From contig NZ_CP021382.1 in the NCBI RefSeq assembly GCF_002162135.1, positions 1,178,001 to 1,242,000 of the forward strand: DNA of 64,000 nt, read 5' to 3'. Made by a program: the position numbers and the translations under genes. The stretch comes from Cellvibrio sp. PSBB006 (GTDB lineage: Bacteria; Pseudomonadota; Gammaproteobacteria; Pseudomonadales; Cellvibrionaceae). Below are positions 1-64,000 of this stretch, piece after piece. The notes beneath the pieces were generated by a model, which was not told the DNA's origin, made no database searches, and saw only the letters and a list, made by a program, of their open reading frames with translations. Numbering within the stretch: the stretch's first letter is position 1; every line of letters starts with the position of its first letter.

Positions 1-612
1 CTTTCCTTCGGAATAATGCTGCGCTACGACCAATAATACTTTTGCAATATCATCAGCGTATGTAGGGCTGCCTTCCTGGTCGGCCACAATATTGAGAACG
101 TCCTTTATCTTGCCCAGGCGGATCATGGTTTTGACAAAGTTATTCCCGTGCTCACCGAACACCCAGGCGGTACGCAAGATAATATGCTTGTCGTTAACAG
201 CGGTAACAGCCAACTCACCTGCCAGCTTACTTTGGCCATACACGCATTGAGGGTTGGTAGGCGCATCCTCTGTGTACGCACCTGTAGCGTCCCCTGAAAA
301 TACATAATCCGTGGATATGTGGAAGATGGCGGCATTAACGCCTTTTGCCGCGTGGGCAAGGTTGGTAGGGCCATTGCGATTTACGGCGTAGGCCAGCGCT
401 TGCTCCTGCTCTGCCTTATCTACAGCCGTGTAAGCGGCGGCGTTGATGATGATGTCCGGACGAAGCCTTTGCACAATCTGGCTTACTGCTTGCGGATCTG
501 TGATGTCTAGCTCGGCGCGCGTGAACGCCGAGAATGCCCAGTTTTTCTGACCAAGCTGCTGTTGTAAGCAATGGCCTATCTGACCATTAGCACCAGTGAC
601 TAAAATCTTCAT
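1..612 (-). CDS. rfbD: dTDP-4-dehydrorhamnose reductase, partial (runs off left edge)
   Basis: About 204 residues are visible from the ATG at 612; the C-terminal third lies beyond the window. The protein opens with a Rossmann glycine motif ([13 protein letters not shown]), followed by [18 protein letters not shown] and the SDR catalytic YGQSK (YxxxK), which is the layout of RmlD/RfbD. This enzyme reduces dTDP-4-keto-L-rhamnose to dTDP-L-rhamnose in the cytoplasm, the last step of rhamnose donor synthesis for LPS or exopolysaccharide. Its ATG overlaps the rfbA stop (ATGA), so translation is probably coupled. rfbC, the epimerase, is not in view and may lie past the edge. Confidence 0.93.
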
Positions 613-1484
613 GGTTTTGCTTGCTCTGCCACTCTCAACAAATAGCTTCCATAGCTGGTTTTCGCAAGTGCTTCGCCAGTGCGGATCAATTGTTCTTTAC
701 TGATCCATTTATTCATAAAGGCGATTTCTTCCAGGCAGGCAACTTTTAACCCTTGTCGATGTTCGATGGTTTGCACGAAGTGCCCTGCTTCAAGCAAGCT
801 TTGATGCGTGCCGGTATCAAGCCAGGCATAACCGCGACCGAGAAGCTCCACGTTTAAGTCGCCGCGCTCAAGATAAGCGTTGTTAACACAGGTAATTTCC
901 AGTTCGCCGCGCTGGGAAGGTTTGATAGCTTTGGCAATATCGATAACGTCATTATCGTAAAAATACAGACCAGTAACGGCGTAACTGGACTTCGGGTGCG
1001 CGGGTTTCTCTTCGATTGAAATCACTCGCATTTGCGCATCGAACTCCACCACACCGAAACGTTCCGGATCGTGTACGTGATAACCGAAAATAGTGGCGCC
1101 ACTCTTACGCGCAGCAGCTGCCTGCAAACATTGTGTAAGGCCGTGGCCGTAATAGATATTGTCACCCAGCACCAGGCAGACATTGTCTGTACCGATAAAC
1201 GCTTCCCCAATAATAAACGCCTGGGCAAGACCATCCGGGCTGGGTTGTACGGCATAGCTGAGCTGTATGCCAAAATGATCGCCGTTGCCCAGCAAACGGC
1301 GAAAGCAGTCGGAGTCTTCCAGGGTGGTGATAATGAGTATGTCTTTTATCCCAGCCAACATGAGCACCGACAACGGATAATAAATCATCGGCTTGTCGTA
1401 AATGGGTAGCAGCTGTTTTGAAATGACTCTGGTAATGGGGTATAGCCGAGTCCCGCTACCCCCTGCGAGAATGATGCCCTTCAT
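609..1484 (-). CDS. rfbA: Glucose-1-phosphate thymidylyltransferase
   Basis: A protein of 291 residues makes dTDP-glucose from dTTP and glucose-1-phosphate, the first step of the dTDP-rhamnose pathway. The N-terminus [16 protein letters not shown] is the nucleotide-binding signature of sugar nucleotidyltransferases and is followed by [16 protein letters not shown]. The length matches the family (about 290). An upstream in-frame extension is open, but the signature begins at this ATG and the extension lies inside rfbB, so 1484 is chosen. The gene overlaps rfbB by 29 bases and rfbD by 4, indicating one operon. Confidence 0.95.
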
Positions 1485-2574
1485 AAACGTCCTGAGCTTT
1501 CTCTGTTGGTGAATACTGGGGCGCTCCACGCTGATAGCTGCCATCCTGCACCCTGTGCGCCCATGTGAGATTATCCAGATACCACAGAACCGTTTTGCGA
1601 ATACCGGACTCAAATGTCTCTTCCGGCACCCAACCAAGCTCGCGCTTAATTTTGCTTGCGTCAATTGCGTAACGGATGTCGTGGCCAGGCCGATCCTCGA
1701 CAAAGGTAATCAGTTCTTTATAAGACTCAATGTATAGGCCATTGTCAGCTGGGGCGCGCATCTCATTCAGCAGTTCACAAATAATCGTAACCACTTCAAT
1801 GTTTTGTTTTTCGTTGTGGCCGCCAATATTATAGGTCTCACCCACCCGACCTTCTGTTACTACTTTGTAAAGCGCTCGTGCATGGTCTTCTACAAATAAC
1901 CAATCACGGATCTGGTTGCCTTTGCCATATACCGGTAACGGCTTGCCTTCCAGTGCGTTCAGAATGACCAGCGGAATCAACTTTTCAGGAAAGTGATAGG
2001 GGCCATAATTATTTGAACAATTGGTAACAAGTGTCGGTAAGCCATAAGTCCGCCGCCAGGCGCGGACAAGATGGTCCGAACTGGCTTTGCTTGCTGAATA
2101 AGGTGAGCTGGGTGCATAAGGCGTTTCTTCGGTAAACAGGTCACCCGGACCTTCGAGATCACCATACACTTCATCGGTGGAGATGTGATGAAAACGGAAA
2201 TTGCTCTGGCGTGTCTCATCAAGAGACTTCCAATAATCTTTGGCTATTTCCAACAAGTTATAGGTACCAATGATATTGGTTTCAATAAATGCAGACGGGC
2301 CGTCAATTGAACGATCAACATGGCTTTCAGCGGCCAGGTGCATAATTCGATCAGGCTGATAGTGTTTAAAAACACGCACCAACTCAGCCTTATTACAGAT
2401 ATCTACCTGCTCAAAAAAATAACGATCGCTGGAGGATACATCCGCCAGCGATTCCAGGTTACCCGCATAGGTCAGCTTATCGACGTTAACAACGGTGTCT
2501 TGCGTATTAGTAATAATATGGCGCACAACAGCGGAGCCGATAAAGCCGGCTCCCCCCGTAACAAGCAGCTTCAT
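1456..2574 (-). CDS. rfbB: dTDP-glucose 4,6-dehydratase
   Basis: This 372-residue extended SDR converts dTDP-glucose to dTDP-4-keto-6-deoxyglucose. It shows the NAD-binding GGAGFIGS near residues 7-14, the STDEVYGD catalytic segment and YSASKASSD (YxxxK), plus the [13 protein letters not shown] motif of RfbB. The ATG at 2574 shares one base with the stop of the preceding UDP-glucose dehydrogenase gene (TAATG), so coupling is likely. The tail of about 20 residues after the conserved fold overlaps the rfbA start and is low in recognisable motifs. Confidence 0.95.
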
Positions 2575-3899
2575 TAACTCCTGCCTACCGAATAATAAGT
2601 AAAACCTTTTTTAATCATTCGCTTCGGCTCGTACATATTCCGCCCGTCAAACACAACCGGCTCTGATAGCATCTTTTTAATTGCATCAAAATCCGGTGCA
2701 CGGAAAGTTTGCCATTCCGTCACAATTACCAAAGCATCCGCGCCTTTTAACGTGCCCTCTTTGGTGCCGCAAAGGGTTAAGTCTTCACGATTCCCGTAAA
2801 TGCGCTGAGTCTCTTCCATGGCTTCAGGATCATACGCCTGCACGTTTGCACCGGCCTTCCAGAGAGCTTCCATCAATACGCGCGACGGGGCTTCACGCAT
2901 GTCGTCGGTATTGGGCTTGAAGGAAAGGCCCCAGATCGCAAAGGTTTTACCTTTGAGGTCGCCATTGAAGTGTTTGTCGATTTTTTTGAAGAGCGTCGTT
3001 TTTTGTTCGTTGTTTCTTGATTCAACGGCTTTTAAAACCTTCGCATCAAAGTCGATTTGATCTGCGGTTTTAATTAACGCCTGAACATCTTTGGGGAAGC
3101 AGGAGCCACCGTAACCAACGCCCGGGTAGATAAAGTGATAGCCGATGCGCGAATCACTACCAATGCCCTGGCGAACCGCTTCAATATCCGCACCGAGTAT
3201 TTCTGCGAGGTTGGCCATTTCGTTCATAAAGCTGATCTTGGTGGCCAGCATGCAGTTGGCGGCGTATTTGGTCAGCTCGGCGCTGCGCACATCCATCACG
3301 ATGACCTTGTCATGGTTGCGACTGAAAGGCGCGTAGAGTTCACGCATCATTTCTTCGGCGTGCTCACTGCTCGTGCCAATAATAATGCGCTCCGGGCGCA
3401 TACAATCCGCAACAGCTGAGCCCTCTTTCAAGAACTCCGGATTGGAGACAACATCGAAGGTCAGATCGTTGCGGCCACGCTGGGTGAGTACTTCAGTAAT
3501 TCTGGCTTTGACTTTGTCTGCTGTGCCGACCGGCACGGTGGACTTGTCGATAACGACTTGATGGGATTCCATATGCTCGGCGATGGTTGAAGCAACCGAC
3601 AATACATATTTAAGATCGGCAGAGCCGTCTTCATCCGGGGGGGTGCCTACCGCAATGAATTGGACTTCGCCGTGTTTGACGCCTTCGGCAGCATCTGTGG
3701 TGAAGCTTAAACGGCCGGCGGCATGGTTTTCTTTAACCAGTGATTCCAGACCGGGTTCGAAGATAGGAATTTGACCCAATTTGAGGCGTTCCACCTTGTC
3801 GGCATCAACATCGATACACATGACCTGATGCCCTACTTCCGCCAGCACTGCCCCCTGTACAAGCCCTACGTAGCCAATACCAAATACTGTTACTTTCAT
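2574..3899 (-). CDS. ugd: UDP-glucose 6-dehydrogenase
   Basis: A 441-residue NAD-dependent enzyme oxidises UDP-glucose to UDP-glucuronate, a donor for acidic surface polysaccharide. Visible are the N-terminal FGIGYVGL Rossmann motif, [16 protein letters not shown] and the active-site [10 protein letters not shown] with Cys267, in the family order. A longer reading frame starts at 3944, but the ATG at 3899 begins the Rossmann strand and has a strong GAAGGAG site in front, so it is chosen. The gene heads the rfbBAD run and is separated from lapB by 92 bases. UDP-glucose is the most likely substrate; UDP-ManNAc-type relatives cannot be fully excluded. Confidence 0.9.
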
Positions 3900-3952
3900 G
3901 CGGATAAACTCCTTCGCTGCATAATAAAAAGGATTGCCAACCATTGGGCAAA

Positions 3953-3981
3953 CAAAAAACGGGCCAAAAACCCAAAACCCG
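3953..3981 (-). terminator. Possible weak terminator after lapB
   Basis: On the minus strand a CGGG / CCCG stem with a T-rich loop of about 14 bases is followed by six T. It lies in the 92-base gap between lapB and the UDP-glucose dehydrogenase gene. The stem is short, so this may only be a partial stop. Confidence 0.28.
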
Positions 3982-3991
3982 GACTCGTCTG

Positions 3992-5182
3992 TTATTCGCC
4001 AGCGACGCCCTTGATGATTTTGACGCTGCCCCAGGTTTTACATCCAGGGCAAAGCCAATGCAGGTGCGCTCCGGAAAAACCGCATTTTACACAGTGGTAG
4101 GCCGGTTTTTCGGCGATGACCTTATCAACCAACTGTTTCAATAGCTGTAAGTTTTCTTTCGCTTTACCTTCGGAATGCAGCAGGTGCAATTCCACCAAAC
4201 GGTTCAGCGCCTTGATTGAAGGCTTTCTTTTCAATTGCTCCGCAATAAAATCCGCTGCCGCATAGTCATCTCGGGTCGCGCGTATCTTATCGGCAAGCCG
4301 TATAACGAGTTGGTTGGTTGGGTAACGTTCCAACCACTCTTTTAAGGTTTCTTGCAGTCCGTCACTATCACCCAGCTTTTCGTACACATCACACAATAAC
4401 GGAAGTGTAATATTAATGCGCTCCGGGTCTTGCTGGGGAATCATTTTTAACAACGCCAAGGCAGTTTCATAGTCGCTATTGCGATAAGCCAACTCGGCGT
4501 TAATCAAACTTGCACGCACTGAATTTTTATCGAAAGCCACAGCTTGTTGCAGGTGTTGTGTTGCCGATTCAAAATCGTTTCTTTCGATATCCTGAAGCGC
4601 CAGCTCACAACAAAAATGGGCTTTCGCCACGATCAATTCCCGCGGCTCTTTATCGCCTTTTAAGCGGGATAACATATTGGCTGATTGAATAGCCTTATCC
4701 CATTCTTTTTCGTCCTGATAGATCTCGACGAGTTGTTCCAACGCTTGCGATTTGTAAAAGGAATCCAGTTCAATTAATTCCTGAAACAAGCTCTCCGCCC
4801 TATCAAGCAGCCCCGCACTGACATAATCCCTGGCAAGCTCCAGTTGTGCTTCGTGGTGCTGTTTACTGGTAAGTCCTCGACGCTCCAACACATTTTGATG
4901 GATCTTAATTGCTTTGGCTGCCTCACCTTTTCTGCGCATCATGTTGCCAAGTGCCAGATGGATCTCCAGTGTTTCTCCGGTGACTTCAAGGGAATCAATA
5001 AATTTATCAACGGAGTTGTCCATTTGCTCATTGAGCAAATAACTCATGCCGCGGTAATAGCTATGGGCAAAGGTTTGTTTAAAGGCATTACTGCGTTTTT
5101 GATTAAACCGCCAGCCAAGCAAAAAACCTGCTGCCACGGCGAGAAGCAATATGAGCGATAAACCAAGCCCTTGCGTCATCAT
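3992..5182 (-). CDS. lapB: Lipopolysaccharide assembly protein B (LapB/YciM)
   Basis: The 396-residue protein has one N-terminal membrane helix ([18 protein letters not shown]), a long run of TPR-like helices (about residues 40-350) and a C-terminal rubredoxin-like knuckle with two CxxC pairs (YHCVKCGF and WLCPGCKTW). This is the LapB architecture. In E. coli LapB adapts FtsH-mediated turnover of LpxC and so sets LPS synthesis. Two adjacent ATGs (5182, 5179) are possible starts. LapA, usually encoded just upstream, is not present: only 114 bases separate this gene from ihfB. Position beside polysaccharide genes fits an LPS role. Confidence 0.92.
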
Positions 5183-5243
5183 TTTACTCCGTGGAATTCA
5201 CAACAGTTACAGCCAGAGAGGTTAATAACAAACGGTCATAAAT

Positions 5244-5279
5244 AAAAAAACGGCATACTCCTGGAGCATGCCGTTTTTT
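5244..5279 (-). terminator. Rho-independent terminator after ihfB
   Basis: A hairpin with an 11-bp, one-mismatch stem (CGGCATACTCC pairing with GGAGCATGCCG) is flanked by A-runs on one side and T-runs on the other, so it can work on both strands. On the minus strand it follows the ihfB stop by 17 bases and separates ihfB from lapB. Confidence 0.8.
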
Positions 5280-5296
5280 GAAAACCTGATTCAAAC

Positions 5297-5587
5297 CTAG
5301 TGTTGAATACTTTCATTAACACGATCACGCATTTCTTTGCCTGGCTTGAAGTGCGGAACATACTTGCCTTCAAGCATCACGGATTCGCCCGTCTTGGGGT
5401 TACGACCCATTCGCGGCGCGCGGTAATGGAGCGAAAAGCTGCCAAAACCCCGAATTTCAATTCGTTCGCCAGACGCCAGGATGTCCGACATGTATTCGAG
5501 TAACAATTTGACTGCCAGCTCAACATCGCGCATAGGCAGTTGGTTCTGCTTTTCAGTGATATATTCTATAAGTTCAGATTTGGTCAT
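5297..5587 (-). CDS. ihfB: Integration host factor beta subunit
   Basis: The 96-residue DNA-bending protein starts [10 protein letters not shown] and contains [10 protein letters not shown] and GRNPKTG, the beta-arm signature of IHF-beta/HU. It forms a heterodimer with IHF-alpha (encoded elsewhere) and bends DNA, including at sigma54 promoters such as those predicted in this window. The ATG at 5587 is chosen by family alignment; an 11-residue extension is open but not conserved. Downstream of rpsA, as in most gammaproteobacteria. Confidence 0.96.
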
Positions 5588-5729
5588 GGCCTGTGCTCTA
5601 TGGAAGATAAAATCAGGCAAAACTTACTGCGTGGTCAATCACTTACTTTATAGCGTAAAAATCTCGCTAACTCTATAAAAATTAAAGGTTTTTTATTAAT
5701 AGGGTGTTACATAAGCGGGGTATATAACA

Positions 5730-5757
5730 ACAATGGCTGCCATTTGGCAGCCATTGT
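5730..5757 (-). terminator. Perfect 12-bp hairpin after rpsA
   Basis: ACAATGGCTGCC and its exact complement flank a four-base loop, 12 bases past the rpsA stop. On the minus strand the stem is followed by TGTTATAT, a weak U-tract. It probably terminates or attenuates rpsA transcription before ihfB, or stabilises the rpsA 3' end. Confidence 0.6.
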
Positions 5758-5768
5758 GTCATCAAAGA

Positions 5769-7454
5769 TTACTCTTTGCTTTGCATTTGCGCTTTGATCA
5801 AGTCACCCAGTGTGGTCGGTGAAGCTTGTTCAGATTGCTTGTTGCTGTGCTCTTTGATCGCTGATTTTTCATCATCAACATCTTTCGACTTGACTGACAG
5901 GCTGATGCTGCGATTCTTGCGATCTACCGCAATAATCTTGGCTTCAACTTCGTCGCCGACTTTCAGTGCATTGCGCGCGTCTTCAACTTTCTCGCGGCTC
6001 AGCTCTGAAGCCTTCAACACAGCTTCAACGTCCGGCGCCAGGGTAATAACAGCAGCCTTGGCTTCAACTTCCTTCACGATACCTTTAACGATAGCGCCTT
6101 TGTCATTCTCGGTTACGTACTCAGAGAACGGATCGGCTTCCAGTTGTTTGATACCCAGGGAAATGCGCTCGCGCTCAGGGTCGATGGCCAGCACAACAGT
6201 TTCCAGCTCGTCGCCTTTCTTGTACTTGCGTACAGCTTCTTCGCCAGCTTCGTGCCAGGAGATGTCAGACAGGTGAACCAGACCGTCGATACCGCCGTCC
6301 AGACCGATGAAGATACCAAAGTCAGTGATGGACTTGATTTTGCCGGTGATCTTGTCGCCTTTGGCGCAAGTACGGGCAAATGCATCCCATGGGTTTTCCT
6401 GACATTGCTTCAGGCCCAGGGAGATACGACGACGTTCTTCGTCGATGTCCAGAACCATAACTTCGATTTCATCACCCAGTTGAACAACTTTGGATGGGTG
6501 GATGTTCTTATTGGTCCAATCCATTTCTGAAACGTGGATCAAACCTTCAACGCCCTCTTCCAGCTCAGCGAAACAGCCGTAATCGGTCAGGTTAGTAACC
6601 TTGGCTTTAACGCGTGCGCCTTCCGGGTAACGCTTGGTGATTTGAATCCATGGATCTTCGCCCAATTGCTTGAGGCCCAAAGATACACGGTTACGTTCGC
6701 GGTCGAATTTCAATACTTTAACGTCAATCTCGTCACCAACGTTCACGATCTCGCCTGGATGCTTGATACGCTTCCACGCCATGTCGGTGATGTGCAACAG
6801 GCCGTCTACACCACCCAGATCCACGAATGCACCGTAGTCGGTGAGGTTTTTAACGATACCTTTAACCGCTTGACCTTCTTGCAGGGTGGACAGCAACTCA
6901 TCACGCTCGGCAGAGTTAGCTTGTTCCAGAACAGCACGGCGAGAAACAACAACGTTGTTACGCTTTTGGTCCAGCTTGATAACTTTGAATTCCAGTTCTT
7001 TACCTTCGAGGTGAGTTGTTTCGCGCACTGGGCGAACATCTACCAAGGAACCCGGAAGGAAGGCACGGATGCTGGCCACGTCAACGGTGAAACCACCTTT
7101 GACCTTGCCATTGATAACGCCCTTGATAACTTCGTCAGCAGTATGTGCAGCTTCGAGGATTTTCCAGGCTTCAGCGCGTTTGGCTTTTTCACGGGACAGA
7201 CGGGTTTCACCGAAACCGTCTTCTACACTTTCCAGAGCAACCTGAACTTCGTCACCGATTTGCAGGTTAAGCTCGCCTAATTCGTTGCGGAACTGCTCGG
7301 CGGGGATAACGCCTTCTGACTTGAGGCCGGCGTGAACAGTCACCCAGTCCTTGTCGATGTCAATCACTACACCGGTTACGATGGTGCCCGGCACCATATC
7401 GACGGTCTTTAAACTCTCTTCAAATAACTCAGCAAAACTTTCGCTCATGCTCAT
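5769..7454 (-). CDS. rpsA: 30S ribosomal protein S1
   Basis: 561 residues, close to E. coli S1 (557), with six S1 OB-fold repeats. Typical S1 motifs recur, such as [46 protein letters not shown] and [20 protein letters not shown]1 binds mRNA leaders on the small subunit and is needed for most translation initiation. Starts at 7454 and 7448 are both in frame; 7454 has the better AGG spacing. In many relatives cmk precedes rpsA; here the upstream neighbour is the chemotaxis operon. The 310-base leader may carry autogenous control. Confidence 0.97.
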
Positions 7455-7652
7455 GGATGTACCTATTAAATGACCCAGAGTCCGCTATTTATATGGCTAT
7501 AAACGGCCAAACCCTGCGATTACCGTACTGCCAGATGTACGGGCCAGTTGATGATAGACACTGAGGGCCTGAGAGCTGGCGCCAGCCGCTCAATGTCACT
7601 GCCAGTAATGGGTGAATGTTTGACGATTTACACATGTTCCAGCAAGCGGCGC

Positions 7653-7681
7653 AGGCTAGCAGATCCACCCTTGCAGATCAA
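7653..7681 (-). promoter_or_regulatory. Candidate rpsA promoter with GC-rich discriminator
   Basis: On the minus strand TTGATC and TAGCCT are 17 bases apart and are followed by a GC-rich discriminator (GCGCCGC), a pattern typical of stringently controlled ribosomal promoters. It would give an rpsA leader of roughly 190 bases. The rest of the 7455-7764 gap shows no gene or RNA I recognise; it is G-rich on the plus strand near 7690-7745. Confidence 0.4.
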
Positions 7682-7764
7682 GCGCTTAAGGCCGCTTCTC
7701 GCGGGTTTGGCGGGGGTTGTGGACGGATGGTTTGGTGGGGTGGTCAGGAATTGTTTTGTCGGGG

Positions 7765-8154
7765 TTAGCGGGAGGCTTTTTGCATCATTTCCATAAGGGA
7801 GGCTTCGGCGCGGGAAAGGCCGCAGCGGCGAGCAACTTCTTCGCTGCTCAACCCCATCTTGAAGAGTTGTGCAGCGTCTGTGTAGGGTTGGAACTCCTCG
7901 TCTTTTACGTAATCCGTTTGGGAAGGCTTTTGCGCTTCACTCTGCAGGCGCTTTTCCATGGCCAGCAAGCGCTGACCCATGCCGACCGAACCGGTGTTGG
8001 CAATGGAGATATCGCGCAACATACGTTGATAGAGCTTTTCTGCTGCCTCGGCCTGCTTACGCAAACGGGTAAGATTGTAAAAAGTCAGCGCGAGCGCAAT
8101 AAGGCTTAAGACCAGACTCAGGATCAATCCTGCTTCGACTATTGATATCACCAT
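7765..8154 (-). CDS. DUF2802 family membrane-anchored protein
   Basis: About 129 residues: one N-terminal membrane helix (ISIVEAGLILSLVLSLIALALTF), a coiled-coil-like middle, and a C-terminal helix-turn-helix-like segment (LFKMGLSSEEVARRCGLSRAEASLME). Proteins of this kind lie at the end of the polar flagellar/chemotaxis operon in Pseudomonas and relatives; their role is not established. The chosen ATG has GGGAGG about ten bases upstream; in-frame alternatives at 8163 and 8223 exist. It follows cheW by 34 bases and is the last gene of the operon. Confidence 0.75.
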   Translation of the reverse strand: MVISIVEAGLILSLVLSLIALALTFYNLTRLRKQAEAAEKLYQRMLRDISIANTGSVGMGQRLLAMEKRLQSEAQKPSQTDYVKDEEFQPYTDAAQLFKMGLSSEEVARRCGLSRAEASLMEMMQKASR

Positions 8155-8188
8155 TCGGCCCATGCCTCCCAACGCCTGAACATCCTGA

Positions 8189-8674
8189 TTACAGATCTTC
8201 CAGTTCAGACCATTCTTCGCCACTGAGCAGCTTGTTCAGATCAATCAGGATCAAGAGTTCGTCATTCTTATGGCATACACCCTGGATAAATTTGGCGCTT
8301 TCTTCATTACCCACATTCGGGGCCATCTCAATCTCTGATTGGCGCAGGTAAACCACTTCCGCCACGCTATCCACCAATATGCCGATCACGTGTTTATCGG
8401 TTTCGATGATCACGATCCGGGTATTGTCGGTAATTTCACCACCTTGCAAATTAAAACGATGACGCGTGTCGATAACGGTCACGACATTGCCACGTAAGTT
8501 GATGATGCCCAGCACATAAGAAGGCGCGCCGGGCACTGGTGCTATCTCGGAGTAACGCAGGACTTCCTGCACTTGCATCACGTTGATGCCATAGGTTTCA
8601 CCATCGAGCCGAAAGGTGACCCATTGCAGCACCGGATCGTCGGTGCTTTTGTTAATTACGGTATTGGTTGCCAT
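8189..8674 (-). CDS. cheW: Chemotaxis coupling protein CheW
   Basis: 161 residues forming one CheW SH3-like domain. Signature stretches are VTFRLDGETYGINVMQVQEVLRY, PGAPSYVLGIINLRG and GILVDSVAEV. CheW links chemoreceptors to the CheA kinase in polar arrays. AGAGGA precedes the ATG at a normal distance. It follows the ParP-like gene by 111 bases. Its position after parC-parP is the Pseudomonas/Vibrio polar-array arrangement. Confidence 0.95.
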   Translation of the reverse strand: MATNTVINKSTDDPVLQWVTFRLDGETYGINVMQVQEVLRYSEIAPVPGAPSYVLGIINLRGNVVTVIDTRHRFNLQGGEITDNTRIVIIETDKHVIGILVDSVAEVVYLRQSEIEMAPNVGNEESAKFIQGVCHKNDELLILIDLNKLLSGEEWSELEDL

Positions 8675-8785
8675 CGTGTTGTCCTCTTATCGCGGCCCCT
8701 TGCCGCGCTTACCTGTCATAGACTATAGCCAATGAAGATTTTTATGCCACTATCCATTCACATGAGCCATCTCGTCAAAGCCCTG

Positions 8786-9616
8786 TCAGTGGGCGCGGAT
8801 CGAACGCCGGCCTTTGGTTGAATTCCGGTCAGCATCAATCAATAACTGCCCGATCATCGGAATATCCAGCAAAGCGCACATGTGATCCTTAACCGTTCCC
8901 GCCAGCCAGGGTCGCTTTGTGCGCTCGGAGCGCCATTTGACATCCGTGGGCTTGAGGGTGATGGGTTGATTGACCGAATCGACCGCTAATCCCCAAGGCA
9001 CACCATCAATGGAAATTACATACTTCGCTGTTTTTAGAAAATTCTCATCGTACCGTTCGGGCATGACGAATTTGGCGGTATTAACCGTACGAATCTTGCC
9101 GGCCGGGGTCGGCAATAACCCCATAAACCAGTCAGCCTGACCGAACAGCGGCGTTAATTCATCTGTCAGCGGCTGGATTTGTCCCAAAGCTATCAAAGGT
9201 ACGGCCAGTGTTAATCCGGATACCTGAAACAACAGGACATCAAAATCTTTCTGCGCCCACTGAGGTCTGCCGTTTTCCGCCCACGTCAATTCTTCTACAG
9301 TATAGTGGCTTTCTTCCGGGCTGCCGCTGCTCACATCGGGATCAGTATGTTCCGGCACAATATCAAGGGCCGCAGAAATCGCGGGCTCCGTGGGAGAAGG
9401 CTCTATCTCCCACTCCTGAATTTCAGCAACAGGTGCAATCGGAACAGGTTCAGGAGGAGCGACAACCTGTGGCCGCGCGCTCTGAAGCAGTTTCTCCAGT
9501 TTTTGTTGTTGAACAAGATCCGGGTCCGCATAGCGAGTTACCGGATTCTCTTCACCGGCTAACAGATCATCAAAATAGTGTTGCAGCGCCTCCTGAGGCG
9601 AATATTTATCGCTCAT
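8786..9616 (-). CDS. parP: ParP-like CheW-domain protein for polar array localisation
   Basis: 276 residues: an acidic, proline-rich N-terminal region (about 1-120) and a C-terminal CheW-like domain (FDVLLFQVSGLTLAVPLIALGQ onward). In Vibrio and Pseudomonas a protein of this build, ParP, is encoded after ParC and holds chemotaxis arrays at the cell pole. The ATG overlaps the stop of the ParA-type gene (ATGA), supporting joint action. Without ParC next to it the CheW domain alone would not identify it. Confidence 0.8.
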   Translation of the reverse strand: MSDKYSPQEALQHYFDDLLAGEENPVTRYADPDLVQQQKLEKLLQSARPQVVAPPEPVPIAPVAEIQEWEIEPSPTEPAISAALDIVPEHTDPDVSSGSPEESHYTVEELTWAENGRPQWAQKDFDVLLFQVSGLTLAVPLIALGQIQPLTDELTPLFGQADWFMGLLPTPAGKIRTVNTAKFVMPERYDENFLKTAKYVISIDGVPWGLAVDSVNQPITLKPTDVKWRSERTKRPWLAGTVKDHMCALLDIPMIGQLLIDADRNSTKGRRSIRAH

Positions 9617-10437
9617 CAGGCACCTCGCCGTACCAGCTCAGGACTTACGGGCGTGGAGTCGCCAGTGAACCATTTTTGCTGCAACCATTTATAGAGCGAG
9701 CGATATGCTTCAACGCCACGGGTCGTCGGGTCAAATAAATGCGGCGGCATACCGGCTTTACTGGCATCACGGAATTTTGTATCGACGGGAACGTGACCTG
9801 CCCACACCTGATCGGGATAGTTATTGCGAATCGTCCGCAAGCTGGTGACCGACGCCTGGGTACGACGGTCGTACATCACTGGAACAATGGAATAATCGAG
9901 CGCTTTCTTGCGGGATTTGCCCATCATATTCAAGGTGTTCACCATCCGCTCCAACCCTTTGAGCGCAAGAAATTCGGTTTGCACCGGAATCACCAGATGC
10001 TGACAAGCAGCCAGGGCATTGACCATCAACACGCCCAACAATGGCGGGGTATCAATCACGGCCAAGTCATAGTCATCGTAAACTTGGGCCAGGGATCGGG
10101 AGAGCACCAGCCCCATCCCATCGTGGCCAATTGCCTGGCGTTCCAGTGTAGCCAATGCGGTGGCAGACGGCAGGATATCGATATTGGAAAATTCGGTAGA
10201 TTGAATCAGGGATTTCACCAGCGCAGAGGATAAATTGTTGCGCTCCTGAAATAACGTAAATGTACTGCGTTCAATAGTGTCAGGATCTTGACGAAAATAA
10301 CTGCTTAACGAGCCATGAGGGTCCAGATCCAGCAAAAGCACACGATGGCCCTGCTCCGCAGCCAAACCGCCGAGCGCCACTGTGGTTGTGGTCTTACCGA
10401 CACCACCTTTTTGATTGGCTATGGTTAACACGCGCAA
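9616..10437 (-). CDS. parC: ParC, ParA/Soj-type ATPase for polar chemotaxis arrays
   Basis: 273 residues with the deviant Walker A of ParA ATPases at the N-terminus (ANQKGGVGKTTT), LLDLDPHGS and AVIDTPPLLG. Proteins of this class in chemotaxis operons position signalling arrays rather than plasmids. The start is a TTG at 10437 with GAGGA nine bases before it; a GTG two codons later is possible. No parB partner or parS site is seen, which fits the ParC subgroup. It precedes parP with a 4-base overlap. Confidence 0.85.
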   Translation of the reverse strand: MRVLTIANQKGGVGKTTTTVALGGLAAEQGHRVLLLDLDPHGSLSSYFRQDPDTIERSTFTLFQERNNLSSALVKSLIQSTEFSNIDILPSATALATLERQAIGHDGMGLVLSRSLAQVYDDYDLAVIDTPPLLGVLMVNALAACQHLVIPVQTEFLALKGLERMVNTLNMMGKSRKKALDYSIVPVMYDRRTQASVTSLRTIRNNYPDQVWAGHVPVDTKFRDASKAGMPPHLFDPTTRGVEAYRSLYKWLQQKWFTGDSTPVSPELVRRGA

Positions 10438-10561
10438 GCTGAATGATCCTCGTCAACGTCAATCGTTGTTCGTTTTCCGTCTCATCATACAGCAAAGCAA
10501 AGACTATGCCGTTGCCCGTTAAATGCAGTCATCACGGCAACTTTTGTAAAAATGCTGAACA

Positions 10562-11464
10562 TTAATCGAGACCCTGTTGCGCCGCTTGATTGTCTTTCTC
10601 TTCAACAACACGGCGTAAAGGTTCGACAATTGCCGGGGACGACATTTCCCGCGCACGTTCAAGTTGTTGGTCAACAGGCGCGCCCGGTCGCTCAATCTTG
10701 CGCCGCGCAATCATCAGGGCTACGCGGCGATTTTGTGCGCGGCCAGCCGGGTGTTCATTGCTTGCTACCGGTTGAAATTCTCCGAAGCCGACTGCCGAAA
10801 GCCGTTGCGGCGCTACACCGCGCGCCGCTAATAATTTTACGATGGCGCTGGCGCGGGCGGAGGACAATTCCCAATTGCTCGGGTAACGCGGGTTATTGAT
10901 AGGAATGTTGTCGGTGTAGCCTTCTACCTGAATCGGGTTGGAATAACCTTTAAGAATACCGGCGATCTCGTCGAAGATTGCCTGGGCTTGCAAACTGAGA
11001 TCGGTACCGCCGGACGCAAATAAAATGCTGTCCTTGAGTTCGATTTGCAACCATAACTCATTGCTGGATACCGACACCAATTCGTCGTTAATCAAATCGG
11101 CAAAGCGTTCGTTAACCAACGCGGATATTTCCTGGAGTTGACCGGATGACGTCGACGCCGCGTCACCAGCGCTTTCCTGCTCAACATCAATGGCACTGGG
11201 GTCGGGACTCAACGCCGGCTCGCCCACCTGGATAGGATTGATAATTTTCTCGATGGGATTGCTGGATGTGGTATCGGTCGTAATCTGGCGCGAATTAAAC
11301 GCGTGTTCAAAGGTTTCAGACAGGACGCGGTATTTACTCTGGTTGACTTGGGATATGGAATACATCACCACAAAAAACGCAAACAACAGCGTAATGAAAT
11401 CGGCGTATGAAACCAGCCAGCGCTCCTGATTAACATGTACCTCGGCGTGTTTGCGGCGTACCAT
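10562..11464 (-). CDS. motD: Flagellar motor stator protein MotD (MotB family)
   Basis: 300 residues: an N-terminal membrane helix containing the proton-path aspartate (SYADFITLLFAFFVVMYS), a linker, and a C-terminal OmpA-like peptidoglycan-binding domain (VEGYTDNIPINN, NWELSSARASAIV, GFGEFQPVASN). It anchors the stator ring to the cell wall. Together with MotC, 37 bases upstream, it forms the second stator set known from Pseudomonas. The C-terminal 60 residues are polar and charged. Confidence 0.93.
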   Translation of the reverse strand: MVRRKHAEVHVNQERWLVSYADFITLLFAFFVVMYSISQVNQSKYRVLSETFEHAFNSRQITTDTTSSNPIEKIINPIQVGEPALSPDPSAIDVEQESAGDAASTSSGQLQEISALVNERFADLINDELVSVSSNELWLQIELKDSILFASGGTDLSLQAQAIFDEIAGILKGYSNPIQVEGYTDNIPINNPRYPSNWELSSARASAIVKLLAARGVAPQRLSAVGFGEFQPVASNEHPAGRAQNRRVALMIARRKIERPGAPVDQQLERAREMSSPAIVEPLRRVVEEKDNQAAQQGLD

Positions 11465-11501
11465 TTTTTCCTGCCCCGTTTACCTGCCCCGTGCTGACAG
11501 C

Positions 11502-12242
11502 TCAGTGTAAATAGCCATTAAGTTTCAGTTCAATTGAACGCGGGTTTTCGCCGTCAGCAATCGAGATAATGCCTTCGACCATCAACTCCCGGTACTGCGA
11601 GCGCTCGTTGATACACATGCGCAACTTATTGGCGATGGGAATAAATAAAAGATTTGCCAATGCCACACCATAAATCGTCGCCACAAAAGCTACCGCAATA
11701 CCCGGCCCCAATTGTTCCGGATCTGCCAGGTTGCGCATAACATGAATCAGTCCCATCACCGCGCCGATAATACCGATCGTCGGCGCATAGCCGCCCATGC
11801 TTTCAAAAAACTTGATGGCATCCAGATCGCGCTGTTCATCGATAATTAATTCGGCTTCCATGATGCGCCGAATAACTTCCGGCTCACTGCCATCGACCAG
11901 CAACTGTAAACCCTTGCGCGCGAAACGATCTTTTTCCGAATCGGCAATATGCTCTAATCCAAGTAAACCTTCTTTACGCGCAGCATGGGCCCAGCGTACC
12001 AGTTTGCTTATGCCCTCTTTAAACGGATTATTCGGCGGGCGAAATACCCAGGGCAAAATTCTCCAGGCACGCTTCAAGCTGTTTTTTGGTGTTTGCAACA
12101 TGGCTGCACCAAAGGTACCGCCAATAACAATAAATGCCGCCGGCCCGTTGATGAGCGACTGGATGGAACCACCTTCAATAAAATTGCCGCCGATCAACGC
12201 CGCAAAACCAATGATCACACCAAGTATACTGAGCACGTCCAC
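11502..12242 (-). CDS. motC: Flagellar motor stator protein MotC (MotA family)
   Basis: 246 residues with four predicted membrane helices and the MotA signature near GGYAPTIGIIGAVMGLIHVM and IAVAFVATIYGVALANLLFIPIA. It forms the proton channel with MotD. The start is GTG at 12242, one base after the cheB stop, with GAGGTG seven bases before it; no ATG fits. The overlap-like spacing suggests coupled translation with cheB. Confidence 0.93.
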   Translation of the reverse strand: MDVLSILGVIIGFAALIGGNFIEGGSIQSLINGPAAFIVIGGTFGAAMLQTPKNSLKRAWRILPWVFRPPNNPFKEGISKLVRWAHAARKEGLLGLEHIADSEKDRFARKGLQLLVDGSEPEVIRRIMEAELIIDEQRDLDAIKFFESMGGYAPTIGIIGAVMGLIHVMRNLADPEQLGPGIAVAFVATIYGVALANLLFIPIANKLRMCINERSQYRELMVEGIISIADGENPRSIELKLNGYLH

Positions 12243-12243
12243 G

Positions 12244-13359
12244 TTACATCACCTCGCGTACCAATCGTGGACCGATGTCTTTCAAGCTCAACACCTTATC
12301 CGTTAACTGCGCTTTGGCCACCGCCATTGGCATGCCATAAATGACACAACTGGCTTCATCCTGTGACCATATGGAAGAGCCTGCCTGTTTCAATAAACGC
12401 GCACCATTACAACCGTCAGACCCCATACCCGTCAACACAACGCCCAGGACTTTATCGCCATACGTGTTGGCGGCAGAGCCGAAGGTAATATCCAGTGAGG
12501 GCTTGTAATTAACGCGATCATCGTCGGGTAAAATCTTGACGCAGCCGCCATTGCGTTTATCCAACATCAGTTGTTTACCACCGGGTGCAAGCAAGGCAAG
12601 TCCGGGCTGCAAGAGATCACCATCCACCGCTTCGCGCACGCGAATTTTGCATTGGCGATTTAATCGCTCGGCAAATGCTTTGGTAAAATTTTCTGGCATA
12701 TGCTGAACCAGCACGATGGGTAACGGAAAGTTTTGCGGCAGGCCAACCAATACTTCACTCAGCGCAACCGGACCACCGGTAGAGGCACCAATCACCAATA
12801 ACTTGGGGGGTTTCTTCAACCGATAATTATCGGCTGTCGCGCTGGAAACTTTCGGCACCGGCGCTATCGGTTTGGGTGATGCAATCGGCGCAACCGGTGC
12901 AACACTCCCGATGGGTTGTGGACGCGTCGGCGTACTGGGCAAACTTGTTCCGGAGCGATGGGCGGAACGTCCCAATGTCAATAAACGTTCGTGCAGCTTT
13001 TCTTTCAACGCGCTGGAGTTGCGCGACACCTCGGCAAAATCCTTGGGAATAAAATCCATCGCCCCTGCCGCGAGCGCATCGAGAGTAATGCGCGCACCTT
13101 CATAGGTTAACGAGGAAAACATCAGGATAGGTACAGGACGATTAGCCATGATGTGTTTGACGGCAGTGACACCATCCATCACCGGCATTTCAAAATCCAT
13201 GGTGATGATATCCGGACGCAACTCTGCGGCTTTTTCAACCGCTTCGCGACCATTGCTGGCAATACCAACAACCTGCAAGTCGGGGTGCTGACCAATAATC
13301 TCCTTCAACCGAAGTTGGAAGAAATTGGAATCGTCGACAATCAGCACCCTCAATGGCAT
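12244..13359 (-). CDS. cheB: Protein-glutamate methylesterase/deamidase CheB
   Basis: 371 residues: receiver domain (VLIVDDSNF, phospho-acceptor Asp in IITMDFEMPVMDG), a proline/serine-rich linker (about 140-185), and the esterase domain with catalytic Ser in IGASTGGP, His in VLVQHMPENF and Asp in LTGMGSDG. It removes methyl groups from chemoreceptors for adaptation. The ATG at 13359 has GGAG eight bases upstream and is preferred to a TTG two codons earlier. The partner cheR is not in this cluster. Confidence 0.95.
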   Translation of the reverse strand: MPLRVLIVDDSNFFQLRLKEIIGQHPDLQVVGIASNGREAVEKAAELRPDIITMDFEMPVMDGVTAVKHIMANRPVPILMFSSLTYEGARITLDALAAGAMDFIPKDFAEVSRNSSALKEKLHERLLTLGRSAHRSGTSLPSTPTRPQPIGSVAPVAPIASPKPIAPVPKVSSATADNYRLKKPPKLLVIGASTGGPVALSEVLVGLPQNFPLPIVLVQHMPENFTKAFAERLNRQCKIRVREAVDGDLLQPGLALLAPGGKQLMLDKRNGGCVKILPDDDRVNYKPSLDITFGSAANTYGDKVLGVVLTGMGSDGCNGARLLKQAGSSIWSQDEASCVIYGMPMAVAKAQLTDKVLSLKDIGPRLVREVM

Positions 13360-13431
13360 GAACAATACTCCGCAACGTCATACTGTGTAACAGCATCCGT
13401 TGCATTCAATAAAAGTTGATGATGTGTGGAT

Positions 13432-15708
13432 TTAATTATGTCCCCAGGAATGGGTACCGCGTGCATAGCGGCGCAACAAACCGGGCACATCGAGGATCAG
13501 GGCAATGGTGCCGTCGCCGGTAATCGTAGCGCCGGCCATGCCGGGCGTACCCTGCAACATTTTACCCAGCGGCTTGATAACCACTTCTTCCTGGCCGATG
13601 AGTTGATCAACCACAAAGCCGACACGGCGCGTACCAACGCTGACGATCACCACATGGGCTTCGGCCTGAACACGAACACTTTCCGTACCTTTTACCAACC
13701 ACTGTTTCAAGTGGAACAGGGGAATTGCCTGATCGCGAATGGCGATACACTCCTGCCCATCCACCACATGGCTTTTCCGCAAATCCATGTGAAAGATTTC
13801 ATTTACACTGGCCAGCGGCAAGGCAAAGGTTTGTTGGCCCAACATAATCATCAACGTCGGCATAATCGCCAGGGTCAGTGGCACCTTGATAATCAGACGT
13901 GTGCCCTTGCCTATCGTCGACTGAATTTCGACAGAGCCATTTAATTGGGCAATCTTGGTTTTCACCACGTCCATACCCACACCGCGACCGGACACATCAG
14001 AAATTTCTTTTTTGGTGGAGAAGCCGGGCGCAAAGATCAGATTAAACGCTTCGGTATCCGATAAACGATTTGCAGTGTCTTCATCAAACATGCCTCGTTC
14101 TACGGCAATCCTGCGCAATTTCGCGGGGTCCATACCAGCGCCGTCGTCAGTAATCGACAGCAAGATATGATCGCCTTCCTGTTCCGCCGATAACACAATC
14201 TTGCCCACACGCGGTTTGCCGCTGGCTTCGCGGATCTCCGGCAACTCAATACCGTGATCGACTGAGTTGCGCACCAAATGCACCAGTGGATCAGCAAGCG
14301 CTTCCACAAGGTTTTTATCGAGATCGGTTTCTTCACCGACCAAATCCAGATTGATTTCTTTTTTAAGACTACGCGCCAAGTCGCGTACCACACGCGGAAA
14401 ACGGCCGAATACTTTTTTGATCGGCTGCATCCGGGTTTTCATCACGGATGTTTGTAAATCGGCGGTTACCACATCGAGGTTGGCAACGGCTTTGACCAGG
14501 GCTTCATCTTGTGAACCGGTACCCAGGCGTACCAAACGGTTACGCACCAGCACCAATTCACCCACCATATTCATGATGTCGTCCAAACGCTGGGTATCGA
14601 CCCGCACGGTGGTCTCAACTGCGGGCGGCGTACCGGCAAATTCTTTTTCTGCCACTGGTGCGACAGCTGCTGGTTTTGCTGTTTTAGCCGGTTCAGATTT
14701 TGGTGCCGCTGCCGGTTTGGTGGTGTTGCTTGCCGGCGTTGCTTTTGTCGACGCAGGGGGGGGCGTGGGCGTTTTGGCTACCGGCGCTGTGGGTGCCTTG
14801 CCCTTGCCATGCAACTGATCGAGCAGCGCCTCAAATTCATCTTCAGAAATCAGATCGGAATTGTCTGTCGTGGCAGAAACGACCGGTGCTGTGTCGGTGG
14901 TTTTTTTTGCGGCGGTGTTGCCGTTTGTCGGTGCCGCGTTCGCGGGAGCATCTGCTTTGCCACCTGCCGGCCCTTTGCCTTTACCGTGCAATTGATCCAG
15001 CAACGCCTCAAATTCATCATCGGTAATATCATCATTGTTTGATGATACCGTAGCGGGTTTGGTTACCGCCGCCGGCTGATTGTTACCGGCCGGTCCTTTA
15101 CCCTTACCGTGTAACTGGTCGAGCAGCGCTTCAAATTCGTCTTCACTGATATCGTCAGTTGTGCCTGTCGCTGTCGTTTTAGCTGTGGGGTTATCATCGG
15201 CAATCGCATTAAGCAATTCTTCAAATTCTTCGTCGGTAATATCGCCCTGTGCAGCCGCGTCGGTTTCAGTGGGCTCAACAGGAGGCGTGTCGGCAGGTGC
15301 ATCGGCTTCGGCGAGATCGCGGCAGGATACCAGACGTTCCAACGCCGCTATCAAAGCAGGATCGACCGGGGGCAAGGGTTCACGTTGGGAGACCAATTCG
15401 AATTGCTGGTTTACGGCATCCAGCGCCTGCAATACTACGTCCATCAATTCAGGCGTAACACTGCGTTTGCCGTTGCGCAAAATATCGAAAAGATTTTCAG
15501 TCACATGGCAGCAATCCACCATGGGCGTTAATTGCAAAAAGCCCGCGCCGCCTTTGACGGTATGAAAACCGCGAAAGATCGCGTTCAATAGATTGTTATC
15601 GTCCGGGCGTTGTTCCAGGTCGACCAATTGTTGCGAGAGGCGCTCTAAAATCTCGCCGGCTTCCACCAGGAAGTCCTGAAGAATGTCCTCGTCGTCACCA
15701 AAACTCAT
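13432..15708 (-). CDS. cheA: Chemotaxis histidine kinase CheA with triplicated linker motif
   Basis: 758 residues. The Hpt (P1) domain has the phospho-acceptor His49 in FRGFHTVKGGAGF. Then follows a long low-complexity region (about 120-360) carrying three copies of EFEALLDQLHGKGK and one degenerate copy (EEFEELLNAI). The C-terminal part has the dimerisation helices, the ATPase (VRNSVDHGIELPE, DDGAGMDP, GRGVGMDVVK) and the CheW-like P5 domain. A standard CheY-binding P2 domain is not evident; the repeated motifs occupy its place. It lies 37 bases after cheZ. Confidence 0.95.
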   Translation of the reverse strand: MSFGDDEDILQDFLVEAGEILERLSQQLVDLEQRPDDNNLLNAIFRGFHTVKGGAGFLQLTPMVDCCHVTENLFDILRNGKRSVTPELMDVVLQALDAVNQQFELVSQREPLPPVDPALIAALERLVSCRDLAEADAPADTPPVEPTETDAAAQGDITDEEFEELLNAIADDNPTAKTTATGTTDDISEDEFEALLDQLHGKGKGPAGNNQPAAVTKPATVSSNNDDITDDEFEALLDQLHGKGKGPAGGKADAPANAAPTNGNTAAKKTTDTAPVVSATTDNSDLISEDEFEALLDQLHGKGKAPTAPVAKTPTPPPASTKATPASNTTKPAAAPKSEPAKTAKPAAVAPVAEKEFAGTPPAVETTVRVDTQRLDDIMNMVGELVLVRNRLVRLGTGSQDEALVKAVANLDVVTADLQTSVMKTRMQPIKKVFGRFPRVVRDLARSLKKEINLDLVGEETDLDKNLVEALADPLVHLVRNSVDHGIELPEIREASGKPRVGKIVLSAEQEGDHILLSITDDGAGMDPAKLRRIAVERGMFDEDTANRLSDTEAFNLIFAPGFSTKKEISDVSGRGVGMDVVKTKIAQLNGSVEIQSTIGKGTRLIIKVPLTLAIMPTLMIMLGQQTFALPLASVNEIFHMDLRKSHVVDGQECIAIRDQAIPLFHLKQWLVKGTESVRVQAEAHVVIVSVGTRRVGFVVDQLIGQEEVVIKPLGKMLQGTPGMAGATITGDGTIALILDVPGLLRRYARGTHSWGHN
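14798..15249 (-). repeat. Tandem acidic motif repeats inside cheA linker
   Basis: Four copies of a short acidic/leucine motif (centres near 15224, 15124, 15002 and 14826). Three encode the same core DQLHGKGK after DEFEALL; the first encodes DEEFEELLNAI. The copies use different synonymous codons, so the protein motif rather than the DNA appears to be conserved. Each is preceded by acidic residues and followed by an Ala/Pro/Thr-rich spacer. Confidence 0.8.
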
Positions 15709-15745
15709 TCATCAACCCTCTGCAACTTGAGTTGCGTACCCCAAG

Positions 15746-16546
15746 TTAAAAACCCAGACTCGACAACAAGTCATCAACTTCATCTTGCCCGGAAACCACA
15801 TCCGCACGCGTCGGATTAATTTGCGGCCCCTCGGCTTCTGTTTTACGTTTTTGAATCAAGGCTTCTTGGGCAGTGTTATCGGCACCGGCGGCCAAACCTG
15901 TAATTTCTTCGACTTGCCCGGCAATCCGCACCAGGCTGACCAGATCCTGTTCTACTTCATTGATCAAACCGATCACACGTTTTAGCACTTGCCCGGTAAG
16001 ATCCTGAAAACCCTGTTCCAGAATAATTTCTTGCAGATTACGCCCCAATTGCTCGGTACCAATAGCCATCTGCGCCAGGAAATCATCCATCCGGCCATAG
16101 AGCGTGCGAAACTCATCCGGTGACATTTCACGTCGTTTGAGCCGCGCCCATTGATCGCGTAACACGCTGGCTTCCTGACCGAGGTTCATCGCAATCGGCG
16201 CCGCTTCATCGACCATATCCATGGTTTTTTCGGCCGCTTTCTGGGTCAGTTCGATAACGTAATTCAGGCGATTAGAGGCATCGCGAATCTCTGAGGATTC
16301 CACCTTCGGCGGCTCTTTCGTCAGATCGGCGTCCACATGAAAATTCACAATTGCATTGTGCAATGCGCGGGTTAAATGACCGACGGATTGAAAAATATGT
16401 CGGTCCCGGGACTCAAGCATGGCGTGGATTAACTGCGAGGCATCTTCAAATTGATCACCTTGCAATTTTTCGGTCAATAATTTCGCGCACTCTTTCAACT
16501 CAGAAATGAATTCTTCGTTTTGGTGCAGCTGAAGTTCTGATGCCAT
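15746..16546 (-). CDS. cheZ: Protein phosphatase CheZ
   Basis: 266 residues, mostly helical, with the CheZ active-site segment IILEQGFQDLTGQVLKRV (catalytic Gln in QDLTGQ) and the C-terminal CheY-binding peptide DDLLSSLGF. CheZ dephosphorylates CheY-P and ends the tumbling or reversal signal. It lies between cheY (57 bases upstream) and cheA, the standard order. Confidence 0.95.
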   Translation of the reverse strand: MASELQLHQNEEFISELKECAKLLTEKLQGDQFEDASQLIHAMLESRDRHIFQSVGHLTRALHNAIVNFHVDADLTKEPPKVESSEIRDASNRLNYVIELTQKAAEKTMDMVDEAAPIAMNLGQEASVLRDQWARLKRREMSPDEFRTLYGRMDDFLAQMAIGTEQLGRNLQEIILEQGFQDLTGQVLKRVIGLINEVEQDLVSLVRIAGQVEEITGLAAGADNTAQEALIQKRKTEAEGPQINPTRADVVSGQDEVDDLLSSLGF

Positions 16547-16603
16547 TACAACGCCTTATTGTCTATTTCGCATTGTCATTCGAATCCTGTTGCGTTGTGT
16601 CAA

Positions 16604-16987
16604 TTACCCGACACGCTCGAAGATCTTTTCTATTTTTTCTTTCAGTGCCTGGGCAGTGAATGGTTTGACCACATAACCATTGACGCCCGCCTGGGCAGCT
16701 TCAATGATCTGGTCGCGTTTGGCCTCGGCCGTCACCATCAATACCGGCAGCGCAGACAGTTTTTCATCCGCGCGCACAGCACGCAGCAAATCGATACCGG
16801 TCATACCGGGCATATTCCAGTCGGTGACCAGAAAATCGAAATCGCCACTCCGCAACATCGGCAGCGCAGTCACCCCATCATCAGCTTCATGGGTGTTGGA
16901 AAACCCCAGATCTCTGAGCAGATTTTTGATAATCCGTCGCATGGTCGAAAAATCATCGACTATCAGGATTTTCATGTTCTTATCCAA
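16604..16987 (-). CDS. cheY: Chemotaxis response regulator CheY
   Basis: A single 127-residue receiver domain: acidic pocket in ILIVDDF, phospho-acceptor Asp in [13 protein letters not shown], Thr in VMVTAEA-type switch segment (MVTAEAK) and Lys in [14 protein letters not shown]. CheY-P binds FliM at the motor. The probable start is TTG at 16987, because GGAGG lies five bases before it; the ATG at 16975 is 17 bases from that site. It follows fliA by 159 bases. Confidence 0.95.
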
Positions 16988-17146
16988 TGCAACCTCCGTC
17001 TACCCATGGCGGGAATTTCATTTACTTTTAGTCTAGTCGCTGTTATTGCAGTAGCCAGTTTTTCACAGGTTTTCTGTTAGCCGAATTGATGACTCCAACG
17101 ACCCCGTTACAACGGCGCGCCAAAGTACCGGCAAAACACCGGTCGG

Positions 17147-17893
17147 TCAATCACTGCTGCGCCACTCCGCCATGCGCGCGCGCAGGCGTAAAGCAGCTTG
17201 GCTGTGGATCTGGCTGATACGCGATTCACTCACGCCCAACACCTGCCCGATTTCTTTCAGATTCAATTCTTCATCGTAATACAGCGCCAACACCAGACGT
17301 TCGCGCTCAGGCAGTTGCGTTATCGCCTGCGCCAACGAGCGCTTTAGCGCATCGCGCTGAATACCTTCGAGGGGACTGGCGAAAGCACTACTGGATTCAC
17401 TCGCATCAATGTTGCTGTCTTCTTCGCCAAAGGTTTCTTCGTAGCTGAACAGGCGGCTGCAACTGGAGTCTTGCAGCATGGCGAAATACTCTTCGACAGG
17501 AATACCCAGTTCACCCGCCACTTCGGTGTCCCGTGCATCGCGACCGGTACGCGCTTCTACCGTGCGAATAGCTTGGGCAATAAGGCGTGAATTGCGGTGA
17601 ACCGAGCGCGGCGCCCAATCACCGCGACGCATCTCATCGACGATGGCACCGCGAATTCGGATGCCGGCATAGGTTTCAAAACTCGCACCGCGCGACGCAT
17701 CATATTTTTGTGCGGCTTCCAGCAAACCGATCATGCCCGCCTGAATTAAATCATCAACCTGCACACAGGCCGGCATGCGCACCATCATGTGATAGGCAAT
17801 TCGCTTGACCAGGGGCGCATAATCTTCAACACAAATCTGATTAGCGTGTTGCTTCGTTTTATCGTACATGGCTAATCCATCGACTGCGGCCAT
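17147..17893 (-). CDS. fliA: Flagellar sigma factor sigma28 (FliA)
   Basis: 248 residues with sigma70 regions 2, 3 and 4: YAPLVKRIAYHMM, DDLIQAGMIGLLEAAQKYD, ETYAGIRIRGAIVDEMRRGDW and a C-terminal helix-turn-helix (LNLKEIGQVLGVSESRISQIHSQA). It directs transcription of late flagellar and chemotaxis genes and is held by FlgM, which is not in this window. AAGGT lies seven bases before the ATG. The order flhA-flhF-fleN-fliA is that of Pseudomonas. Confidence 0.96.
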   Translation of the reverse strand: MAAVDGLAMYDKTKQHANQICVEDYAPLVKRIAYHMMVRMPACVQVDDLIQAGMIGLLEAAQKYDASRGASFETYAGIRIRGAIVDEMRRGDWAPRSVHRNSRLIAQAIRTVEARTGRDARDTEVAGELGIPVEEYFAMLQDSSCSRLFSYEETFGEEDSNIDASESSSAFASPLEGIQRDALKRSLAQAITQLPERERLVLALYYDEELNLKEIGQVLGVSESRISQIHSQAALRLRARMAEWRSSD

Positions 17894-17926
17894 ACTGATT
17901 ACCTTCGATCACTGCCCATCGCGGGA

Positions 17927-18757
17927 TTAAGCACTGCGGGCATTGGCAGCAAGCAGCAAACGTTCAACAAAAAATTCAAGCCTGCCCGTAGGTGCACTGG
18001 GCAAGGGCCATTGATCCACCGCTTTGGCCAGGCTGCGAATGGCGAGCGCGGCTTTGCTGGTCGGGGCAAATTCCAGCAGGGCTTTTTGTTTCTGCACCGC
18101 CTTGCGTACGTTTTCATCAAAAGGAACATTCCCGAGATACTGCAAGGTCACATCGAGAAATTTTTCGCACACCGTATTGAGTTTGGTAAACATGTGTTGG
18201 CCTTCCTGGGGTGTGCGCGTCATATTAGCGACGACCCGGAAGCGTTGCATGTCATATTCTTTGTTCAGCAGTTTGATCAGCGCGTAGGCATCAGTAATAG
18301 AGGAAGGTTCGTCGCACACAACGATGATGACTTCATTGGCGGCGCGCACGAAACTGACCACCGTATCGGAAATACCGGCGGCTGTATCAATCACCAACAC
18401 ATCCACCTGATCACTTAATTCGTTAAAGGCGTTGATTAATCCCGCGTGCTCGCGCGGACTGAGCGATGCCATATGTTGCACGCCCGATGATGCCGGTACG
18501 ATCTTGAGCCCATGCGGGCCGCTGACCAGGACATCGCGCAGGCTGTGAGTACCGGCCAGTACATCGGCCAATGTATGGGTGGCTTTCAAGCCGAGTAGCA
18601 CATCGACGTTGGCCAACCCCAAATCTGCGTCTAGCAAGACGACCCGGCGACGCAGTTCAGCCAAGGCGATACCCAGATTGACAGAAATGTTGCTCTTGCC
18701 AACCCCGCCCTTTCCGCCGGATACCGCGATGACTTGTACGGGTCGCATTTGACTCAT
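17927..18757 (-). CDS. fleN: Flagellar number regulator FleN (FlhG)
   Basis: 276 residues, a MinD/ParA-type ATPase: deviant Walker A in VSGGKGGVGKSNIS, LLDADLGLANVDVLLG, VLIDTAAGISDTV-like segment (VIDTAAGISD) and VCDEPSSITDAYALIK. In Pseudomonas FleN opposes FleQ and keeps the polar flagellum single. It is encoded 126 bases after flhF, its usual partner, and 33 bases before fliA. Confidence 0.95.
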   Translation of the reverse strand: MSQMRPVQVIAVSGGKGGVGKSNISVNLGIALAELRRRVVLLDADLGLANVDVLLGLKATHTLADVLAGTHSLRDVLVSGPHGLKIVPASSGVQHMASLSPREHAGLINAFNELSDQVDVLVIDTAAGISDTVVSFVRAANEVIIVVCDEPSSITDAYALIKLLNKEYDMQRFRVVANMTRTPQEGQHMFTKLNTVCEKFLDVTLQYLGNVPFDENVRKAVQKQKALLEFAPTSKAALAIRSLAKAVDQWPLPSAPTGRLEFFVERLLLAANARSA

Positions 18758-18883
18758 GGGTCGACTAACTCCAGGCTTCTATCTCTGTTTTGACGGGTGG
18801 CCATTAGTAAAGGTGACCATCAGTATAGTTACTAATATTCAATCTGGCGCATTAATTACTTATTTTCACAAAGCCACTGGCTT

Positions 18884-20401
18884 TTAATGACGGATCGCTC
18901 TTTGGCCCACCTGCTGACGCAGCATTGACGCGGCTTTTGACACCAGTTGATGCCCGCGAGCGACCTGGATATCACGAGGAATATCCTGACCATCGGTAGT
19001 ATAGGCCACCGGTAAGCGGCTCTGCATAATTACACCCAAGGCCTCGCCCATACTTGCAGTTTCATCCAGCTTGGTCAGCACGCAACCTTTCAGACCGACC
19101 GCGCCGTAAGCGTGGATAGACGCCTTGAGCATTTGCTGCTGACTGTTGGTGGACAACACCAGATAACTTTTAACCTGGGGCTGTGCGGCCAATAATTTCA
19201 ATTGCGCCTTCAAATGCGGGTCACCATGACGGAAACCAGCGGTATCAATAAGCACCAGCGAATAATGGCGCAGGCTATGAAGCACTTGCTCCAGAGTATT
19301 GTTTTCGTCCACCACTTTCACGGGCACCCGCAGGATACGGCCGAATGAGCGCAGTTGATCATGGGCAGCAATGCGGTAGGTATCGGTAGTAACCAGTGCG
19401 ACTTTATCCGCGCCGTGTTGCAAAACATAACGGGCAGCGAGTTTGCCGATGGTGGTGGTCTTGCCCACCCCGGTCGGGCCGACAAAAGCAAATACACCGC
19501 CCTGCTCCACAATGTCTTTGCCGAGCACCGGCATCTGATGAGCCAGAGTGGCCAAGGCATCAGACCAGGCATCAGCTAATTTACGGGTTGGCTTACAGGT
19601 ACTCAGCACCTTGGCAATCGCTTCGGCAGGTAAACCAATGCGCTCCAGCCGACGACCAATGCTGGATAACACCGGCGACCCCTGAGGCGCAGGCGTTCCA
19701 CCAGTGATGCGATCCAGTTGTTGTTCCAATAAAAACCGCATATCGGCCAGTTCGGCCTGTAACTCAGAGAGTTGGATCTGCTCCTGGTTAATCGCCGGCT
19801 CAGGTTTGGTGAATAACTCATTGGACTGGAGTTTCGGTGCGCGGGCGGGCACAGGCTCTTTATGGACAGATTCTTTATAGACAGACTCTTTATAAACAGG
19901 CTCGTCATCAATCAGCGGATAACGCTCAGCTGCCGTCATGCGTGGTTTGCCTGGCACAGGCGCTTCATTCACAGCAGATGCCTCCGGCGCACGCCGGGGA
20001 ATGGCTGCATTCACCTTGGGTTGTTTGGCGGTCAGAAATTCTTTTGCAGATTCTTCGACATTACGGCTGGCCAGCATACGCAGACGCGCACGCTCGATTT
20101 CATCGGCCAGCTCTTTGCCAGTCTTGCCGGACGCCGGGCCGCGCGCTGTGCTGCTGAGACTTTTAAACGCACCAAGGACATCTTCGGCTATTGCCGGTGA
20201 GGGTTCTTGTTGCGCCATGCGGCTGGGTGCCGCCGGCTGCTGCAATTGTTGCAATCCGCTATCGTCGGCCAGGGTCGTCAGGATTTCCACGCCCTCAGCG
20301 GTGCGGTTACTGGAGAGAATAATGGCATCCGGGCCCATGGCCTGGCGGACCAGCTCTAACGCACGGCGCATATCAGCAGCAACGAAACGTTTGACTTGCA
20401 T
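18884..20401 (-). CDS. flhF: Flagellar placement GTPase FlhF
   Basis: 505 residues: N-terminal MQVKRFVAADMRRAL, a long variable basic/proline region (about 60-215), and a C-terminal SRP-type GTPase domain (FVGPTGVGKTTTIGKLAARY, TTDTYRIAAHDQL, IDTAGFRHGDP, LTKLDETASMG). FlhF sets the polar site of flagellar assembly. The ATG at 20401 has GAGGAGAAGAG before it; a TTG seven codons upstream is less likely. The variable region contains a five-residue tandem repeat (VYKES, three near-copies). Confidence 0.95.
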   Translation of the reverse strand: MQVKRFVAADMRRALELVRQAMGPDAIILSSNRTAEGVEILTTLADDSGLQQLQQPAAPSRMAQQEPSPAIAEDVLGAFKSLSSTARGPASGKTGKELADEIERARLRMLASRNVEESAKEFLTAKQPKVNAAIPRRAPEASAVNEAPVPGKPRMTAAERYPLIDDEPVYKESVYKESVHKEPVPARAPKLQSNELFTKPEPAINQEQIQLSELQAELADMRFLLEQQLDRITGGTPAPQGSPVLSSIGRRLERIGLPAEAIAKVLSTCKPTRKLADAWSDALATLAHQMPVLGKDIVEQGGVFAFVGPTGVGKTTTIGKLAARYVLQHGADKVALVTTDTYRIAAHDQLRSFGRILRVPVKVVDENNTLEQVLHSLRHYSLVLIDTAGFRHGDPHLKAQLKLLAAQPQVKSYLVLSTNSQQQMLKASIHAYGAVGLKGCVLTKLDETASMGEALGVIMQSRLPVAYTTDGQDIPRDIQVARGHQLVSKAASMLRQQVGQRAIRH

Positions 20402-20435
20402 AACTCTTCTCCTCGCTCGCAACGAGCGTTAATAC

Positions 20436-22658
20436 TTACCTTTTGTCAGCACCGACGGTGGCGTCGATGGTGATTTGCTTGTTGTCGGGAATCTCGGTGT
20501 AAGCCAGAACCCGCATATCCGGCACACTATGGCGAACAAAGCGCGACAACATCATCCGCAAGGGCGCAGCAACCAGTAACACCAGCGGTTTGCCTGCCAT
20601 TTCCTGCTTCTGCGCTGCTTTTACCAGCGACTGTTGTAAGCGATCTGCCAGCCCCGGCTCGATAAACGCACTGTCATCGGCGCCGGCTTTTTGTGCCTGC
20701 TGAACGGTACTCAGCAATAACTGTTCCAAAGCGGGCTCCAGCGTGACAACGGGTATGTTTTGCTCGGCTCCCACGATGTTTTGCACAATTTGACGGGCGA
20801 GTGCCACGCGCGCCAGGGCCGTCAAAGCGGCGGGATCTTGACTCTTGCCCGCACCCGCCGCCAAGGCTTCGGCGATGGAACGGATGTCGCGAATCGGTAC
20901 GCGCTCGCGCAGCAGGTTTTGCAGAACCTTGAGCAGCACGTTCAGGCTGATGGTGTTGGGTACCAGCTCCTCCACCAACTTGGGCGACGATTTGGCCAGC
21001 ATGTCCAGCAATTTTTGAACATCTTCGTGGCCGAGCAATTCATGAGTGTGTTGTTGCAGGATTTGATTGAGGTGTGTCGCCACCACCGTGCTGGCATCCA
21101 CCACGGTGTAACCCAGCGTCTGGGCCTGCTCTTTCTGGCCGGCGCTGATCCATACCGCTTCCAGACCAAAGGCCGGATCTTTGGTTTTGATACCGTCGAG
21201 GGTGCCAAATACCTGGCCGGGATTGATCGCCAGATCGCGGTCGGGATAGACCTCGGATTCCGCCACTGCCACGCCCATCAAACTGATGCGGTAGCCATTG
21301 GGCAAGAGGTCCAGGTTGTCGCGGATATGGACGGTAGGAATCAGGAAACCCATCTCCTGGGAGAGCTTTTTGCGGACACCTTTAATACGGCCCAGCAACT
21401 CGCCACCCTGGTTTTTATCCACCATGGGAATCAGGCGATAGCCGACTTCGAGGCCGATTACATCCACCGGCTGTACATCGTCCCAACCTACTTCTGCCGG
21501 TTCTGCCGAGGATGGCAGAGAGGCCACCGGACGCGGTGCCGATGCCGGAGCCGCACCGCCAGTCGCTGGCGCTTTACCAGCATCCCCGGCCAAACGGGCG
21601 CCGGAGGGAATAAAAGCGTTATCTTCTACCGGTGTCGGTTGCTGGCGCTTCCAATGGATGAAATACGCCAAGCCCCCCGCCAGCAACCCTAACCCCATAA
21701 AGGCAATGTGCGGCATACCGGGGATAGACCCCATCAAAAACAGGATCGCGGCGGCGATGGCCAACGCCTTGGGTGACGCGAACATCTGGCCGGTAATCTG
21801 TGCGCCCATGTCTTCGGCGGTGTTAACGCGGGTAACCAGAATTGCCGCCGCAACCGATAACAACAGCGACGGAATTTGAGCCACCAGACCATCACCAATG
21901 GTCAGCAGCACATAAATCTCCATCGCCCGGCTGAACTCCAGATCATGCTGAATCATGCCGATTGCCAAACCACCGATGATGGTGATCACCATGATCAAAA
22001 TACCCGCGATGGCATCACCGCGCACAAACTTGCTCGCACCGTCCATTGCGCCATAAAAATCCGCCTCTGACGCGACGTCCTTACGGCGCGTGCGCGCCTC
22101 ATCCTGATCAATCAGGCCCGCATTCAAATCCGCGTCAATCGCCATCTGCTTACCGGGCATCGCATCCAGGGTAAACCGTGCACTCACCTCGGAAATCCGC
22201 CCGGCGCCCTTGGTCACCACCACAAAGTTGATGATCATCAGGATCAGGAACACCACAATACCCACGGCGTAATTACCGCCGATCACTACCTCGCCAAACG
22301 CCTGAATCACCTTCCCCGCCGCATCACCACCCTCCTGCCCCTTCAACAGAATCACCCGGGTAGATGCCACGTTCAATGACAGACGCAACAAGGTCGCCAC
22401 CAGCAAAATCGTGGGAAACGCCGCAAAATCCAGCGGGCGCAAGGCATAGATGGTCACCATCAACACGACAATGGACAGCGCGATGTTGAAAGTGAAGAAA
22501 GAATCCAGCAGGAAGGCCGGCATGGGCAGGATGATCATGGCCAGCAACATCAGCAGCAGGATAGGAACACCCAAGCTGCCACGCCCCAACCCACGCAATT
22601 GACCCCATGCCGCTTTACGGTCGGTGTTACGCAGTTGAGTGAGAGAAGGAAATGCCAT
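20436..22658 (-). CDS. flhA: Flagellar export gate protein FlhA
   Basis: 740 residues: N-terminal membrane part with about eight helices and the FHIPEP signature region (GRISEVSARFTLDAMPGKQMAIDADLNAG in positions roughly 155-185), then a cytoplasmic docking domain (QPVDVIGLEVGYRLIPMVD onward). FlhA forms the nonameric ring that receives export substrates. It starts this block; flhB, its usual neighbour, is 23.6 kb away. A sigma54-type promoter lies about 45 bases upstream. Confidence 0.96.
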   Translation of the reverse strand: MAFPSLTQLRNTDRKAAWGQLRGLGRGSLGVPILLLMLLAMIILPMPAFLLDSFFTFNIALSIVVLMVTIYALRPLDFAAFPTILLVATLLRLSLNVASTRVILLKGQEGGDAAGKVIQAFGEVVIGGNYAVGIVVFLILMIINFVVVTKGAGRISEVSARFTLDAMPGKQMAIDADLNAGLIDQDEARTRRKDVASEADFYGAMDGASKFVRGDAIAGILIMVITIIGGLAIGMIQHDLEFSRAMEIYVLLTIGDGLVAQIPSLLLSVAAAILVTRVNTAEDMGAQITGQMFASPKALAIAAAILFLMGSIPGMPHIAFMGLGLLAGGLAYFIHWKRQQPTPVEDNAFIPSGARLAGDAGKAPATGGAAPASAPRPVASLPSSAEPAEVGWDDVQPVDVIGLEVGYRLIPMVDKNQGGELLGRIKGVRKKLSQEMGFLIPTVHIRDNLDLLPNGYRISLMGVAVAESEVYPDRDLAINPGQVFGTLDGIKTKDPAFGLEAVWISAGQKEQAQTLGYTVVDASTVVATHLNQILQQHTHELLGHEDVQKLLDMLAKSSPKLVEELVPNTISLNVLLKVLQNLLRERVPIRDIRSIAEALAAGAGKSQDPAALTALARVALARQIVQNIVGAEQNIPVVTLEPALEQLLLSTVQQAQKAGADDSAFIEPGLADRLQQSLVKAAQKQEMAGKPLVLLVAAPLRMMLSRFVRHSVPDMRVLAYTEIPDNKQITIDATVGADKR

Positions 22659-22701
22659 AGTGTACGGATTCTTGACGGTTAAGGGCCTTTGGGGGCTCTA
22701 T

Positions 22702-22718
22702 CGCAAAAAGCGTACCGA
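22702..22718 (-). promoter_or_regulatory. Candidate sigma54 promoter for flhA
   Basis: On the minus strand CGGTACG-N4-TTGCG has the exact GG-N10-GC spacing and the TACG/TTGC parts of the -24/-12 consensus. Start of transcription would fall near 22690, leaving a leader of about 32 bases. FleQ-dependent sigma54 control of flhA is known in Pseudomonas. The remainder of the 22659-22964 gap shows no gene. Confidence 0.6.
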
Positions 22719-22964
22719 TGTTGAAAAGTGAAATAGCCCTCGCACTAAAACACTATTTTTATAGCCGAAACCGCCCTCTTATAACGAATCTCACCACTAG
22801 TTAGCCATTTCAAGCCAAAACACTTAGTCCCAGTTTCCAAAAGGAAGAAAAGTGCGACGATGTGTTCGTCAAAATCAACCTATGATGATGTTACGTGGCC
22901 TGTTTCGAGGGCTGCGGTTCATGAGCCTGAGAAGATCACTACTACATCAGACAGGATAATAATT

Positions 22965-24323
22965 ATGCTCAACATATTCTCATCCTTTACCAAACGGTTT
23001 TGGCATCAGCTTTTTGTCTCAGGGTTTGCAGGGCTATTTGCTTTGCAATCCTACGCCGTTGTATTTCAAGCGGAAGATTACAGTTATTACTACGACACAA
23101 CGACAGGCAACGCGGGCGGTCAATATCGCTCCGATAATGTCGATATTGAATATACCAACGACCCTGCCGGTGGCACTTACAACGTTGGCTGGATTGATAC
23201 AAATGAATGGTTGGTTTATCCCAATCTAGTGATTCCTTCTAATGGCAGCTACACCATCAAAATGCGTGTCGTCAGCCCCACTGGGGCAACGGCATCAGTT
23301 GACCTGAACGGCGGAGCCATTCAGTTGGGCGATATGGTGATACCTGCTGCGGGCAATTGGACTCAGTGGACGACGGTCACCAAAACTGTGACCCTCAATG
23401 CGGGCACCTACAACCTTGGCGTTTTTTCAAAATCATCGAATTGGAACTTTAACTGGATTGAAGTGGCAGCCAACTCTAATTTACCCACGGCATACAGTGG
23501 TTACACCGGCGTTTACCCTGGCTACACCTTGAAATTGGATGAGCGTTTTGATTATTTCAATGCCGCTATCTGGAAAAAAGGCGATGGTGCCGTTGGTAAC
23601 GAATCCATATGCCGCTTCCAGCCTCAGGGCGTGCAAGTGGTTAACGGCAATCTGGAACTGGTTGTGCGTAACGAGTATGTGCCTGGCAGCTATTCTTACG
23701 ACCACCAGGCAGAGAAAGCCCCTTACAACTACTCTTGCGGTGAATTACGCACCGTGACCAGTAAGCGCATCAAATACGGCCGTATAGAAACCCGCATGAA
23801 GGCGCCTTCCAGAACGGTTGCTACGGGTTATGTCTCCTCACTCTTTACTTACAAGCATGAAGGCTCACCCCGCGAGTGGGAAGAGATTGATGTTGAGCTT
23901 GAGGGCGGCCGCCCCGATAAATTCCAGGCCAACCTGATTTATGGTGTGAATGTCGCCGACTGGAATGGCACCCGCCAATGGGGCGCTTGGGAGCATAAGA
24001 TTGACATCGCCCCTGCTGATCAATGGCGCGTGTACGCCATCGAGTGGACGCCAACTGGCATTAAGTGGTTTGTCGATGGCACGCTGGTAAAAACACTCAA
24101 TCAGGATTGGCTGGACTGCAACCCCTCGTGTGTTGCGCCGCAAGTCATGTACACCCCCGTCCCCAATGATTTAACCGAACTGATGATGAATTTCTGGATT
24201 CCTAACGACGGCATTCAGAATGTATTTGGTGGTAATAAGGCGGGTAATGTATACCCCATGAAGACACAATATGATTGGGTAAGGATTTATTCACTGAACT
24301 CACACCCATTGACTAACTGGTAA
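22965..24323 (+). CDS. Secreted GH16 beta-glucanase (licheninase-like) with N-terminal CBM6
   Basis: 452 residues: signal peptide (to about residue 34, ending in LQSYA), a CBM6-type module (about 36-170; FQAEDY start, WNFNWIEV end), then a GH16 catalytic domain (about 180-450). The active-site EEIDVELEG gives nucleophile Glu307 and acid/base Glu311. The segments CGELRTV, YGRIETRMKAP, EWTPTGIKWFVDG and MMNFW resemble beta-1,3-1,4-glucanases, so mixed-linkage glucan is the likely substrate. The ATG at 22965 has AGGA upstream and starts the signal peptide; an upstream ATG at 22860 would add a non-signal stretch. Divergent from flhA. Confidence 0.88.
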   Translation: MLNIFSSFTKRFWHQLFVSGFAGLFALQSYAVVFQAEDYSYYYDTTTGNAGGQYRSDNVDIEYTNDPAGGTYNVGWIDTNEWLVYPNLVIPSNGSYTIKMRVVSPTGATASVDLNGGAIQLGDMVIPAAGNWTQWTTVTKTVTLNAGTYNLGVFSKSSNWNFNWIEVAANSNLPTAYSGYTGVYPGYTLKLDERFDYFNAAIWKKGDGAVGNESICRFQPQGVQVVNGNLELVVRNEYVPGSYSYDHQAEKAPYNYSCGELRTVTSKRIKYGRIETRMKAPSRTVATGYVSSLFTYKHEGSPREWEEIDVELEGGRPDKFQANLIYGVNVADWNGTRQWGAWEHKIDIAPADQWRVYAIEWTPTGIKWFVDGTLVKTLNQDWLDCNPSCVAPQVMYTPVPNDLTELMMNFWIPNDGIQNVFGGNKAGNVYPMKTQYDWVRIYSLNSHPLTNW

Positions 24324-24349
24324 CCCCCGTAAACAGCAGACTTCTGTCA

Positions 24350-24434
24350 CCTGACCCCCACAAACATTCCCAAGGGGTCAGGGAGCTACAAGGACGTAGC
24401 ATGCGTTTTCAAAACCTGGCCCTGAAAGCAAACG
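24350..24434 (+). repeat. Diverged hairpin element, relative of the 106-bp palindromes
   Basis: A perfect 9-bp stem (CCTGACCCC with GGGGTCAGG, 15-base loop) is followed by AGCTACA, GGACGTA and CATGCGTTTTC-like words in the same order as in the palindromes at 32616, 35344 and 62881. The left outer arm is missing. It lies between the convergent GH16 and DUF1348 genes and may act as terminator. Confidence 0.55.
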
Positions 24435-24463
24435 TCTTCGAAGCGCCAATCCATCTACTGATT

Positions 24464-24940
24464 CTACAATCCCAATTCCGACAACCCTGGATGCTCATCA
24501 GGACGCCTTCCCAGCGGCCAATGAAACTTGCGCTCCGACTCTGCAATCGGCAGATCATTGATCGATGAAAAACGATTCGTCATCAACCCTTCCTCATTGA
24601 ACTCCCAATTCTCGTTCCCATAAGAGCGAAACCAGTTACCTGAATCATCATGCCATTCATAGGCATAACGCACCGCAATCCGATTATCGGTAAATGCCCA
24701 CAACTCTTTGATCAAACGATAGTCCAGTTCCTTGCGCCATTTGCGCTCCAGAAACTGACGTGCTTCTTCGCGATTGCTGACAAACTCCGCGCGATTGCGC
24801 CAGCGGGTATCCAGGCTGTATGCCTTGGCCACTCGCTCTGCATCGCGACTATTCCAACCATCTTCCGCCAAGCGGATTTTTTCAATAGCACTCTCGCGAG
24901 TAAAGGGAGGCAAAGGTGGGCGAGTTTCGGTAACGGACAT
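24464..24940 (-). CDS. DUF1348 family protein (NTF2-like)
   Basis: 158 residues. The pattern [48 protein letters not shown] and [17 protein letters not shown] [15 protein letters not shown] is the DUF1348 family, small NTF2-fold proteins of unknown activity. It follows the TetR-type gene by 30 bases with GAGGAGA before the ATG, so the two form an operon and the regulator probably controls this gene. No catalytic role can be read from the sequence. Confidence 0.85.
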
Positions 24941-24970
24941 AGCATTCTCCTCAACGCATTTATAAAACCA

Positions 24971-25543
24971 TTATTTCTCAAGCAGTGTTCGAGCTATCTG
25001 GCTTGCACGCACCGCCGACTGGGTGTCGCCCACGACCAGCGCCAGGGTGATGGCGCCGTCAATTAATATCAGTAATTGTTCCGCCAGCTCACGGACATTT
25101 TTTGGGGTGTAGCCCTGCACCAGTTGCTCGACGAACTGCAACAGTTTCAACTTGTGCTCACGGGCAACCTGGCGAATGGGGTCGTCTGGATCGCCAATCT
25201 CCCCCGCCGCATTGATAAAGGCACAGCCGCGAAAGCCCGGTGTCAGAAACCATTGGCTCATTACTGTGAACATGTGCAGCAACCGCTCTTTGGGTTCGGA
25301 AACCTGCTGCGTGTTTTCACTGAACCACTTCATCCATCGCTCATCCCGGCGCCGCAGGGCCTCGGCGATCAACCCGTCTTTGCTACCGAAGTGTTTGTAG
25401 ATGGTTTTTCGTGATACGCCTGAGGTCGTGACAATTAAATCCATGCCGGTGGCACAAATACCGCCGCTATAGACGAGCGATTCAGTCACTGCCAGCAAGT
25501 GTTCGATAGTCGGATTAGTAGAAGCTGCATTCATGGGTCGCAT
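24971..25543 (-). CDS. TetR family transcriptional regulator
   Basis: 190 residues with an N-terminal TetR helix-turn-helix (GMDLIVTTSGVSRKTIYKHFGSKDGLIAEAL) and a helical ligand-binding C-terminal domain. Starts at 25543 and 25534 are in frame; a 20-bp palindrome abuts the first and would cover the promoter or ribosome site, so 25534 is also plausible. It is co-transcribed with the DUF1348 gene and very likely represses the pair. Ligand unknown. Confidence 0.88.
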   Translation of the reverse strand: MRPMNAASTNPTIEHLLAVTESLVYSGGICATGMDLIVTTSGVSRKTIYKHFGSKDGLIAEALRRRDERWMKWFSENTQQVSEPKERLLHMFTVMSQWFLTPGFRGCAFINAAGEIGDPDDPIRQVAREHKLKLLQFVEQLVQGYTPKNVRELAEQLLILIDGAITLALVVGDTQSAVRASQIARTLLEK

Positions 25544-25563
25544 GGTAGAACGATCATTCTACC
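25544..25563. promoter_or_regulatory. Palindromic operator for the TetR-type regulator
   Basis: GGTAGAA and TTCTACC flank CGATCA, giving a palindrome that matches its complement at 18 of 20 positions. It touches the regulator start codon, the usual place for an autoregulatory TetR operator. The rest of the gap to 25844 holds the start region of the GH5 gene; I see no gene or clear promoter there. Confidence 0.7.
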
Positions 25564-25844
25564 TGTGTCAACGATGCGCTGCATTATTGGCGATATGGGC
25601 TTGGAAAGCTGACCAAATCCAGTCATGCATGAATTAATACATTCCCATTTTCTGCTTGTGCTGAAAGTAGGTGGCGGCAATTGCGGGGGTCGGAATACTG
25701 GTTCCAGCAGCCACACCCACTCAGATGCTGTTATAAAAAACCGAAGGGTGGCTGTGCAGGTCCGCGCCGCTAACCTCTGATAATTCAAAGGCGGTGTGAG
25801 TGTTATCTCAAGCCTTTTAGGTCATCACAACAGGTAATCACAAT

Positions 25845-27695
25845 ATGAATAAAAACGTCATCACAAACGTATCGGTCAGCGTTCCAACTCTTTTTTGCCG
25901 TTCGTTGACGCTCGTTTCTGCCCTCTTCACCGCTGTTCTGTTTTTTATCGCAACGCCAACCTATGCCGATGTGCAGCCCTTATCGGTCGAGGGCAATCGC
26001 ATCCTGATCGGCGGCCAGCCGGGCAGTCTCGCTGGTAATAGCCTCTTCTGGAGTAACAACGGCTGGGGCGGCGAAAAGTATTACAACGCCAGTGCTGTCA
26101 GTTGGCTGAAGAATGACTGGAATTCGCGACTTGTCCGGGCCGCCATGGGTGTGGAAGATCCCGGTGGTTATATCGAAGATCCGGTGGGTAACAAAGCCAA
26201 GGTTCGCGCAGTGGTAGACGCGGCTATTGCCAATGATATGTACGTCATCATCGACTGGCATTCCCATCATGCGGAACAGTATCGCGATCAGGCCGTCGCC
26301 TTTTTTCGTGAGATGGCACAAACCTATGGCCATCACAATCACGTGATCTATGAAGTCTATAACGAGCCGTTGCAGGTTTCCTGGAGTGGTGTGATCAAGC
26401 CGTACGCCACTGCCGTGATCAATGCCATTCGCGCCGTGGACCCAGACAACCTGATTATCGTCGGTACACCCACCTGGTCGCAGGATGTAGACCAGGCGGC
26501 CAACGACCGTATCAACGGCAATAACATCGCCTATACCTTGCACTTTTACGCCGGTACTCATGGGCAATACCTACGTGACAAAGCGCAGTCCGCCCTGAAT
26601 AGCGGTATTGCGTTGTTCGTGACCGAGTGGGGCTCCGTCAATGCCAATGGCGACGGCGGTGTGGCCTTGAGCGAAACCAATGCCTGGATGGAGTTTTTGC
26701 GCAATAACCATATCAGCCATGCGAACTGGTCGATCAACGACAAAGCGGAAGGCGCATCGGCGTTGGTGCCGGGCGCCAGCGGTACTGGCGGATGGGTCAG
26801 CTCACAACTCACCGCTTCCGGCGCTCTGAGCAAATCGATCATTCAGAACTGGCAGGGTCCCACACCGCCCACCTGTAACAGTCAGGCAGTGCCAGCGACG
26901 ATCCAGGCGGAAAACTTCTGTGAGATGTCGGGCATTCAGCTGGAAAACACCAGTGATACCAATGGTGGGCAGAATGTGGGTTACATCGATAATGGTGATT
27001 GGATGACCTACGCCGTTACTGTGCCGGCCACTGGCAGTTATCGGGTGAGCTATCGTGTTGCCAGTTTGAATGGGGGTGGTGTGATAGGACTCGAACAGGC
27101 CGGCGGCACACCGACATTTGGTGACATTGCGATTGCCTCGACAGGAGGCTGGCAAAACTGGCAAACCATTTCACATGTGGTGCAACTGTCGGCAGGAACG
27201 CAGCGCATTGCACTGAGCGCCAGAAGCGGCGGTTTCAACGTCAATTGGCTTCGCATCGAAAGCGCCGCCAGCAGCAGCTCTTCCTCATCGAGCAGCAGCG
27301 CAGGTGCAACTACCATTCAGGCCGAAGACTTTGCGGTCATGAGCGGTGTGCAGACAGAAATGACCAGCGATACTGGCGGCGGTGCCAATGTAGGCTGGCT
27401 TGATGCGGGAGATTGGTTGTCTTACACCAATCACACCATCAATGTCGCACAAACCGGCCTGTATCGTATTGAGTATCGGGTAGCCAGTCCGACCGGTGGA
27501 GGTCAATTAATCTTTGAAGAAGCGGGCGGCTCACCGTCTTATGGCAGCCTCACCATTCCGTCTACCGGTGGCTGGCAGAACTGGACCACCATCTCGCATC
27601 AGGTGACCCTCAATGCCGGCACGCATCGCTTTGGTATTTACGTTAACAACGGTGGCTGGAACCTGAACTGGTTGCGCATCACCCGTCTGAATTAA
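25845..27695 (+). CDS. Secreted GH5 cellulase with two C-terminal CBM6 modules
   Basis: 616 residues: signal peptide to about residue 41 (IATPTYA), GH5 catalytic barrel of subfamily-2 type (about 45-335), CBM6 (about 345-470), a polyserine linker (about 475-487) and a second CBM6 (about 490-616). The acid/base is Glu174 in YEVYNEP and the nucleophile Glu261 in FVTEWGS; HSHH and HFYAGTHG also fit. It should be an endo-beta-1,4-glucanase. The start has AGGTAATCACAAT before the ATG. Own transcription unit with a strong terminator after it. Confidence 0.92.
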   Translation: MNKNVITNVSVSVPTLFCRSLTLVSALFTAVLFFIATPTYADVQPLSVEGNRILIGGQPGSLAGNSLFWSNNGWGGEKYYNASAVSWLKNDWNSRLVRAAMGVEDPGGYIEDPVGNKAKVRAVVDAAIANDMYVIIDWHSHHAEQYRDQAVAFFREMAQTYGHHNHVIYEVYNEPLQVSWSGVIKPYATAVINAIRAVDPDNLIIVGTPTWSQDVDQAANDRINGNNIAYTLHFYAGTHGQYLRDKAQSALNSGIALFVTEWGSVNANGDGGVALSETNAWMEFLRNNHISHANWSINDKAEGASALVPGASGTGGWVSSQLTASGALSKSIIQNWQGPTPPTCNSQAVPATIQAENFCEMSGIQLENTSDTNGGQNVGYIDNGDWMTYAVTVPATGSYRVSYRVASLNGGGVIGLEQAGGTPTFGDIAIASTGGWQNWQTISHVVQLSAGTQRIALSARSGGFNVNWLRIESAASSSSSSSSSSAGATTIQAEDFAVMSGVQTEMTSDTGGGANVGWLDAGDWLSYTNHTINVAQTGLYRIEYRVASPTGGGQLIFEEAGGSPSYGSLTIPSTGGWQNWTTISHQVTLNAGTHRFGIYVNNGGWNLNWLRITRLN

Positions 27696-27717
27696 TTCTT
27701 GTTAGCCTTATGGCTTT

Positions 27718-27745
27718 GGCTGCTCCTTATGGAGCAGCCGTTTTT
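27718..27745 (+). terminator. Rho-independent terminator after GH5 gene
   Basis: GGCTGCTCC and its exact complement around a TTAT loop, followed by a G and a run of T, 22 bases after the GH5 stop. It also separates the convergent AraC-type gene. Confidence 0.88.
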
Positions 27746-27752
27746 GGAAATC

Positions 27753-28916
27753 TCATGCGGGTCTAGCCGTTTGTTTTTGCACTGCGGCCCGTTTGCGATA
27801 TTCAGTTGGCGTCATACCTTCCAGCCGTTTGAAGAATCGATGAAATGCCGACTGGCTGTTGAAACCGGATTGAAAAACGATATCGAGAATAGATTCCTGC
27901 GCTTCAGGTCTACGCAATAAGCGCTTGGCCTCTTCTATGCGGTAATAGTTAATAAATTCGAAAAAATTCTGCTGATAATGGGTATTCAGAATTTCCGATA
28001 CTTCGCGGGCACGCACACCAATTTGTTCGGCAAAACGTTCAAGGTTGATGTGGCTGTCGAGATATAACCTGTGCTTCTCGATGCCCTGCTCCACCGCCTG
28101 GATTTTTTGCCCGAGCTGAGCAATATCCGCCAGGCGTTCGCCTTCGGACGATGACTCAGGTGTACTCGATGCCATAACCTGGCGGGAATTCAACAACCCG
28201 AAGACAAAGAGCGCATTCACCAATAATACTGACAAGTAGTTATCAATAATGCCCATCATGTCGTTTGCATTTCCACTGATGTAATCGCCGATAAAGTAGC
28301 CGACGAACGACCAGAACCAATGGATAAAGTAACCGCCCAGAATCAGATAGGACAAATTCAAATCCAGATGTGAAAACGTCGAATAACGTTGCTTGATGTT
28401 GCGGCGAACCCGGTACTCCGTCACAAAACAAGCCAGGACATACAAGAAAGGAAAACATCTCACCACTGCCCACACAAAGCCGACGGCCGCCGCTTTGGCA
28501 GAAGGTAATTCAATCCAGGGCAGCCAGGCTTCGCTGTCAATATCGAAAGCCACAATCACCAGGGACACAAAAAAGGCCGGAATCAAATGAACGGCATGTT
28601 TTATCTGTAAGAGCTGCACATCTTCGGTTAATGATCGCAGATAGAAATACAAGGTTGGCCCCTGCAACAACATGCAAATAGCCAGGATCATCGGAGCGAT
28701 GATTGAGTCGTTGACACCTGCTGCGTGGAAGTTCAGATTCCAGATAAAAATATTGGTACCCAGGACACCCGCCACCTGTATCAAAAATAGCGACAAAAGA
28801 TTGCGCGACTGGGCACGTCGTGTCGGAAGGACTTTCAGGACAGCGACCAGCAAGAGGCATTCGACACAGGTAATCGCCCATAACAGGTCATGCAGATTCA
28901 GGTAACTCACTTTCAT
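27753..28916 (-). CDS. Membrane-bound AraC family regulator (seven-helix sensor), paralogue 1
   Basis: 387 residues. The N-terminal half has about seven hydrophobic segments (for example LLSLFLIQVAGVLGTNIFIW and YLSVLLVNALFVFGLL); the C-terminus is an AraC/XylS DNA-binding domain (INLERFAEQIGVRAREVSEIL, ILDIVFQSGFNSQSAFHRFFKR, GMTPTEYRKR). A membrane sensor joined directly to AraC suggests response to an external or periplasmic signal. The ATG at 28916 has GAGGAAG upstream. It is divergent from the CBM32 beta-helix gene and is the same length as the paralogue at 35496-36659. Confidence 0.85.
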   Translation of the reverse strand: MKVSYLNLHDLLWAITCVECLLLVAVLKVLPTRRAQSRNLLSLFLIQVAGVLGTNIFIWNLNFHAAGVNDSIIAPMILAICMLLQGPTLYFYLRSLTEDVQLLQIKHAVHLIPAFFVSLVIVAFDIDSEAWLPWIELPSAKAAAVGFVWAVVRCFPFLYVLACFVTEYRVRRNIKQRYSTFSHLDLNLSYLILGGYFIHWFWSFVGYFIGDYISGNANDMMGIIDNYLSVLLVNALFVFGLLNSRQVMASSTPESSSEGERLADIAQLGQKIQAVEQGIEKHRLYLDSHINLERFAEQIGVRAREVSEILNTHYQQNFFEFINYYRIEEAKRLLRRPEAQESILDIVFQSGFNSQSAFHRFFKRLEGMTPTEYRKRAAVQKQTARPA

Positions 28917-29184
28917 TATTATTCTTCCTCGATGCAAGCGATGGGGCAGCCGCTATTACCATAGCATTTATCCATAGAGCCGCCTGTGATCAAGATGCCG
29001 AAATCCCGAGCCTCACTCAACTCCCACAAAATACCGAAGGTGAAACTTCCCACTTTTGTCTAGGCAAGCAAGTTAGTAGGAAGCCATGAACCATCTCGTG
29101 AATGATCAGGCCGCAGTCTGCGATAGATATTCGCTGCGTCTGGTAACTCAAGCGCTATCGTGTATGCAGGCTCCGGCTTTACTT

Positions 29185-29209
29185 ATAACAACGGTCAAAC
29201 CATTCGGAG
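29185..29209 (+). repeat. 25-bp leader shared with the GH18 gene (copy 1)
   Basis: Twenty-five bases ending in the ribosome site CGGAG, six bases before the ATG at 29216, are identical to 33092-33116 before the GH18 gene, at the same distance from its ATG. Sequence farther upstream does not match. It marks the left limit of the duplicated segment. Confidence 0.85.
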
Positions 29210-29215
29210 TATTTA

Positions 29216-32200
29216 ATGAAAACCATAACAACATTGCGCCGATTCTCTCGGCGAGGCCAAGTACGACTGGCCGCATTAATTGCACAGCTGCTATTCGTCA
29301 CATCTCTGGTATCAGCTCCACTCTTCGCACAAACAGCCATTAAACTGTCTGACGGCGCAACAACCCTCGCCAGCTCACAATTCCAGCCAGCATCTTTTGC
29401 AGTGGATGGCGATCCGGCAACACGCTGGGAATCGACCCACGCGGTGGACCCGGCGTTTCTGACCATTGATTTGGGGCAGGCCTACAACTTGTCGCAGATT
29501 GTCATTGATTGGGAGGCGGCCAACGCGGCTAACTACACTATTGAGGGCTCCAACAATAACGGTGATTGGACAACCCTGGCGACGCTCACTAACGGTACCT
29601 TTGGTGAGCGTACCGACACCGTGAACGTCTCTGGCAGTTATCGCTATGTGCGCATGAACGGCACGGCGCGCAGTGTGGGTAATGATTGGGGCTATTCGAT
29701 TTGGGAGATGGAAGTTTACGGCTCCTCCAACAGTAACCTGCCCGCACCCTGGAATAATGGCGATGTGGGTTCACCCTTGCCGGGCTCGGCCAGCTACAAC
29801 AGTGGCGTATTCAATACCACCGCCAGCGGTAATGATATCTGGAGCACCGCTGATAATTTTCACTTCGTTTATCAACCCTTAAATGGTGATGGTGTTATCA
29901 CCGCGCGCATCAATGCGTTGAGCCCGGTTAATCCCTGGGCCAAAGCCGGGGTGATGATTCGCGAAAGCCTTGCCGCCGGCGCAAAAAATGCCTATACCGC
30001 GATCACTGTTGCTAACGGCGCAACTTTTCAGCGGCGCAACGCAGCGGGTGATATTACCGTGAGCACCAAGCAAGCCAGTATCACTTCACCTTACTGGGTG
30101 CGTCTGGCACGCAACGGCAATACTTTGACGGGCTATATTTCTCCCGATGGTAGCAACTGGACCTTGCTTGGCAGTGATACGGTCGCTATGACCAGCACTG
30201 TGTTGGTCGGCCTGGCGCAAACCAGTCACGATGCGGCACTGATCGGCACTGCACAAATCGGTAATGTTAATTTGCAGACTGGCAGTATCTGGAGCAACAC
30301 AGATGTCGGTTCACCGCTGCCCGGCAGTGTGAATTATTCCGGCAGCAGTTTTATTACCAGCGCCAGCGGCGATGACATCTGGAATACCGCCGATAATTTC
30401 CATTTTGTTTACCAGCCTTTTAATGGCGACGGCGCGATCATCGCGCAAGTCACCTCGCTGGACCCGACGCATGCGTGGGCCAAAGCCGGTGTGATGTTTC
30501 GCGAGAATTTAACCGGTGGTTCCAAAAACGCGATGATGGCAATGACCAGCAGTAATGGTTCTCTCTTCCAGCGCCGCACACTGGCAGACGCTACCAGCAC
30601 CAGTAATTCCCAAGGCGGTGTGTTTACACCTTACTGGGTTAAACTCACGCGCAATGGCAATACACTGACTGGCTTCAGCTCAGGCAATGGCAGCGACTGG
30701 GTGCAGGTCGGTGCTGACAATGTCAGCATGGCTGATAATGTGTTTGCCGGTTTAGCTCACACCAGCCATGACGCCAACCTGACCGGCACCGCACAATTTG
30801 ACGAGGTAACGGTGCAATCGGGTCCGGTGTGTTTTTACGAAAATGCTAACTTTGGTGGCGCGAGTTTTTGTCGCAGTGCAGAAGCGCAAAATGTGCCGAG
30901 CGGTTGGACTAATCGTATCTCTTCCGTGCGTGTGATTAACGGCTATTCGGTAACCCTGCGCTCGCAGGCAAATCAAACCGGCAGCAGTGTAACGCTCAAC
31001 AATGACACGGCGAATCTTGCCAGCGTCAGCTTCAATGACCTGACGGTGTCTTACGCCATCACGCGCGCGACTAATGCCCTGCCCGCGTTTTGCGCTCGCT
31101 ATCCTCAAACCGATGGCTGGCAATCGTCGCGCGTGTGGTACAGCAACGGTCAATTAACTTACGCGTCCGACGCGCAAGGTAACCGTATCCCGGATTACAG
31201 CTACGCCGGTTATCACTATGGTGAAGATCCCTTGCCCACAATTCCGGTGGTCACCACGCTCGGCCCGGCATCCGGTGACAACACGGCGCGTATTCAGGCA
31301 GCACTTGATGCCATCGGTAATCGCGCACTGGACGCGAATGGTCATCGCGGCGCGCTGCAATTATTGCCGGGGCGCTACGAGGTGTATGGCATTGTGCGCA
31401 TCAATAAAAGTGGCGTGGTATTGCGCGGTTCCGGTCGCGGCACTAACACGGCAGTTGATACGATTATTTATGCGCGCGGTAACAATCCGCACCAACGCAC
31501 GCCACTGGTCGTCGGCACCAATGATTCCTCGCCTTGGGATGTCGGTGCGAGCACCAATGTGACCGACAATTTTGTGGCCGTAGGCTCGCAATCGTTCAAT
31601 GTGCAAAACGCGGCGATTTTCAGTGTGGGTCAGGAAGTTGTGATTACCCATCCATCATCGCAAGCCTGGATCAATGCGCTCGGTGGCGGTGGCGTCACCA
31701 GCGGTTCCTGGCCAGCCGGAACCAAAGATATTCCGTATATTCGCCGCATCACCAGCATTAGCGGTTCGCGAATTACCCTTGATGCACCGATTTACAATCA
31801 TCTGGATCGTTCGCTAACGCAAGCACGTGTCGCCGCCGTCAGCGGGCGTAACCTGATTCGCGAATCCGGTATTGAAAACCTGCGGGTGGATATTGAAACC
31901 GCTGGTGGCGAAGATGAAAACCACGCATGGAGTGCAATCGGTGTTATCGGCGCGGAAGATTCATGGGTTAGCAATGTCGCTACCCGCTATTTCGGTTACG
32001 CGGGCGTAAAAACGGCCGGTGCAATTCGTGTGACGATCAAAGACGCAAGCGCGACAAATCCGGTAGGCATTCGCACTGGCAGCCGCTTTTATAATTTTGA
32101 TGTGGATGGTTACAGTCAGTTGATTTTATTTACCGGTTGCCATGCGGAAAACGGCCGTCACAACTTCATCAGCAACGGCACCATGAGTGCGTCGGGCGTG

Positions 32201-32560
32201 GTGTGGCATCGCTGCACGACCAGCGGCACTAACGACAGTGAAGGCCATCGTTATTGGTCGACCGGTATGTTGTTCGACAGTATCACTGGCACTGGCTCTA
32301 ATCTGAAGTTGTTCAATCGTGGGGATTGGGGTACGCAGCATGGCTGGGCGGCGGCGCATTCGACAGCGTGGAATAGTCAGGCTACGTTTTTTATTCAAAA
32401 GCCGCCGACGGCGCAGAATTATGGGATTTCGGGTATGGGGAGTTTATCGACTAATTATCCGTTCCCTGGGGCGACGGGGCATGTGGATATTCGTAGTGGG
32501 CAGCGGTTGGTGCCGGAGTCGTTGTATGAGGCGCAGATGTGCGATCGGTTGATGCAGTAA
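29216..32560 (+). CDS. Large secreted CBM32 / beta-gamma-crystallin / beta-helix protein
   Basis: 1114 residues: signal peptide to about 38, CBM32 (discoidin-like, about 40-172), two consecutive concanavalin-like modules of the DUF1349 type (about 178-355 and 359-536), a beta-gamma-crystallin-like module (about 538-615; VCFYENANFGGASFC), and a C-terminal domain (about 621-1114) that looks like a right-handed parallel beta-helix (QLLPGRYEVYGIVRINKSG, VVLRGSGRG, IENLRVDIETAG). Pectate-lyase-type lyases and some glycosidases share this fold, but I recognise no specific family or catalytic residues. The first 440 residues match the GH18 protein downstream. Likely acts on a plant, algal or microbial polysaccharide; specificity unknown. 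Confidence 0.8.
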   Translation: MKTITTLRRFSRRGQVRLAALIAQLLFVTSLVSAPLFAQTAIKLSDGATTLASSQFQPASFAVDGDPATRWESTHAVDPAFLTIDLGQAYNLSQIVIDWEAANAANYTIEGSNNNGDWTTLATLTNGTFGERTDTVNVSGSYRYVRMNGTARSVGNDWGYSIWEMEVYGSSNSNLPAPWNNGDVGSPLPGSASYNSGVFNTTASGNDIWSTADNFHFVYQPLNGDGVITARINALSPVNPWAKAGVMIRESLAAGAKNAYTAITVANGATFQRRNAAGDITVSTKQASITSPYWVRLARNGNTLTGYISPDGSNWTLLGSDTVAMTSTVLVGLAQTSHDAALIGTAQIGNVNLQTGSIWSNTDVGSPLPGSVNYSGSSFITSASGDDIWNTADNFHFVYQPFNGDGAIIAQVTSLDPTHAWAKAGVMFRENLTGGSKNAMMAMTSSNGSLFQRRTLADATSTSNSQGGVFTPYWVKLTRNGNTLTGFSSGNGSDWVQVGADNVSMADNVFAGLAHTSHDANLTGTAQFDEVTVQSGPVCFYENANFGGASFCRSAEAQNVPSGWTNRISSVRVINGYSVTLRSQANQTGSSVTLNNDTANLASVSFNDLTVSYAITRATNALPAFCARYPQTDGWQSSRVWYSNGQLTYASDAQGNRIPDYSYAGYHYGEDPLPTIPVVTTLGPASGDNTARIQAALDAIGNRALDANGHRGALQLLPGRYEVYGIVRINKSGVVLRGSGRGTNTAVDTIIYARGNNPHQRTPLVVGTNDSSPWDVGASTNVTDNFVAVGSQSFNVQNAAIFSVGQEVVITHPSSQAWINALGGGGVTSGSWPAGTKDIPYIRRITSISGSRITLDAPIYNHLDRSLTQARVAAVSGRNLIRESGIENLRVDIETAGGEDENHAWSAIGVIGAEDSWVSNVATRYFGYAGVKTAGAIRVTIKDASATNPVGIRTGSRFYNFDVDGYSQLILFTGCHAENGRHNFISNGTMSASGVVWHRCTTSGTNDSEGHRYWSTGMLFDSITGTGSNLKLFNRGDWGTQHGWAAAHSTAWNSQATFFIQKPPTAQNYGISGMGSLSTNYPFPGATGHVDIRSGQRLVPESLYEAQMCDRLMQ

Positions 32561-32615
32561 TTTCTATGGCGCTTTACTCGATTTATTGTTTAAGTGCTGA
32601 TGTACTTCGTAGGTC

Positions 32616-32721
32616 GTTTGTCATTAGGCCTTGTGTTTCGAAAACGCATGCATACATCCCTGTAGCTCCCTCAAGTCGTCCCTGACTTGAGGGTTTCGAA
32701 ACACAAGGCCTAACGCCAAAC
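32616..32721 (-). repeat. Covarying palindromic element, copy 1
   Basis: A 106-bp imperfect palindrome. Outer arms of 28 bases pair with two mismatches (variable block GGCCTTGTG and its complement), an inner hairpin pairs CCCTCAAGTC with GACTTGAGGG, and a conserved AGCTACAGGGATGTA segment lies between inner and outer stems. The core reads on the minus strand. It lies 55 bases after the beta-helix gene. Confidence 0.85.
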
Positions 32722-33091
32722 TCGTATGTGCCAACATGACCTGATTTACATTCAATCCCGCTAAAAATAGATTCTGCTACTCCGCAAAAATATGATGCCT
32801 GTCACAATGAAAATCTGACATGGCGCGTTCAGGTAAATCTTCTTAAAAAAACTTTCCCAATTAATACCTTTTCCACAAAACGACAGGAGTTTTGCGTGGG
32901 ATTTTTCCATGCTACGGACGGGAAAGTTCAGGCGCGTAGTTGTGTCGTTTCAAAGCACTTCTGAAAAACAGTTTGCGTTAACGTAAACATTTTCAACGCG
33001 TTCAGGGATTCCTGCACTTATTGATTATTGCGCTTTACGTCGTTGTGTCACGTTGGTTCAGCGACATGATTTTCAATAATCGATGCCTTTA
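32722..33091. other. Non-coding gap between the two CBM32 genes
   Basis: No ORF with a plausible start and ribosome site, no RNA gene and no convincing promoter motif is seen. The stretch is richer in A and T than its neighbours and presumably holds the GH18 gene promoter. Confidence 0.5.
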
Positions 33092-33116
33092 ATAACAACG
33101 GTCAAACCATTCGGAG
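33092..33116 (+). repeat. 25-bp leader shared with the beta-helix gene (copy 2)
   Basis: Identical to 29185-29209, ends in CGGAG six bases before the GH18 ATG at 33123. Serves as the ribosome site and shows that duplication included the start region. Confidence 0.85.
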
Positions 33117-33122
33117 CTTGTA

Positions 33123-35321
33123 ATGACATTGATAAAATATTTACGCCAGAATCTCTGGCGAGGCCAGGTACGATTGACGCCTTTTGCTTTTTTAGTCTGC
33201 TTAGCAGGCATGTTGTGTTCAGTTTCACTTTCTGCACAAACTGCGATTAAGTTGTCGGATGGCGCGGCGACCTTTGCCAGTTCACAGTTTCAGTCGGCGT
33301 CTTTTGCGGTGGATGGTGATTCGGCGACGCGTTGGGAGTCGACTCATGCGGTGGACCCGGCGTTTCTGACAATTGATTTAGGGCAGGCTTATAACCTGTC
33401 GCAGGTGGTGATTGATTGGGAGGCGGCTAACGCGGCGAACTACACGATCCAGGGCTCGAATAACAACAGCAGTTGGATCACCCTGGCGACGCGCACGGGA
33501 GGGAGTTTTGGGGATCGTACTGACACAGTGAATGTTTCAGGCAGTTACCGTTATGTGCGTATGAACGGCACGACGCGCAGTGTGGGTAATGATTGGGGTT
33601 ATTCGATCTGGGAGATGGCCGTTTACGGTTCGTCTAACAGTAACCTGCCCACGCCCTGGAACAATGGCGATGTGGGTTCGCCTTTGCCGGGTTCGGCCAG
33701 TTTTAGCAACGGTGTATTCAACACCACCGCGAACGGCAATGACATCTGGAATAACACGGATAATTTTCATTTTATTTATCAGCCCTTCAATGGCGACGGC
33801 GCGATCATCGCGCAAGTTACCTCGCTCAGCGCCACCCATGAATGGGCCAAGGCCGGTGTGATGTTGCGCGAGAATTTAACCGGCGGTTCTAAAAACGCGA
33901 TGATGGCGATGACCAGCAGCAACGGGGCTATCTTCCAGCGACGCACCGCCGCGAACGGTACCAGTGTCAGCAATTCCCAGGGCGGTGTGTTTACGCCTTA
34001 CTGGGTCAAACTCACTCGTAACGGCAATACACTGACCGGATTCAGCTCTTTCGATGGCAATACCTGGACGCAGGTCGGCACAACCACGGTCAGCATGAAC
34101 AGCAATGCCTATGTAGGGCTTGCGCACACCAGCCACGCCGCCGGTACGCTAGGTAATGCCCAATTTGATCAGGTTACGGTGCAGGCCGGTGCGGTGTGTT
34201 TCTATGAGAACACCAACTTCGGCGGCGCGAGTTTCTGCCGCGGTGCGGGAGCGCAAAATGTCCCGAGCGGTTGGGGCAATCGCGTGTCCTCGGTGCGTGT
34301 GATCAACGGCTACTCTGCGGTGCTGCGCTCACAAGCCAATCAAGGCGGTAGCAGCGTGACGCTTACCGGCGATACAGCAAATCTTGCCAACGTCGGTTTT
34401 GATAACCTGCTCGCGTCTTACACCATCAGCAATCAGGGAAGCACGGACAACATGAAGGTCGTGGGCTATATGCCCTCCTGGTCCGGCAGTGCGACAGCAA
34501 TCCAATACGACAAACTGACGCACATTAATTACTCCTTTGTGTTGCCCAATGCCAACGGCAGTTTGCAGGGCGTACCCAGTCCATCGAAGCTGCAAAGCAT
34601 TGTCACCCTAGGCCACGCCAATGGCGTAAAAGTGTTGATCGCCGTCGGTGGTTGGAATGATGGCAATGACAGTGCATTTGAATCCCTGGCCGCCAATGCG
34701 TCAACGCGCACCGCCTTTGTAAACAACCTGATCAACCTGGTTGAACAATACAACCTCGACGGCGTGGATATGGATTGGGAATACCCGGACCCGGGCGCCT
34801 CCGCCGATAATTACGCACTGCTGATGGGACAACTGAGCAACGCCCTGCATGCACGCGGGAAATTGCTCACCGCAGCGGTGGTGGCTTCCGGTTATACCGG
34901 CGGCGGTGTGAAGGCCGAAGTCTTTAACTACATCGACTTCCTTAACCTCATGGCTTACGACGGCGGCAACGGTTCAACCCACTCGCCCTATTCTTATGCC
35001 GTCAGCTCATTGAATTATTGGTTGAGCCGTGGTTTACCAAAGGAAAAAGCTGTGCTGGGCGTTCCTTATTACGCGCGTCCCAGCTGGGCGGCTTACAACA
35101 CGCTGGTTGGTTCCAATTCAGCCAATGCCTGCCGTGACAGCAATGGTTCGGATTATTGGAATGGCATTCCAACAATCCGCCAAAAAGCGCAGCTGGCTCG
35201 CTCACAGGCTGGCGGTATCATGACCTGGGAGTTGTCGCAGGATACCAATAGCGCCAATTCTTTGTTAACGGCCATGTATGAAGCGGTGAATGGTTTGGGT
35301 GGGTCGTATAACTGTAATTAA
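33123..35321 (+). CDS. Secreted GH18 chitinase with CBM32 and beta-gamma-crystallin modules
   Basis: 732 residues: signal peptide to about 39, CBM32 (about 40-173), one concanavalin-like module (about 178-357), a beta-gamma-crystallin-like module (about 358-440), and a GH18 barrel (about 444-732). The GH18 signature DGVDMDWEYP places the acid Glu at about residue 553; KVLIAVGGWN and MAYDGGNG also fit. It should cut chitin or related beta-1,4-GlcNAc polymers. The first 440 residues are close to those of the beta-helix protein, whose second concanavalin-like copy is the nearest match. Convergent with the next AraC-type gene. Confidence 0.92.
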   Translation: MTLIKYLRQNLWRGQVRLTPFAFLVCLAGMLCSVSLSAQTAIKLSDGAATFASSQFQSASFAVDGDSATRWESTHAVDPAFLTIDLGQAYNLSQVVIDWEAANAANYTIQGSNNNSSWITLATRTGGSFGDRTDTVNVSGSYRYVRMNGTTRSVGNDWGYSIWEMAVYGSSNSNLPTPWNNGDVGSPLPGSASFSNGVFNTTANGNDIWNNTDNFHFIYQPFNGDGAIIAQVTSLSATHEWAKAGVMLRENLTGGSKNAMMAMTSSNGAIFQRRTAANGTSVSNSQGGVFTPYWVKLTRNGNTLTGFSSFDGNTWTQVGTTTVSMNSNAYVGLAHTSHAAGTLGNAQFDQVTVQAGAVCFYENTNFGGASFCRGAGAQNVPSGWGNRVSSVRVINGYSAVLRSQANQGGSSVTLTGDTANLANVGFDNLLASYTISNQGSTDNMKVVGYMPSWSGSATAIQYDKLTHINYSFVLPNANGSLQGVPSPSKLQSIVTLGHANGVKVLIAVGGWNDGNDSAFESLAANASTRTAFVNNLINLVEQYNLDGVDMDWEYPDPGASADNYALLMGQLSNALHARGKLLTAAVVASGYTGGGVKAEVFNYIDFLNLMAYDGGNGSTHSPYSYAVSSLNYWLSRGLPKEKAVLGVPYYARPSWAAYNTLVGSNSANACRDSNGSDYWNGIPTIRQKAQLARSQAGGIMTWELSQDTNSANSLLTAMYEAVNGLGGSYNCN

Positions 35322-35343
35322 GTTGGATAGTGGTTCTAAATCC

Positions 35344-35451
35344 GTTTGTCGTTAGGGCGTTTGGTTTCGAAAACGCATGAATACATCCCTGTAGCTCCCT
35401 CAAGTCGTCCCTGACTTGAGGGTTTCGAAACCAAACGCCCTAACGCCAAAC
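35344..35451 (-). repeat. Covarying palindromic element, copy 2
   Basis: A 108-bp palindrome with the same inner hairpin and AGCTACAGGGATGTA core as copies 1 and 3, but its outer stem reads GGGCGTTTGG instead, with the complementary change on the other arm and only one mismatch over 29 bases. It lies between the convergent GH18 and AraC-type genes, 22 bases after the GH18 stop, and may terminate both. Confidence 0.88.
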
Positions 35452-35495
35452 TCGCATTGTGCGAATTTCAATATTGGGGGTTCCAAATAGAGAGG

Positions 35496-36659
35496 TTAAA
35501 TTTTTGGTGCAGCTTCCAGTTCATTGTGAATGATTCCGCCCTGGCGGCGATATTCTGTCGGTGTAACGCCTACCAGGCGCTTGAAAAAGCGGTGAAAGGT
35601 TGAGAGGCTGTTAAAGCCGGCGAGGTAGATAATATCCAGAATATTGTCCGTCTTATGTTCTTCCATCAACAACAACCGCTTCACCTCTTCAATACGATAG
35701 CTATTGATAAATTCAAAAAAATTCGTGCCGTAATGAGTTTTAATAATGGCCGATACATCGCGCACGCGTAGCCCCAGCCGTGCCGCAAAGCGGTCAATAT
35801 TTAAATTGGATTCAAGGTAAATGCGATCTACGTGAATGGCTTTTTCAATGGTGGCAATCTTGTGTTCCCGATTTTTGATACGCGACGGTTTCTCGGCCAC
35901 GATAGGTTCGGGGTGCAATAATTTTTCGGCGTTGAGCAAGCCGCTGATAAACAAGCCATTAATTAACATAATCACCAGATAATTATTGATAACGCCGAGC
36001 ACATTGCTCACGCTCCAGTGCACCCAGTCCGCCACAAAATAAGTACCCAGTGTCCAGACCCAATGCACCAGAAAACCAATCAGAATAATATCGCCCAGAC
36101 GCAACTCGACTTCGGAGATGGAGGAAAATCCACGGCGCAGGTGTTGATGGATGCGATAACGTAAACGCGCGCTGGCAATGACGTAAACGAAGGGAGAGAA
36201 TTTTACCAATGCCCATAAAAAAGAAACGGCGCGCTGTTTGCCTTCATCGGGGGTAGTAAGGCCGCGCCAGTCTGCTGTATTGATGCCGTAGAAAATGGCA
36301 ATAATACTGCCGCCTATCACGGGAAGAAGGTGCAAAAAATCCTTGCGGTTCCAGTGGTGTCCCTTGCTACGCAACGACTTGATATAAAAATAAAGTAACG
36401 GACCCTGCAACAATAAGCAGGCGACGTAGATCAATATCATCACTGGCGTTTTATTGACAGAGAGGTCTGCGAAAGCGTTATTCCAGACAATCATGGTCGA
36501 TGCCAATACCAGCGCAACGACAAGGAAAAAGCATCCGATGATCGTTCTGGATTGCCCGTGTTTGTCAGGCAATACGCGGACCAATACTGCCATACACAAG
36601 CATTCGACGATGGTCAGGGTCAGGATAAGATCGTGAAGACTGAAAAAACTTCCTTTCAT
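35496..36659 (-). CDS. Membrane-bound AraC family regulator (seven-helix sensor), paralogue 2
   Basis: 387 residues, same length and layout as the regulator at 27753-28916: seven hydrophobic segments, then an AraC domain (LNIDRFAARLGLRVRDVSAII, ILDIIYLAGFNSLSTFHRFFKR, GVTPTEYRRQ). Both open with MK-S-LHDL-type sequence. The ATG at 36659 is chosen by this likeness; a GTG five codons earlier is possible and no strong ribosome site is seen for either. It probably controls the adjacent GH18 gene or the paired CBM32 genes; this is inference from position. Confidence 0.82.
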   Translation of the reverse strand: MKGSFFSLHDLILTLTIVECLCMAVLVRVLPDKHGQSRTIIGCFFLVVALVLASTMIVWNNAFADLSVNKTPVMILIYVACLLLQGPLLYFYIKSLRSKGHHWNRKDFLHLLPVIGGSIIAIFYGINTADWRGLTTPDEGKQRAVSFLWALVKFSPFVYVIASARLRYRIHQHLRRGFSSISEVELRLGDIILIGFLVHWVWTLGTYFVADWVHWSVSNVLGVINNYLVIMLINGLFISGLLNAEKLLHPEPIVAEKPSRIKNREHKIATIEKAIHVDRIYLESNLNIDRFAARLGLRVRDVSAIIKTHYGTNFFEFINSYRIEEVKRLLLMEEHKTDNILDIIYLAGFNSLSTFHRFFKRLVGVTPTEYRRQGGIIHNELEAAPKI

Positions 36660-37132
36660 GACGGCATAGGGCACAGAAAAGTAAGAGGATTTTATAAATT
36701 GTTGTCGTGTTGCTGAGGCTTCAGCTGAATAAAATCTCAGCTTTGGTTACTGGCTCCCGGTGAGCCGTCGGCATACTATCATAGCAATTCCGACGCCGTG
36801 CCAGGCCGCTCCGGGATTTTGCCGGAAAATGTCGACCAGGTTTACTGTTTTACTTGAACCCTACCCACCTCAGCGGATGAACGTTGCGATATTGTGGATC
36901 AATGGTCATATCAGTAAAACTGCCGTCAATCACAAACCGGGCTGGTCTAATTTGACATCAACCCGCGCTGCCTTCAGGCTGGTAAACAACACGATGCCCG
37001 CGCGCAAGATTGGCGCAATTTTTGAAAGCAACTTATGTAGGGAGAAACATTGACGCTTTTTCACGTAGGAAAAAACGTTGACATTGGGCTGGCAAATTTT
37101 TTTATATTTATAACCCGGCAGGATTTTTAGGA
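36660..37132. other. Non-coding gap between AraC paralogue 2 and prkA
   Basis: No convincing gene. A sigma70-like pair (TTGACA at 37078 and TATATT at 37103, 19 apart) lies near the right end, ahead of the sigmaS-like element. The left part presumably carries the AraC gene promoter. Confidence 0.4.
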
Positions 37133-37142
37133 CTATGCTTAA
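37132..37142 (+). promoter_or_regulatory. Candidate sigmaS extended -10 for prkA operon
   Basis: CTATGCTTAA matches the sigmaS extended -10 pattern (CTAYRCTTAA) at every position. It lies about 100 bases before the prkA ATG. In E. coli the homologous yeaGH genes are sigmaS dependent, which supports the reading. No GG-N10-GC sigma54 site was found here. Confidence 0.6.
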
Positions 37143-37242
37143 ACCAGAGCTTTGAGTTGTTGTCTCAAGAGCTGCGATTGCCGTCCGCTGGAGGGATCTA
37201 CCCTGAGCAGTTGCGAACCCCATCGCTAACCAGAGGTATGTT

Positions 37243-39165
37243 ATGAGCCTTTTTAATCATTACCGCGAGCGCTATGACAGCACCCAGCAAGAAGAATTAT
37301 CGATCAAGGAATATCTCGAACTTTGTAAGACTGACCCCAGTGTTTATGCCAGTGCCGCCGAGCGTATGTTGATGGCCATTGGCGATCCCGAGGTGGTGGA
37401 TACCGCGCAGGACCCTCGCCTCAGCCGCATCTTTTCCAACAAAATTATCAAGCGATACAAGGCCTTCGGTGAATTTTACGGCATGGAGGAATGTATCCAG
37501 CAAATCGTCTCCTTCTTCCGTCACGCGGCGCAAGGTCTGGAAGAAAAGAAACAGATTCTCTACTTGCTCGGCCCGGTCGGCGGCGGTAAATCTTCCTTGG
37601 CGGAAATGCTCAAGACGCTGATGGAGAAGATGCCGATCTATTGCATCAAAGGCTCTCCGGTTTTTGAATCACCCCTGGGCTTGTTCAGCCCGGACGAGGA
37701 TGGCCACATCCTCGAAGAAGATTACGGTATTCCGCGCCGCTATATCAAAACCATCATGTCGCCTTGGGCAGCGAAGCGCTTGCAGGAGTTTCACGGCGAT
37801 ATTACCCAGTTCCGGGTCGTCAAACTCTACCCGTCTACCCTGAACCAGATCGCCATTACCAAGACCGAACCGGGTGATGAAAACAACCAGGATATTTCCT
37901 CGCTGGTGGGCAAAGTGGATATTCGCAAGCTGGAAGAATTTCCCCAGAACGACCCGGATGCCTACAGCTTCTCCGGCGGTTTGTGCCGCGCCAACCAGGG
38001 CTTGATGGAATTTGTGGAGATGTTCAAGGCGCCGATCAAGGTGCTCCACCCGTTGCTGACTGCCACGCAGGAAGGTAACTTCAACAGTACCGAAGGCTTG
38101 GGTGCCATCCCCTTTGACGGCGTTATTTTGGCGCACTCCAACGAATCTGAATGGCAAAATTTCCGTAACAACAAAAACAACGAAGCCTTCATTGACCGGG
38201 TTTATATCGTCAAGGTGCCTTATTGTCTTCGCGTTACCGAAGAGATGCAGATTTACGAAAAACTGCTCCAAAACAGTTCACTATCCAGAGCACCTTGTGC
38301 ACCGGACACCTTGCGCATGCTGGCGCAGTTCTCGGTGCTATCGCGACTGAAAGAGCCGGAAAACTCCAACATCTTCTCCAAGATGCGCGTCTATGACGGC
38401 GAGAACCTGAAAGACACCGACCCTAAAGCCAAGTCTTTGCAGGAATATAAAGATTCCGCTGGTGTGGATGAGGGCATGAACGGTTTATCTACCCGTTTCG
38501 CTTTCAAAATTTTATCGCGCGTCTTTAATTTCGATCCCACCGAAATTGCGGCCAATCCCGTGCATCTGATGTATGTGCTGGAACAGCAGATTGAACAGGA
38601 GCAATTTCCTAAAGAAGTACAGGAGAAATATCTCAACGTCCTCAAAGAGTATATTGCACCCAAATATGTGGACTTCATTGGTAAGGAAATCCAGACAGCC
38701 TATCTCGAATCCTATGCCGAGTATGGCCAGAATATCTTTGACCGTTATGTGACTTATGCCGACTTCTGGATTCAGGATCAGGAATACCGTGATCATGAAA
38801 CCGGCGAGATCCTTAACCGCGCCGCCTTGAACGAAGAGCTGGAGAAGATTGAAAAGCCGGCCGGTATCAGCAATCCCAAAGATTTCCGTAACGAAATTGT
38901 CAACTTTGTGTTACGGGCCAAAGCCAACAATGCCGGACGGAATCCGGATTGGCGCAGCTATGAAAAACTGCGCACGGTCATAGAGAAGAAAATGTTCTCC
39001 AACACGGAAGACTTGCTTCCGGTTATCTCTTTCAACGCCAAGGCATCCGCCCAAGACAAGAAAAAGCATCAGGACTTTGTACAGCGGATGATCGAGCGCG
39101 GCTATACCGAAAAGCAAGTGCGCTTGTTGTCCGAATGGTATTTGCGGGTCAGGAAATCACAATAG
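37243..39165 (+). CDS. prkA: PrkA family serine protein kinase (YeaG)
   Basis: 640 residues: N-terminal AAA-type part with Walker A GPVGGGKS at about 110-117 and the PrkA motifs SPLGLF and EFPQNDPDAYSFSGGLCRANQG, and a C-terminal kinase-related domain. YeaG acts in starvation and stationary-phase adaptation in E. coli. AGAGG lies seven bases before the ATG. It heads the conserved prkA-yeaH-spoVR set, with 109 bases to the next gene. Confidence 0.95.
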   Translation: MSLFNHYRERYDSTQQEELSIKEYLELCKTDPSVYASAAERMLMAIGDPEVVDTAQDPRLSRIFSNKIIKRYKAFGEFYGMEECIQQIVSFFRHAAQGLEEKKQILYLLGPVGGGKSSLAEMLKTLMEKMPIYCIKGSPVFESPLGLFSPDEDGHILEEDYGIPRRYIKTIMSPWAAKRLQEFHGDITQFRVVKLYPSTLNQIAITKTEPGDENNQDISSLVGKVDIRKLEEFPQNDPDAYSFSGGLCRANQGLMEFVEMFKAPIKVLHPLLTATQEGNFNSTEGLGAIPFDGVILAHSNESEWQNFRNNKNNEAFIDRVYIVKVPYCLRVTEEMQIYEKLLQNSSLSRAPCAPDTLRMLAQFSVLSRLKEPENSNIFSKMRVYDGENLKDTDPKAKSLQEYKDSAGVDEGMNGLSTRFAFKILSRVFNFDPTEIAANPVHLMYVLEQQIEQEQFPKEVQEKYLNVLKEYIAPKYVDFIGKEIQTAYLESYAEYGQNIFDRYVTYADFWIQDQEYRDHETGEILNRAALNEELEKIEKPAGISNPKDFRNEIVNFVLRAKANNAGRNPDWRSYEKLRTVIEKKMFSNTEDLLPVISFNAKASAQDKKKHQDFVQRMIERGYTEKQVRLLSEWYLRVRKSQ

Positions 39166-39274
39166 CGAGAAATCGCAACGGGAGGATACGACAGACATTT
39201 ACCCGCGTTATCGACACCTCGGCAGATGCACGCGCATCTGTCCGACCGTTTTGCGACAGGCTGACAGGTAAGCT

Positions 39275-40537
39275 ATGAGCTATATTATTGATCGTCGCTT
39301 GAACACCAAAAACAAAAGTGCCGTAAATCGCCAACGCTTTTTGCGGCGCTACCGCGCCCAGATTCACAAAGCCGTTTCCGACGCCGTGGGCGAACGATCC
39401 ATTACCGATATTGATCGCGGCGGCAAGATCAGCATCCCCACCAAAGACATTGGCGAGCCCGTTATCTATCACGGTAATGGTGGCCGCAACACGCGCGTGC
39501 TGCCCGGTAATAAACATTTTTCCGAAGGAGATCGCATTCCACGCCCCGAGGGCGGCGGCGGTGAAGGCGGCAGCAAAGCCAGTGATTCCGGCGAAGGTGA
39601 AGATGATTTCTCATTCACCATTTCCCAGGAAGAATTTTTGAATTTTATGTTCGACGGTTTGGAATTACCCAACCTGATTAAACGGCAGCTCACCGGCGTG
39701 GAAGAATTCAAAAAAGTCCGCGCGGGTATTGCCAACGAAGGTAGTCCCGGCAAGATCAATATCGTCCGTTCGTTGCGTTCCGCGAATATGCGCCGCATTG
39801 CATTGACCGGGAAAAAACGCAAACGACTGGAAGAACTGGAAGCCGCCCTGGAAGCCTTACATCCCGGTGAACGCAGCGGCCCCGGTTACGAAGCACTGCT
39901 GGACGAAATAGCAAAGCTGCGCAAAGCCATCGCGGCAACTCCCTGGCTCGACACCTTTGATTTGAAATACAACCTGCATATCAAACAACCGATTCCACGT
40001 TCGAAGGCGGTTATGTTCTGCATCATGGACGTGTCCGGCTCCATGGATCAAGCGACCAAAGATATCGCCAAGCGTTTTTTCATCTTGCTGTATTTATTTT
40101 TACAGCGGAATTATGAAAAAACCGAAGTGGTGTTTATTCGTCACCATACGATTGCCAAGGAAGTGGATGAAGATGAATTCTTCCACTCCCGCGAAACCGG
40201 CGGCACAGTAGTGTCCAGTTCGCTACGTCTGATGCACAGTATTATTGAAGCGCGTTATTCACCCTCGGAGTGGAATATCTACGGCGCCCAAGCCTCTGAT
40301 GGCGACAACTGGGAGGATGATTCGGCCAACTGTAAAGAATTGATGATCAACAGTGTATTGCCGAATTGCCAGTATTATTCCTATATCGAAATTACACCGC
40401 GCAATCATCAATCCTTGTGGCATACCTACGAAGAAGTAGAGGCTGCCTGCCCGGATCAATTTGCCATGCAACATATTGTCAGTGCCGCTGATATTTATCC
40501 GGTATTCCGTGAACTCTTCCATAAGAGGGTCGCATGA
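39275..40537 (+). CDS. yeaH: DUF444 family protein (YeaH/YhbH)
   Basis: 420 residues: basic N-terminus ([22 protein letters not shown]), a glycine/acidic stretch (about 88-112), and a C-terminal VWA-like domain with a MIDAS-type DVSGSMD motif (about residue 250). This is the DUF444 family always found beside PrkA. Role is not defined biochemically; partnership with the kinase is inferred from conserved linkage. Its stop overlaps the spoVR start. Confidence 0.94.
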
Positions 40538-42036
40538 CTGAACCGCTGTTTACTACCTCGGAATGGAATTTTGATCTGATACGTGATTGTGACCGGGCGC
40601 TGGGTCAATTAGCCAAAGAATTCCGGCTCGATACTTATCCCAATCAGATTGAAGTCATCAGTTCCGAACAAATGATGGATGCCTACGCCGCTGTGGGTAT
40701 GCCGATTGGCTACCACCACTGGTCCTACGGCAAACAATTTTTAAGTACCGAACATTCCTATAAACGTGGGCAGATGGGGCTCGCTTACGAGATCGTCATC
40801 AACTCCAATCCCTGTATTGCTTATTTGATGGAAGAAAACACCATGGCCATGCAGGCCCTGGTGATCGCCCATGCGTGTTATGGTCACAATTCGTTCTTCA
40901 AAGGTAATTATTTATTTAAAACCTGGACCGATGCTGATTCGATCATTGACTACCTGGTGTTTGCCAAAAATTACATCAGCAAATGCGAAGAGCGCTACGG
41001 CATTGATCAGGTGGAGGAAATCATTGACTCCTGCCACGCCTTGATGAACTACGGCGTGGATCGTTACAAGCGTCCCTACCCCATTTCTGCGCAGGAAGAA
41101 GAACAACGTCAGGCTGAGCGGGAAGAGTATTTGCAGAAGCAAGTGAATGACCTGTGGCGAACCATTCCAAAAGCAGAACAAACCGAAGAAGACCCTAAAA
41201 CAGCACGCCGTTTTCCATCGGAGCCCCAGGAAAATATTCTTTATTTTCTGGAAAAAAACTCACCGCTGCTGGAATCCTGGCAGCGCGAAATTATTCGCAT
41301 TGTGCGTAAAATTGCGCAGTATTTTTATCCGCAGCGTCAGACCCAGGTGATGAACGAAGGTTGGGCCTGCTTCTGGCACTATACGCTGCTGAATGAACTC
41401 TACGCACGCGGCATGGTGACGGATGGTTTTATGCTGGAGTTTTTACAATCCCACACCAGTGTTATTGCCCAACTGCCCTATGATCACCCCTACTTTAGCG
41501 GCATTAATCCTTACACCCTCGGCTTCAGTATGATGATGGATATTCGCCGCATCTGCGAAAACCCAACCGCTGAAGATCGCGACTGGTTTCCGGATATTGC
41601 CGGGAAAGATTGGAACGAGACCTTGCACTTTGCCATGCGTAACTTTAAAGACGAGAGTTTTATCCTGCAATTCCTGTCACCCAAGGTAATGCGCGATTTA
41701 AAACTGTTCAGCATCGTTGATGATGATCATGATGAAAACATCGAAGTATCCGCTATCCACAATGAAACCGGTTTTCGCAAACTGCGGGAGATGCTGGCCG
41801 GGCAATATAATCTTGGCAATCGCGAGCCCAACATCCAGATTTACAATGTCAATGTGCGCGGCGACCGTTCATTAACCCTGCATCACACCATGCATGAACG
41901 CAAACCCCTGGCGGATTCGGTGAACGAAGTACTGCGTCACCTGCACCGCTTGTGGGGCTTTGATGTGCATCTCTACTCCATGGACAATGATCAGATTCAG
42001 GCGGAATACCACTGCCCGCCCAAGCCTGACAAATAA
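40534..42036 (+). CDS. spoVR: SpoVR family protein (YcgB)
   Basis: 500 residues with SpoVR family motifs ([56 protein letters not shown]). In Bacillus SpoVR affects spore cortex; in proteobacteria it belongs to the PrkA-YeaH stress set and the function is unknown. The ATG overlaps the yeaH TGA (ATGA) with AAGAGGG upstream. Last gene of the operon. Confidence 0.95.
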
Positions 42037-42062
42037 TCTCCTGCCCCTTGAGGGCAGGAGAT
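42036..42062. terminator. Bidirectional hairpin between spoVR and pectate lyase gene
   Basis: ATCTCCTGCCC pairs perfectly over 11 bases with its complement around a five-base loop, directly at the spoVR stop. The minus-strand side is followed by TTATTT, the plus side by GTTTGC. It lies between two convergent genes and probably stops both. Confidence 0.7.
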
Positions 42063-42070
42063 GTTTGCAT

Positions 42071-43756
42071 TTACTCAAACAATGCCAAATTCCCGGCACC
42101 CGCGTGTTGCGGCACCAATGTCGACAGCAAGTCGACACTGTTAATCGTATATTCATAAAACTCCGATGGTTCGAAAGCCAAACCATTATTCACTTCCAGA
42201 ATCCATTCGGCGTTCGGATTAGTTAACTGCACCAGATTATCGTTGGTAAAGGTCACCTTCGCATTTGCATCGCTGTCTTCACTGATAACATACAACTCAC
42301 CGCTATCCACCTGAATATTATTAGCCTCCAGGTAAAGCTCGGATTGCGGACCCGCGAGGGCAATATAGGAAATCTGCCGATTGGGACCGCTTCTATCGTT
42401 AAAGACATAATTATTAAAGAGATGCGTTTTACCAAACCGCACACGCGGATGACGCTGGTGGGTATTTTCAAAATAATTATGGTGATAGGTCACATGCAAT
42501 CGCCCGGCATCTTGTATTGCGTTGCTGTCCACATGCCCCACCAGCATGGTTTTGTTGTACTGGTAGAAATGATTCCAGGACACCGTAACCCAATCGGCAC
42601 CGCGTTTAACATCCACGGCACCATCAATGCGGTTCATTAAACTGGAACTAGGCGCGCTGTATAAAAATGTGTTGTGATCCACCCACACATGATGTGAAAA
42701 ACATTCAATGGTGACCGCATCGGCATCCGGATTTGAACCGGTATCGTATACATCGCTGAATGTCAGGTTGCGAATGATCACGTTAGAAACGTATTCATTG
42801 GCCGGGTTATAGACATCGGAACAACCACTGGTACCACCCACCCGAAAACCGATCAAACGCAAGTGCGCGTCGTCACCCACACCGATGATGGATTTGTTGG
42901 AAGCCACATTTAATTTCACATACTGGTCCGGCGGCTGAATCATACCCTGCACGCGAATCACATAAGGCTCGCTGGCGGTGACATATTGCTGCAACTGTTC
43001 AAATGTCGTTACCGTTACTTCCTGCCCGGCTGCCCCACCCGTGGTTGTCGGCACACCCAAGGCCGGCACAGTTGCAAAACCGATCATGGAAAAATCCGGT
43101 ACTTCACCTATCGGTGGTGTGCTGGAACTACTCGATGATGTGGATGAAGCCGGAACCGAACTGGAAACCACGGAACTTGATGACAGGCTGGAACTCGCCG
43201 GCATACTGGAACTGGACTGCCCTGCCGAACTGCTGGAAGACGGCGGCGCAACCGACGAAGCAACACTGCTTGGTGAAGCAGCCCCACCACAGGTACCGGC
43301 GGATACATTACCAAGGACTGTCATCGCATCAATATTGGCAATAGCCTGTGAGCCGGTTGCACGCAGACGCAATTGATTAATACCCGCATGCAGGTTCACC
43401 GTTTTACCAACACTGTTCCAGGCAGACAAAGACGTTGTGCGTGGGAACGACAAGCTGCCGGACGAACCGTTGACCACCAGTGCCGCGCTGGTAGAACCGA
43501 CATTGGCATAACGAAAGCTGACAGCATAACTGCCGCTGGCGGGCACGCTGACTTCATAGGAAATACCCATCCCACCGCTATTATCAATATCGACATAGCC
43601 CGCGCCGGTGTAACCGTTGTTAGCGGTACTGATAACACCATCATAACTGCAAAAGCCGGGTGCATTTTCCTGAATCGTCACATCGGCAGAAACAACAGGC
43701 ATAAAAGAAGCTGATGCCAGTGCCAGAACGGCAGCTGACAGACGTAGATGACACAT
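42071..43756 (-). CDS. Secreted PL1 pectate lyase with N-terminal CBM35
   Basis: 561 residues: signal peptide to about 24 (MPVVSA), CBM35-type module (about 26-150), a long Ser/Pro linker (about 158-215), and a polysaccharide lyase family 1 beta-helix (about 220-561). Key PL1 motifs are VWVDHNTF, DGAVDVKRGADWVTVSWNHF and the catalytic-arginine region HQRHPRVRFG. It should cleave polygalacturonate by beta-elimination with calcium. GAGAGGG precedes the ATG. Single-gene unit, convergent with spoVR. Confidence 0.93.
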   Translation of the reverse strand: MCHLRLSAAVLALASASFMPVVSADVTIQENAPGFCSYDGVISTANNGYTGAGYVDIDNSGGMGISYEVSVPASGSYAVSFRYANVGSTSAALVVNGSSGSLSFPRTTSLSAWNSVGKTVNLHAGINQLRLRATGSQAIANIDAMTVLGNVSAGTCGGAASPSSVASSVAPPSSSSSAGQSSSSMPASSSLSSSSVVSSSVPASSTSSSSSSTPPIGEVPDFSMIGFATVPALGVPTTTGGAAGQEVTVTTFEQLQQYVTASEPYVIRVQGMIQPPDQYVKLNVASNKSIIGVGDDAHLRLIGFRVGGTSGCSDVYNPANEYVSNVIIRNLTFSDVYDTGSNPDADAVTIECFSHHVWVDHNTFLYSAPSSSLMNRIDGAVDVKRGADWVTVSWNHFYQYNKTMLVGHVDSNAIQDAGRLHVTYHHNYFENTHQRHPRVRFGKTHLFNNYVFNDRSGPNRQISYIALAGPQSELYLEANNIQVDSGELYVISEDSDANAKVTFTNDNLVQLTNPNAEWILEVNNGLAFEPSEFYEYTINSVDLLSTLVPQHAGAGNLALFE

Positions 43757-43807
43757 AATGTAACCCTCTCACCGGTTAGTATATGATTGATGTGTTTGTT
43801 ATATTTT

Positions 43808-43828
43808 GTTGAACAAATCGCGTTCAAC
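43808..43828. promoter_or_regulatory. Inverted repeat upstream of pectate lyase gene
   Basis: GTTGAAC and its perfect complement GTTCAAC are separated by seven bases, 52 bases before the lyase ATG. The position suits an operator; no regulator is encoded next to the gene, and the sequence does not clearly match a KdgR box. Confidence 0.45.
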
Positions 43829-43950
43829 CAGAGGAAATGTATTGTTCGGGTCGAAAGGAGTCAATGACAGGTCAAGTACGATTTACCATGAACAGTGTGA
43901 TGCTCATAGCGAGAGGAAATATTCGGTGGGTAAGAACTCATTTATGATTT

Positions 43951-45288
43951 TTATACGCCAGAGATACGCGACTGAAAAAGATACTCATAAATACCCCGCT
44001 GCATACCCGGTTTCATAATGCAGGTGTTGGCCAGGGAAAAATCGCGGAAAATCCTCAGTAAACTGACCGCAGTAAATTCACTATCAGCGGCGGGCTTTTT
44101 TGAAGCCGGTAATAACGCAATGGTCTTATCGTCCTGCACGTAACATTTTTGTGAACGCTCCGGCACTTCCGCACCCGTATAAAAAAAAGCGAATACCAAG
44201 GTGTTTTCATGCATATGCGAACGTAATTTTTCATACACTGCCGACAATTGTTCGCTGGTACAAAAGTTAAAAACATCCCACGCCAGAATCACATCAAATT
44301 TAACGGCCGAATCAAAACGCAGTGCATGCTGGCGAATTAACGAAGGTTCCGTTTCGGTTGGTGATTTATGCAAAGATGGCAGGAGGTCTTCAACATAGAA
44401 ATTTTCCGCGTAACGCAGAAAAAAATCCCCGTTGCGCGTCGCTTTGCCACCCAAATCCAACACTGTCGCAGCGGGCGTTTTTTGTAAATGTTCACACACC
44501 AGTTCAAGGCCGTAGGAGCGATGTGCCAGCGTCGCATGGGGCATGCTGTGCAGTTCGGCGGAGGCAATCTGGCGATTGTTATTTTTTCCATCCGGCTGAC
44601 AACGCAGTACCTGCTCGGTAATGTCCTGCGCCATGCCTTCCTGTTGCATGTAGGTATATTCCATGGTGTAGGTGCGCATACTTTTCAGCACGGTAGCGGT
44701 ATCCATCCCCGCAAAAGGCCGGGAGCAAAGTACGCCAGCGCAATGCATGCGCGTTTGATACTGATCGAGTATTTGAAAATGACGCGGTACCGCCGGCAGG
44801 TTGCGGCCGACATATTTAATGCTGTGTAGTAAGGTATTAGGGCGACAGTGGCGATTCAGGCGTGCGATCAGCCACTGCAAGGTGTCGCGATCAAGGTAGT
44901 TAAAAATATCCCACGCGAGGATCACGTCAAACTGTTTGGTGTCGCTGAAGGCTGAGAGATATTCATCCAATCCGGCACGCAAGGCTTCACCGGACACCCA
45001 GGCCTCGCCACATTCCGCAAAAAAATTATCAATGCTTTCAAAATGGATATGGCAACTCAGGCGGGAAAAAAACTGAAAGCTGGCGGCTGACGCAGAGCCG
45101 AGATCAAGGACGCTGTTGTGGGTTGAGCTTTTGAGCTCGTTATAGATGGCGGTGATACCCGGTGAACGGTGGATGACCTCCACCGGTTGGTCCTGTGCTG
45201 CGTTGTCGATAAAACCCTGTACGGCCACCGTGAGCGAATACCTTTTATAGAATCCATAAACGAAACAGCCGTGCTGGACAACCAACAC
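43951..45288 (-). CDS. Internally duplicated methyltransferase-like protein
   Basis: About 445 residues in two similar halves. Half 1 (about 40-230) and half 2 (about 255-440) each carry a SAM-type first strand (SVLDLGS / TVLDLGG), an identical-looking FDVILAWD[IV]FN strand (120-130 and 331-341) and an end segment with GM followed by eight variable residues. This is a tandem pair of class I methyltransferase-like folds; the canonical GxGxG loop is reduced in both, so activity is uncertain. No ATG fits: the start is probably GTG 45288 or TTG 45285 (GAGG five bases before the TTG). It follows the bactofilin gene by 30 bases and is probably co-transcribed. Substrate unknown. Confidence 0.7.
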   Translation of the reverse strand: MLVVQHGCFVYGFYKRYSLTVAVQGFIDNAAQDQPVEVIHRSPGITAIYNELKSSTHNSVLDLGSASAASFQFFSRLSCHIHFESIDNFFAECGEAWVSGEALRAGLDEYLSAFSDTKQFDVILAWDIFNYLDRDTLQWLIARLNRHCRPNTLLHSIKYVGRNLPAVPRHFQILDQYQTRMHCAGVLCSRPFAGMDTATVLKSMRTYTMEYTYMQQEGMAQDITEQVLRCQPDGKNNNRQIASAELHSMPHATLAHRSYGLELVCEHLQKTPAATVLDLGGKATRNGDFFLRYAENFYVEDLLPSLHKSPTETEPSLIRQHALRFDSAVKFDVILAWDVFNFCTSEQLSAVYEKLRSHMHENTLVFAFFYTGAEVPERSQKCYVQDDKTIALLPASKKPAADSEFTAVSLLRIFRDFSLANTCIMKPGMQRGIYEYLFQSRISGV

Positions 45289-45318
45289 GGCCTCGGCAAT
45301 GCATTACAGCAAATTTAT

Positions 45319-45948
45319 TTATCCGATATCGTCGACTTTGTCATCTTTCGGCAATATAGAGGAACCATAGCTGCTTTTGGTTTCTGATTTGGTATCGGCA
45401 TCCATATCCATGTCGATAGAACCACGGAATTTCGCACCGTCTTCCAGCGTGACACGCTCCGCTTTGAGGTTGCCTTTGACACGGCTGGCGCTCTTGATAG
45501 CGATGTGCTCCGCCGCAACGATATCGCCTTCAACACTGCCTTCAACCGTAATGGTTCTGGCGGCAACGTTTGCTTTAATCACACCCTGACTACCAATCGT
45601 CAGGTGATTACCTTTGAGGTCAATGCTGCCTTCCACTTTACCCTGGATCAGCAAATCTTCCTCACCGGTCAACTCGCCCTTGAACATAATCTTCGGGCCG
45701 ATCACCGCCGTCGGCGCTGCCTTAGCGCGTGACAATTCTGTTACACGACTTCCGGTATCCGGCGAGCCGATGCCGTTATAGGCGGGGATCGGTTCAATCG
45801 TATCGAGGTCATTGCTAAACGCGGGGGAAGGTTCATTCTTGGTAAGACGCATTGAATCACTCCTGTCAATGTCAGAATTTTTTTTGGTGTCGGGTGCGGC
45901 GATATCCTTCTTACGGGAAAAGGGAAAACCCGAAAGTATGCCATCCAT
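45319..45948 (-). CDS. Bactofilin family cytoskeletal protein
   Basis: 209 residues: a disordered N-terminus (about 1-80), a central beta-helical bactofilin (DUF583) domain (about 83-180; GPKIMFKGELTGEEDLLIQGKVEG-type repeats such as GVIKANVAA and GSVEGDIVA), and a charged tail. Bactofilins polymerise without nucleotide and act as scaffolds in cell shape, stalk or pole functions. AAGGTAATT lies before the ATG. It is followed by the duplicated methyltransferase-like gene and lies just downstream of flhB. Confidence 0.9.
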   Translation of the reverse strand: MDGILSGFPFSRKKDIAAPDTKKNSDIDRSDSMRLTKNEPSPAFSNDLDTIEPIPAYNGIGSPDTGSRVTELSRAKAAPTAVIGPKIMFKGELTGEEDLLIQGKVEGSIDLKGNHLTIGSQGVIKANVAARTITVEGSVEGDIVAAEHIAIKSASRVKGNLKAERVTLEDGAKFRGSIDMDMDADTKSETKSSYGSSILPKDDKVDDIG

Positions 45949-46242
45949 CGGACAATTACCTTGTATAGCTGATACATGAACAGTGTCGGCAAGCCGAACT
46001 GGTGAGACTCCCCGCTTGCAGATGCCATGTGCACCGAATCGCGTGAAGACATTTCCTGATGATTGTGAAAATCGCGGAAGGTGATTACAACCTTAGTGGC
46101 TTACAGCGGCGACGGCGTGACAATAAGCGAGAAAACGCGCCAAGATTTTGAAAATGTCAACTGGTTGGCATTTAGTGGTTGGACTGGTACTGGAATGGAT
46201 TGTTGGTGAACCTAGGGAAATGGTTTAAGGAGCCTGTGTTGT

Positions 46243-46264
46243 CGGATTACGCTGTGCTAATCCG
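46243..46264. repeat. REP-like palindrome downstream of flhB
   Basis: CGGATTA and TAATCCG flank a short GC-rich centre. Palindromes of this CGGATTA...TAATCCG type are widespread intergenic elements in proteobacteria. The rest of the 45949-46287 gap between flhB and the bactofilin gene shows no gene; the bactofilin promoter should be in it. Confidence 0.5.
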
Positions 46265-46287
46265 CCTACGAGGATAGTTCGAACTTG

Positions 46288-47424
46288 TTAATCAAACTGC
46301 ATATTCTTGGGAATTTTGATATTACGCGGGTATGTGGGTTTCTCGCCTTTGCCGCGGCGGAAGTTGCGTAACTGGAAGACGTAGGCGAGCACTTGGGCAA
46401 CGGCCATGTACAACGCGGCGGGAATTTCCTGATCGACGTCGGTGGTGTGATAAATCGCGCGGGCGAGCACGGGGGATTCGATAATCTCTATTTTGTGGGC
46501 TTTGGCAATCTCGCGAATTTTTAACGCAACATGATCACCGCCTTTGGCGAGCATGATCGGGGTGGCCATTTTTTCCGGATCGTATTTAAGTGCAACCGCA
46601 TAGTGTGTCGGGTTGGTGATAATCACGTCTGCATCGGGCACATTGGACATCATGCGTCGCTGAGCCATCTCGCGTTGCAATTGCCGGATGCGTCCTTTGA
46701 CTTCCGGTTTTCCTTCGGTATCTTTTACCTCATCTTTTAATTCCTGCCGCGACATCTTTAATTTTTTACTGTGATCCCAAATCTGGAACGGCACGTCCAC
46801 GGCGGCAATCAGGATAGTCGACGCCGATAAAATAATGGCCGCGTAAGCACTGATTTCGAGGGAGTGAATAATCGCGTTATTAACCGTCTCGTCAGCGAGA
46901 CGAAACATGGCTTGTTCAAATGCCAGCAACACCAAAATAGTCGCACCGAGAATAACCGCGACTTTTCCCAGCGCCTTGGCCAGTTCAACTAAAGCCTTTA
47001 TGGAAAACATGCGTTTAATACCCGCAATTGGGTCCATACGGCTAAACTTGGGCGCCATGGCTTTGCCGCTGAACAACCAGCCGCCGAGTGCAATGGGGCC
47101 GACTATCGAAGCGACTAATAACATGCCGAACAGCGGCAAGAGACTCAACAAGCCATCGAACATGGATGCAGAGAGATAGGCAATCATCGTTTGTGGATCG
47201 AAGATGGCGTCGCGCGGAATCGTGAAGTTATAACGCGTTACGTCCATGAGCTTACCGCCCATGTATTGGCCGAACACCAACAACCCAATGGTGCCTAGTA
47301 ATAATATGGCGGTGGTAGTGAGGTCGCGGGATCGGGGAATCTGGCCTTCTTCGCGGGCTTTTTCAAGTTTTCGCGAGGAGGCCTCTTCCGTTTTTTCCTG
47401 ACCATTGTCGTCTTCTTCAGCCAC
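46288..47424 (-). CDS. flhB: Flagellar export switch protein FlhB
   Basis: 378 residues: charged N-terminus (EKTEEASSRKLEKAREEGQIPRSRDL), four membrane helices, and a cytoplasmic domain with the self-cleaving NPTH site (IITNPTHYAVAL). FlhB switches export from rod/hook to filament substrates. The start is GTG at 47424, sharing one base with the fliR TAG, so translation is coupled. It ends this operon; flhA, normally next, is 23.6 kb farther along the strand. Confidence 0.96.
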   Translation of the reverse strand: MAEEDDNGQEKTEEASSRKLEKAREEGQIPRSRDLTTTAILLLGTIGLLVFGQYMGGKLMDVTRYNFTIPRDAIFDPQTMIAYLSASMFDGLLSLLPLFGMLLVASIVGPIALGGWLFSGKAMAPKFSRMDPIAGIKRMFSIKALVELAKALGKVAVILGATILVLLAFEQAMFRLADETVNNAIIHSLEISAYAAIILSASTILIAAVDVPFQIWDHSKKLKMSRQELKDEVKDTEGKPEVKGRIRQLQREMAQRRMMSNVPDADVIITNPTHYAVALKYDPEKMATPIMLAKGGDHVALKIREIAKAHKIEIIESPVLARAIYHTTDVDQEIPAALYMAVAQVLAYVFQLRNFRRGKGEKPTYPRNIKIPKNMQFD

Positions 47425-48209
47425 TAGGGTACTCCAACCAGCATCTGTACCATAGCAATGCCCTCTTCTATCAGTGATTGAAACACCGGCAGAAAATTGG
47501 CAAGACTGAACCAGATCAACAACAGCCCGAACAATAAGGTGATGGGGAAGCCTACCGAAAAGATATTCATCTGCGGCGCGGAACGACTCATCACTCCGAA
47601 TGAGATATTAACAATCAACAGCGATGTAAATAGCGGTAAGGCAATCACCAATGCTGCGCTGAACATCCAGGAACCCATACTGACAATCAACACAAAACTG
47701 TCAGAGGTTAAACCGGAACCGCTCATCGGCATGGTCGTAAAACTGTCCACCAATAATTGAATAACAATCGCGTGGCCATTGATGCTTAAAAACAGTAACG
47801 TCGACAAGAGCAAATAGAATTGCGACAGTACAGTAACGCTGACGCCGCTGGATGGATCATTCATGGCCGCAAAACCCAAGCCCATCTTCAAGGCAATATA
47901 TTGACCGGCCAACACAAAAACATGCATCACGACTTGCAACATAAAACCCAGGGCGACACCGATCAACAGTTCCTTCACCAGCATCATCATGGCTTCGACT
48001 GACACCAACGACACAGCAGGCGCAGGTGGCAACAAGGGCACGATCAGCAAGGTGGTGAATAACGTCAGCATGATGCGAACACGCGCTGGCACTGTGCGCG
48101 CGCCAATCACCGGCACCATGAAGTAAAAACCGCTGATGCGAATCATCGGCCAGAGGTACTGACCGATAAACGCCATAAGCTGGGTTTCACTGACAACAAG
48201 TTCATTCAT
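47424..48209 (-). CDS. fliR: Flagellar export gate protein FliR
   Basis: 261 residues with about six membrane helices and family stretches such as MIRISGFYFMVPVIGARTVPARVRI and LKMGLGFAAMNDPSSGVSVTV. FliR is part of the FliPQR core gate in the basal body. It lies 17 bases after fliQ and overlaps flhB by one base. Confidence 0.95.
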   Translation of the reverse strand: MNELVVSETQLMAFIGQYLWPMIRISGFYFMVPVIGARTVPARVRIMLTLFTTLLIVPLLPPAPAVSLVSVEAMMMLVKELLIGVALGFMLQVVMHVFVLAGQYIALKMGLGFAAMNDPSSGVSVTVLSQFYLLLSTLLFLSINGHAIVIQLLVDSFTTMPMSGSGLTSDSFVLIVSMGSWMFSAALVIALPLFTSLLIVNISFGVMSRSAPQMNIFSVGFPITLLFGLLLIWFSLANFLPVFQSLIEEGIAMVQMLVGVP

Positions 48210-48226
48210 GGTGAATATAGAACGCT

Positions 48227-48496
48227 TTAGCCGATGAGAAACGGAACGTTGGTAAACAGTCGATCAAATAAATCCATAAACTCCGTCAACAACCAGGGGC
48301 CTACCATCATGATGGTGGCAATGGTCATGATTAAACGCGGCAAAAAACTCAAGGTTTGTTCGTTAATTTGCGTGGCAGCCTGGAACATGCTGACCACCAA
48401 ACCCACAATCAGGCTGGGGCCAACAATGACCACCACCATCAACATGGTGAGATAAAACGCATCGGCAAATAAATCCATGACCACTTCAGGAGTCAT
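48227..48496 (-). CDS. fliQ: Flagellar export gate protein FliQ
   Basis: 89 residues forming two membrane hairpin helices (LTMLMVVVIVGPSLIVGLVVSMFQAATQINEQTLSF is split between them), the full FliQ length. It packs with FliP and FliR in the export gate. AGGAGT-type ribosome site precedes the ATG; 11 bases from fliP. Confidence 0.95.
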   Translation of the reverse strand: MTPEVVMDLFADAFYLTMLMVVVIVGPSLIVGLVVSMFQAATQINEQTLSFLPRLIMTIATIMMVGPWLLTEFMDLFDRLFTNVPFLIG

Positions 48497-48507
48497 AACG
48501 GCGCCCT

Positions 48508-49332
48508 CTATACACCAAAACTGGCGGCGAGTGTGCCGACAATCATGGCCCAGCCATCCACCAATACGAACAACATAATTTTGAATGGCAACGAAATAAT
48601 CAGCGGCGACAACATCATCATACCCATGGCCATCAACACGCTGGATACCACGATATCAATCACGAGAAAGGGAATGAAAATAATAAAGCCAATTTGAAAC
48701 GCGGTTTTTAATTCGCTGATGATAAATGCTGGCACCAGGATACTGAAAGGTGTTTCTTCCGGTGTAGCAATCGGCGGGTTACCGGCAATACCGACGAAGA
48801 GTGCAATATCCGATTCGCGCGTCTGCCCCATCATAAATGCATGGAAAGGCGCAGCCGTATTGGCCAATGCCTGCTGCGCATTTATTTGCTCGTTGATGTA
48901 GGGCTGCAACGCGGTTTCGTTAACCTGGTTGAACACCGGCTGCATGATGAAAAATGTCAGGAACAACGCCAACCCAATCAGCACCTGATTAGACGGCGAT
49001 TGTTGTAAACCCAGCGCTTGGCGCAAAATGGAAAACACAATAATGATGCGCGTAAATGACGTCATCATCATCAACAATGCCGGCAGGAACGTCAGCATTG
49101 TCATGATCGCCAGGATCTGCAAGGTAACAGTATATTCCTGCGTACCGTCAGCGTTGGTTGTTACGGTTAACGCGGGCAAACCGGGGATGGCCGGCAGAGC
49201 ACCACCCACCTGGCTGTCAGACGGCGGCGCAGGCTGTTGCGGCGCATCGGTTTGCGCTTGCACATTAACGGCCAACAACAAGCTCGCAACGAACAGCAGA
49301 CGCAGGCAGGTGACGATGAATCTATACAGCAT
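48508..49332 (-). CDS. fliP: Flagellar export gate protein FliP
   Basis: 274 residues: cleavable signal peptide ([16 protein letters not shown]), a short periplasmic Gln/Pro-rich stretch, and four helices with the FliP signatures ([23 protein letters not shown], and [25 protein letters not shown] in two parts). FliP forms the pentameric base of the gate. It lies 46 bases after fliO. Confidence 0.96.
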
Positions 49333-49378
49333 GGTGTCGTTCCCGGAACGAGGGTTTATCTCAAGAGCGGTTACTCGC

Positions 49379-49984
49379 TCACACGGCGGTTTTATCCCTG
49401 GGCTCTGCTGACGCCTGATTATTTTTTTGTTGCAACAGTGTCATGAGCTTTTTGCCAAACTCAGAGGTGGCTGGCGAATTGTCGCCCGGCGCAATAATGG
49501 GTTCGTCGAACACATGCAGGGTGTTAATTTGCGTTGCGGTGATACCCAACAACAATTGTTGGCCACCCACATCAATCACGGCCAAACGCTCGCGCGTACC
49601 CAGCGGCAGGCTGGCGATAATTTTGATGGAAGAATTATTAAATAAACCGCCCTGATTGAATCGGCGTAAAAACCAGCCGAGCACCAGAATCAATGCCACG
49701 ATAAATACCAAGCCCATGGCAACACTGGCGAGGTGCGTACCACTATTGATGCGCGTAGCACCCTGCCCGACTTTTTTTTCAGTTAAAGCGGGAATATTTT
49801 GTGACGGCAATGCCGCTGGCGTGATGGCTTGCTCTTGTACCGCTGTATCCATATTCGCGGATGGTGTAGCAGACTCACTGTCGGCGTAAACCGGTGCAGC
49901 GATCAATAACGCGCATGCCATCAGCATCGACCAACACCGCAGGCGCAATACCTGTTTTATTGCAGCAACCGGCTTCAGTATCAC
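49379..49984 (-). CDS. fliO: Flagellar protein FliO
   Basis: 201 residues: N-terminal hydrophobic signal-like segment ([15 protein letters not shown]), a periplasmic stretch, one membrane helix ([19 protein letters not shown]) and a cytoplasmic tail ([28 protein letters not shown]) typical of FliO. It assists FliP assembly. The probable start is GTG at 49984; ATGs at residues 19-21 are alternatives. 19 bases from fliN. Confidence 0.9.
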
Positions 49985-50003
49985 AATAGGTATCCCATCA
50001 GTA

Positions 50004-50399
50004 TCAGCGTAATTTTTTAATACGTTCAGTAGGGCTGATCACATCCGTCATACGAATACCGAATTTTTCGTTGACTACGACCACTTCGCCATGGGCAATC
50101 AAGGTGCCGTTGACTAACACGTCCAAAGGTTCACCTGCCAGACGATCCAGTTCAATCACCGACCCCTGGTTAAGTTGCAATAAGTTGCGAATCGTAATGG
50201 ACGTACGACCAACCTCCATGGAAATGGATACGGGAATATCCAGAATCAATTCCAGTTCGGGATTGGGGCCGGTTTTGGCATCCGTGTCAAATTCGTCAAG
50301 CTCCACTGCGCTGACAGCGGCATCGGCGTCTGCCTGTTCTTGCATGGCGGCAGCCCAATCGTCGGCCATTGCGTCTTGATCAATATCATCTTTTGCCAC
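50004..50399 (-). CDS. fliN: Flagellar motor switch protein FliN
   Basis: 131 residues: acidic N-terminal part and a C-terminal SpoA domain (LILDIPVSISMEVGRTSITIRNLLQLNQGSVIELDR in separate strands, GEPLDVLVNG, GIRMTDVISPTERI). It builds the C-ring with FliM and FliG. The start is GTG at 50399 with GAAGGAG six bases before it; it overlaps the end of fliM by 14 bases. A longer TTG frame to 50456 is unlikely. Confidence 0.94.
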   Translation of the reverse strand: MAKDDIDQDAMADDWAAAMQEQADADAAVSAVELDEFDTDAKTGPNPELELILDIPVSISMEVGRTSITIRNLLQLNQGSVIELDRLAGEPLDVLVNGTLIAHGEVVVVNEKFGIRMTDVISPTERIKKLR

Positions 50400-51396
50400 G
50401 GGAGGCTCCTTCAGTACCAGAAATATTTTGTGCGCTGCTACGATCAATAAATTCAAAAATTTTCAGCGCGAGGTTGCCGCGATGCTGGCCGAGCTGGGTG
50501 CGAAACACCGGCACGCCATTGGCGGTAACGACGTGATGATCGGGAAATTCAATGGGAATGATGTCACCGGCTTTCAGATTCACGATGTCACGCAGCGTGA
50601 TATCGCGCCGGACAAGGTCGCACTCAAGATCAACTTTGGCCGTGAGCACATCTTCTTTCAAGGCTTTGATCCAACGTTCATCCTGTTCATCGCTGTCGCT
50701 CTGTAAGCCGGCATCCAGCACTTCACGAATGGGTTCGATCATGGAATACGGCATGGTGATATGAATTTCACCACCGCCACCATCCAGTTCCACATGGAAG
50801 GTGCTGACCACCACCACTTCACTGGGGCTCACGATATTAGCCAACGACGGATTCACTTCAGAATTAATGTATTCAAAATTAATCGGCATCACCGCTTTCC
50901 AGGCTTCTGCCAGGTCAACAAATGCCTGATTGAGTACCATCTGCACGACACGCAATTCGGTCGGCGTAAATTCGCGACCTTCAATCTTGGCGTGACGACC
51001 GTCGCCACCAAAAAAATTATCCACCAGTTTGAAAACCAGACGCGCATCGAGAATCACCAGCGCGGTGCCGCGCAGCGGGCGAAACTTGATCATGTTCAGG
51101 CTGGTGGGCACGTACAGGGTGTGCACATACTCGCCGAATTTTTGAATCTGAATGCCGCCTACCGAGACGTCAGCGGTGCGGCGCAACATATTGAACATAC
51201 TGATGCGGGTATAGCGTGCGAAGCGCTCGTTGATCATCTCCAGCGTCGGCATGCGCCCACGCACGATGCGATCCTGGCTGGTCAGGTCATAAGCGCGTAC
51301 CGAACCCGGTTCATCATCAGAATCGGTATTGATATCGCCGTCATCAACGCCATGGAGCAGCGCGTCAATTTCGTCTTGTGATAATAAATCCTGCAC
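50386..51396 (-). CDS. fliM: Flagellar motor switch protein FliM
   Basis: 336 residues: N-terminal CheY-binding peptide (DLLSQDEIDALLHG), middle CheC-like domain (RPLRGTALVILDARLVFKLVDNFFGG region) and C-terminal SpoA domain (INLKAGDIIPIEFPD-type, seen as VNLKAGDIIPIEFP). CheY-P binds here to change rotation. The start is GTG at 51396, preceded by AGAGG. 20 bases after fliL. Confidence 0.96.
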   Translation of the reverse strand: MQDLLSQDEIDALLHGVDDGDINTDSDDEPGSVRAYDLTSQDRIVRGRMPTLEMINERFARYTRISMFNMLRRTADVSVGGIQIQKFGEYVHTLYVPTSLNMIKFRPLRGTALVILDARLVFKLVDNFFGGDGRHAKIEGREFTPTELRVVQMVLNQAFVDLAEAWKAVMPINFEYINSEVNPSLANIVSPSEVVVVSTFHVELDGGGGEIHITMPYSMIEPIREVLDAGLQSDSDEQDERWIKALKEDVLTAKVDLECDLVRRDITLRDIVNLKAGDIIPIEFPDHHVVTANGVPVFRTQLGQHRGNLALKIFEFIDRSSAQNISGTEGASRGKR

Positions 51397-51416
51397 GATC
51401 TCTTGCCTCTGACGTT

Positions 51417-51956
51417 TTATTGCATCACAAAGTTGACGAACAACACCTGTTCGATACCCGGTTTGCCAATCTCTTGTTGCAAGACTTCCTGGATTTTTAC
51501 CAGCGCCTGCTCGCGTAATGCTTCTTTGCCTTCAGGTGTTTGCAAGGTTTCAAAACTCTGGCCACTCAACAACATCACCAACGCGTTGCGTATGGCGGGC
51601 ATGTGCGTATCCAGTGCTTGCGTCACCTTGGCGTCGCGCAACAGGAGTGTTAGTTCAGCTTGCAAAAAGCGGCTGCGCCCACGGTCTTCAAAGTTGACGA
51701 CAAACGCGGGACTTAACGGATAGTAAATAGCCGGTTGCTTGGTCGGTTCCGCCTCACTCGCGGCGTCGGTTTCTGCCGCCGACTCATCGGAGGAAGCACC
51801 CAATAACGTCATGGTAACGCCAACAGAAACACCCAGCAGCAACAACACTGCAACGATAATAATGATAAGTTTTTTGCGTTTTTGTTTCGCAACAACCTGG
51901 GGATCAGCCGCATCAGCGGCAGTTGGTTGCTGCGCATTTTTTGTTTCTTTTGCCAT
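51417..51956 (-). CDS. fliL: Flagellar basal-body-associated protein FliL
   Basis: 179 residues: short cytoplasmic N-terminus, one membrane helix (LIIIIVAVLLLLGVSVGVTM) and a periplasmic FliL domain (AFVVNFEDRGRSRFLQAELTLLLRD in the middle). FliL rings the stators at the basal body. It is the first gene of a separate unit: a terminator ends fliK and a sigma54-type promoter lies just upstream. Confidence 0.94.
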   Translation of the reverse strand: MAKETKNAQQPTAADAADPQVVAKQKRKKLIIIIVAVLLLLGVSVGVTMTLLGASSDESAAETDAASEAEPTKQPAIYYPLSPAFVVNFEDRGRSRFLQAELTLLLRDAKVTQALDTHMPAIRNALVMLLSGQSFETLQTPEGKEALREQALVKIQEVLQQEIGKPGIEQVLFVNFVMQ

Positions 51957-51993
51957 GTCAAAAGCCCGTCACTTTTACTGCTAAAGGAGGTGG

Positions 51994-52010
51994 AGCAATA
52001 CCCATGCCAG
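51994..52010 (-). promoter_or_regulatory. Sigma54 promoter for fliLMNOPQR-flhB
   Basis: On the minus strand CTGGCATG-GGTA-TTGCT fits the -24/-12 consensus YTGGCAYG-N4-TTGCW at every position, with GG-N10-GC spacing. Start of transcription would be near 51984, about 28 bases before the fliL ATG. Confidence 0.78.
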
Positions 52011-52068
52011 AGTTTTGCCTATGAAGCTTAGCAGCTGAGCAGCGGATTGCGAGGAAGGAAAAAGCGCA

Positions 52069-52099
52069 AGAAAAATAGCCCTGCTGGTAACAGGGCTAT
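52069..52099 (-). terminator. Rho-independent terminator after fliK
   Basis: ATAGCCCTG and CAGGGCTAT pair perfectly around a seven-base loop, followed on the minus strand by TTTTCTT. It lies 34 bases past the fliK stop and divides fliK from the fliL unit. Confidence 0.85.
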
Positions 52100-52132
52100 A
52101 GGGTTAACACTGGAGCGGACCAACGAAAGTTG

Positions 52133-53518
52133 TTAGGCGTAATGGTCAACCAAACGCAAGCGGGCGATATCGGTCGTTATACCCACCGGGGCTTCTTCAT
52201 CATCGATATCGGCATCGCTGCCGTTACCGGAACCCCCTGAGGATGCTTCGTCACGCGCGTTCTGACGAGCGAAGGATTGATCAGAGACATCCATATTGGT
52301 GAGGTTTAAACCCTGCTCACTGAACATCTCGCGCAAGCGCGTGGCACTTTGATCCAGTGCTTCGCGCACCATCGGATGGGGGCTGGAAAAACTGACGCTA
52401 GCCTGATCATGCTGGATGCTGACCCGCACCTGCATCGGCCCCAATTCCGGCGGATCAAGGCGTAGCTCCGCCGAGCTGACATTCTGGGCTGCGAGCCATA
52501 GTACGCGTTCACCGACCGCCTGCCCCCAACGCGGTTGCCCCAGCGTCATAGGCACACCGGTCTGAACCACGAAGCCGCGCTGGCTCGGTGCCTGGGTTTC
52601 AGCGGGGCGGCTGGCGGCATCAATCATCTGTGGTGATGAGGGGTTCAATAACTTGATCAAGCTTTGCTCTGTAGCCTGGGCTTCTTTGCCCGCCACACCA
52701 TTGGCTGCCAACAGGCGACTGAATGGCAGTTTAAAATCCTCCAGCGAGAGCTCACCATCCAGCTCCAGTAAACCGTTTTCACCTTCCGGCATCTCTGCCA
52801 CAACGGCTTTTAATCCATCGGTTGGCTCATCAATAGCCAAGGATAAATTGGCGGTTTTGCTGCTATCGCTCACCAGGTTGCGCAAGCGTGCTGCAGCCTC
52901 CGGTGTGGTGGCAGGAATACCGGCTACCGGCGGCAAGGTTATGCCGTCGGCGGCAGTTTCCAGCGGGGTAGCTCCCGAGACTTCAGGAGCCAGAGGTGTT
53001 ATCAATAATGCGGTTTCAAGCTCAGCGTCTACGGGGGCCGCCTCGGCATTCGGTGCCAGCAGGCTCGTTTTGTCTGGTGCTATTTCTGTTGTTTCGGTAG
53101 GTCCTACCAAGCCAGCCTCAGCCAATAGCACACTTGTCTCTGCGCCAGTCTCTTTAAGTGCGTCGTTACCCGTCTCACCGCTGGATGAAGCAACTGTGGG
53201 CTCGACCGCTTCATCAGCCGGTTGTTTTTCGCCTGGCTTTGTCGTTTTATCTACCGGCGTATTCCCCTCAACGCGAGCCGCGTTAGCCTCCCTATTCCCG
53301 GCCGGAGCCGGATGGCTTTCAGCTCGATCCGCCTGACGTTGCCGTGCTACCGGCTCGGGCCGGGCAGTGTTTTTGGTCCGCGCTACGTCCTGCATGGCTG
53401 TGTGAAACTCGGCGCCGCTATCGCGGGCTTCGCTCGGTTTCGGACCAGCATGAGTTTTACTGCTGGTCAGCAATACGCTGCTTAATGCTGAAGTATTGCC
53501 ACTGGAAAAATAATTCAT
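52133..53518 (-). CDS. fliK: Flagellar hook-length control protein FliK
   Basis: 461 residues: a long low-complexity Ala/Glu/Thr-rich N-terminal ruler region and a compact C-terminal Flg_hook domain (AELRLDPPELGPMQVRVSI, ASVSFSSPHPMVREALDQS, LREMFSEQGLNL). FliK measures the hook and triggers the FlhB switch. The N-terminal half is poorly conserved, as usual. It has its own sigma54-type promoter in the 178-base gap after hptB. Confidence 0.92.
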   Translation of the reverse strand: MNYFSSGNTSALSSVLLTSSKTHAGPKPSEARDSGAEFHTAMQDVARTKNTARPEPVARQRQADRAESHPAPAGNREANAARVEGNTPVDKTTKPGEKQPADEAVEPTVASSSGETGNDALKETGAETSVLLAEAGLVGPTETTEIAPDKTSLLAPNAEAAPVDAELETALLITPLAPEVSGATPLETAADGITLPPVAGIPATTPEAAARLRNLVSDSSKTANLSLAIDEPTDGLKAVVAEMPEGENGLLELDGELSLEDFKLPFSRLLAANGVAGKEAQATEQSLIKLLNPSSPQMIDAASRPAETQAPSQRGFVVQTGVPMTLGQPRWGQAVGERVLWLAAQNVSSAELRLDPPELGPMQVRVSIQHDQASVSFSSPHPMVREALDQSATRLREMFSEQGLNLTNMDVSDQSFARQNARDEASSGGSGNGSDADIDDEEAPVGITTDIARLRLVDHYA

Positions 53519-53618
53519 GAATAGACGGCTCCTACACCTTCCTCAACCCATACCACTCGTGCCCAACCGGCAACAGCTTGCCGCTTTGGCGGTAAATCGC
53601 TTTGGTCAGGAGAGTTAT

Positions 53619-53635
53619 TGCAAGAGCAATGCCAA
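53619..53635 (-). promoter_or_regulatory. Sigma54 promoter for fliK
   Basis: On the minus strand TTGGCATT-GCTC-TTGCA fits YTGGCAYG-N4-TTGCW with a single mismatch and correct GG-N10-GC spacing. Start of transcription near 53608, about 90 bases before the fliK ATG. Confidence 0.7.
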
Positions 53636-53696
53636 ACGCAGGAGGGATATTAAAAGCAAAAGAAGCTGGGAGCGTGGTCGGAGCTGGTCGACCGGA

Positions 53697-54047
53697 CTAG
53701 CCGACCGAATTGAACTCCTGGATCAGTGTGGTGACGCGGGTGAACTCTACTTCAATCTCGGTAAGTTGTTGCGGCACAACATCAAGGTTGCCCGCCAGCG
53801 CCTGGGTTTCTATTTGGCTGCACAATTCCGCCAGGCGGGACGCGCCGATATTGCTGCTGCTGCCTTTAAAGCTGTGTGCTGCACGGCGGATGGTTTCCGC
53901 ATCACCTTGGGGAACCAATTCGTGCAGTTTGCGGATTCGTTCGCTGGAATCATTGATGAAGGTTTCCACCAGCAACATAAAATCGCCTTCCATGACATCC
54001 TTCAGGGTCATCAGAATCTCGCGGTCGAGATGCGGGGTTGTGCTCAT
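53697..54047 (-). CDS. hptB: Histidine phosphotransfer protein HptB
   Basis: 116 residues forming one Hpt four-helix bundle; phospho-acceptor His in AAHSFKGSSSNIGA (about residue 57). In Pseudomonas aeruginosa HptB passes phosphate from hybrid kinases to HsbR, which acts on HsbA and FlgM to switch between motility and biofilm. Here it follows the hsbA and hsbR homologues by 57 bases, which supports the name. The kinases are not in the window. Confidence 0.85.
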   Translation of the reverse strand: MSTTPHLDREILMTLKDVMEGDFMLLVETFINDSSERIRKLHELVPQGDAETIRRAAHSFKGSSSNIGASRLAELCSQIETQALAGNLDVVPQQLTEIEVEFTRVTTLIQEFNSVG

Positions 54048-54104
54048 GGACGTTCCTCAGCAAAACATAGGCTCAAAAAAACACAGGCAACCTGCCCTTC
54101 AATT

Positions 54105-55814
54105 TTAATCATCGTTAACCCAGGAAAACACTGCCTCAACCTGATTGCCTTTACCCAAGTAGCGCACAGAGTCGCACATCTTTTCCACCAACGCGAGACC
54201 TCTGCCGCTGTATTGGGTATTGGACAAACCCTCGGGCAAACAGTTGCTCATATCAAAACCTTCACCGCTGTCCTCGACCCGCAAGGTCAAGCGCCCGCCT
54301 TCCGGCGCGGTGGAATGCTGTAGATAAATTCGAATGTAACCTGCGGTCACACTGCGCAGTCGCTCTTCACGCAATTGATAATAATCCGCAAAACCTTCCG
54401 GTGTATCTTTCATGGCAGAATCCAGCTGCAGTACACCGTGCTCCAGTGCATTGGAATAAAGCTCCGCCATAATGGTGTATAACGTACCGCTGTAATTGCG
54501 CAGGCCGGGTACTTCCATCAGCACGTTTAGCAGCAGCGGCAAAGGGTCAAACGCTTGAAAGCTGGTGGGCTTGATCTCGAATGACATGTCCCACTCTGCA
54601 AGACTGGAATAGCGGCGAAAGATGGTTTCGCGTGCAACGCTGTCAACTTTATGCGGCTCTTCCATGATGATTTCCAACAGCGAAAGATCATCATTTTTTT
54701 CACCACCACCGATAAATTCCTGCACGCGTGCAAGAATTTCATCAAACGCTTTTTCGGGCGCGCGATTTTGGTCAAACACCGCTTGTAATCGCTCCTCACC
54801 AAACATCTCGCCTTCGGTGTTGCGCGCTTCATGAATCCCGTCGGACCACATAAAAAAGCGGTCGCCCACCGCCATTTCATAATGCTCGCAGTCGTCTTTA
54901 AAACTTTTATTGGGCAACACACCCAAGGGCAAATGCGTTGAGCGCACCGGCACAACACTCAAGTCGTCCTTGCGATAAATAAAACATTCCGGCAATCCAC
55001 CATTCCAGACTTTCATGCGCCGCTTTTCAAAATTCATATCGATCATGGTAGCGCAGCAAAAAAATCCGACCGGCAGGATGGATTTTAATTTTCCGTTGAT
55101 CTCGCGCAGGATATCGGTCATGGAAAAACCTTTATGGACCATGCCATAAAAGGTCGAAGCCAAAGGCATGGCGCCAATGGCGGCGGGCAAACCGTGGCCG
55201 GTAAAATCCCCGAGCAACACCATCATGCTGCCGGAGGGGCGCATGGCTGCCACCATCACATCACCGTTAAAGATCGCCAGTGAAGAGAGGTAGTAACGCA
55301 CGTTGCTGGCGCTGAGACAGCCACTGTGAGCTACGTTGTCAAACACCTGTTTGGCAACGGCCTGTTCTTGTAAAAATTGTTCGTTGTGACGCGCGATCTG
55401 ATCGCGCTGGGCGAGCATGGTTGCGTGCATTTCACGCATGCGGTTGAAGGATTTTATCTTGGCTTTGAGGATAACGCGGTTGTAGGGTTTGGAGAGAAAA
55501 TCATCGCCACCCGCATCCAGGCATTTCACCAGAGACTCGGTATCCGTGAGCGAGGTCAGGAAGATAATCGGCACCAGGGATTCCCCGGCTAATTCCTTGA
55601 TCTGGCGCGCCGCACCGAAGCCATCCAGACCGGGCATCAGGGCATCCAGCAAGACAATATCCGGCCGCTCCTGCGCGTAAGCGGCCACCGCTTCCAGCCC
55701 GTCTTTTGCGCTGATCACCCGGTGGCCTTCCTTGCGTACAATCGTCTCCAGAATCAACCGGTCTGTTTCGGTATCATCCGCCACAAGAATCGTTAAGCTG
55801 CGGCTTTCGCTCAT
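54105..55814 (-). CDS. hsbR: Response regulator / PP2C phosphatase / anti-sigma kinase HsbR
   Basis: 569 residues: receiver domain (about 8-125; phospho-acceptor Asp in IVLLDALMPGLDG), linker, PP2C/SpoIIE phosphatase (about 180-385; GDFTGHGLPAAIGAMP, FFMWSDGIHEARN, KNDDLSLLEI) and a C-terminal RsbW-like ATPase (about 425-565; AELYSNALEHGVLQ, EDSGEGFDMS, GRGLALVEKM). It can both dephosphorylate and phosphorylate HsbA, as its Pseudomonas relative does. The ATG at 55814 has GGAAG seven bases before it; a TTG six codons earlier is less likely. Confidence 0.9.
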   Translation of the reverse strand: MSESRSLTILVADDTETDRLILETIVRKEGHRVISAKDGLEAVAAYAQERPDIVLLDALMPGLDGFGAARQIKELAGESLVPIIFLTSLTDTESLVKCLDAGGDDFLSKPYNRVILKAKIKSFNRMREMHATMLAQRDQIARHNEQFLQEQAVAKQVFDNVAHSGCLSASNVRYYLSSLAIFNGDVMVAAMRPSGSMMVLLGDFTGHGLPAAIGAMPLASTFYGMVHKGFSMTDILREINGKLKSILPVGFFCCATMIDMNFEKRRMKVWNGGLPECFIYRKDDLSVVPVRSTHLPLGVLPNKSFKDDCEHYEMAVGDRFFMWSDGIHEARNTEGEMFGEERLQAVFDQNRAPEKAFDEILARVQEFIGGGEKNDDLSLLEIIMEEPHKVDSVARETIFRRYSSLAEWDMSFEIKPTSFQAFDPLPLLLNVLMEVPGLRNYSGTLYTIMAELYSNALEHGVLQLDSAMKDTPEGFADYYQLREERLRSVTAGYIRIYLQHSTAPEGGRLTLRVEDSGEGFDMSNCLPEGLSNTQYSGRGLALVEKMCDSVRYLGKGNQVEAVFSWVNDD

Positions 55815-55862
55815 AGACAGGCTTCCATTCAACGGGCCGGTAATTGCAGAAAAATTATTTCA

Positions 55863-56168
55863 TCAATGAATGGTAAATAATTGCTCAAAGTTGGAGATGG
55901 TAAGGATTTTTTTCACATCAGACGAACAATTGATAATTTCAATATTGGCTTTATCGCCGCCGGCAAAGTCACGCAGTAACAACAACATGCCCAAGGCTGA
56001 GCTGTCCAGATACGATGTGCCTTGTAAATCAACACGAAAATGTGTGGGAGTTTTGGGTAATTTTTCATATGCCGCACGAAACTCCTGGTGCGAGCTGAAA
56101 TCGAAGCGCCCCTGGATATAAATGGTGACTTGATTACCATCCGCTGACACTGTGGAAGTGATCGCCAT
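55863..56168 (-). CDS. hsbA: STAS-domain anti-sigma factor antagonist HsbA
   Basis: 101 residues, one STAS domain with the phosphorylatable serine motif YLDSSALGMLLLL. It is the substrate of the neighbouring HsbR. In Pseudomonas the unphosphorylated or phosphorylated form binds FlgM or a diguanylate cyclase and so sets motility. AGAGG lies before the ATG. A 284-base gap separates it from fliJ, with no recognised sigma54 site; a weak sigma70-like pair is possible near 56320-56345. Confidence 0.87.
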   Translation of the reverse strand: MAITSTVSADGNQVTIYIQGRFDFSSHQEFRAAYEKLPKTPTHFRVDLQGTSYLDSSALGMLLLLRDFAGGDKANIEIINCSSDVKKILTISNFEQLFTIH

Positions 56169-56452
56169 GTTCTACCTCTATCATCAGTACATCATTATTT
56201 CAAAAATCATTATCAGCGCGTCAACGCCCTTATATACTGCTAAAACCTGTAACGACTGGGACTGCACGATATGCGTGGACGACATCCCGACGCCGCACTA
56301 CACGATCCTAAGGATAGCCTATAAACGATGACTGTATAGTGCGCAAAGCAATAAAAAAGTTCGGCAGATTAATCATTTAAATATCAGGGTTTACCGGATA
56401 AACGCGCAAAAGGGAATGACACCGTATTACACGCCGTTATAACGAAATGAAA

Positions 56453-56896
56453 TCAGGGTTGACGTTGAAACTGTTGTGCGGATAAATCATCCAGTTCTTT
56501 TTGTAAGCGTTTTTCCAGCACATCATTTTCTTCGTAGCGCAGGCGAGCAATCAAATCCTGGATAGATTCCCGTCGCCGATGTTTATCCCGCCATTCCTGT
56601 TGCAGTTGATCAAGGGCTTGCATCATCCGCGCGATCTTGGCCTGTTGTTCTTTTTTTGCGTCACCCAAACGCTGGATAAAACTGCTGTAGCTGATCAAGT
56701 CTTGCGCATGCAGACCCGTTTTGAGTGAGCCGTAGGTGTCGAGATAATGTGCGGCGTATTCCTCCAACTGGCGCAATTGTTCCTGTTCCGCATTCACCTG
56801 TTCACGAAAATTCCCCAGGCGTTGCGCGGCAGCCTGCTCGTGACGCTCGGCCAGCATCAACACAATTTGCATACGCTGTGAACGAGGTTCAGCCAC
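56453..56896 (-). CDS. fliJ: Flagellar export chaperone FliJ
   Basis: 147 residues, nearly all coiled coil (RLGNFREQVNAEQEQLRQLEEY, LDQLQQEWRDKHRR), the FliJ length and form. It sits in the FliI ATPase ring and carries export chaperones. The start is GTG at 56896 with AAGGTGG six bases upstream. 30 bases after fliI. Confidence 0.9.
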   Translation of the reverse strand: MAEPRSQRMQIVLMLAERHEQAAAQRLGNFREQVNAEQEQLRQLEEYAAHYLDTYGSLKTGLHAQDLISYSSFIQRLGDAKKEQQAKIARMMQALDQLQQEWRDKHRRRESIQDLIARLRYEENDVLEKRLQKELDDLSAQQFQRQP

Positions 56897-56926
56897 GTTT
56901 AACCACCTTTTCGTTGATTCTGCGCA

Positions 56927-58318
56927 TTAGCCTTGAACGCGGTGCTGAGCAGCCAGGGGACTGGTCGGTTTACCGGGGGCGGTGGGTTTTAACAAGGCTT
57001 TGAGATTGGCGATACATTCCGCCATGTGCACCGGTTGTTTGAGTCCTTGTTGTATAAAGGCGCGCAGATGCGGGAAACGTTCAATAGCCAGATCCGTTTC
57101 CGGATCAGCACCGGGTGTGTAGGCACCGATGGCGATCAGGTCGCGGTTCTGTTGATAGCGCGACGACAATTGTTTGAAGCGCTGCATCATCTTCAGATGT
57201 TCTTCGCTCACAATATTTTGCATGGCACGACTGATGGATGATTCCACATCAATAGCGGGATAAGTGCCCTCCTCCGCCAGCTTGCGCGACAGGACGACGT
57301 GGCCGTCAAGAATGGCTCGCGCCGCATCAGCAATGGGATCTTGCAGATCATCGCCCTCGGTCAATACCGTATAAAACGCGGTGATAGAGCCCTCACCTTC
57401 GGCCGCGTTACCGGCGCGCTCCACCAATTGGGGAATTTTCGCAAACACGGATGGCGGATAACCTTTGGTGGCTGGTGGTTCGCCAATCGCCAGTGCAATT
57501 TCGCGCTGGGCCTGGGCAAACCGGGTCAGGGAATCCATCAACAACAATACATTTTTGCCCTGGTCGCGGTAGTACTCGGCAATACGGCTGGATAACTGCG
57601 AAGCGCGCAAACGCATCAAGGGCGCATCATCCGCCGGGGATGCCACCACCACCGCGCGACGCAGCCCTTCTGCGCCGAGGATATGATCAATAAATTCTTT
57701 CACTTCGCGACCGCGCTCACCCACAAGCCCCACCACGACAATGTCGGCGGTGGTGAACTTGGTCATCATGCCCATTAACACACTCTTGCCCACGCCGCTG
57801 CCGGCAAACAGACCCAGACGCTGGCCACGCCCGACGGTAATCAGCGCGTTGATAGCGCGCACACCGACATCCAGCGGCTCGCTGATAGGGTGGCGCTGCA
57901 GGGGGTTGATTTCGTGAGGAGTAAAGTCGAGGTATTCATCGCCCACCAGCGGGCCTTTGCCATCCAGTGGTTGGCCGATGCCATTCACGACGCGGCCGAG
58001 CAGTTGTGGGCCGATGCGCATACCCTGCTGGGTCGCGATAGGAATTACGCGTGCGCCCGGCTGCAAACCTTCAACTCGCTTGATCGGCATGAGGAACACT
58101 TTGTCGCCAGCAAAACCGACCACTTCGGCTTCGATACGCCGGTTATCCCCTGCAATCACTTCGCATTGCCGACCCACCGATACATTCAACCCGATGGCTT
58201 CCAGCGTCAGGCCGACGGACCGGGTAATACGGCCTTCTGCTTCCGGTTCAATAACCCTGGGTTTACCCGGCGCGTAACCGCGTATGCGTTCAACAATGGA
58301 TACGCGTTGATCAGCCAT
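56927..58318 (-). CDS. fliI: Flagellum-specific export ATPase FliI
   Basis: 463 residues with Walker A in [16 protein letters not shown], Walker B in [36 protein letters not shown] (split between strand and loop), the F1-like ATPase fold. It energises loading of export substrates. The ATG at 58318 overlaps the fliH stop by eight bases; ATG 58330 and GTG 58348 are in frame but lie inside fliH. Confidence 0.96.
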
Positions 58319-59171
58319 GAGTAAGATCATCGGCGTCGGTTGCGCCACGGTTCAGGCTGTTGCCGTCGGCATCATCTGCCAGAGAAATATCATCGTCGGC
58401 ATCGCCGTTGTTATCGGTGAGTTGTTTGTTAACAAATTGCGTGAGCACGGTTTGCAGGCGCTTTTCCACCGAAAAGTCCACCCGGCTTTCGCTGGTTTCG
58501 ACCCGGCAACCACCGGGAGCCAGTTGCTCATCGCCGACAAATTGCCAGTTGAGTTGCTGTTCTTCCGCGTAGGTTTCCACCGCCGCGAGGTCGTCGGGGT
58601 TCAGGCACACCCGCAGATTTTTACTGCCCACGGGCAAGGCATTAACGGCGGTTCTCACCAGCGTGACGATGTGACTGGAGTCAATAATCAACTCCCGTTG
58701 CACCACACTTTCGGTGAGCGTGCAGATCACATCGAGCAATAATTTTTCCAAATCGTTATCTTGTTCGGCGATAGGATCTAGCAGTGCTTGCACGAGTTTT
58801 TGGAAACGTTGTTGCTCCGTCACCAGTTGCTGGCGCATCTCCATCAAGCCTTTTTGCTGACCGGCTTCGTAACCTTCGGCCATGCCTTTATCAAAACCTT
58901 CCTGGTGGCCTTGGGCAAAACCATCTTTCTCAGCGGCCTCGATGATCTCCTGCATTTCCTGCGCCGTCATACCTTTTTTAGGCGTGGCGCTGGGCATATC
59001 CACATCTTCGATAGACTCGCCCTGACGCTTCATCGCCTGCGCCTTGCGTTCGCGGGCTTCTTTTTCCGCCGACGGCATTACCGTGCCATTGTCATTGATC
59101 AGCGGGACGCGCCAGGCTCGATATTCGCCCACGTCTTCCGCAGCAATGCGGTTAGGCAATTTCTTTTCCAT
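58311..59171 (-). CDS. fliH: Flagellar assembly protein FliH
   Basis: 286 residues (289 if ATG 59180 is used): charged N-terminus, a Gly/Gln/Glu repeat-rich helix ([24 protein letters not shown]), coiled coil and a C-terminal domain with [18 protein letters not shown]. FliH restrains FliI and docks it to the C-ring. AAGGT lies nine bases before the ATG at 59171 but touches the one at 59180, so 59171 is preferred. Confidence 0.92.
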
Positions 59172-59205
59172 ACTGGTCATACCTTACCCGTTAGGCCTAT
59201 CCGCG

Positions 59206-60246
59206 TTAAACCATCTGCTCGCCACTGCCACCCAGGACAATTTCACCGGAGTCAGCCATGCGTCGTGCAATCGTGAGAATCTCTTTCTGCGCCGATTCCA
59301 CTTCGGTGAGACGCACCGGCGGCTTGGCTTCCAGATCGTCGCGCAGCAATTCGGCGGCGCGTTTGGACATATTCTTGAAGATTTTTTCCTGGAGATCGGT
59401 GTCGGCACCCTTCAATGCAATGATGAGCACATCGGAAGACACTTCGCGCAACAGCGCCTGGATACCGCGATCGTCCACATCTTTGAGATTGTCAAATACA
59501 AACATCAGATCCTGGATCTGGTTGCCCATGTCCTCGTCAATTTCGCGGATGGAATCCATCAGGTCGGCCTCGATAGAACCGTCAAGGTTGTTCATAATTT
59601 CCGCCGCCACCTTGTAACCGCCCATGGCTTTGGTTTGTGAGCTGGCATTGCCGGAGAATTGTTTCTCCAGGATATCGTTAAGTTCCTGCAAGGCGCTGGG
59701 TTGTACCGTATCGAGGGACGCGACGCGCATCATGATGTCGATGCGCACTTTTTCCGGCAGGAAACTGAGGATTTCGGCGGATTGGTCGGCATCGAGGTAA
59801 GCGATAACGATGGCCTGAATCTGCGGGTGTTCGTTGCGTATAATGTCGGCTACCGAGCGAGCGTCCATCCACTTGAGTGTATCGAGCCCGGTGGTGTTGC
59901 CGCCGAGCAAAATGCGATCGATCAAACCGTTGGCTTTGTCTTCGCCCAAGGCCGTTACCAGCATGTTGCGGATATAACTGTCGGCGCCCACACCGAGACC
60001 GGTGAGCGTGCGCACCTCATCGAGAAATTCCGACATCACGCCCTGCACATCCTGCTGTTGCACGTTGGACAGTTGCGTCATGGCCGCGCCGATGCGTTGC
60101 ACTTCTTTCGGCCCCAGATGCTTGAGTACTTCAGCCGCGTCCGCTTCGCCTAATGACATCAATAGAATCGCGGCCTGATCCACCGAACGCAGTTTGGGTT
60201 TGGCTTTCTCGGGTAGTTTATTGTCCGATGCAGGCGGTGTACTCAT
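59206..60246 (-). CDS. fliG: Flagellar motor switch protein FliG
   Basis: 346 residues in three domains: N-terminal FliF-binding (AAILLMSLGEADAAEVLKHLG), middle with an EHPQ motif (IIRNEHPQIQAIVIAYL), and C-terminal torque domain (VFDNLKDVDDRGIQALLREVSSD). FliG meets the MotC/MotD stator. Six bases after fliF. Confidence 0.97.
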   Translation of the reverse strand: MSTPPASDNKLPEKAKPKLRSVDQAAILLMSLGEADAAEVLKHLGPKEVQRIGAAMTQLSNVQQQDVQGVMSEFLDEVRTLTGLGVGADSYIRNMLVTALGEDKANGLIDRILLGGNTTGLDTLKWMDARSVADIIRNEHPQIQAIVIAYLDADQSAEILSFLPEKVRIDIMMRVASLDTVQPSALQELNDILEKQFSGNASSQTKAMGGYKVAAEIMNNLDGSIEADLMDSIREIDEDMGNQIQDLMFVFDNLKDVDDRGIQALLREVSSDVLIIALKGADTDLQEKIFKNMSKRAAELLRDDLEAKPPVRLTEVESAQKEILTIARRMADSGEIVLGGSGEQMV

Positions 60247-60252
60247 CGCTCA

Positions 60253-61974
60253 TTACTCGTCTTTGTTAATCCACTTCTTAACCACTTGGGCAACACGCCC
60301 CGGATCATCGGCAATCAGGCCTTTGATCGCGTTGAGTTGTTGCTCGTAACCCTGCTCCGGGCCGGGCAACATTAGCGCACTGCCGCCGGTGAGCGTTACC
60401 GTTTCATCGGACATGCCGTCGTAACCCAAACCGGCAGCTTCCAGAGCGGCCAATTGGCGCGCCTCTTCCTGCTCGGTAAGTTGCTGACCGGAGCGCGTCA
60501 GGCTTCTGAAGACCGGTAGCAGCAGGCCGAAGATCAACAACAGCACAATCAGCACACCGCTCAGGTATTTGATGTTGGGCAGAATCCAGGTTTCCCACCA
60601 GGGCACTTCTTCAGCCGTGGTGTCAAATAAGAGGCTGTCGTCCGCGCCCATAAAGGGAGAGTTCAAGACATTGACGCTGTCCCCACGCACCGCCGAAAAA
60701 CCGACGGCGTCACGTACCAGTATAGACAGGCGTTCGAGTTCGTTCTCGGTCCAGGGCACGCGGGTGTCATTGCCTTCGGCATCTTTGACAATTTTATCGT
60801 CCACCACCACGGCTACCGTCAGGCGCTTGAGCGTGCCCTGCTGGTGGCGCGTGTAGCTGATGGTACGATCCAGTTCGTAGTTGCGGGTGGCCTGTTCGCG
60901 GCTGTTGCGTGGCGGCTCGGGCTGAATCGGCTCGCCAGTGACCGGGTCCAGTTGCTCAGGCACCTGGGTAGTCGTGCCGGGCGGTTGGTTCGTCAGAGCG
61001 CCAGGGATACCACCGGCAATGTCGCCACCCACGCGTTCTTCATTCAGGGTTTGTTCGCTGCGCACGGCCGGCAGATCCGGGTTAAAGGTCTCAGCGGCCT
61101 GCTCAATCGCGGTAAAATCGATATCAGCACTGACTTCCGCGCGGAAGTTACCGTTGCCGACGACCGGCAACAGAATACTGTTGACGCGCTTGATCAGGCT
61201 CTCTTCAACGGCTTGTGTGTAGGTGTGTTGCTTGCCGGCCAACAGGAGTTCATCGTTCTCATCCCCGGTGGAGAGCAGGCTGCCGTGCTGATCCACCACG
61301 GTCACATCTTCTTTGTTGAGTTCCGGAATGCTGGATGCAACCAGGTTGGTAATCGCCCTGACTTGGGCTGGCTCTACTGTGCGACCGGCAAAGACTTCCA
61401 CAAATACCGAGGCGGTTGGTTTACGGACATCGCGCACGAACACCGAACGTTTAGGAATAGCAAGATGCACCCGCGCCTTGCGGATGCTGGTAATACTGGT
61501 GATGGTGCGGGCGAGTTCACCCTCAAGGCCACGATGGTAGCGGGTGTTCTCCATAAACTGGCTGGTGCCCAGGGGCTGCTCCTGATCCAGCAACTCAAAG
61601 CCGGTGTTGTCTTTGCCGGGAATGCCCAGCTCCGCCAACCGCAAACGGGCCATATGCACATCATCAGCGGCCACCAATACGGCGCCGGTGTTGATATCCA
61701 GTTTGTATTTGATCTGGTTCTGGTCCAGTACCTGAACCACGTTGGCCGCATCGAGATTATTCAGGCTGCCGTACAGCGGACGATAATCTTCCCCCTGACT
61801 CCACAGCACCACCGCAAAACCGATGGCCACGCTGGCCGCCAGGCCCACCATTAAGCCCGCCTGACGCAGCAAACTCAGGCTGCTGAAACCCTCGGCAAAG
61901 TCACCGCCCAAGCGCGGCTTCTCACTGCGCGCCGGTACATTATTCGCGTCTGCGTTATCGGTTGTAGAGGCCAT
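60253..61974 (-). CDS. fliF: Flagellar MS-ring protein FliF
   Basis: 573 residues: two membrane helices (about 37-58 and 450-470) around a large periplasmic ring-building region (YRPLYGSLNNLDAANVVQVLD, GFELLDQEQPLGTSQFMENTRY, LARTITSI). The C-terminal tail binds FliG. The motif RKARVHLAIPKRSVFVRD is typical. It follows fliE by 62 bases and is the base of assembly. Confidence 0.97.
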   Translation of the reverse strand: MASTTDNADANNVPARSEKPRLGGDFAEGFSSLSLLRQAGLMVGLAASVAIGFAVVLWSQGEDYRPLYGSLNNLDAANVVQVLDQNQIKYKLDINTGAVLVAADDVHMARLRLAELGIPGKDNTGFELLDQEQPLGTSQFMENTRYHRGLEGELARTITSITSIRKARVHLAIPKRSVFVRDVRKPTASVFVEVFAGRTVEPAQVRAITNLVASSIPELNKEDVTVVDQHGSLLSTGDENDELLLAGKQHTYTQAVEESLIKRVNSILLPVVGNGNFRAEVSADIDFTAIEQAAETFNPDLPAVRSEQTLNEERVGGDIAGGIPGALTNQPPGTTTQVPEQLDPVTGEPIQPEPPRNSREQATRNYELDRTISYTRHQQGTLKRLTVAVVVDDKIVKDAEGNDTRVPWTENELERLSILVRDAVGFSAVRGDSVNVLNSPFMGADDSLLFDTTAEEVPWWETWILPNIKYLSGVLIVLLLIFGLLLPVFRSLTRSGQQLTEQEEARQLAALEAAGLGYDGMSDETVTLTGGSALMLPGPEQGYEQQLNAIKGLIADDPGRVAQVVKKWINKDE

Positions 61975-62036
61975 AATGCGTTAATCCTGAAGTAGCGTTG
62001 GAATCAGATTGGAAACAGCGAATCGTGTGATTATTG

Positions 62037-62414
62037 TTAAATAGGCATGTTCATGATGTCGCGGTAGGCATCCACCAACTTATTGCGCACCTGCACCATC
62101 GCCTGGAAAGAAACGGACGCTTTCTGCGAGGCAATCATCACGTCGGTGATATCCACCCCTTCCACACCGCGCTCATAGGCCGTTGCCATGGCGCCGGAGG
62201 CTTTCTGCACATTGTTAACCTTGTTGACGGCCTGGGACATCACCTCGCCAAAGCTGGGAATCTTGTTGCCGCCATCGACGGTCAGCGGACCGGTATTGTT
62301 AACTTCACCCACATCACGCGGGGCAAGACCTGCCGGGCGCTGGAACGCCTGGGTTTGCGATTTCATCGCACGCATTTCCACCAGTAGACGGTTGATATCC
62401 ACACGATCAGTCAT
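62037..62414 (-). CDS. fliE: Flagellar hook-basal body protein FliE
   Basis: 125 residues with the FliE C-terminal pattern [39 protein letters not shown] (in parts: [27 protein letters not shown]). FliE joins the MS ring to the rod. It is the first gene of the fliEFGHIJ unit. The fleS/fleR genes that precede it in Pseudomonas are not here. Confidence 0.95.
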
Positions 62415-62490
62415 GGCGAGATTCTCTTTTGGTCGTTAACACAATGGGCAGCGACAAGAAATTGGCGTTACCGGATTCTGGGTGGGATAT

Positions 62491-62507
62491 TGCACAAAGC
62501 AGGCCAA
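62491..62507 (-). promoter_or_regulatory. Candidate sigma54 promoter for fliE
   Basis: On the minus strand TTGGCCTG-CTTT-GTGCA has GG-N10-GC spacing with three mismatches to the -24/-12 consensus. Start of transcription near 62480, about 66 bases before fliE. Confidence 0.5.
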
Positions 62508-62637
62508 TCTTTGCCGCCCGGCAATGCCTTGCCGCTGCGGGGCTTTCATTGCTCTGGCACCGCGCTGATTTCTTTCACAGGTTTGTCATTAAAGCGCTTT
62601 AGGATTCCAGGCATCACAGCTTTCATAGGACTCCACC

Positions 62638-62838
62638 ATGGAACAAAACCTGATTGCCAACGATAGCTTTTTGATTGAAAACGCCCTGACTGAATTTATC
62701 CACAGCGCTGCTGCTGCCAATAAAAAGGCGCAGAAAATTCGCCAGAATATGGAGTACCGTCGCAAGTTGGAGTTGCGGATGGAGGAGATGCGGTTGCGGC
62801 GGGAGACTTGTGAGTTTGAGTTTGAAGTGAAGAAGTAG
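62638..62838 (+). CDS. Small helical, charged protein of unknown function
   Basis: 66 residues, acidic/hydrophobic first half (NDSFLIENALTEFIHSAAA) and a strongly charged helical second half (RRKLELRMEEMRLRRET). TAGGA lies eight bases before the ATG, which supports a real gene. It resembles short charged helical proteins of the PA3496 type in pattern, but this is weak. Divergent from fliE; it might be read from the same gap. Confidence 0.5.
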   Translation: MEQNLIANDSFLIENALTEFIHSAAAANKKAQKIRQNMEYRRKLELRMEEMRLRRETCEFEFEVKK

Positions 62839-62880
62839 AAAAAGAGCAAACGCCGGAAAAGTGATACCTGCACTATACGA

Positions 62881-62986
62881 GTTTGGCGTTAGGCCCTTTG
62901 TTTCGAAACCCTCAAGTCAGGGACGACTTGAGGGAGCTACAGGGATGTATTCATGCGTTTTCGAAACAAAGGGCCTAATGACAAAC
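62881..62986 (+). repeat. Covarying palindromic element, copy 3
   Basis: 106-bp palindrome with the core on the plus strand: outer arms of 28 bases (variable block GGCCCTTTG and complement, two mismatches), inner CCCTCAAGTC / GACTTGAGGG hairpin, AGCTACAGGGATGTA segment. It lies between the small ORF and the convergent PepSY gene. Confidence 0.87.
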
Positions 62987-63061
62987 GGACTACGAAGCAC
63001 CTACAACACCAAACTCATTTCGTGCCAGAATCAAAAAATAAGTAAAACAAGTTCTGGTAAA

Positions 63062-64000
63062 TCAGCGTGTTGATCTTTTTTTGAAGTAGCTGATGCCGCC
63101 GGTCAGGCTGAGCCAAACCAGGGTAATGCCGCTAAAAAATACCAGGAACACATAAACAGCATTCATGCCGTAGGCGGAGTGTAACGGGTAGAGTTGATTG
63201 ACTAAACGCCGCGCGGGGCTGACTTCGTCGGAGCGGGCGCTGAGGGTGATGTCGCCGGTAAGGGTGTTGATTTTTACGGAGGTGCGGCCGTTGGGGTGCC
63301 ATTCGTCTGGCAGGCGGAAACGGATGCTGGCATCCGGGGCGTTGACGGTGGGTAGGCGTATGTAGGTGGGCCAGCCGTCGGGGATGAATTTATGGGCGGC
63401 CAGTAAGAATTGCGCGGGGGTTGCGTCTACATGGGAGGTTGAGGGTATGACCTGTTCCAGGTGATTCGGTAGGACGGACACGGGTGCCGGGGACATTAAT
63501 GGACGGACCAGTTTTTGCCATAACATGATCGAGCCAGTGAGCAGTATCACCACGAGTATGACTGATGCCAAAGCGCCACTGTGGCGGTGGTATTGCATCA
63601 GGTAACGCGCGCTGATGTTTTTAGGGAATACCCAGCGCCAGCGAAAACTGCGCTTGGTGGGCCACCACAAGATAATTCCACTGATACACAAAAATAAACC
63701 CACTACCCCGCTGACTAATAAAATTCCTTCACCGATGACGCCGGTAAATAATTCCGTGTGCAGGATGCGCATGAACGCAAAAAAATCCAGCAGCCAGAGA
63801 TTTGTCTGGTGGGGTTCGAGGGTCTCCAACGAGAGTAGCTGGACCTGCTGTTTGTCGATGCCGGTTAATGTCCAGTAAGGTTCTTCCAGGTTAGGCGCTT
63901 TAATTAAATCCCGTTGCGCTGGTGCAATGTTTGCGGCAATGACATCGAGTTGCGCTGCCATTTGAGCTACACCGTAGTGTGCTGGTAATTCTGCTTGTGG
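63062..64000 (-). CDS. PepSY-associated membrane protein, partial (runs off right edge)
   Basis: At least 312 residues are open to the window end; the true N-terminus is outside. There are three or more membrane helices (GILLVSGVVGLFLCISGIILWW, ASVILVVILLTGSIMLW, YVFLVFFSGITLVWLSLTGGI) and PepSY-type periplasmic segments (VKINTLTGDITL). Proteins of this family often accompany TonB siderophore receptors and may act as membrane reductases. The first residues shown by a methionine at 63961 are not the start, because the frame continues upstream. Confidence 0.82.
   Translation of the reverse strand, partial: PQAELPAHYGVAQMAAQLDVIAANIAPAQRDLIKAPNLEEPYWTLTGIDKQQVQLLSLETLEPHQTNLWLLDFFAFMRILHTELFTGVIGEGILLVSGVVGLFLCISGIILWWPTKRSFRWRWVFPKNISARYLMQYHRHSGALASVILVVILLTGSIMLWQKLVRPLMSPAPVSVLPNHLEQVIPSTSHVDATPAQFLLAAHKFIPDGWPTYIRLPTVNAPDASIRFRLPDEWHPNGRTSVKINTLTGDITLSARSDEVSPARRLVNQLYPLHSAYGMNAVYVFLVFFSGITLVWLSLTGGISYFKKRSTR

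Follow-up and report, generated by a model that had tools for sequence, protein, structure and literature searches.

The window, a stretch of 64,000 nucleotides from Cellvibrio sp. PSBB006 (contig NZ_CP021382.1, positions 1,178,001 to 1,242,000), contains three palindromes of 106–108 bp, and re-reading of the sequence found them where a preliminary description had placed them. The strand that carries the motif CANGGANG (the GGA strand) is the minus strand in copy 1 (32616..32721; covariance model score 90.3 bits) and copy 2 (35344..35451; 92.1 bits) and the plus strand in copy 3 (62881..62986; 92.1 bits). The paired outer arms lie at 32616..32643 and 32694..32721 in copy 1 (93% complementary), at 35344..35372 and 35423..35451 in copy 2 (97%), and at 62881..62908 and 62959..62986 in copy 3 (93%). 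Hairpin 1, identified from both sequence and fold, occupies 32668..32693, 35397..35422, and 62909..62934 in copies 1 to 3 and has the apex CAGGGACG on the GGA strand. Hairpin 2, with TACAGGGATGTA on the same strand, occupies 32653..32664, 35382..35393, and 62938..62949. As described earlier, outer blocks of 9–10 bases differ from copy to copy and have their complement in the opposite arm. The cores, described as identical, are near-identical: copies 2 and 3 agree, whereas copy 1 has GTATGCATGCG in place of GTATTCATGCG. A core pattern of 32 positions, with up to three mismatches allowed, matched the window at these three places with no mismatch in any of them, and had no match in 100 shuffles.

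All three copies are predicted to form very stable RNA folds on both strands (z-scores of -10.1 to -11.7). On the GGA strand, hairpin 2 is part of the minimum free energy fold of copy 1; in copies 2 and 3 it is absent from that fold and is formed in the fold of the opposite strand. The suggested role as a terminator is not borne out for these copies, none of which is followed by a T tract at either end, and scans that model simple hairpins found no terminator-like site at the element. A fourth, diverged copy that the preliminary description did not include lies at 24347..24414 on the plus strand (30.5 bits, E 1.4e-7); it retains hairpin 2 (CTACAAGGACGTAG), and its hairpin 1 loop lacks GGA. No Rfam family matched the window at gathering scores, and a search of a plasmid collection with the element gave no match.

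Distribution and genomic context of the family

A covariance model of the core found at least 131 copies in the 5.26 Mb genome of PSBB006, a lower bound because only 150 of 2105 candidates were scored. Core matches are present in 33 of 56 relatives. Across the class, 39 of 229 genomes (PSBB006 included) have the element, a widespread but patchy distribution, and the core is found in many named Gammaproteobacteria. The PSBB006 genome holds two classes of the element. The possibility that the arms of class 2 are unrelated among copies was dropped, as inspection by eye revealed sub-families with common arm motifs.

The preliminary description placed all copies at 3' ends of genes. This holds for the window, in which all three copies adjoin at least one gene 3' end. 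Genome-wide, 53 of the 131 copies lie between two 3' ends, 69 between one 3' and one 5' end, and nine between two 5' ends, as judged with a crude ORF caller. The 3'-end rule is thus strong (175 of 262 facing gene ends) but not absolute.

Empty sites, which the preliminary description had proposed to look for, were found at one locus. Here the element is inserted directly after a terminator hairpin in G014, and the site is empty in G010, G012, and G013, the flanks of which are 82–92% identical; the G014 junctions have no clear target duplication. At the valS locus, the position of the element corresponds to an intrinsic terminator after valS in 12 of the 18 relatives listed (by eye). Insertion at or beside dyad symmetries or terminators was therefore seen, at two loci only. 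The earlier suggestion of a mobile family, with palindromes scattered through the genome and arms that change in compensation, is supported.

CsrA-type loops and strand asymmetry

Both inner hairpins end in CANGGANG on one strand, which is the consensus of CsrA/RsmA sites; published forms include 5'CANGGANG3' and RUACARGGAUGU (PMC6849547). The loops are hexaloops of the form ANGGAN closed by a C-G pair, and variation of the 8-mers is confined to the two N's. In an alignment of 46 copies (A2), the C, A, first G, A, and last G of the hairpin 1 apex are invariant, the second G is nearly so, and both N's are free. Hairpin 2 has similar conservation, although this constancy is partly built in because the copies were selected by the hairpin 2 pattern with at most two mismatches. 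Among the 131 copies, the core region has two such 8-mers in 114, one in 16, and three in one. Some copies have hairpin 2 variants with matched changes (CCCATGGATGGG, TCCAGGGACGGA), and some have extra CATGGAYG hairpins within hairpin 1. When the strongest upstream hairpin was taken from copies in other genera, 52 of 79 agreed with CANGGANG. Among the other 27 are variants that retain GGA, though in a loop that is shorter or altered, and pattern matches without the element. Hairpin 1 also covaries, with 47 double-change cells vs. 10.5 in shuffles and a score of 0.267 vs. 0.058 (none of 500 shuffles as high), while two of the five measures were not above shuffles (double-change pairs, 4 vs. 4.1; further pair types, 11 vs. 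9.7). Two csrA matches are present in the PSBB006 genome. The element is best read as a putative CsrA-binding RNA element on the GGA strand.

Mismatches in the outer stems also distinguish the strands. Among 157 distinct outer stems read on the GGA strand, there are 111 G-T, 16 A-C, and 70 other mismatches, and 61 copies have more G-T whereas five have more A-C. The GGA strand is therefore the one that folds, and the excess shows constraint on one folded strand. The same wobble asymmetry could come from single-stranded DNA instead of RNA.

Of the isolated copies in gaps between tandem genes, 39 have a GGA strand that is antisense to the genes and 10 have a sense one (p 3.8e-5), which rules out that every copy lies sense in a 3'UTR. 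Stems are as well preserved in the antisense copies as in the sense ones, so present-day transcription from the neighboring gene cannot be what keeps them. A promoter scan of the copy 1 region gave three matches (1.3 in shuffles), including two weak minus-strand matches about 300–380 bp upstream of the copy; in the stretches scanned for copies 2 and 3, no promoter match into the GGA strand was found.

Core inversion and concerted arm changes

At 10 of 17 orthologous loci, the core is inverted between sister species. The flipped pairs are reciprocal best matches in 14 of 27 cases, found in 8 of the 10 inverted loci. At 10 loci, the arms differ by 42 double swaps (19 transversions and 23 transitions) vs. 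23 one-sided changes, with one pair taken per group, since pairs from one group have genomes in common and therefore lack independence. Some of the transversion swaps may be small indels scored as substitutions (e.g., L416/L423). A wider comparison counted 139 double changes in 25 pairs, after exclusion of pairs with a stem score below 9; 27 of these changes come from two pairs, both involving L400, that are probably aligned in the wrong register. Loci shorter than 2500 bases (L116) were excluded, L426 and L428 have no readable core, and a single G007 locus appears twice near contig ends (L389 and L395), probably through assembly overlap. L399 and L407, which at first look suggested replacement by another copy, are each other's best match; either such replacement or strong arm turnover may account for this pair.

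These patterns bear on the argument of the preliminary description that compensating change by itself indicates selection for pairing, which is not upheld given the concerted arms and inverted cores. Template switching between the arms predicts both inversion and concerted change, so covariation alone is no proof of such selection. Template switching that homogenizes or repairs the arms of inverted repeats has been described (PMC8604942, in yeast; PMC8794818), in the yeast study together with inversion of the spacer. The core inversion and concerted arms at orthologous loci, like the twin CANGGANG hairpins on one strand, go beyond what the preliminary description covered.

A purely selfish palindrome that some enzyme mobilizes in the form of folded single-stranded DNA provides another explanation, albeit a rather doubtful one. 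The hairpins would then be recognition structures, the likeness to CsrA sites would be coincidental, and opposite orientations at one locus would reflect repeated insertions into the same target. Insertion after a terminator hairpin with empty sites in three genomes, the patchy distribution, and the wobble asymmetry kept in copies antisense to genes are all in its favor, as are the unkept orientation at a locus and the 13 of 27 flipped pairs that are not reciprocal best matches. However, in both hairpins the loops vary and stay constant at the positions given by the CsrA RNA consensus, and the sole Y1 transposase gene found is accompanied by another palindrome of its own. Copies have also been retained at one locus in different species whose flanks are no more than about 70–80% identical, which is long for a selfish, functionless element.

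It is less likely still that, as has been suggested for YPAL, the long stem alone stabilizes mRNA 3' ends or sets a transcription boundary in either orientation. The preponderance of 3' ends among the facing gene ends, the terminators at the valS position, the stable folds on both strands, and the occurrence of both orientations agree with such a role. It does not predict the CANGGANG apices or the one-strand excess of G-T over A-C, and the window copies lack a T tract.

Relation to known repeats and proposed role

Contrary to the earlier impression that no named family fits, the core is common to YPAL/RU-2. RU-2 as printed (Table 1b, PMC2759123) holds hairpin 1 with CAAGGATG, followed by GAGCCTACATGGATGTATTTACGGCGTC, and comparison by eye with the pattern of hairpin 1 plus GAGCCTACANGGANGTATTYACGGCGT indicated a shared core. 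In addition, model R1 matches a Yersinia similis copy (37.1 bits, E 7.1e-10 in 124,807 bases). YPAL is likewise a dispersed, many-copy intergenic repeat at gene 3' ends, with targets that span or adjoin dyad symmetries (PMC2229807). For YPAL, target site duplications of 3–26 bp are described (PMC2229807). The element in PSBB006 differs in being shorter, in having other arms and two classes per genome, and in its at least 131 copies. By its core, the element belongs with YPAL/RU-2. The parts of the YPAL literature compared contain no mention of CsrA sites, inversion, or concerted arms.

Similarities to known RNAs were also found. TwoAYGGAY RNA (Rfam RF01731), proposed to bind CsrA (PMC4333381), has, like the element, two adjacent hairpins with A-N-GGA-N apices within a poorly conserved outer stem, and it matches the GGA strand weakly. 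The best of 10 loci scored 33.2 bits (E 0.082), below the gathering score of 43, and hairpin families with no relation to it, microRNAs among them, reach similar scores on the element, which unlike TwoAYGGAY is a high-copy genomic repeat. The Yersinia sRNA Ysr224 (Rfam RF02770) aligns over its full length with the strand opposite the GGA strand in two copies, at 35.0 bits (E 0.0001) and 33.7 bits (E 0.00024). These matches are below the gathering score of 70, and the strand annotated for Ysr224 is thus not the GGA strand. CsrA-sequestering RNAs of the CsrB/RsmZ type have many CsrA sites per RNA (PMC4333381). The element resembles them in its multiple candidate sites but is dispersed, mostly with two sites per copy, and no promoter of its own was seen.

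Like REP/BIME repeats, the element is a short intergenic palindrome with GTAG on one strand, which in the three window copies is the opposite strand and is followed by hairpin 1; its assignment to a REP-associated tyrosine transposase is nevertheless highly improbable and was rejected, as the one Y1_Tnp gene that a search of the genome found (23.5 bits, E 1.9e-4) is flanked by a different palindrome (GTAGGTCGGGTTAGCG type) and lies 8–12 kb from the nearest listed copies, with no linkage to the element, and the constrained strand is the opposite of the GTAG strand. The GTTAGG/CCTAAC ends resemble the integron attC motif, but an attC reading was set aside given that the box order is the reverse of attC.

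The explanation we favor, with about even confidence, is that these mobile YPAL-like palindromes are candidate CsrA-binding RNA elements. One strand would be a structured RNA, with an outer stem enclosing two hairpins that have CsrA/RsmA-type hexaloops, and would be transcribed mostly within mRNAs, in their 3' untranslated regions or between cistrons. Once transcribed, both loops would be bound by CsrA, and the 130 or more copies may jointly form a dispersed CsrA-binding reservoir, CsrA-bound 3' hairpins, or both. Copying of the palindrome through template switching would be the main reason that the arms remain matched, homogenizing them and sometimes inverting the core in place, with selection on the folded GGA strand trimming the remaining differences. 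We infer template switching as the actual process, and likewise GGA-strand transcription, CsrA binding, and an effect on the cell. An extension that we consider unlikely is that each palindrome flips its putative CsrA-binding strand into or out of the neighboring transcript, with template switching preserving the match between the arms whatever their mutation rate, which would amount to about 130 slowly switching CsrA decoys distributed among the genes.

Taken together, these findings join separately named repeats (YPAL/RU-2, perhaps Ysr224 and TwoAYGGAY) as one gammaproteobacterial kind, for which putative CsrA binding provides a testable molecular role. The family also appears to be an example from nature of covarying stems, commonly regarded as proof of a functional RNA, that arise largely from a DNA copying process, with the strand-specific wobble excess revealing the share of selection. 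Copies at orthologous loci may thus allow both the copying process and selection to be measured.

Palindrome architecture, copies and distribution

The three palindromes claimed in the window (copies 1–3, at 32616–32721, 35344–35451, and 62881–62986) are real, with both the core pattern and the complementary arms recovered at these positions. Each has two outer arms of 28–29 bases that flank a 26-nt hairpin 1, a short hairpin 2 (TACAGGGATGTA in all three), and a linker. The core, which the preliminary description gave as identical in the three copies, is the same overall, with copy 1 differing by one base. Searching the window with R1, a covariance model built from 46 core sequences that all came from the PSBB006 genome, recovered a diverged copy 4 (24347–24414; 30.5 bits). 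This copy lies in a convergent gap and has an intact hairpin 2 and a rebuilt hairpin 1 with GGA missing from the loop. Rfam at gathering scores gave no match to the window. Two adjacent genes (29216–32560 and 33123–35321) share duplicated N-terminal modules (F5/8 type C, DUF1349, and Inhibitor_I36) and are each followed by a palindrome; the second also has a GH18 domain.

A search of the genome and its relatives for the core, as had been proposed, found the palindrome elsewhere in PSBB006 and in 33 of 56 relatives (34 of 57 genomes with R1 matches when PSBB006 is counted). In a pattern search, CTACAGGGATGTAT had 48 exact matches in the PSBB006 genome vs. none for the reversed control. At an E-value cutoff of 1, R1 gave at least 131 matches in these 5,257,074 bases, with 150 of 2105 candidates scored, and matched 39 of 229 genomes in a class-wide sample (23 candidates scored per genome).

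Two classes were recognized. In class 1, the window type, the outer stem carries TTTCGAAA at its base, with GTTTGGCGTTAGG/CCTAATGACAAAC farther out. Class 2 has GAGAC/GTCTC, arms mostly of 24–28 bp, and several arm sub-families (by eye). In named genomes, the class 2 pattern matched at least 119 stretches, some of which are non-element sequences according to a hairpin check; among the 80 matches listed are Rheinheimera, Stenotrophomonas, Marinobacter, Methylotuvimicrobium, Shewanella, Yersinia, and Pantoea. In class 2, hairpin 1 of some copies contains additional CATGGAYG hairpins, and some copies are paired in inverted orientation with starts 131–348 bp apart. Among the inverted pairs in PSBB006, those at 341926/342274, 2080232/2080575, and 3059611/3059792 each have one partner with an insert holding further CATGGAYG hairpins. 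A mixed form has a class 1 left half fused to a different right half. In such chimeric repeats of PSBB006 (e.g., 4624590–4624648, 2303968–2304030, and 4419412–4419470), the right half contains CGCCACATCCNTGTGGCTCMCCCT, and its opposite strand again has a GGA hairpin.

Twin GGA hairpins and the probable folded strand

The 46-row alignment gives C-A-N-G-G-A-N-G at the apex of hairpin 1. Five of these positions never change (C, A, first G, A, and last G), the second G is almost constant, and both N positions vary. Hairpin 2 (T-A-C-A-N-G-G-A-N-G-T-A-T) resembles this apex, and its constancy is partly built in because rows were chosen by the hairpin 2 pattern with up to two mismatches. Matched variants of hairpin 2 (CCCATGGATGGG and TCCAGGGACGGA) occur in some PSBB006 copies. 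Hairpin 1 covaries, with a score of 0.267 vs. 0.058 in shuffles, with two of five measures not above shuffles. The CsrA/RsmA consensus is given as CANGGANG and RUACARGGAUGU in PMC6849547. Two occurrences of CANGGANG were found in 114 of 131 PSBB006 copies, one in 16, and three in a single copy; of the 79 strongest upstream hairpins in other genera, 52 are strict matches to it. The PSBB006 genome has two csrA matches, one of them about 520 bp from an element copy. A second, short csrA-like gene (L082; 4202171–4202329) is separate from the usual csrA. The Rfam family TwoAYGGAY, for which CsrA binding was proposed by Gardner and Eldai (PMC4333381), gave a below-threshold match to the strand bearing these apices (the GGA strand; E 0.082), where microRNA families score alike.

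By energy alone, both strands of copies 1–3 fold well; hairpin 2 appears in the best GGA-strand fold of copy 1 only and in the best opposite-strand folds of copies 2 and 3. The 20 innermost pairs of the outer stem, made up of the TTTCGAAA part and the next 12, are each 95–100% Watson–Crick in a set of 58 class 1 copies, although the block adjoining TTTCGAAA shows all four bases at most positions; 66 class 1 copies have 54 distinct 7-nt blocks. Non-Watson–Crick pairs on the GGA strand were counted in 157 distinct outer stems from PSBB006, relatives, and other genera (229 extracted copies minus nine unparsed, 57 with stem scores below 10, and six duplicates). With class 1 stems trimmed to 20 pairs, which excludes one conserved G-T, there were 111 G-T, 16 A-C, and 70 other pairs, and G-T exceeded A-C in 61 copies, with the reverse in five. 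From this excess, the strand that folds is most likely the GGA strand, either as RNA or as single-stranded DNA.

Based on a crude ORF caller, 53 PSBB006 copies lie between facing 3' ends and nine between 5' ends. Between tandem genes, the GGA strand is antisense in 49 copies and sense in 20 (39 vs. 10 for isolated copies), and stems are preserved equally well in antisense copies. A similar caller placed 18 of the 64 copies from other genera within an ORF; the remainder comprise 16 antisense, 11 sense, 13 (3',3'), five (5',5'), and one undecided. Two weak promoter-like sites on the GGA strand are directed at copy 1 from about 300–380 bp away, and scans around copies 2 and 3 found none in that direction.

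Arm change and core orientation at orthologous loci

In 25 of 42 pairs of orthologous copies, those whose cores reach a similarity of at least 0.85, arms changed on both sides with pairing kept at 139 positions, 27 of which come from two L400 pairs that are probably out of register. One-sided changes comprised 29 G-T, two A-C, and 16 others. When each of the 10 groups contributed a single pair, there were 23 double transitions and 19 double transversions, and one-sided changes were 13 G-T, two A-C, and eight others. Stepwise RNA compensation through G-U, a route described in PMC8794818, should by reasoning favour transitions. Template switching between arms is reported in yeast to homogenise arms and invert spacers (PMC8604942), and it can also create and repair RNA stems (PMC8794818). 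Template switching combined with selection on the folded GGA strand is the best fit to the arm-change counts. Between L399 and L407, whose flanks are 96.6% identical in the two genomes, the element is nevertheless inverted, and 14 of its 20 arm pairs have changed on both sides.

Among six same-genus genomes, 18 locus groups have both flanks in common, and 10 of the 17 with at least two readable cores include both core orientations relative to the same genes. Repeated insertion into the same target remains a rival to in-place inversion as the source of these orientations. Among the compared copies of both genomes, 14 of 27 flipped pairs are reciprocal best matches and 13 are not; one or more reciprocal pairs occur in eight of the 10 groups, and groups L115/L385/L433 and L398/L400/L430 have none. 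An assembly join is unlikely for the L445/L446 flip, because both genomes are listed with one contig each.

Mobility, relatives and inferred function

One copy in the relative G014 is missing from G010, G012, and G013, where the two flanks meet immediately after an intrinsic terminator hairpin. At this site, G001 and G008 have different sequence. In PSBB006, a copy occupies the gap that separates valS from a tRNA-Ser gene. A valS terminator is at that position in 12 of 18 relatives printed (by eye), and in the other six the printed stretch did not show the valS end. Targets of YPAL, a Yersinia palindrome, are described as spanning or adjoining dyad symmetries (PMC2229807). A search of the Y1 family found no enzyme moving the element. 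At L083 (2609388–2609651), a Y1 transposase gene lies between its own GTAGGTCGGGTTAGCG-type palindromes (by eye), a separate REP-like system of this genome.

The printed sequence of RU-2/YPAL (PMC2759123) has the same core as the element. No report of a YPAL–CsrA link or of YPAL inversion was found in the open-access literature, covered largely at title-listing level. Taken together, the element is real, widespread, and of a known kind. Two of its features look new, namely the pair of CsrA-type loops that forms its conserved centre and the occurrence of both orientations at one locus together with concerted arm change. A CsrA-binding function is inferred for the element.
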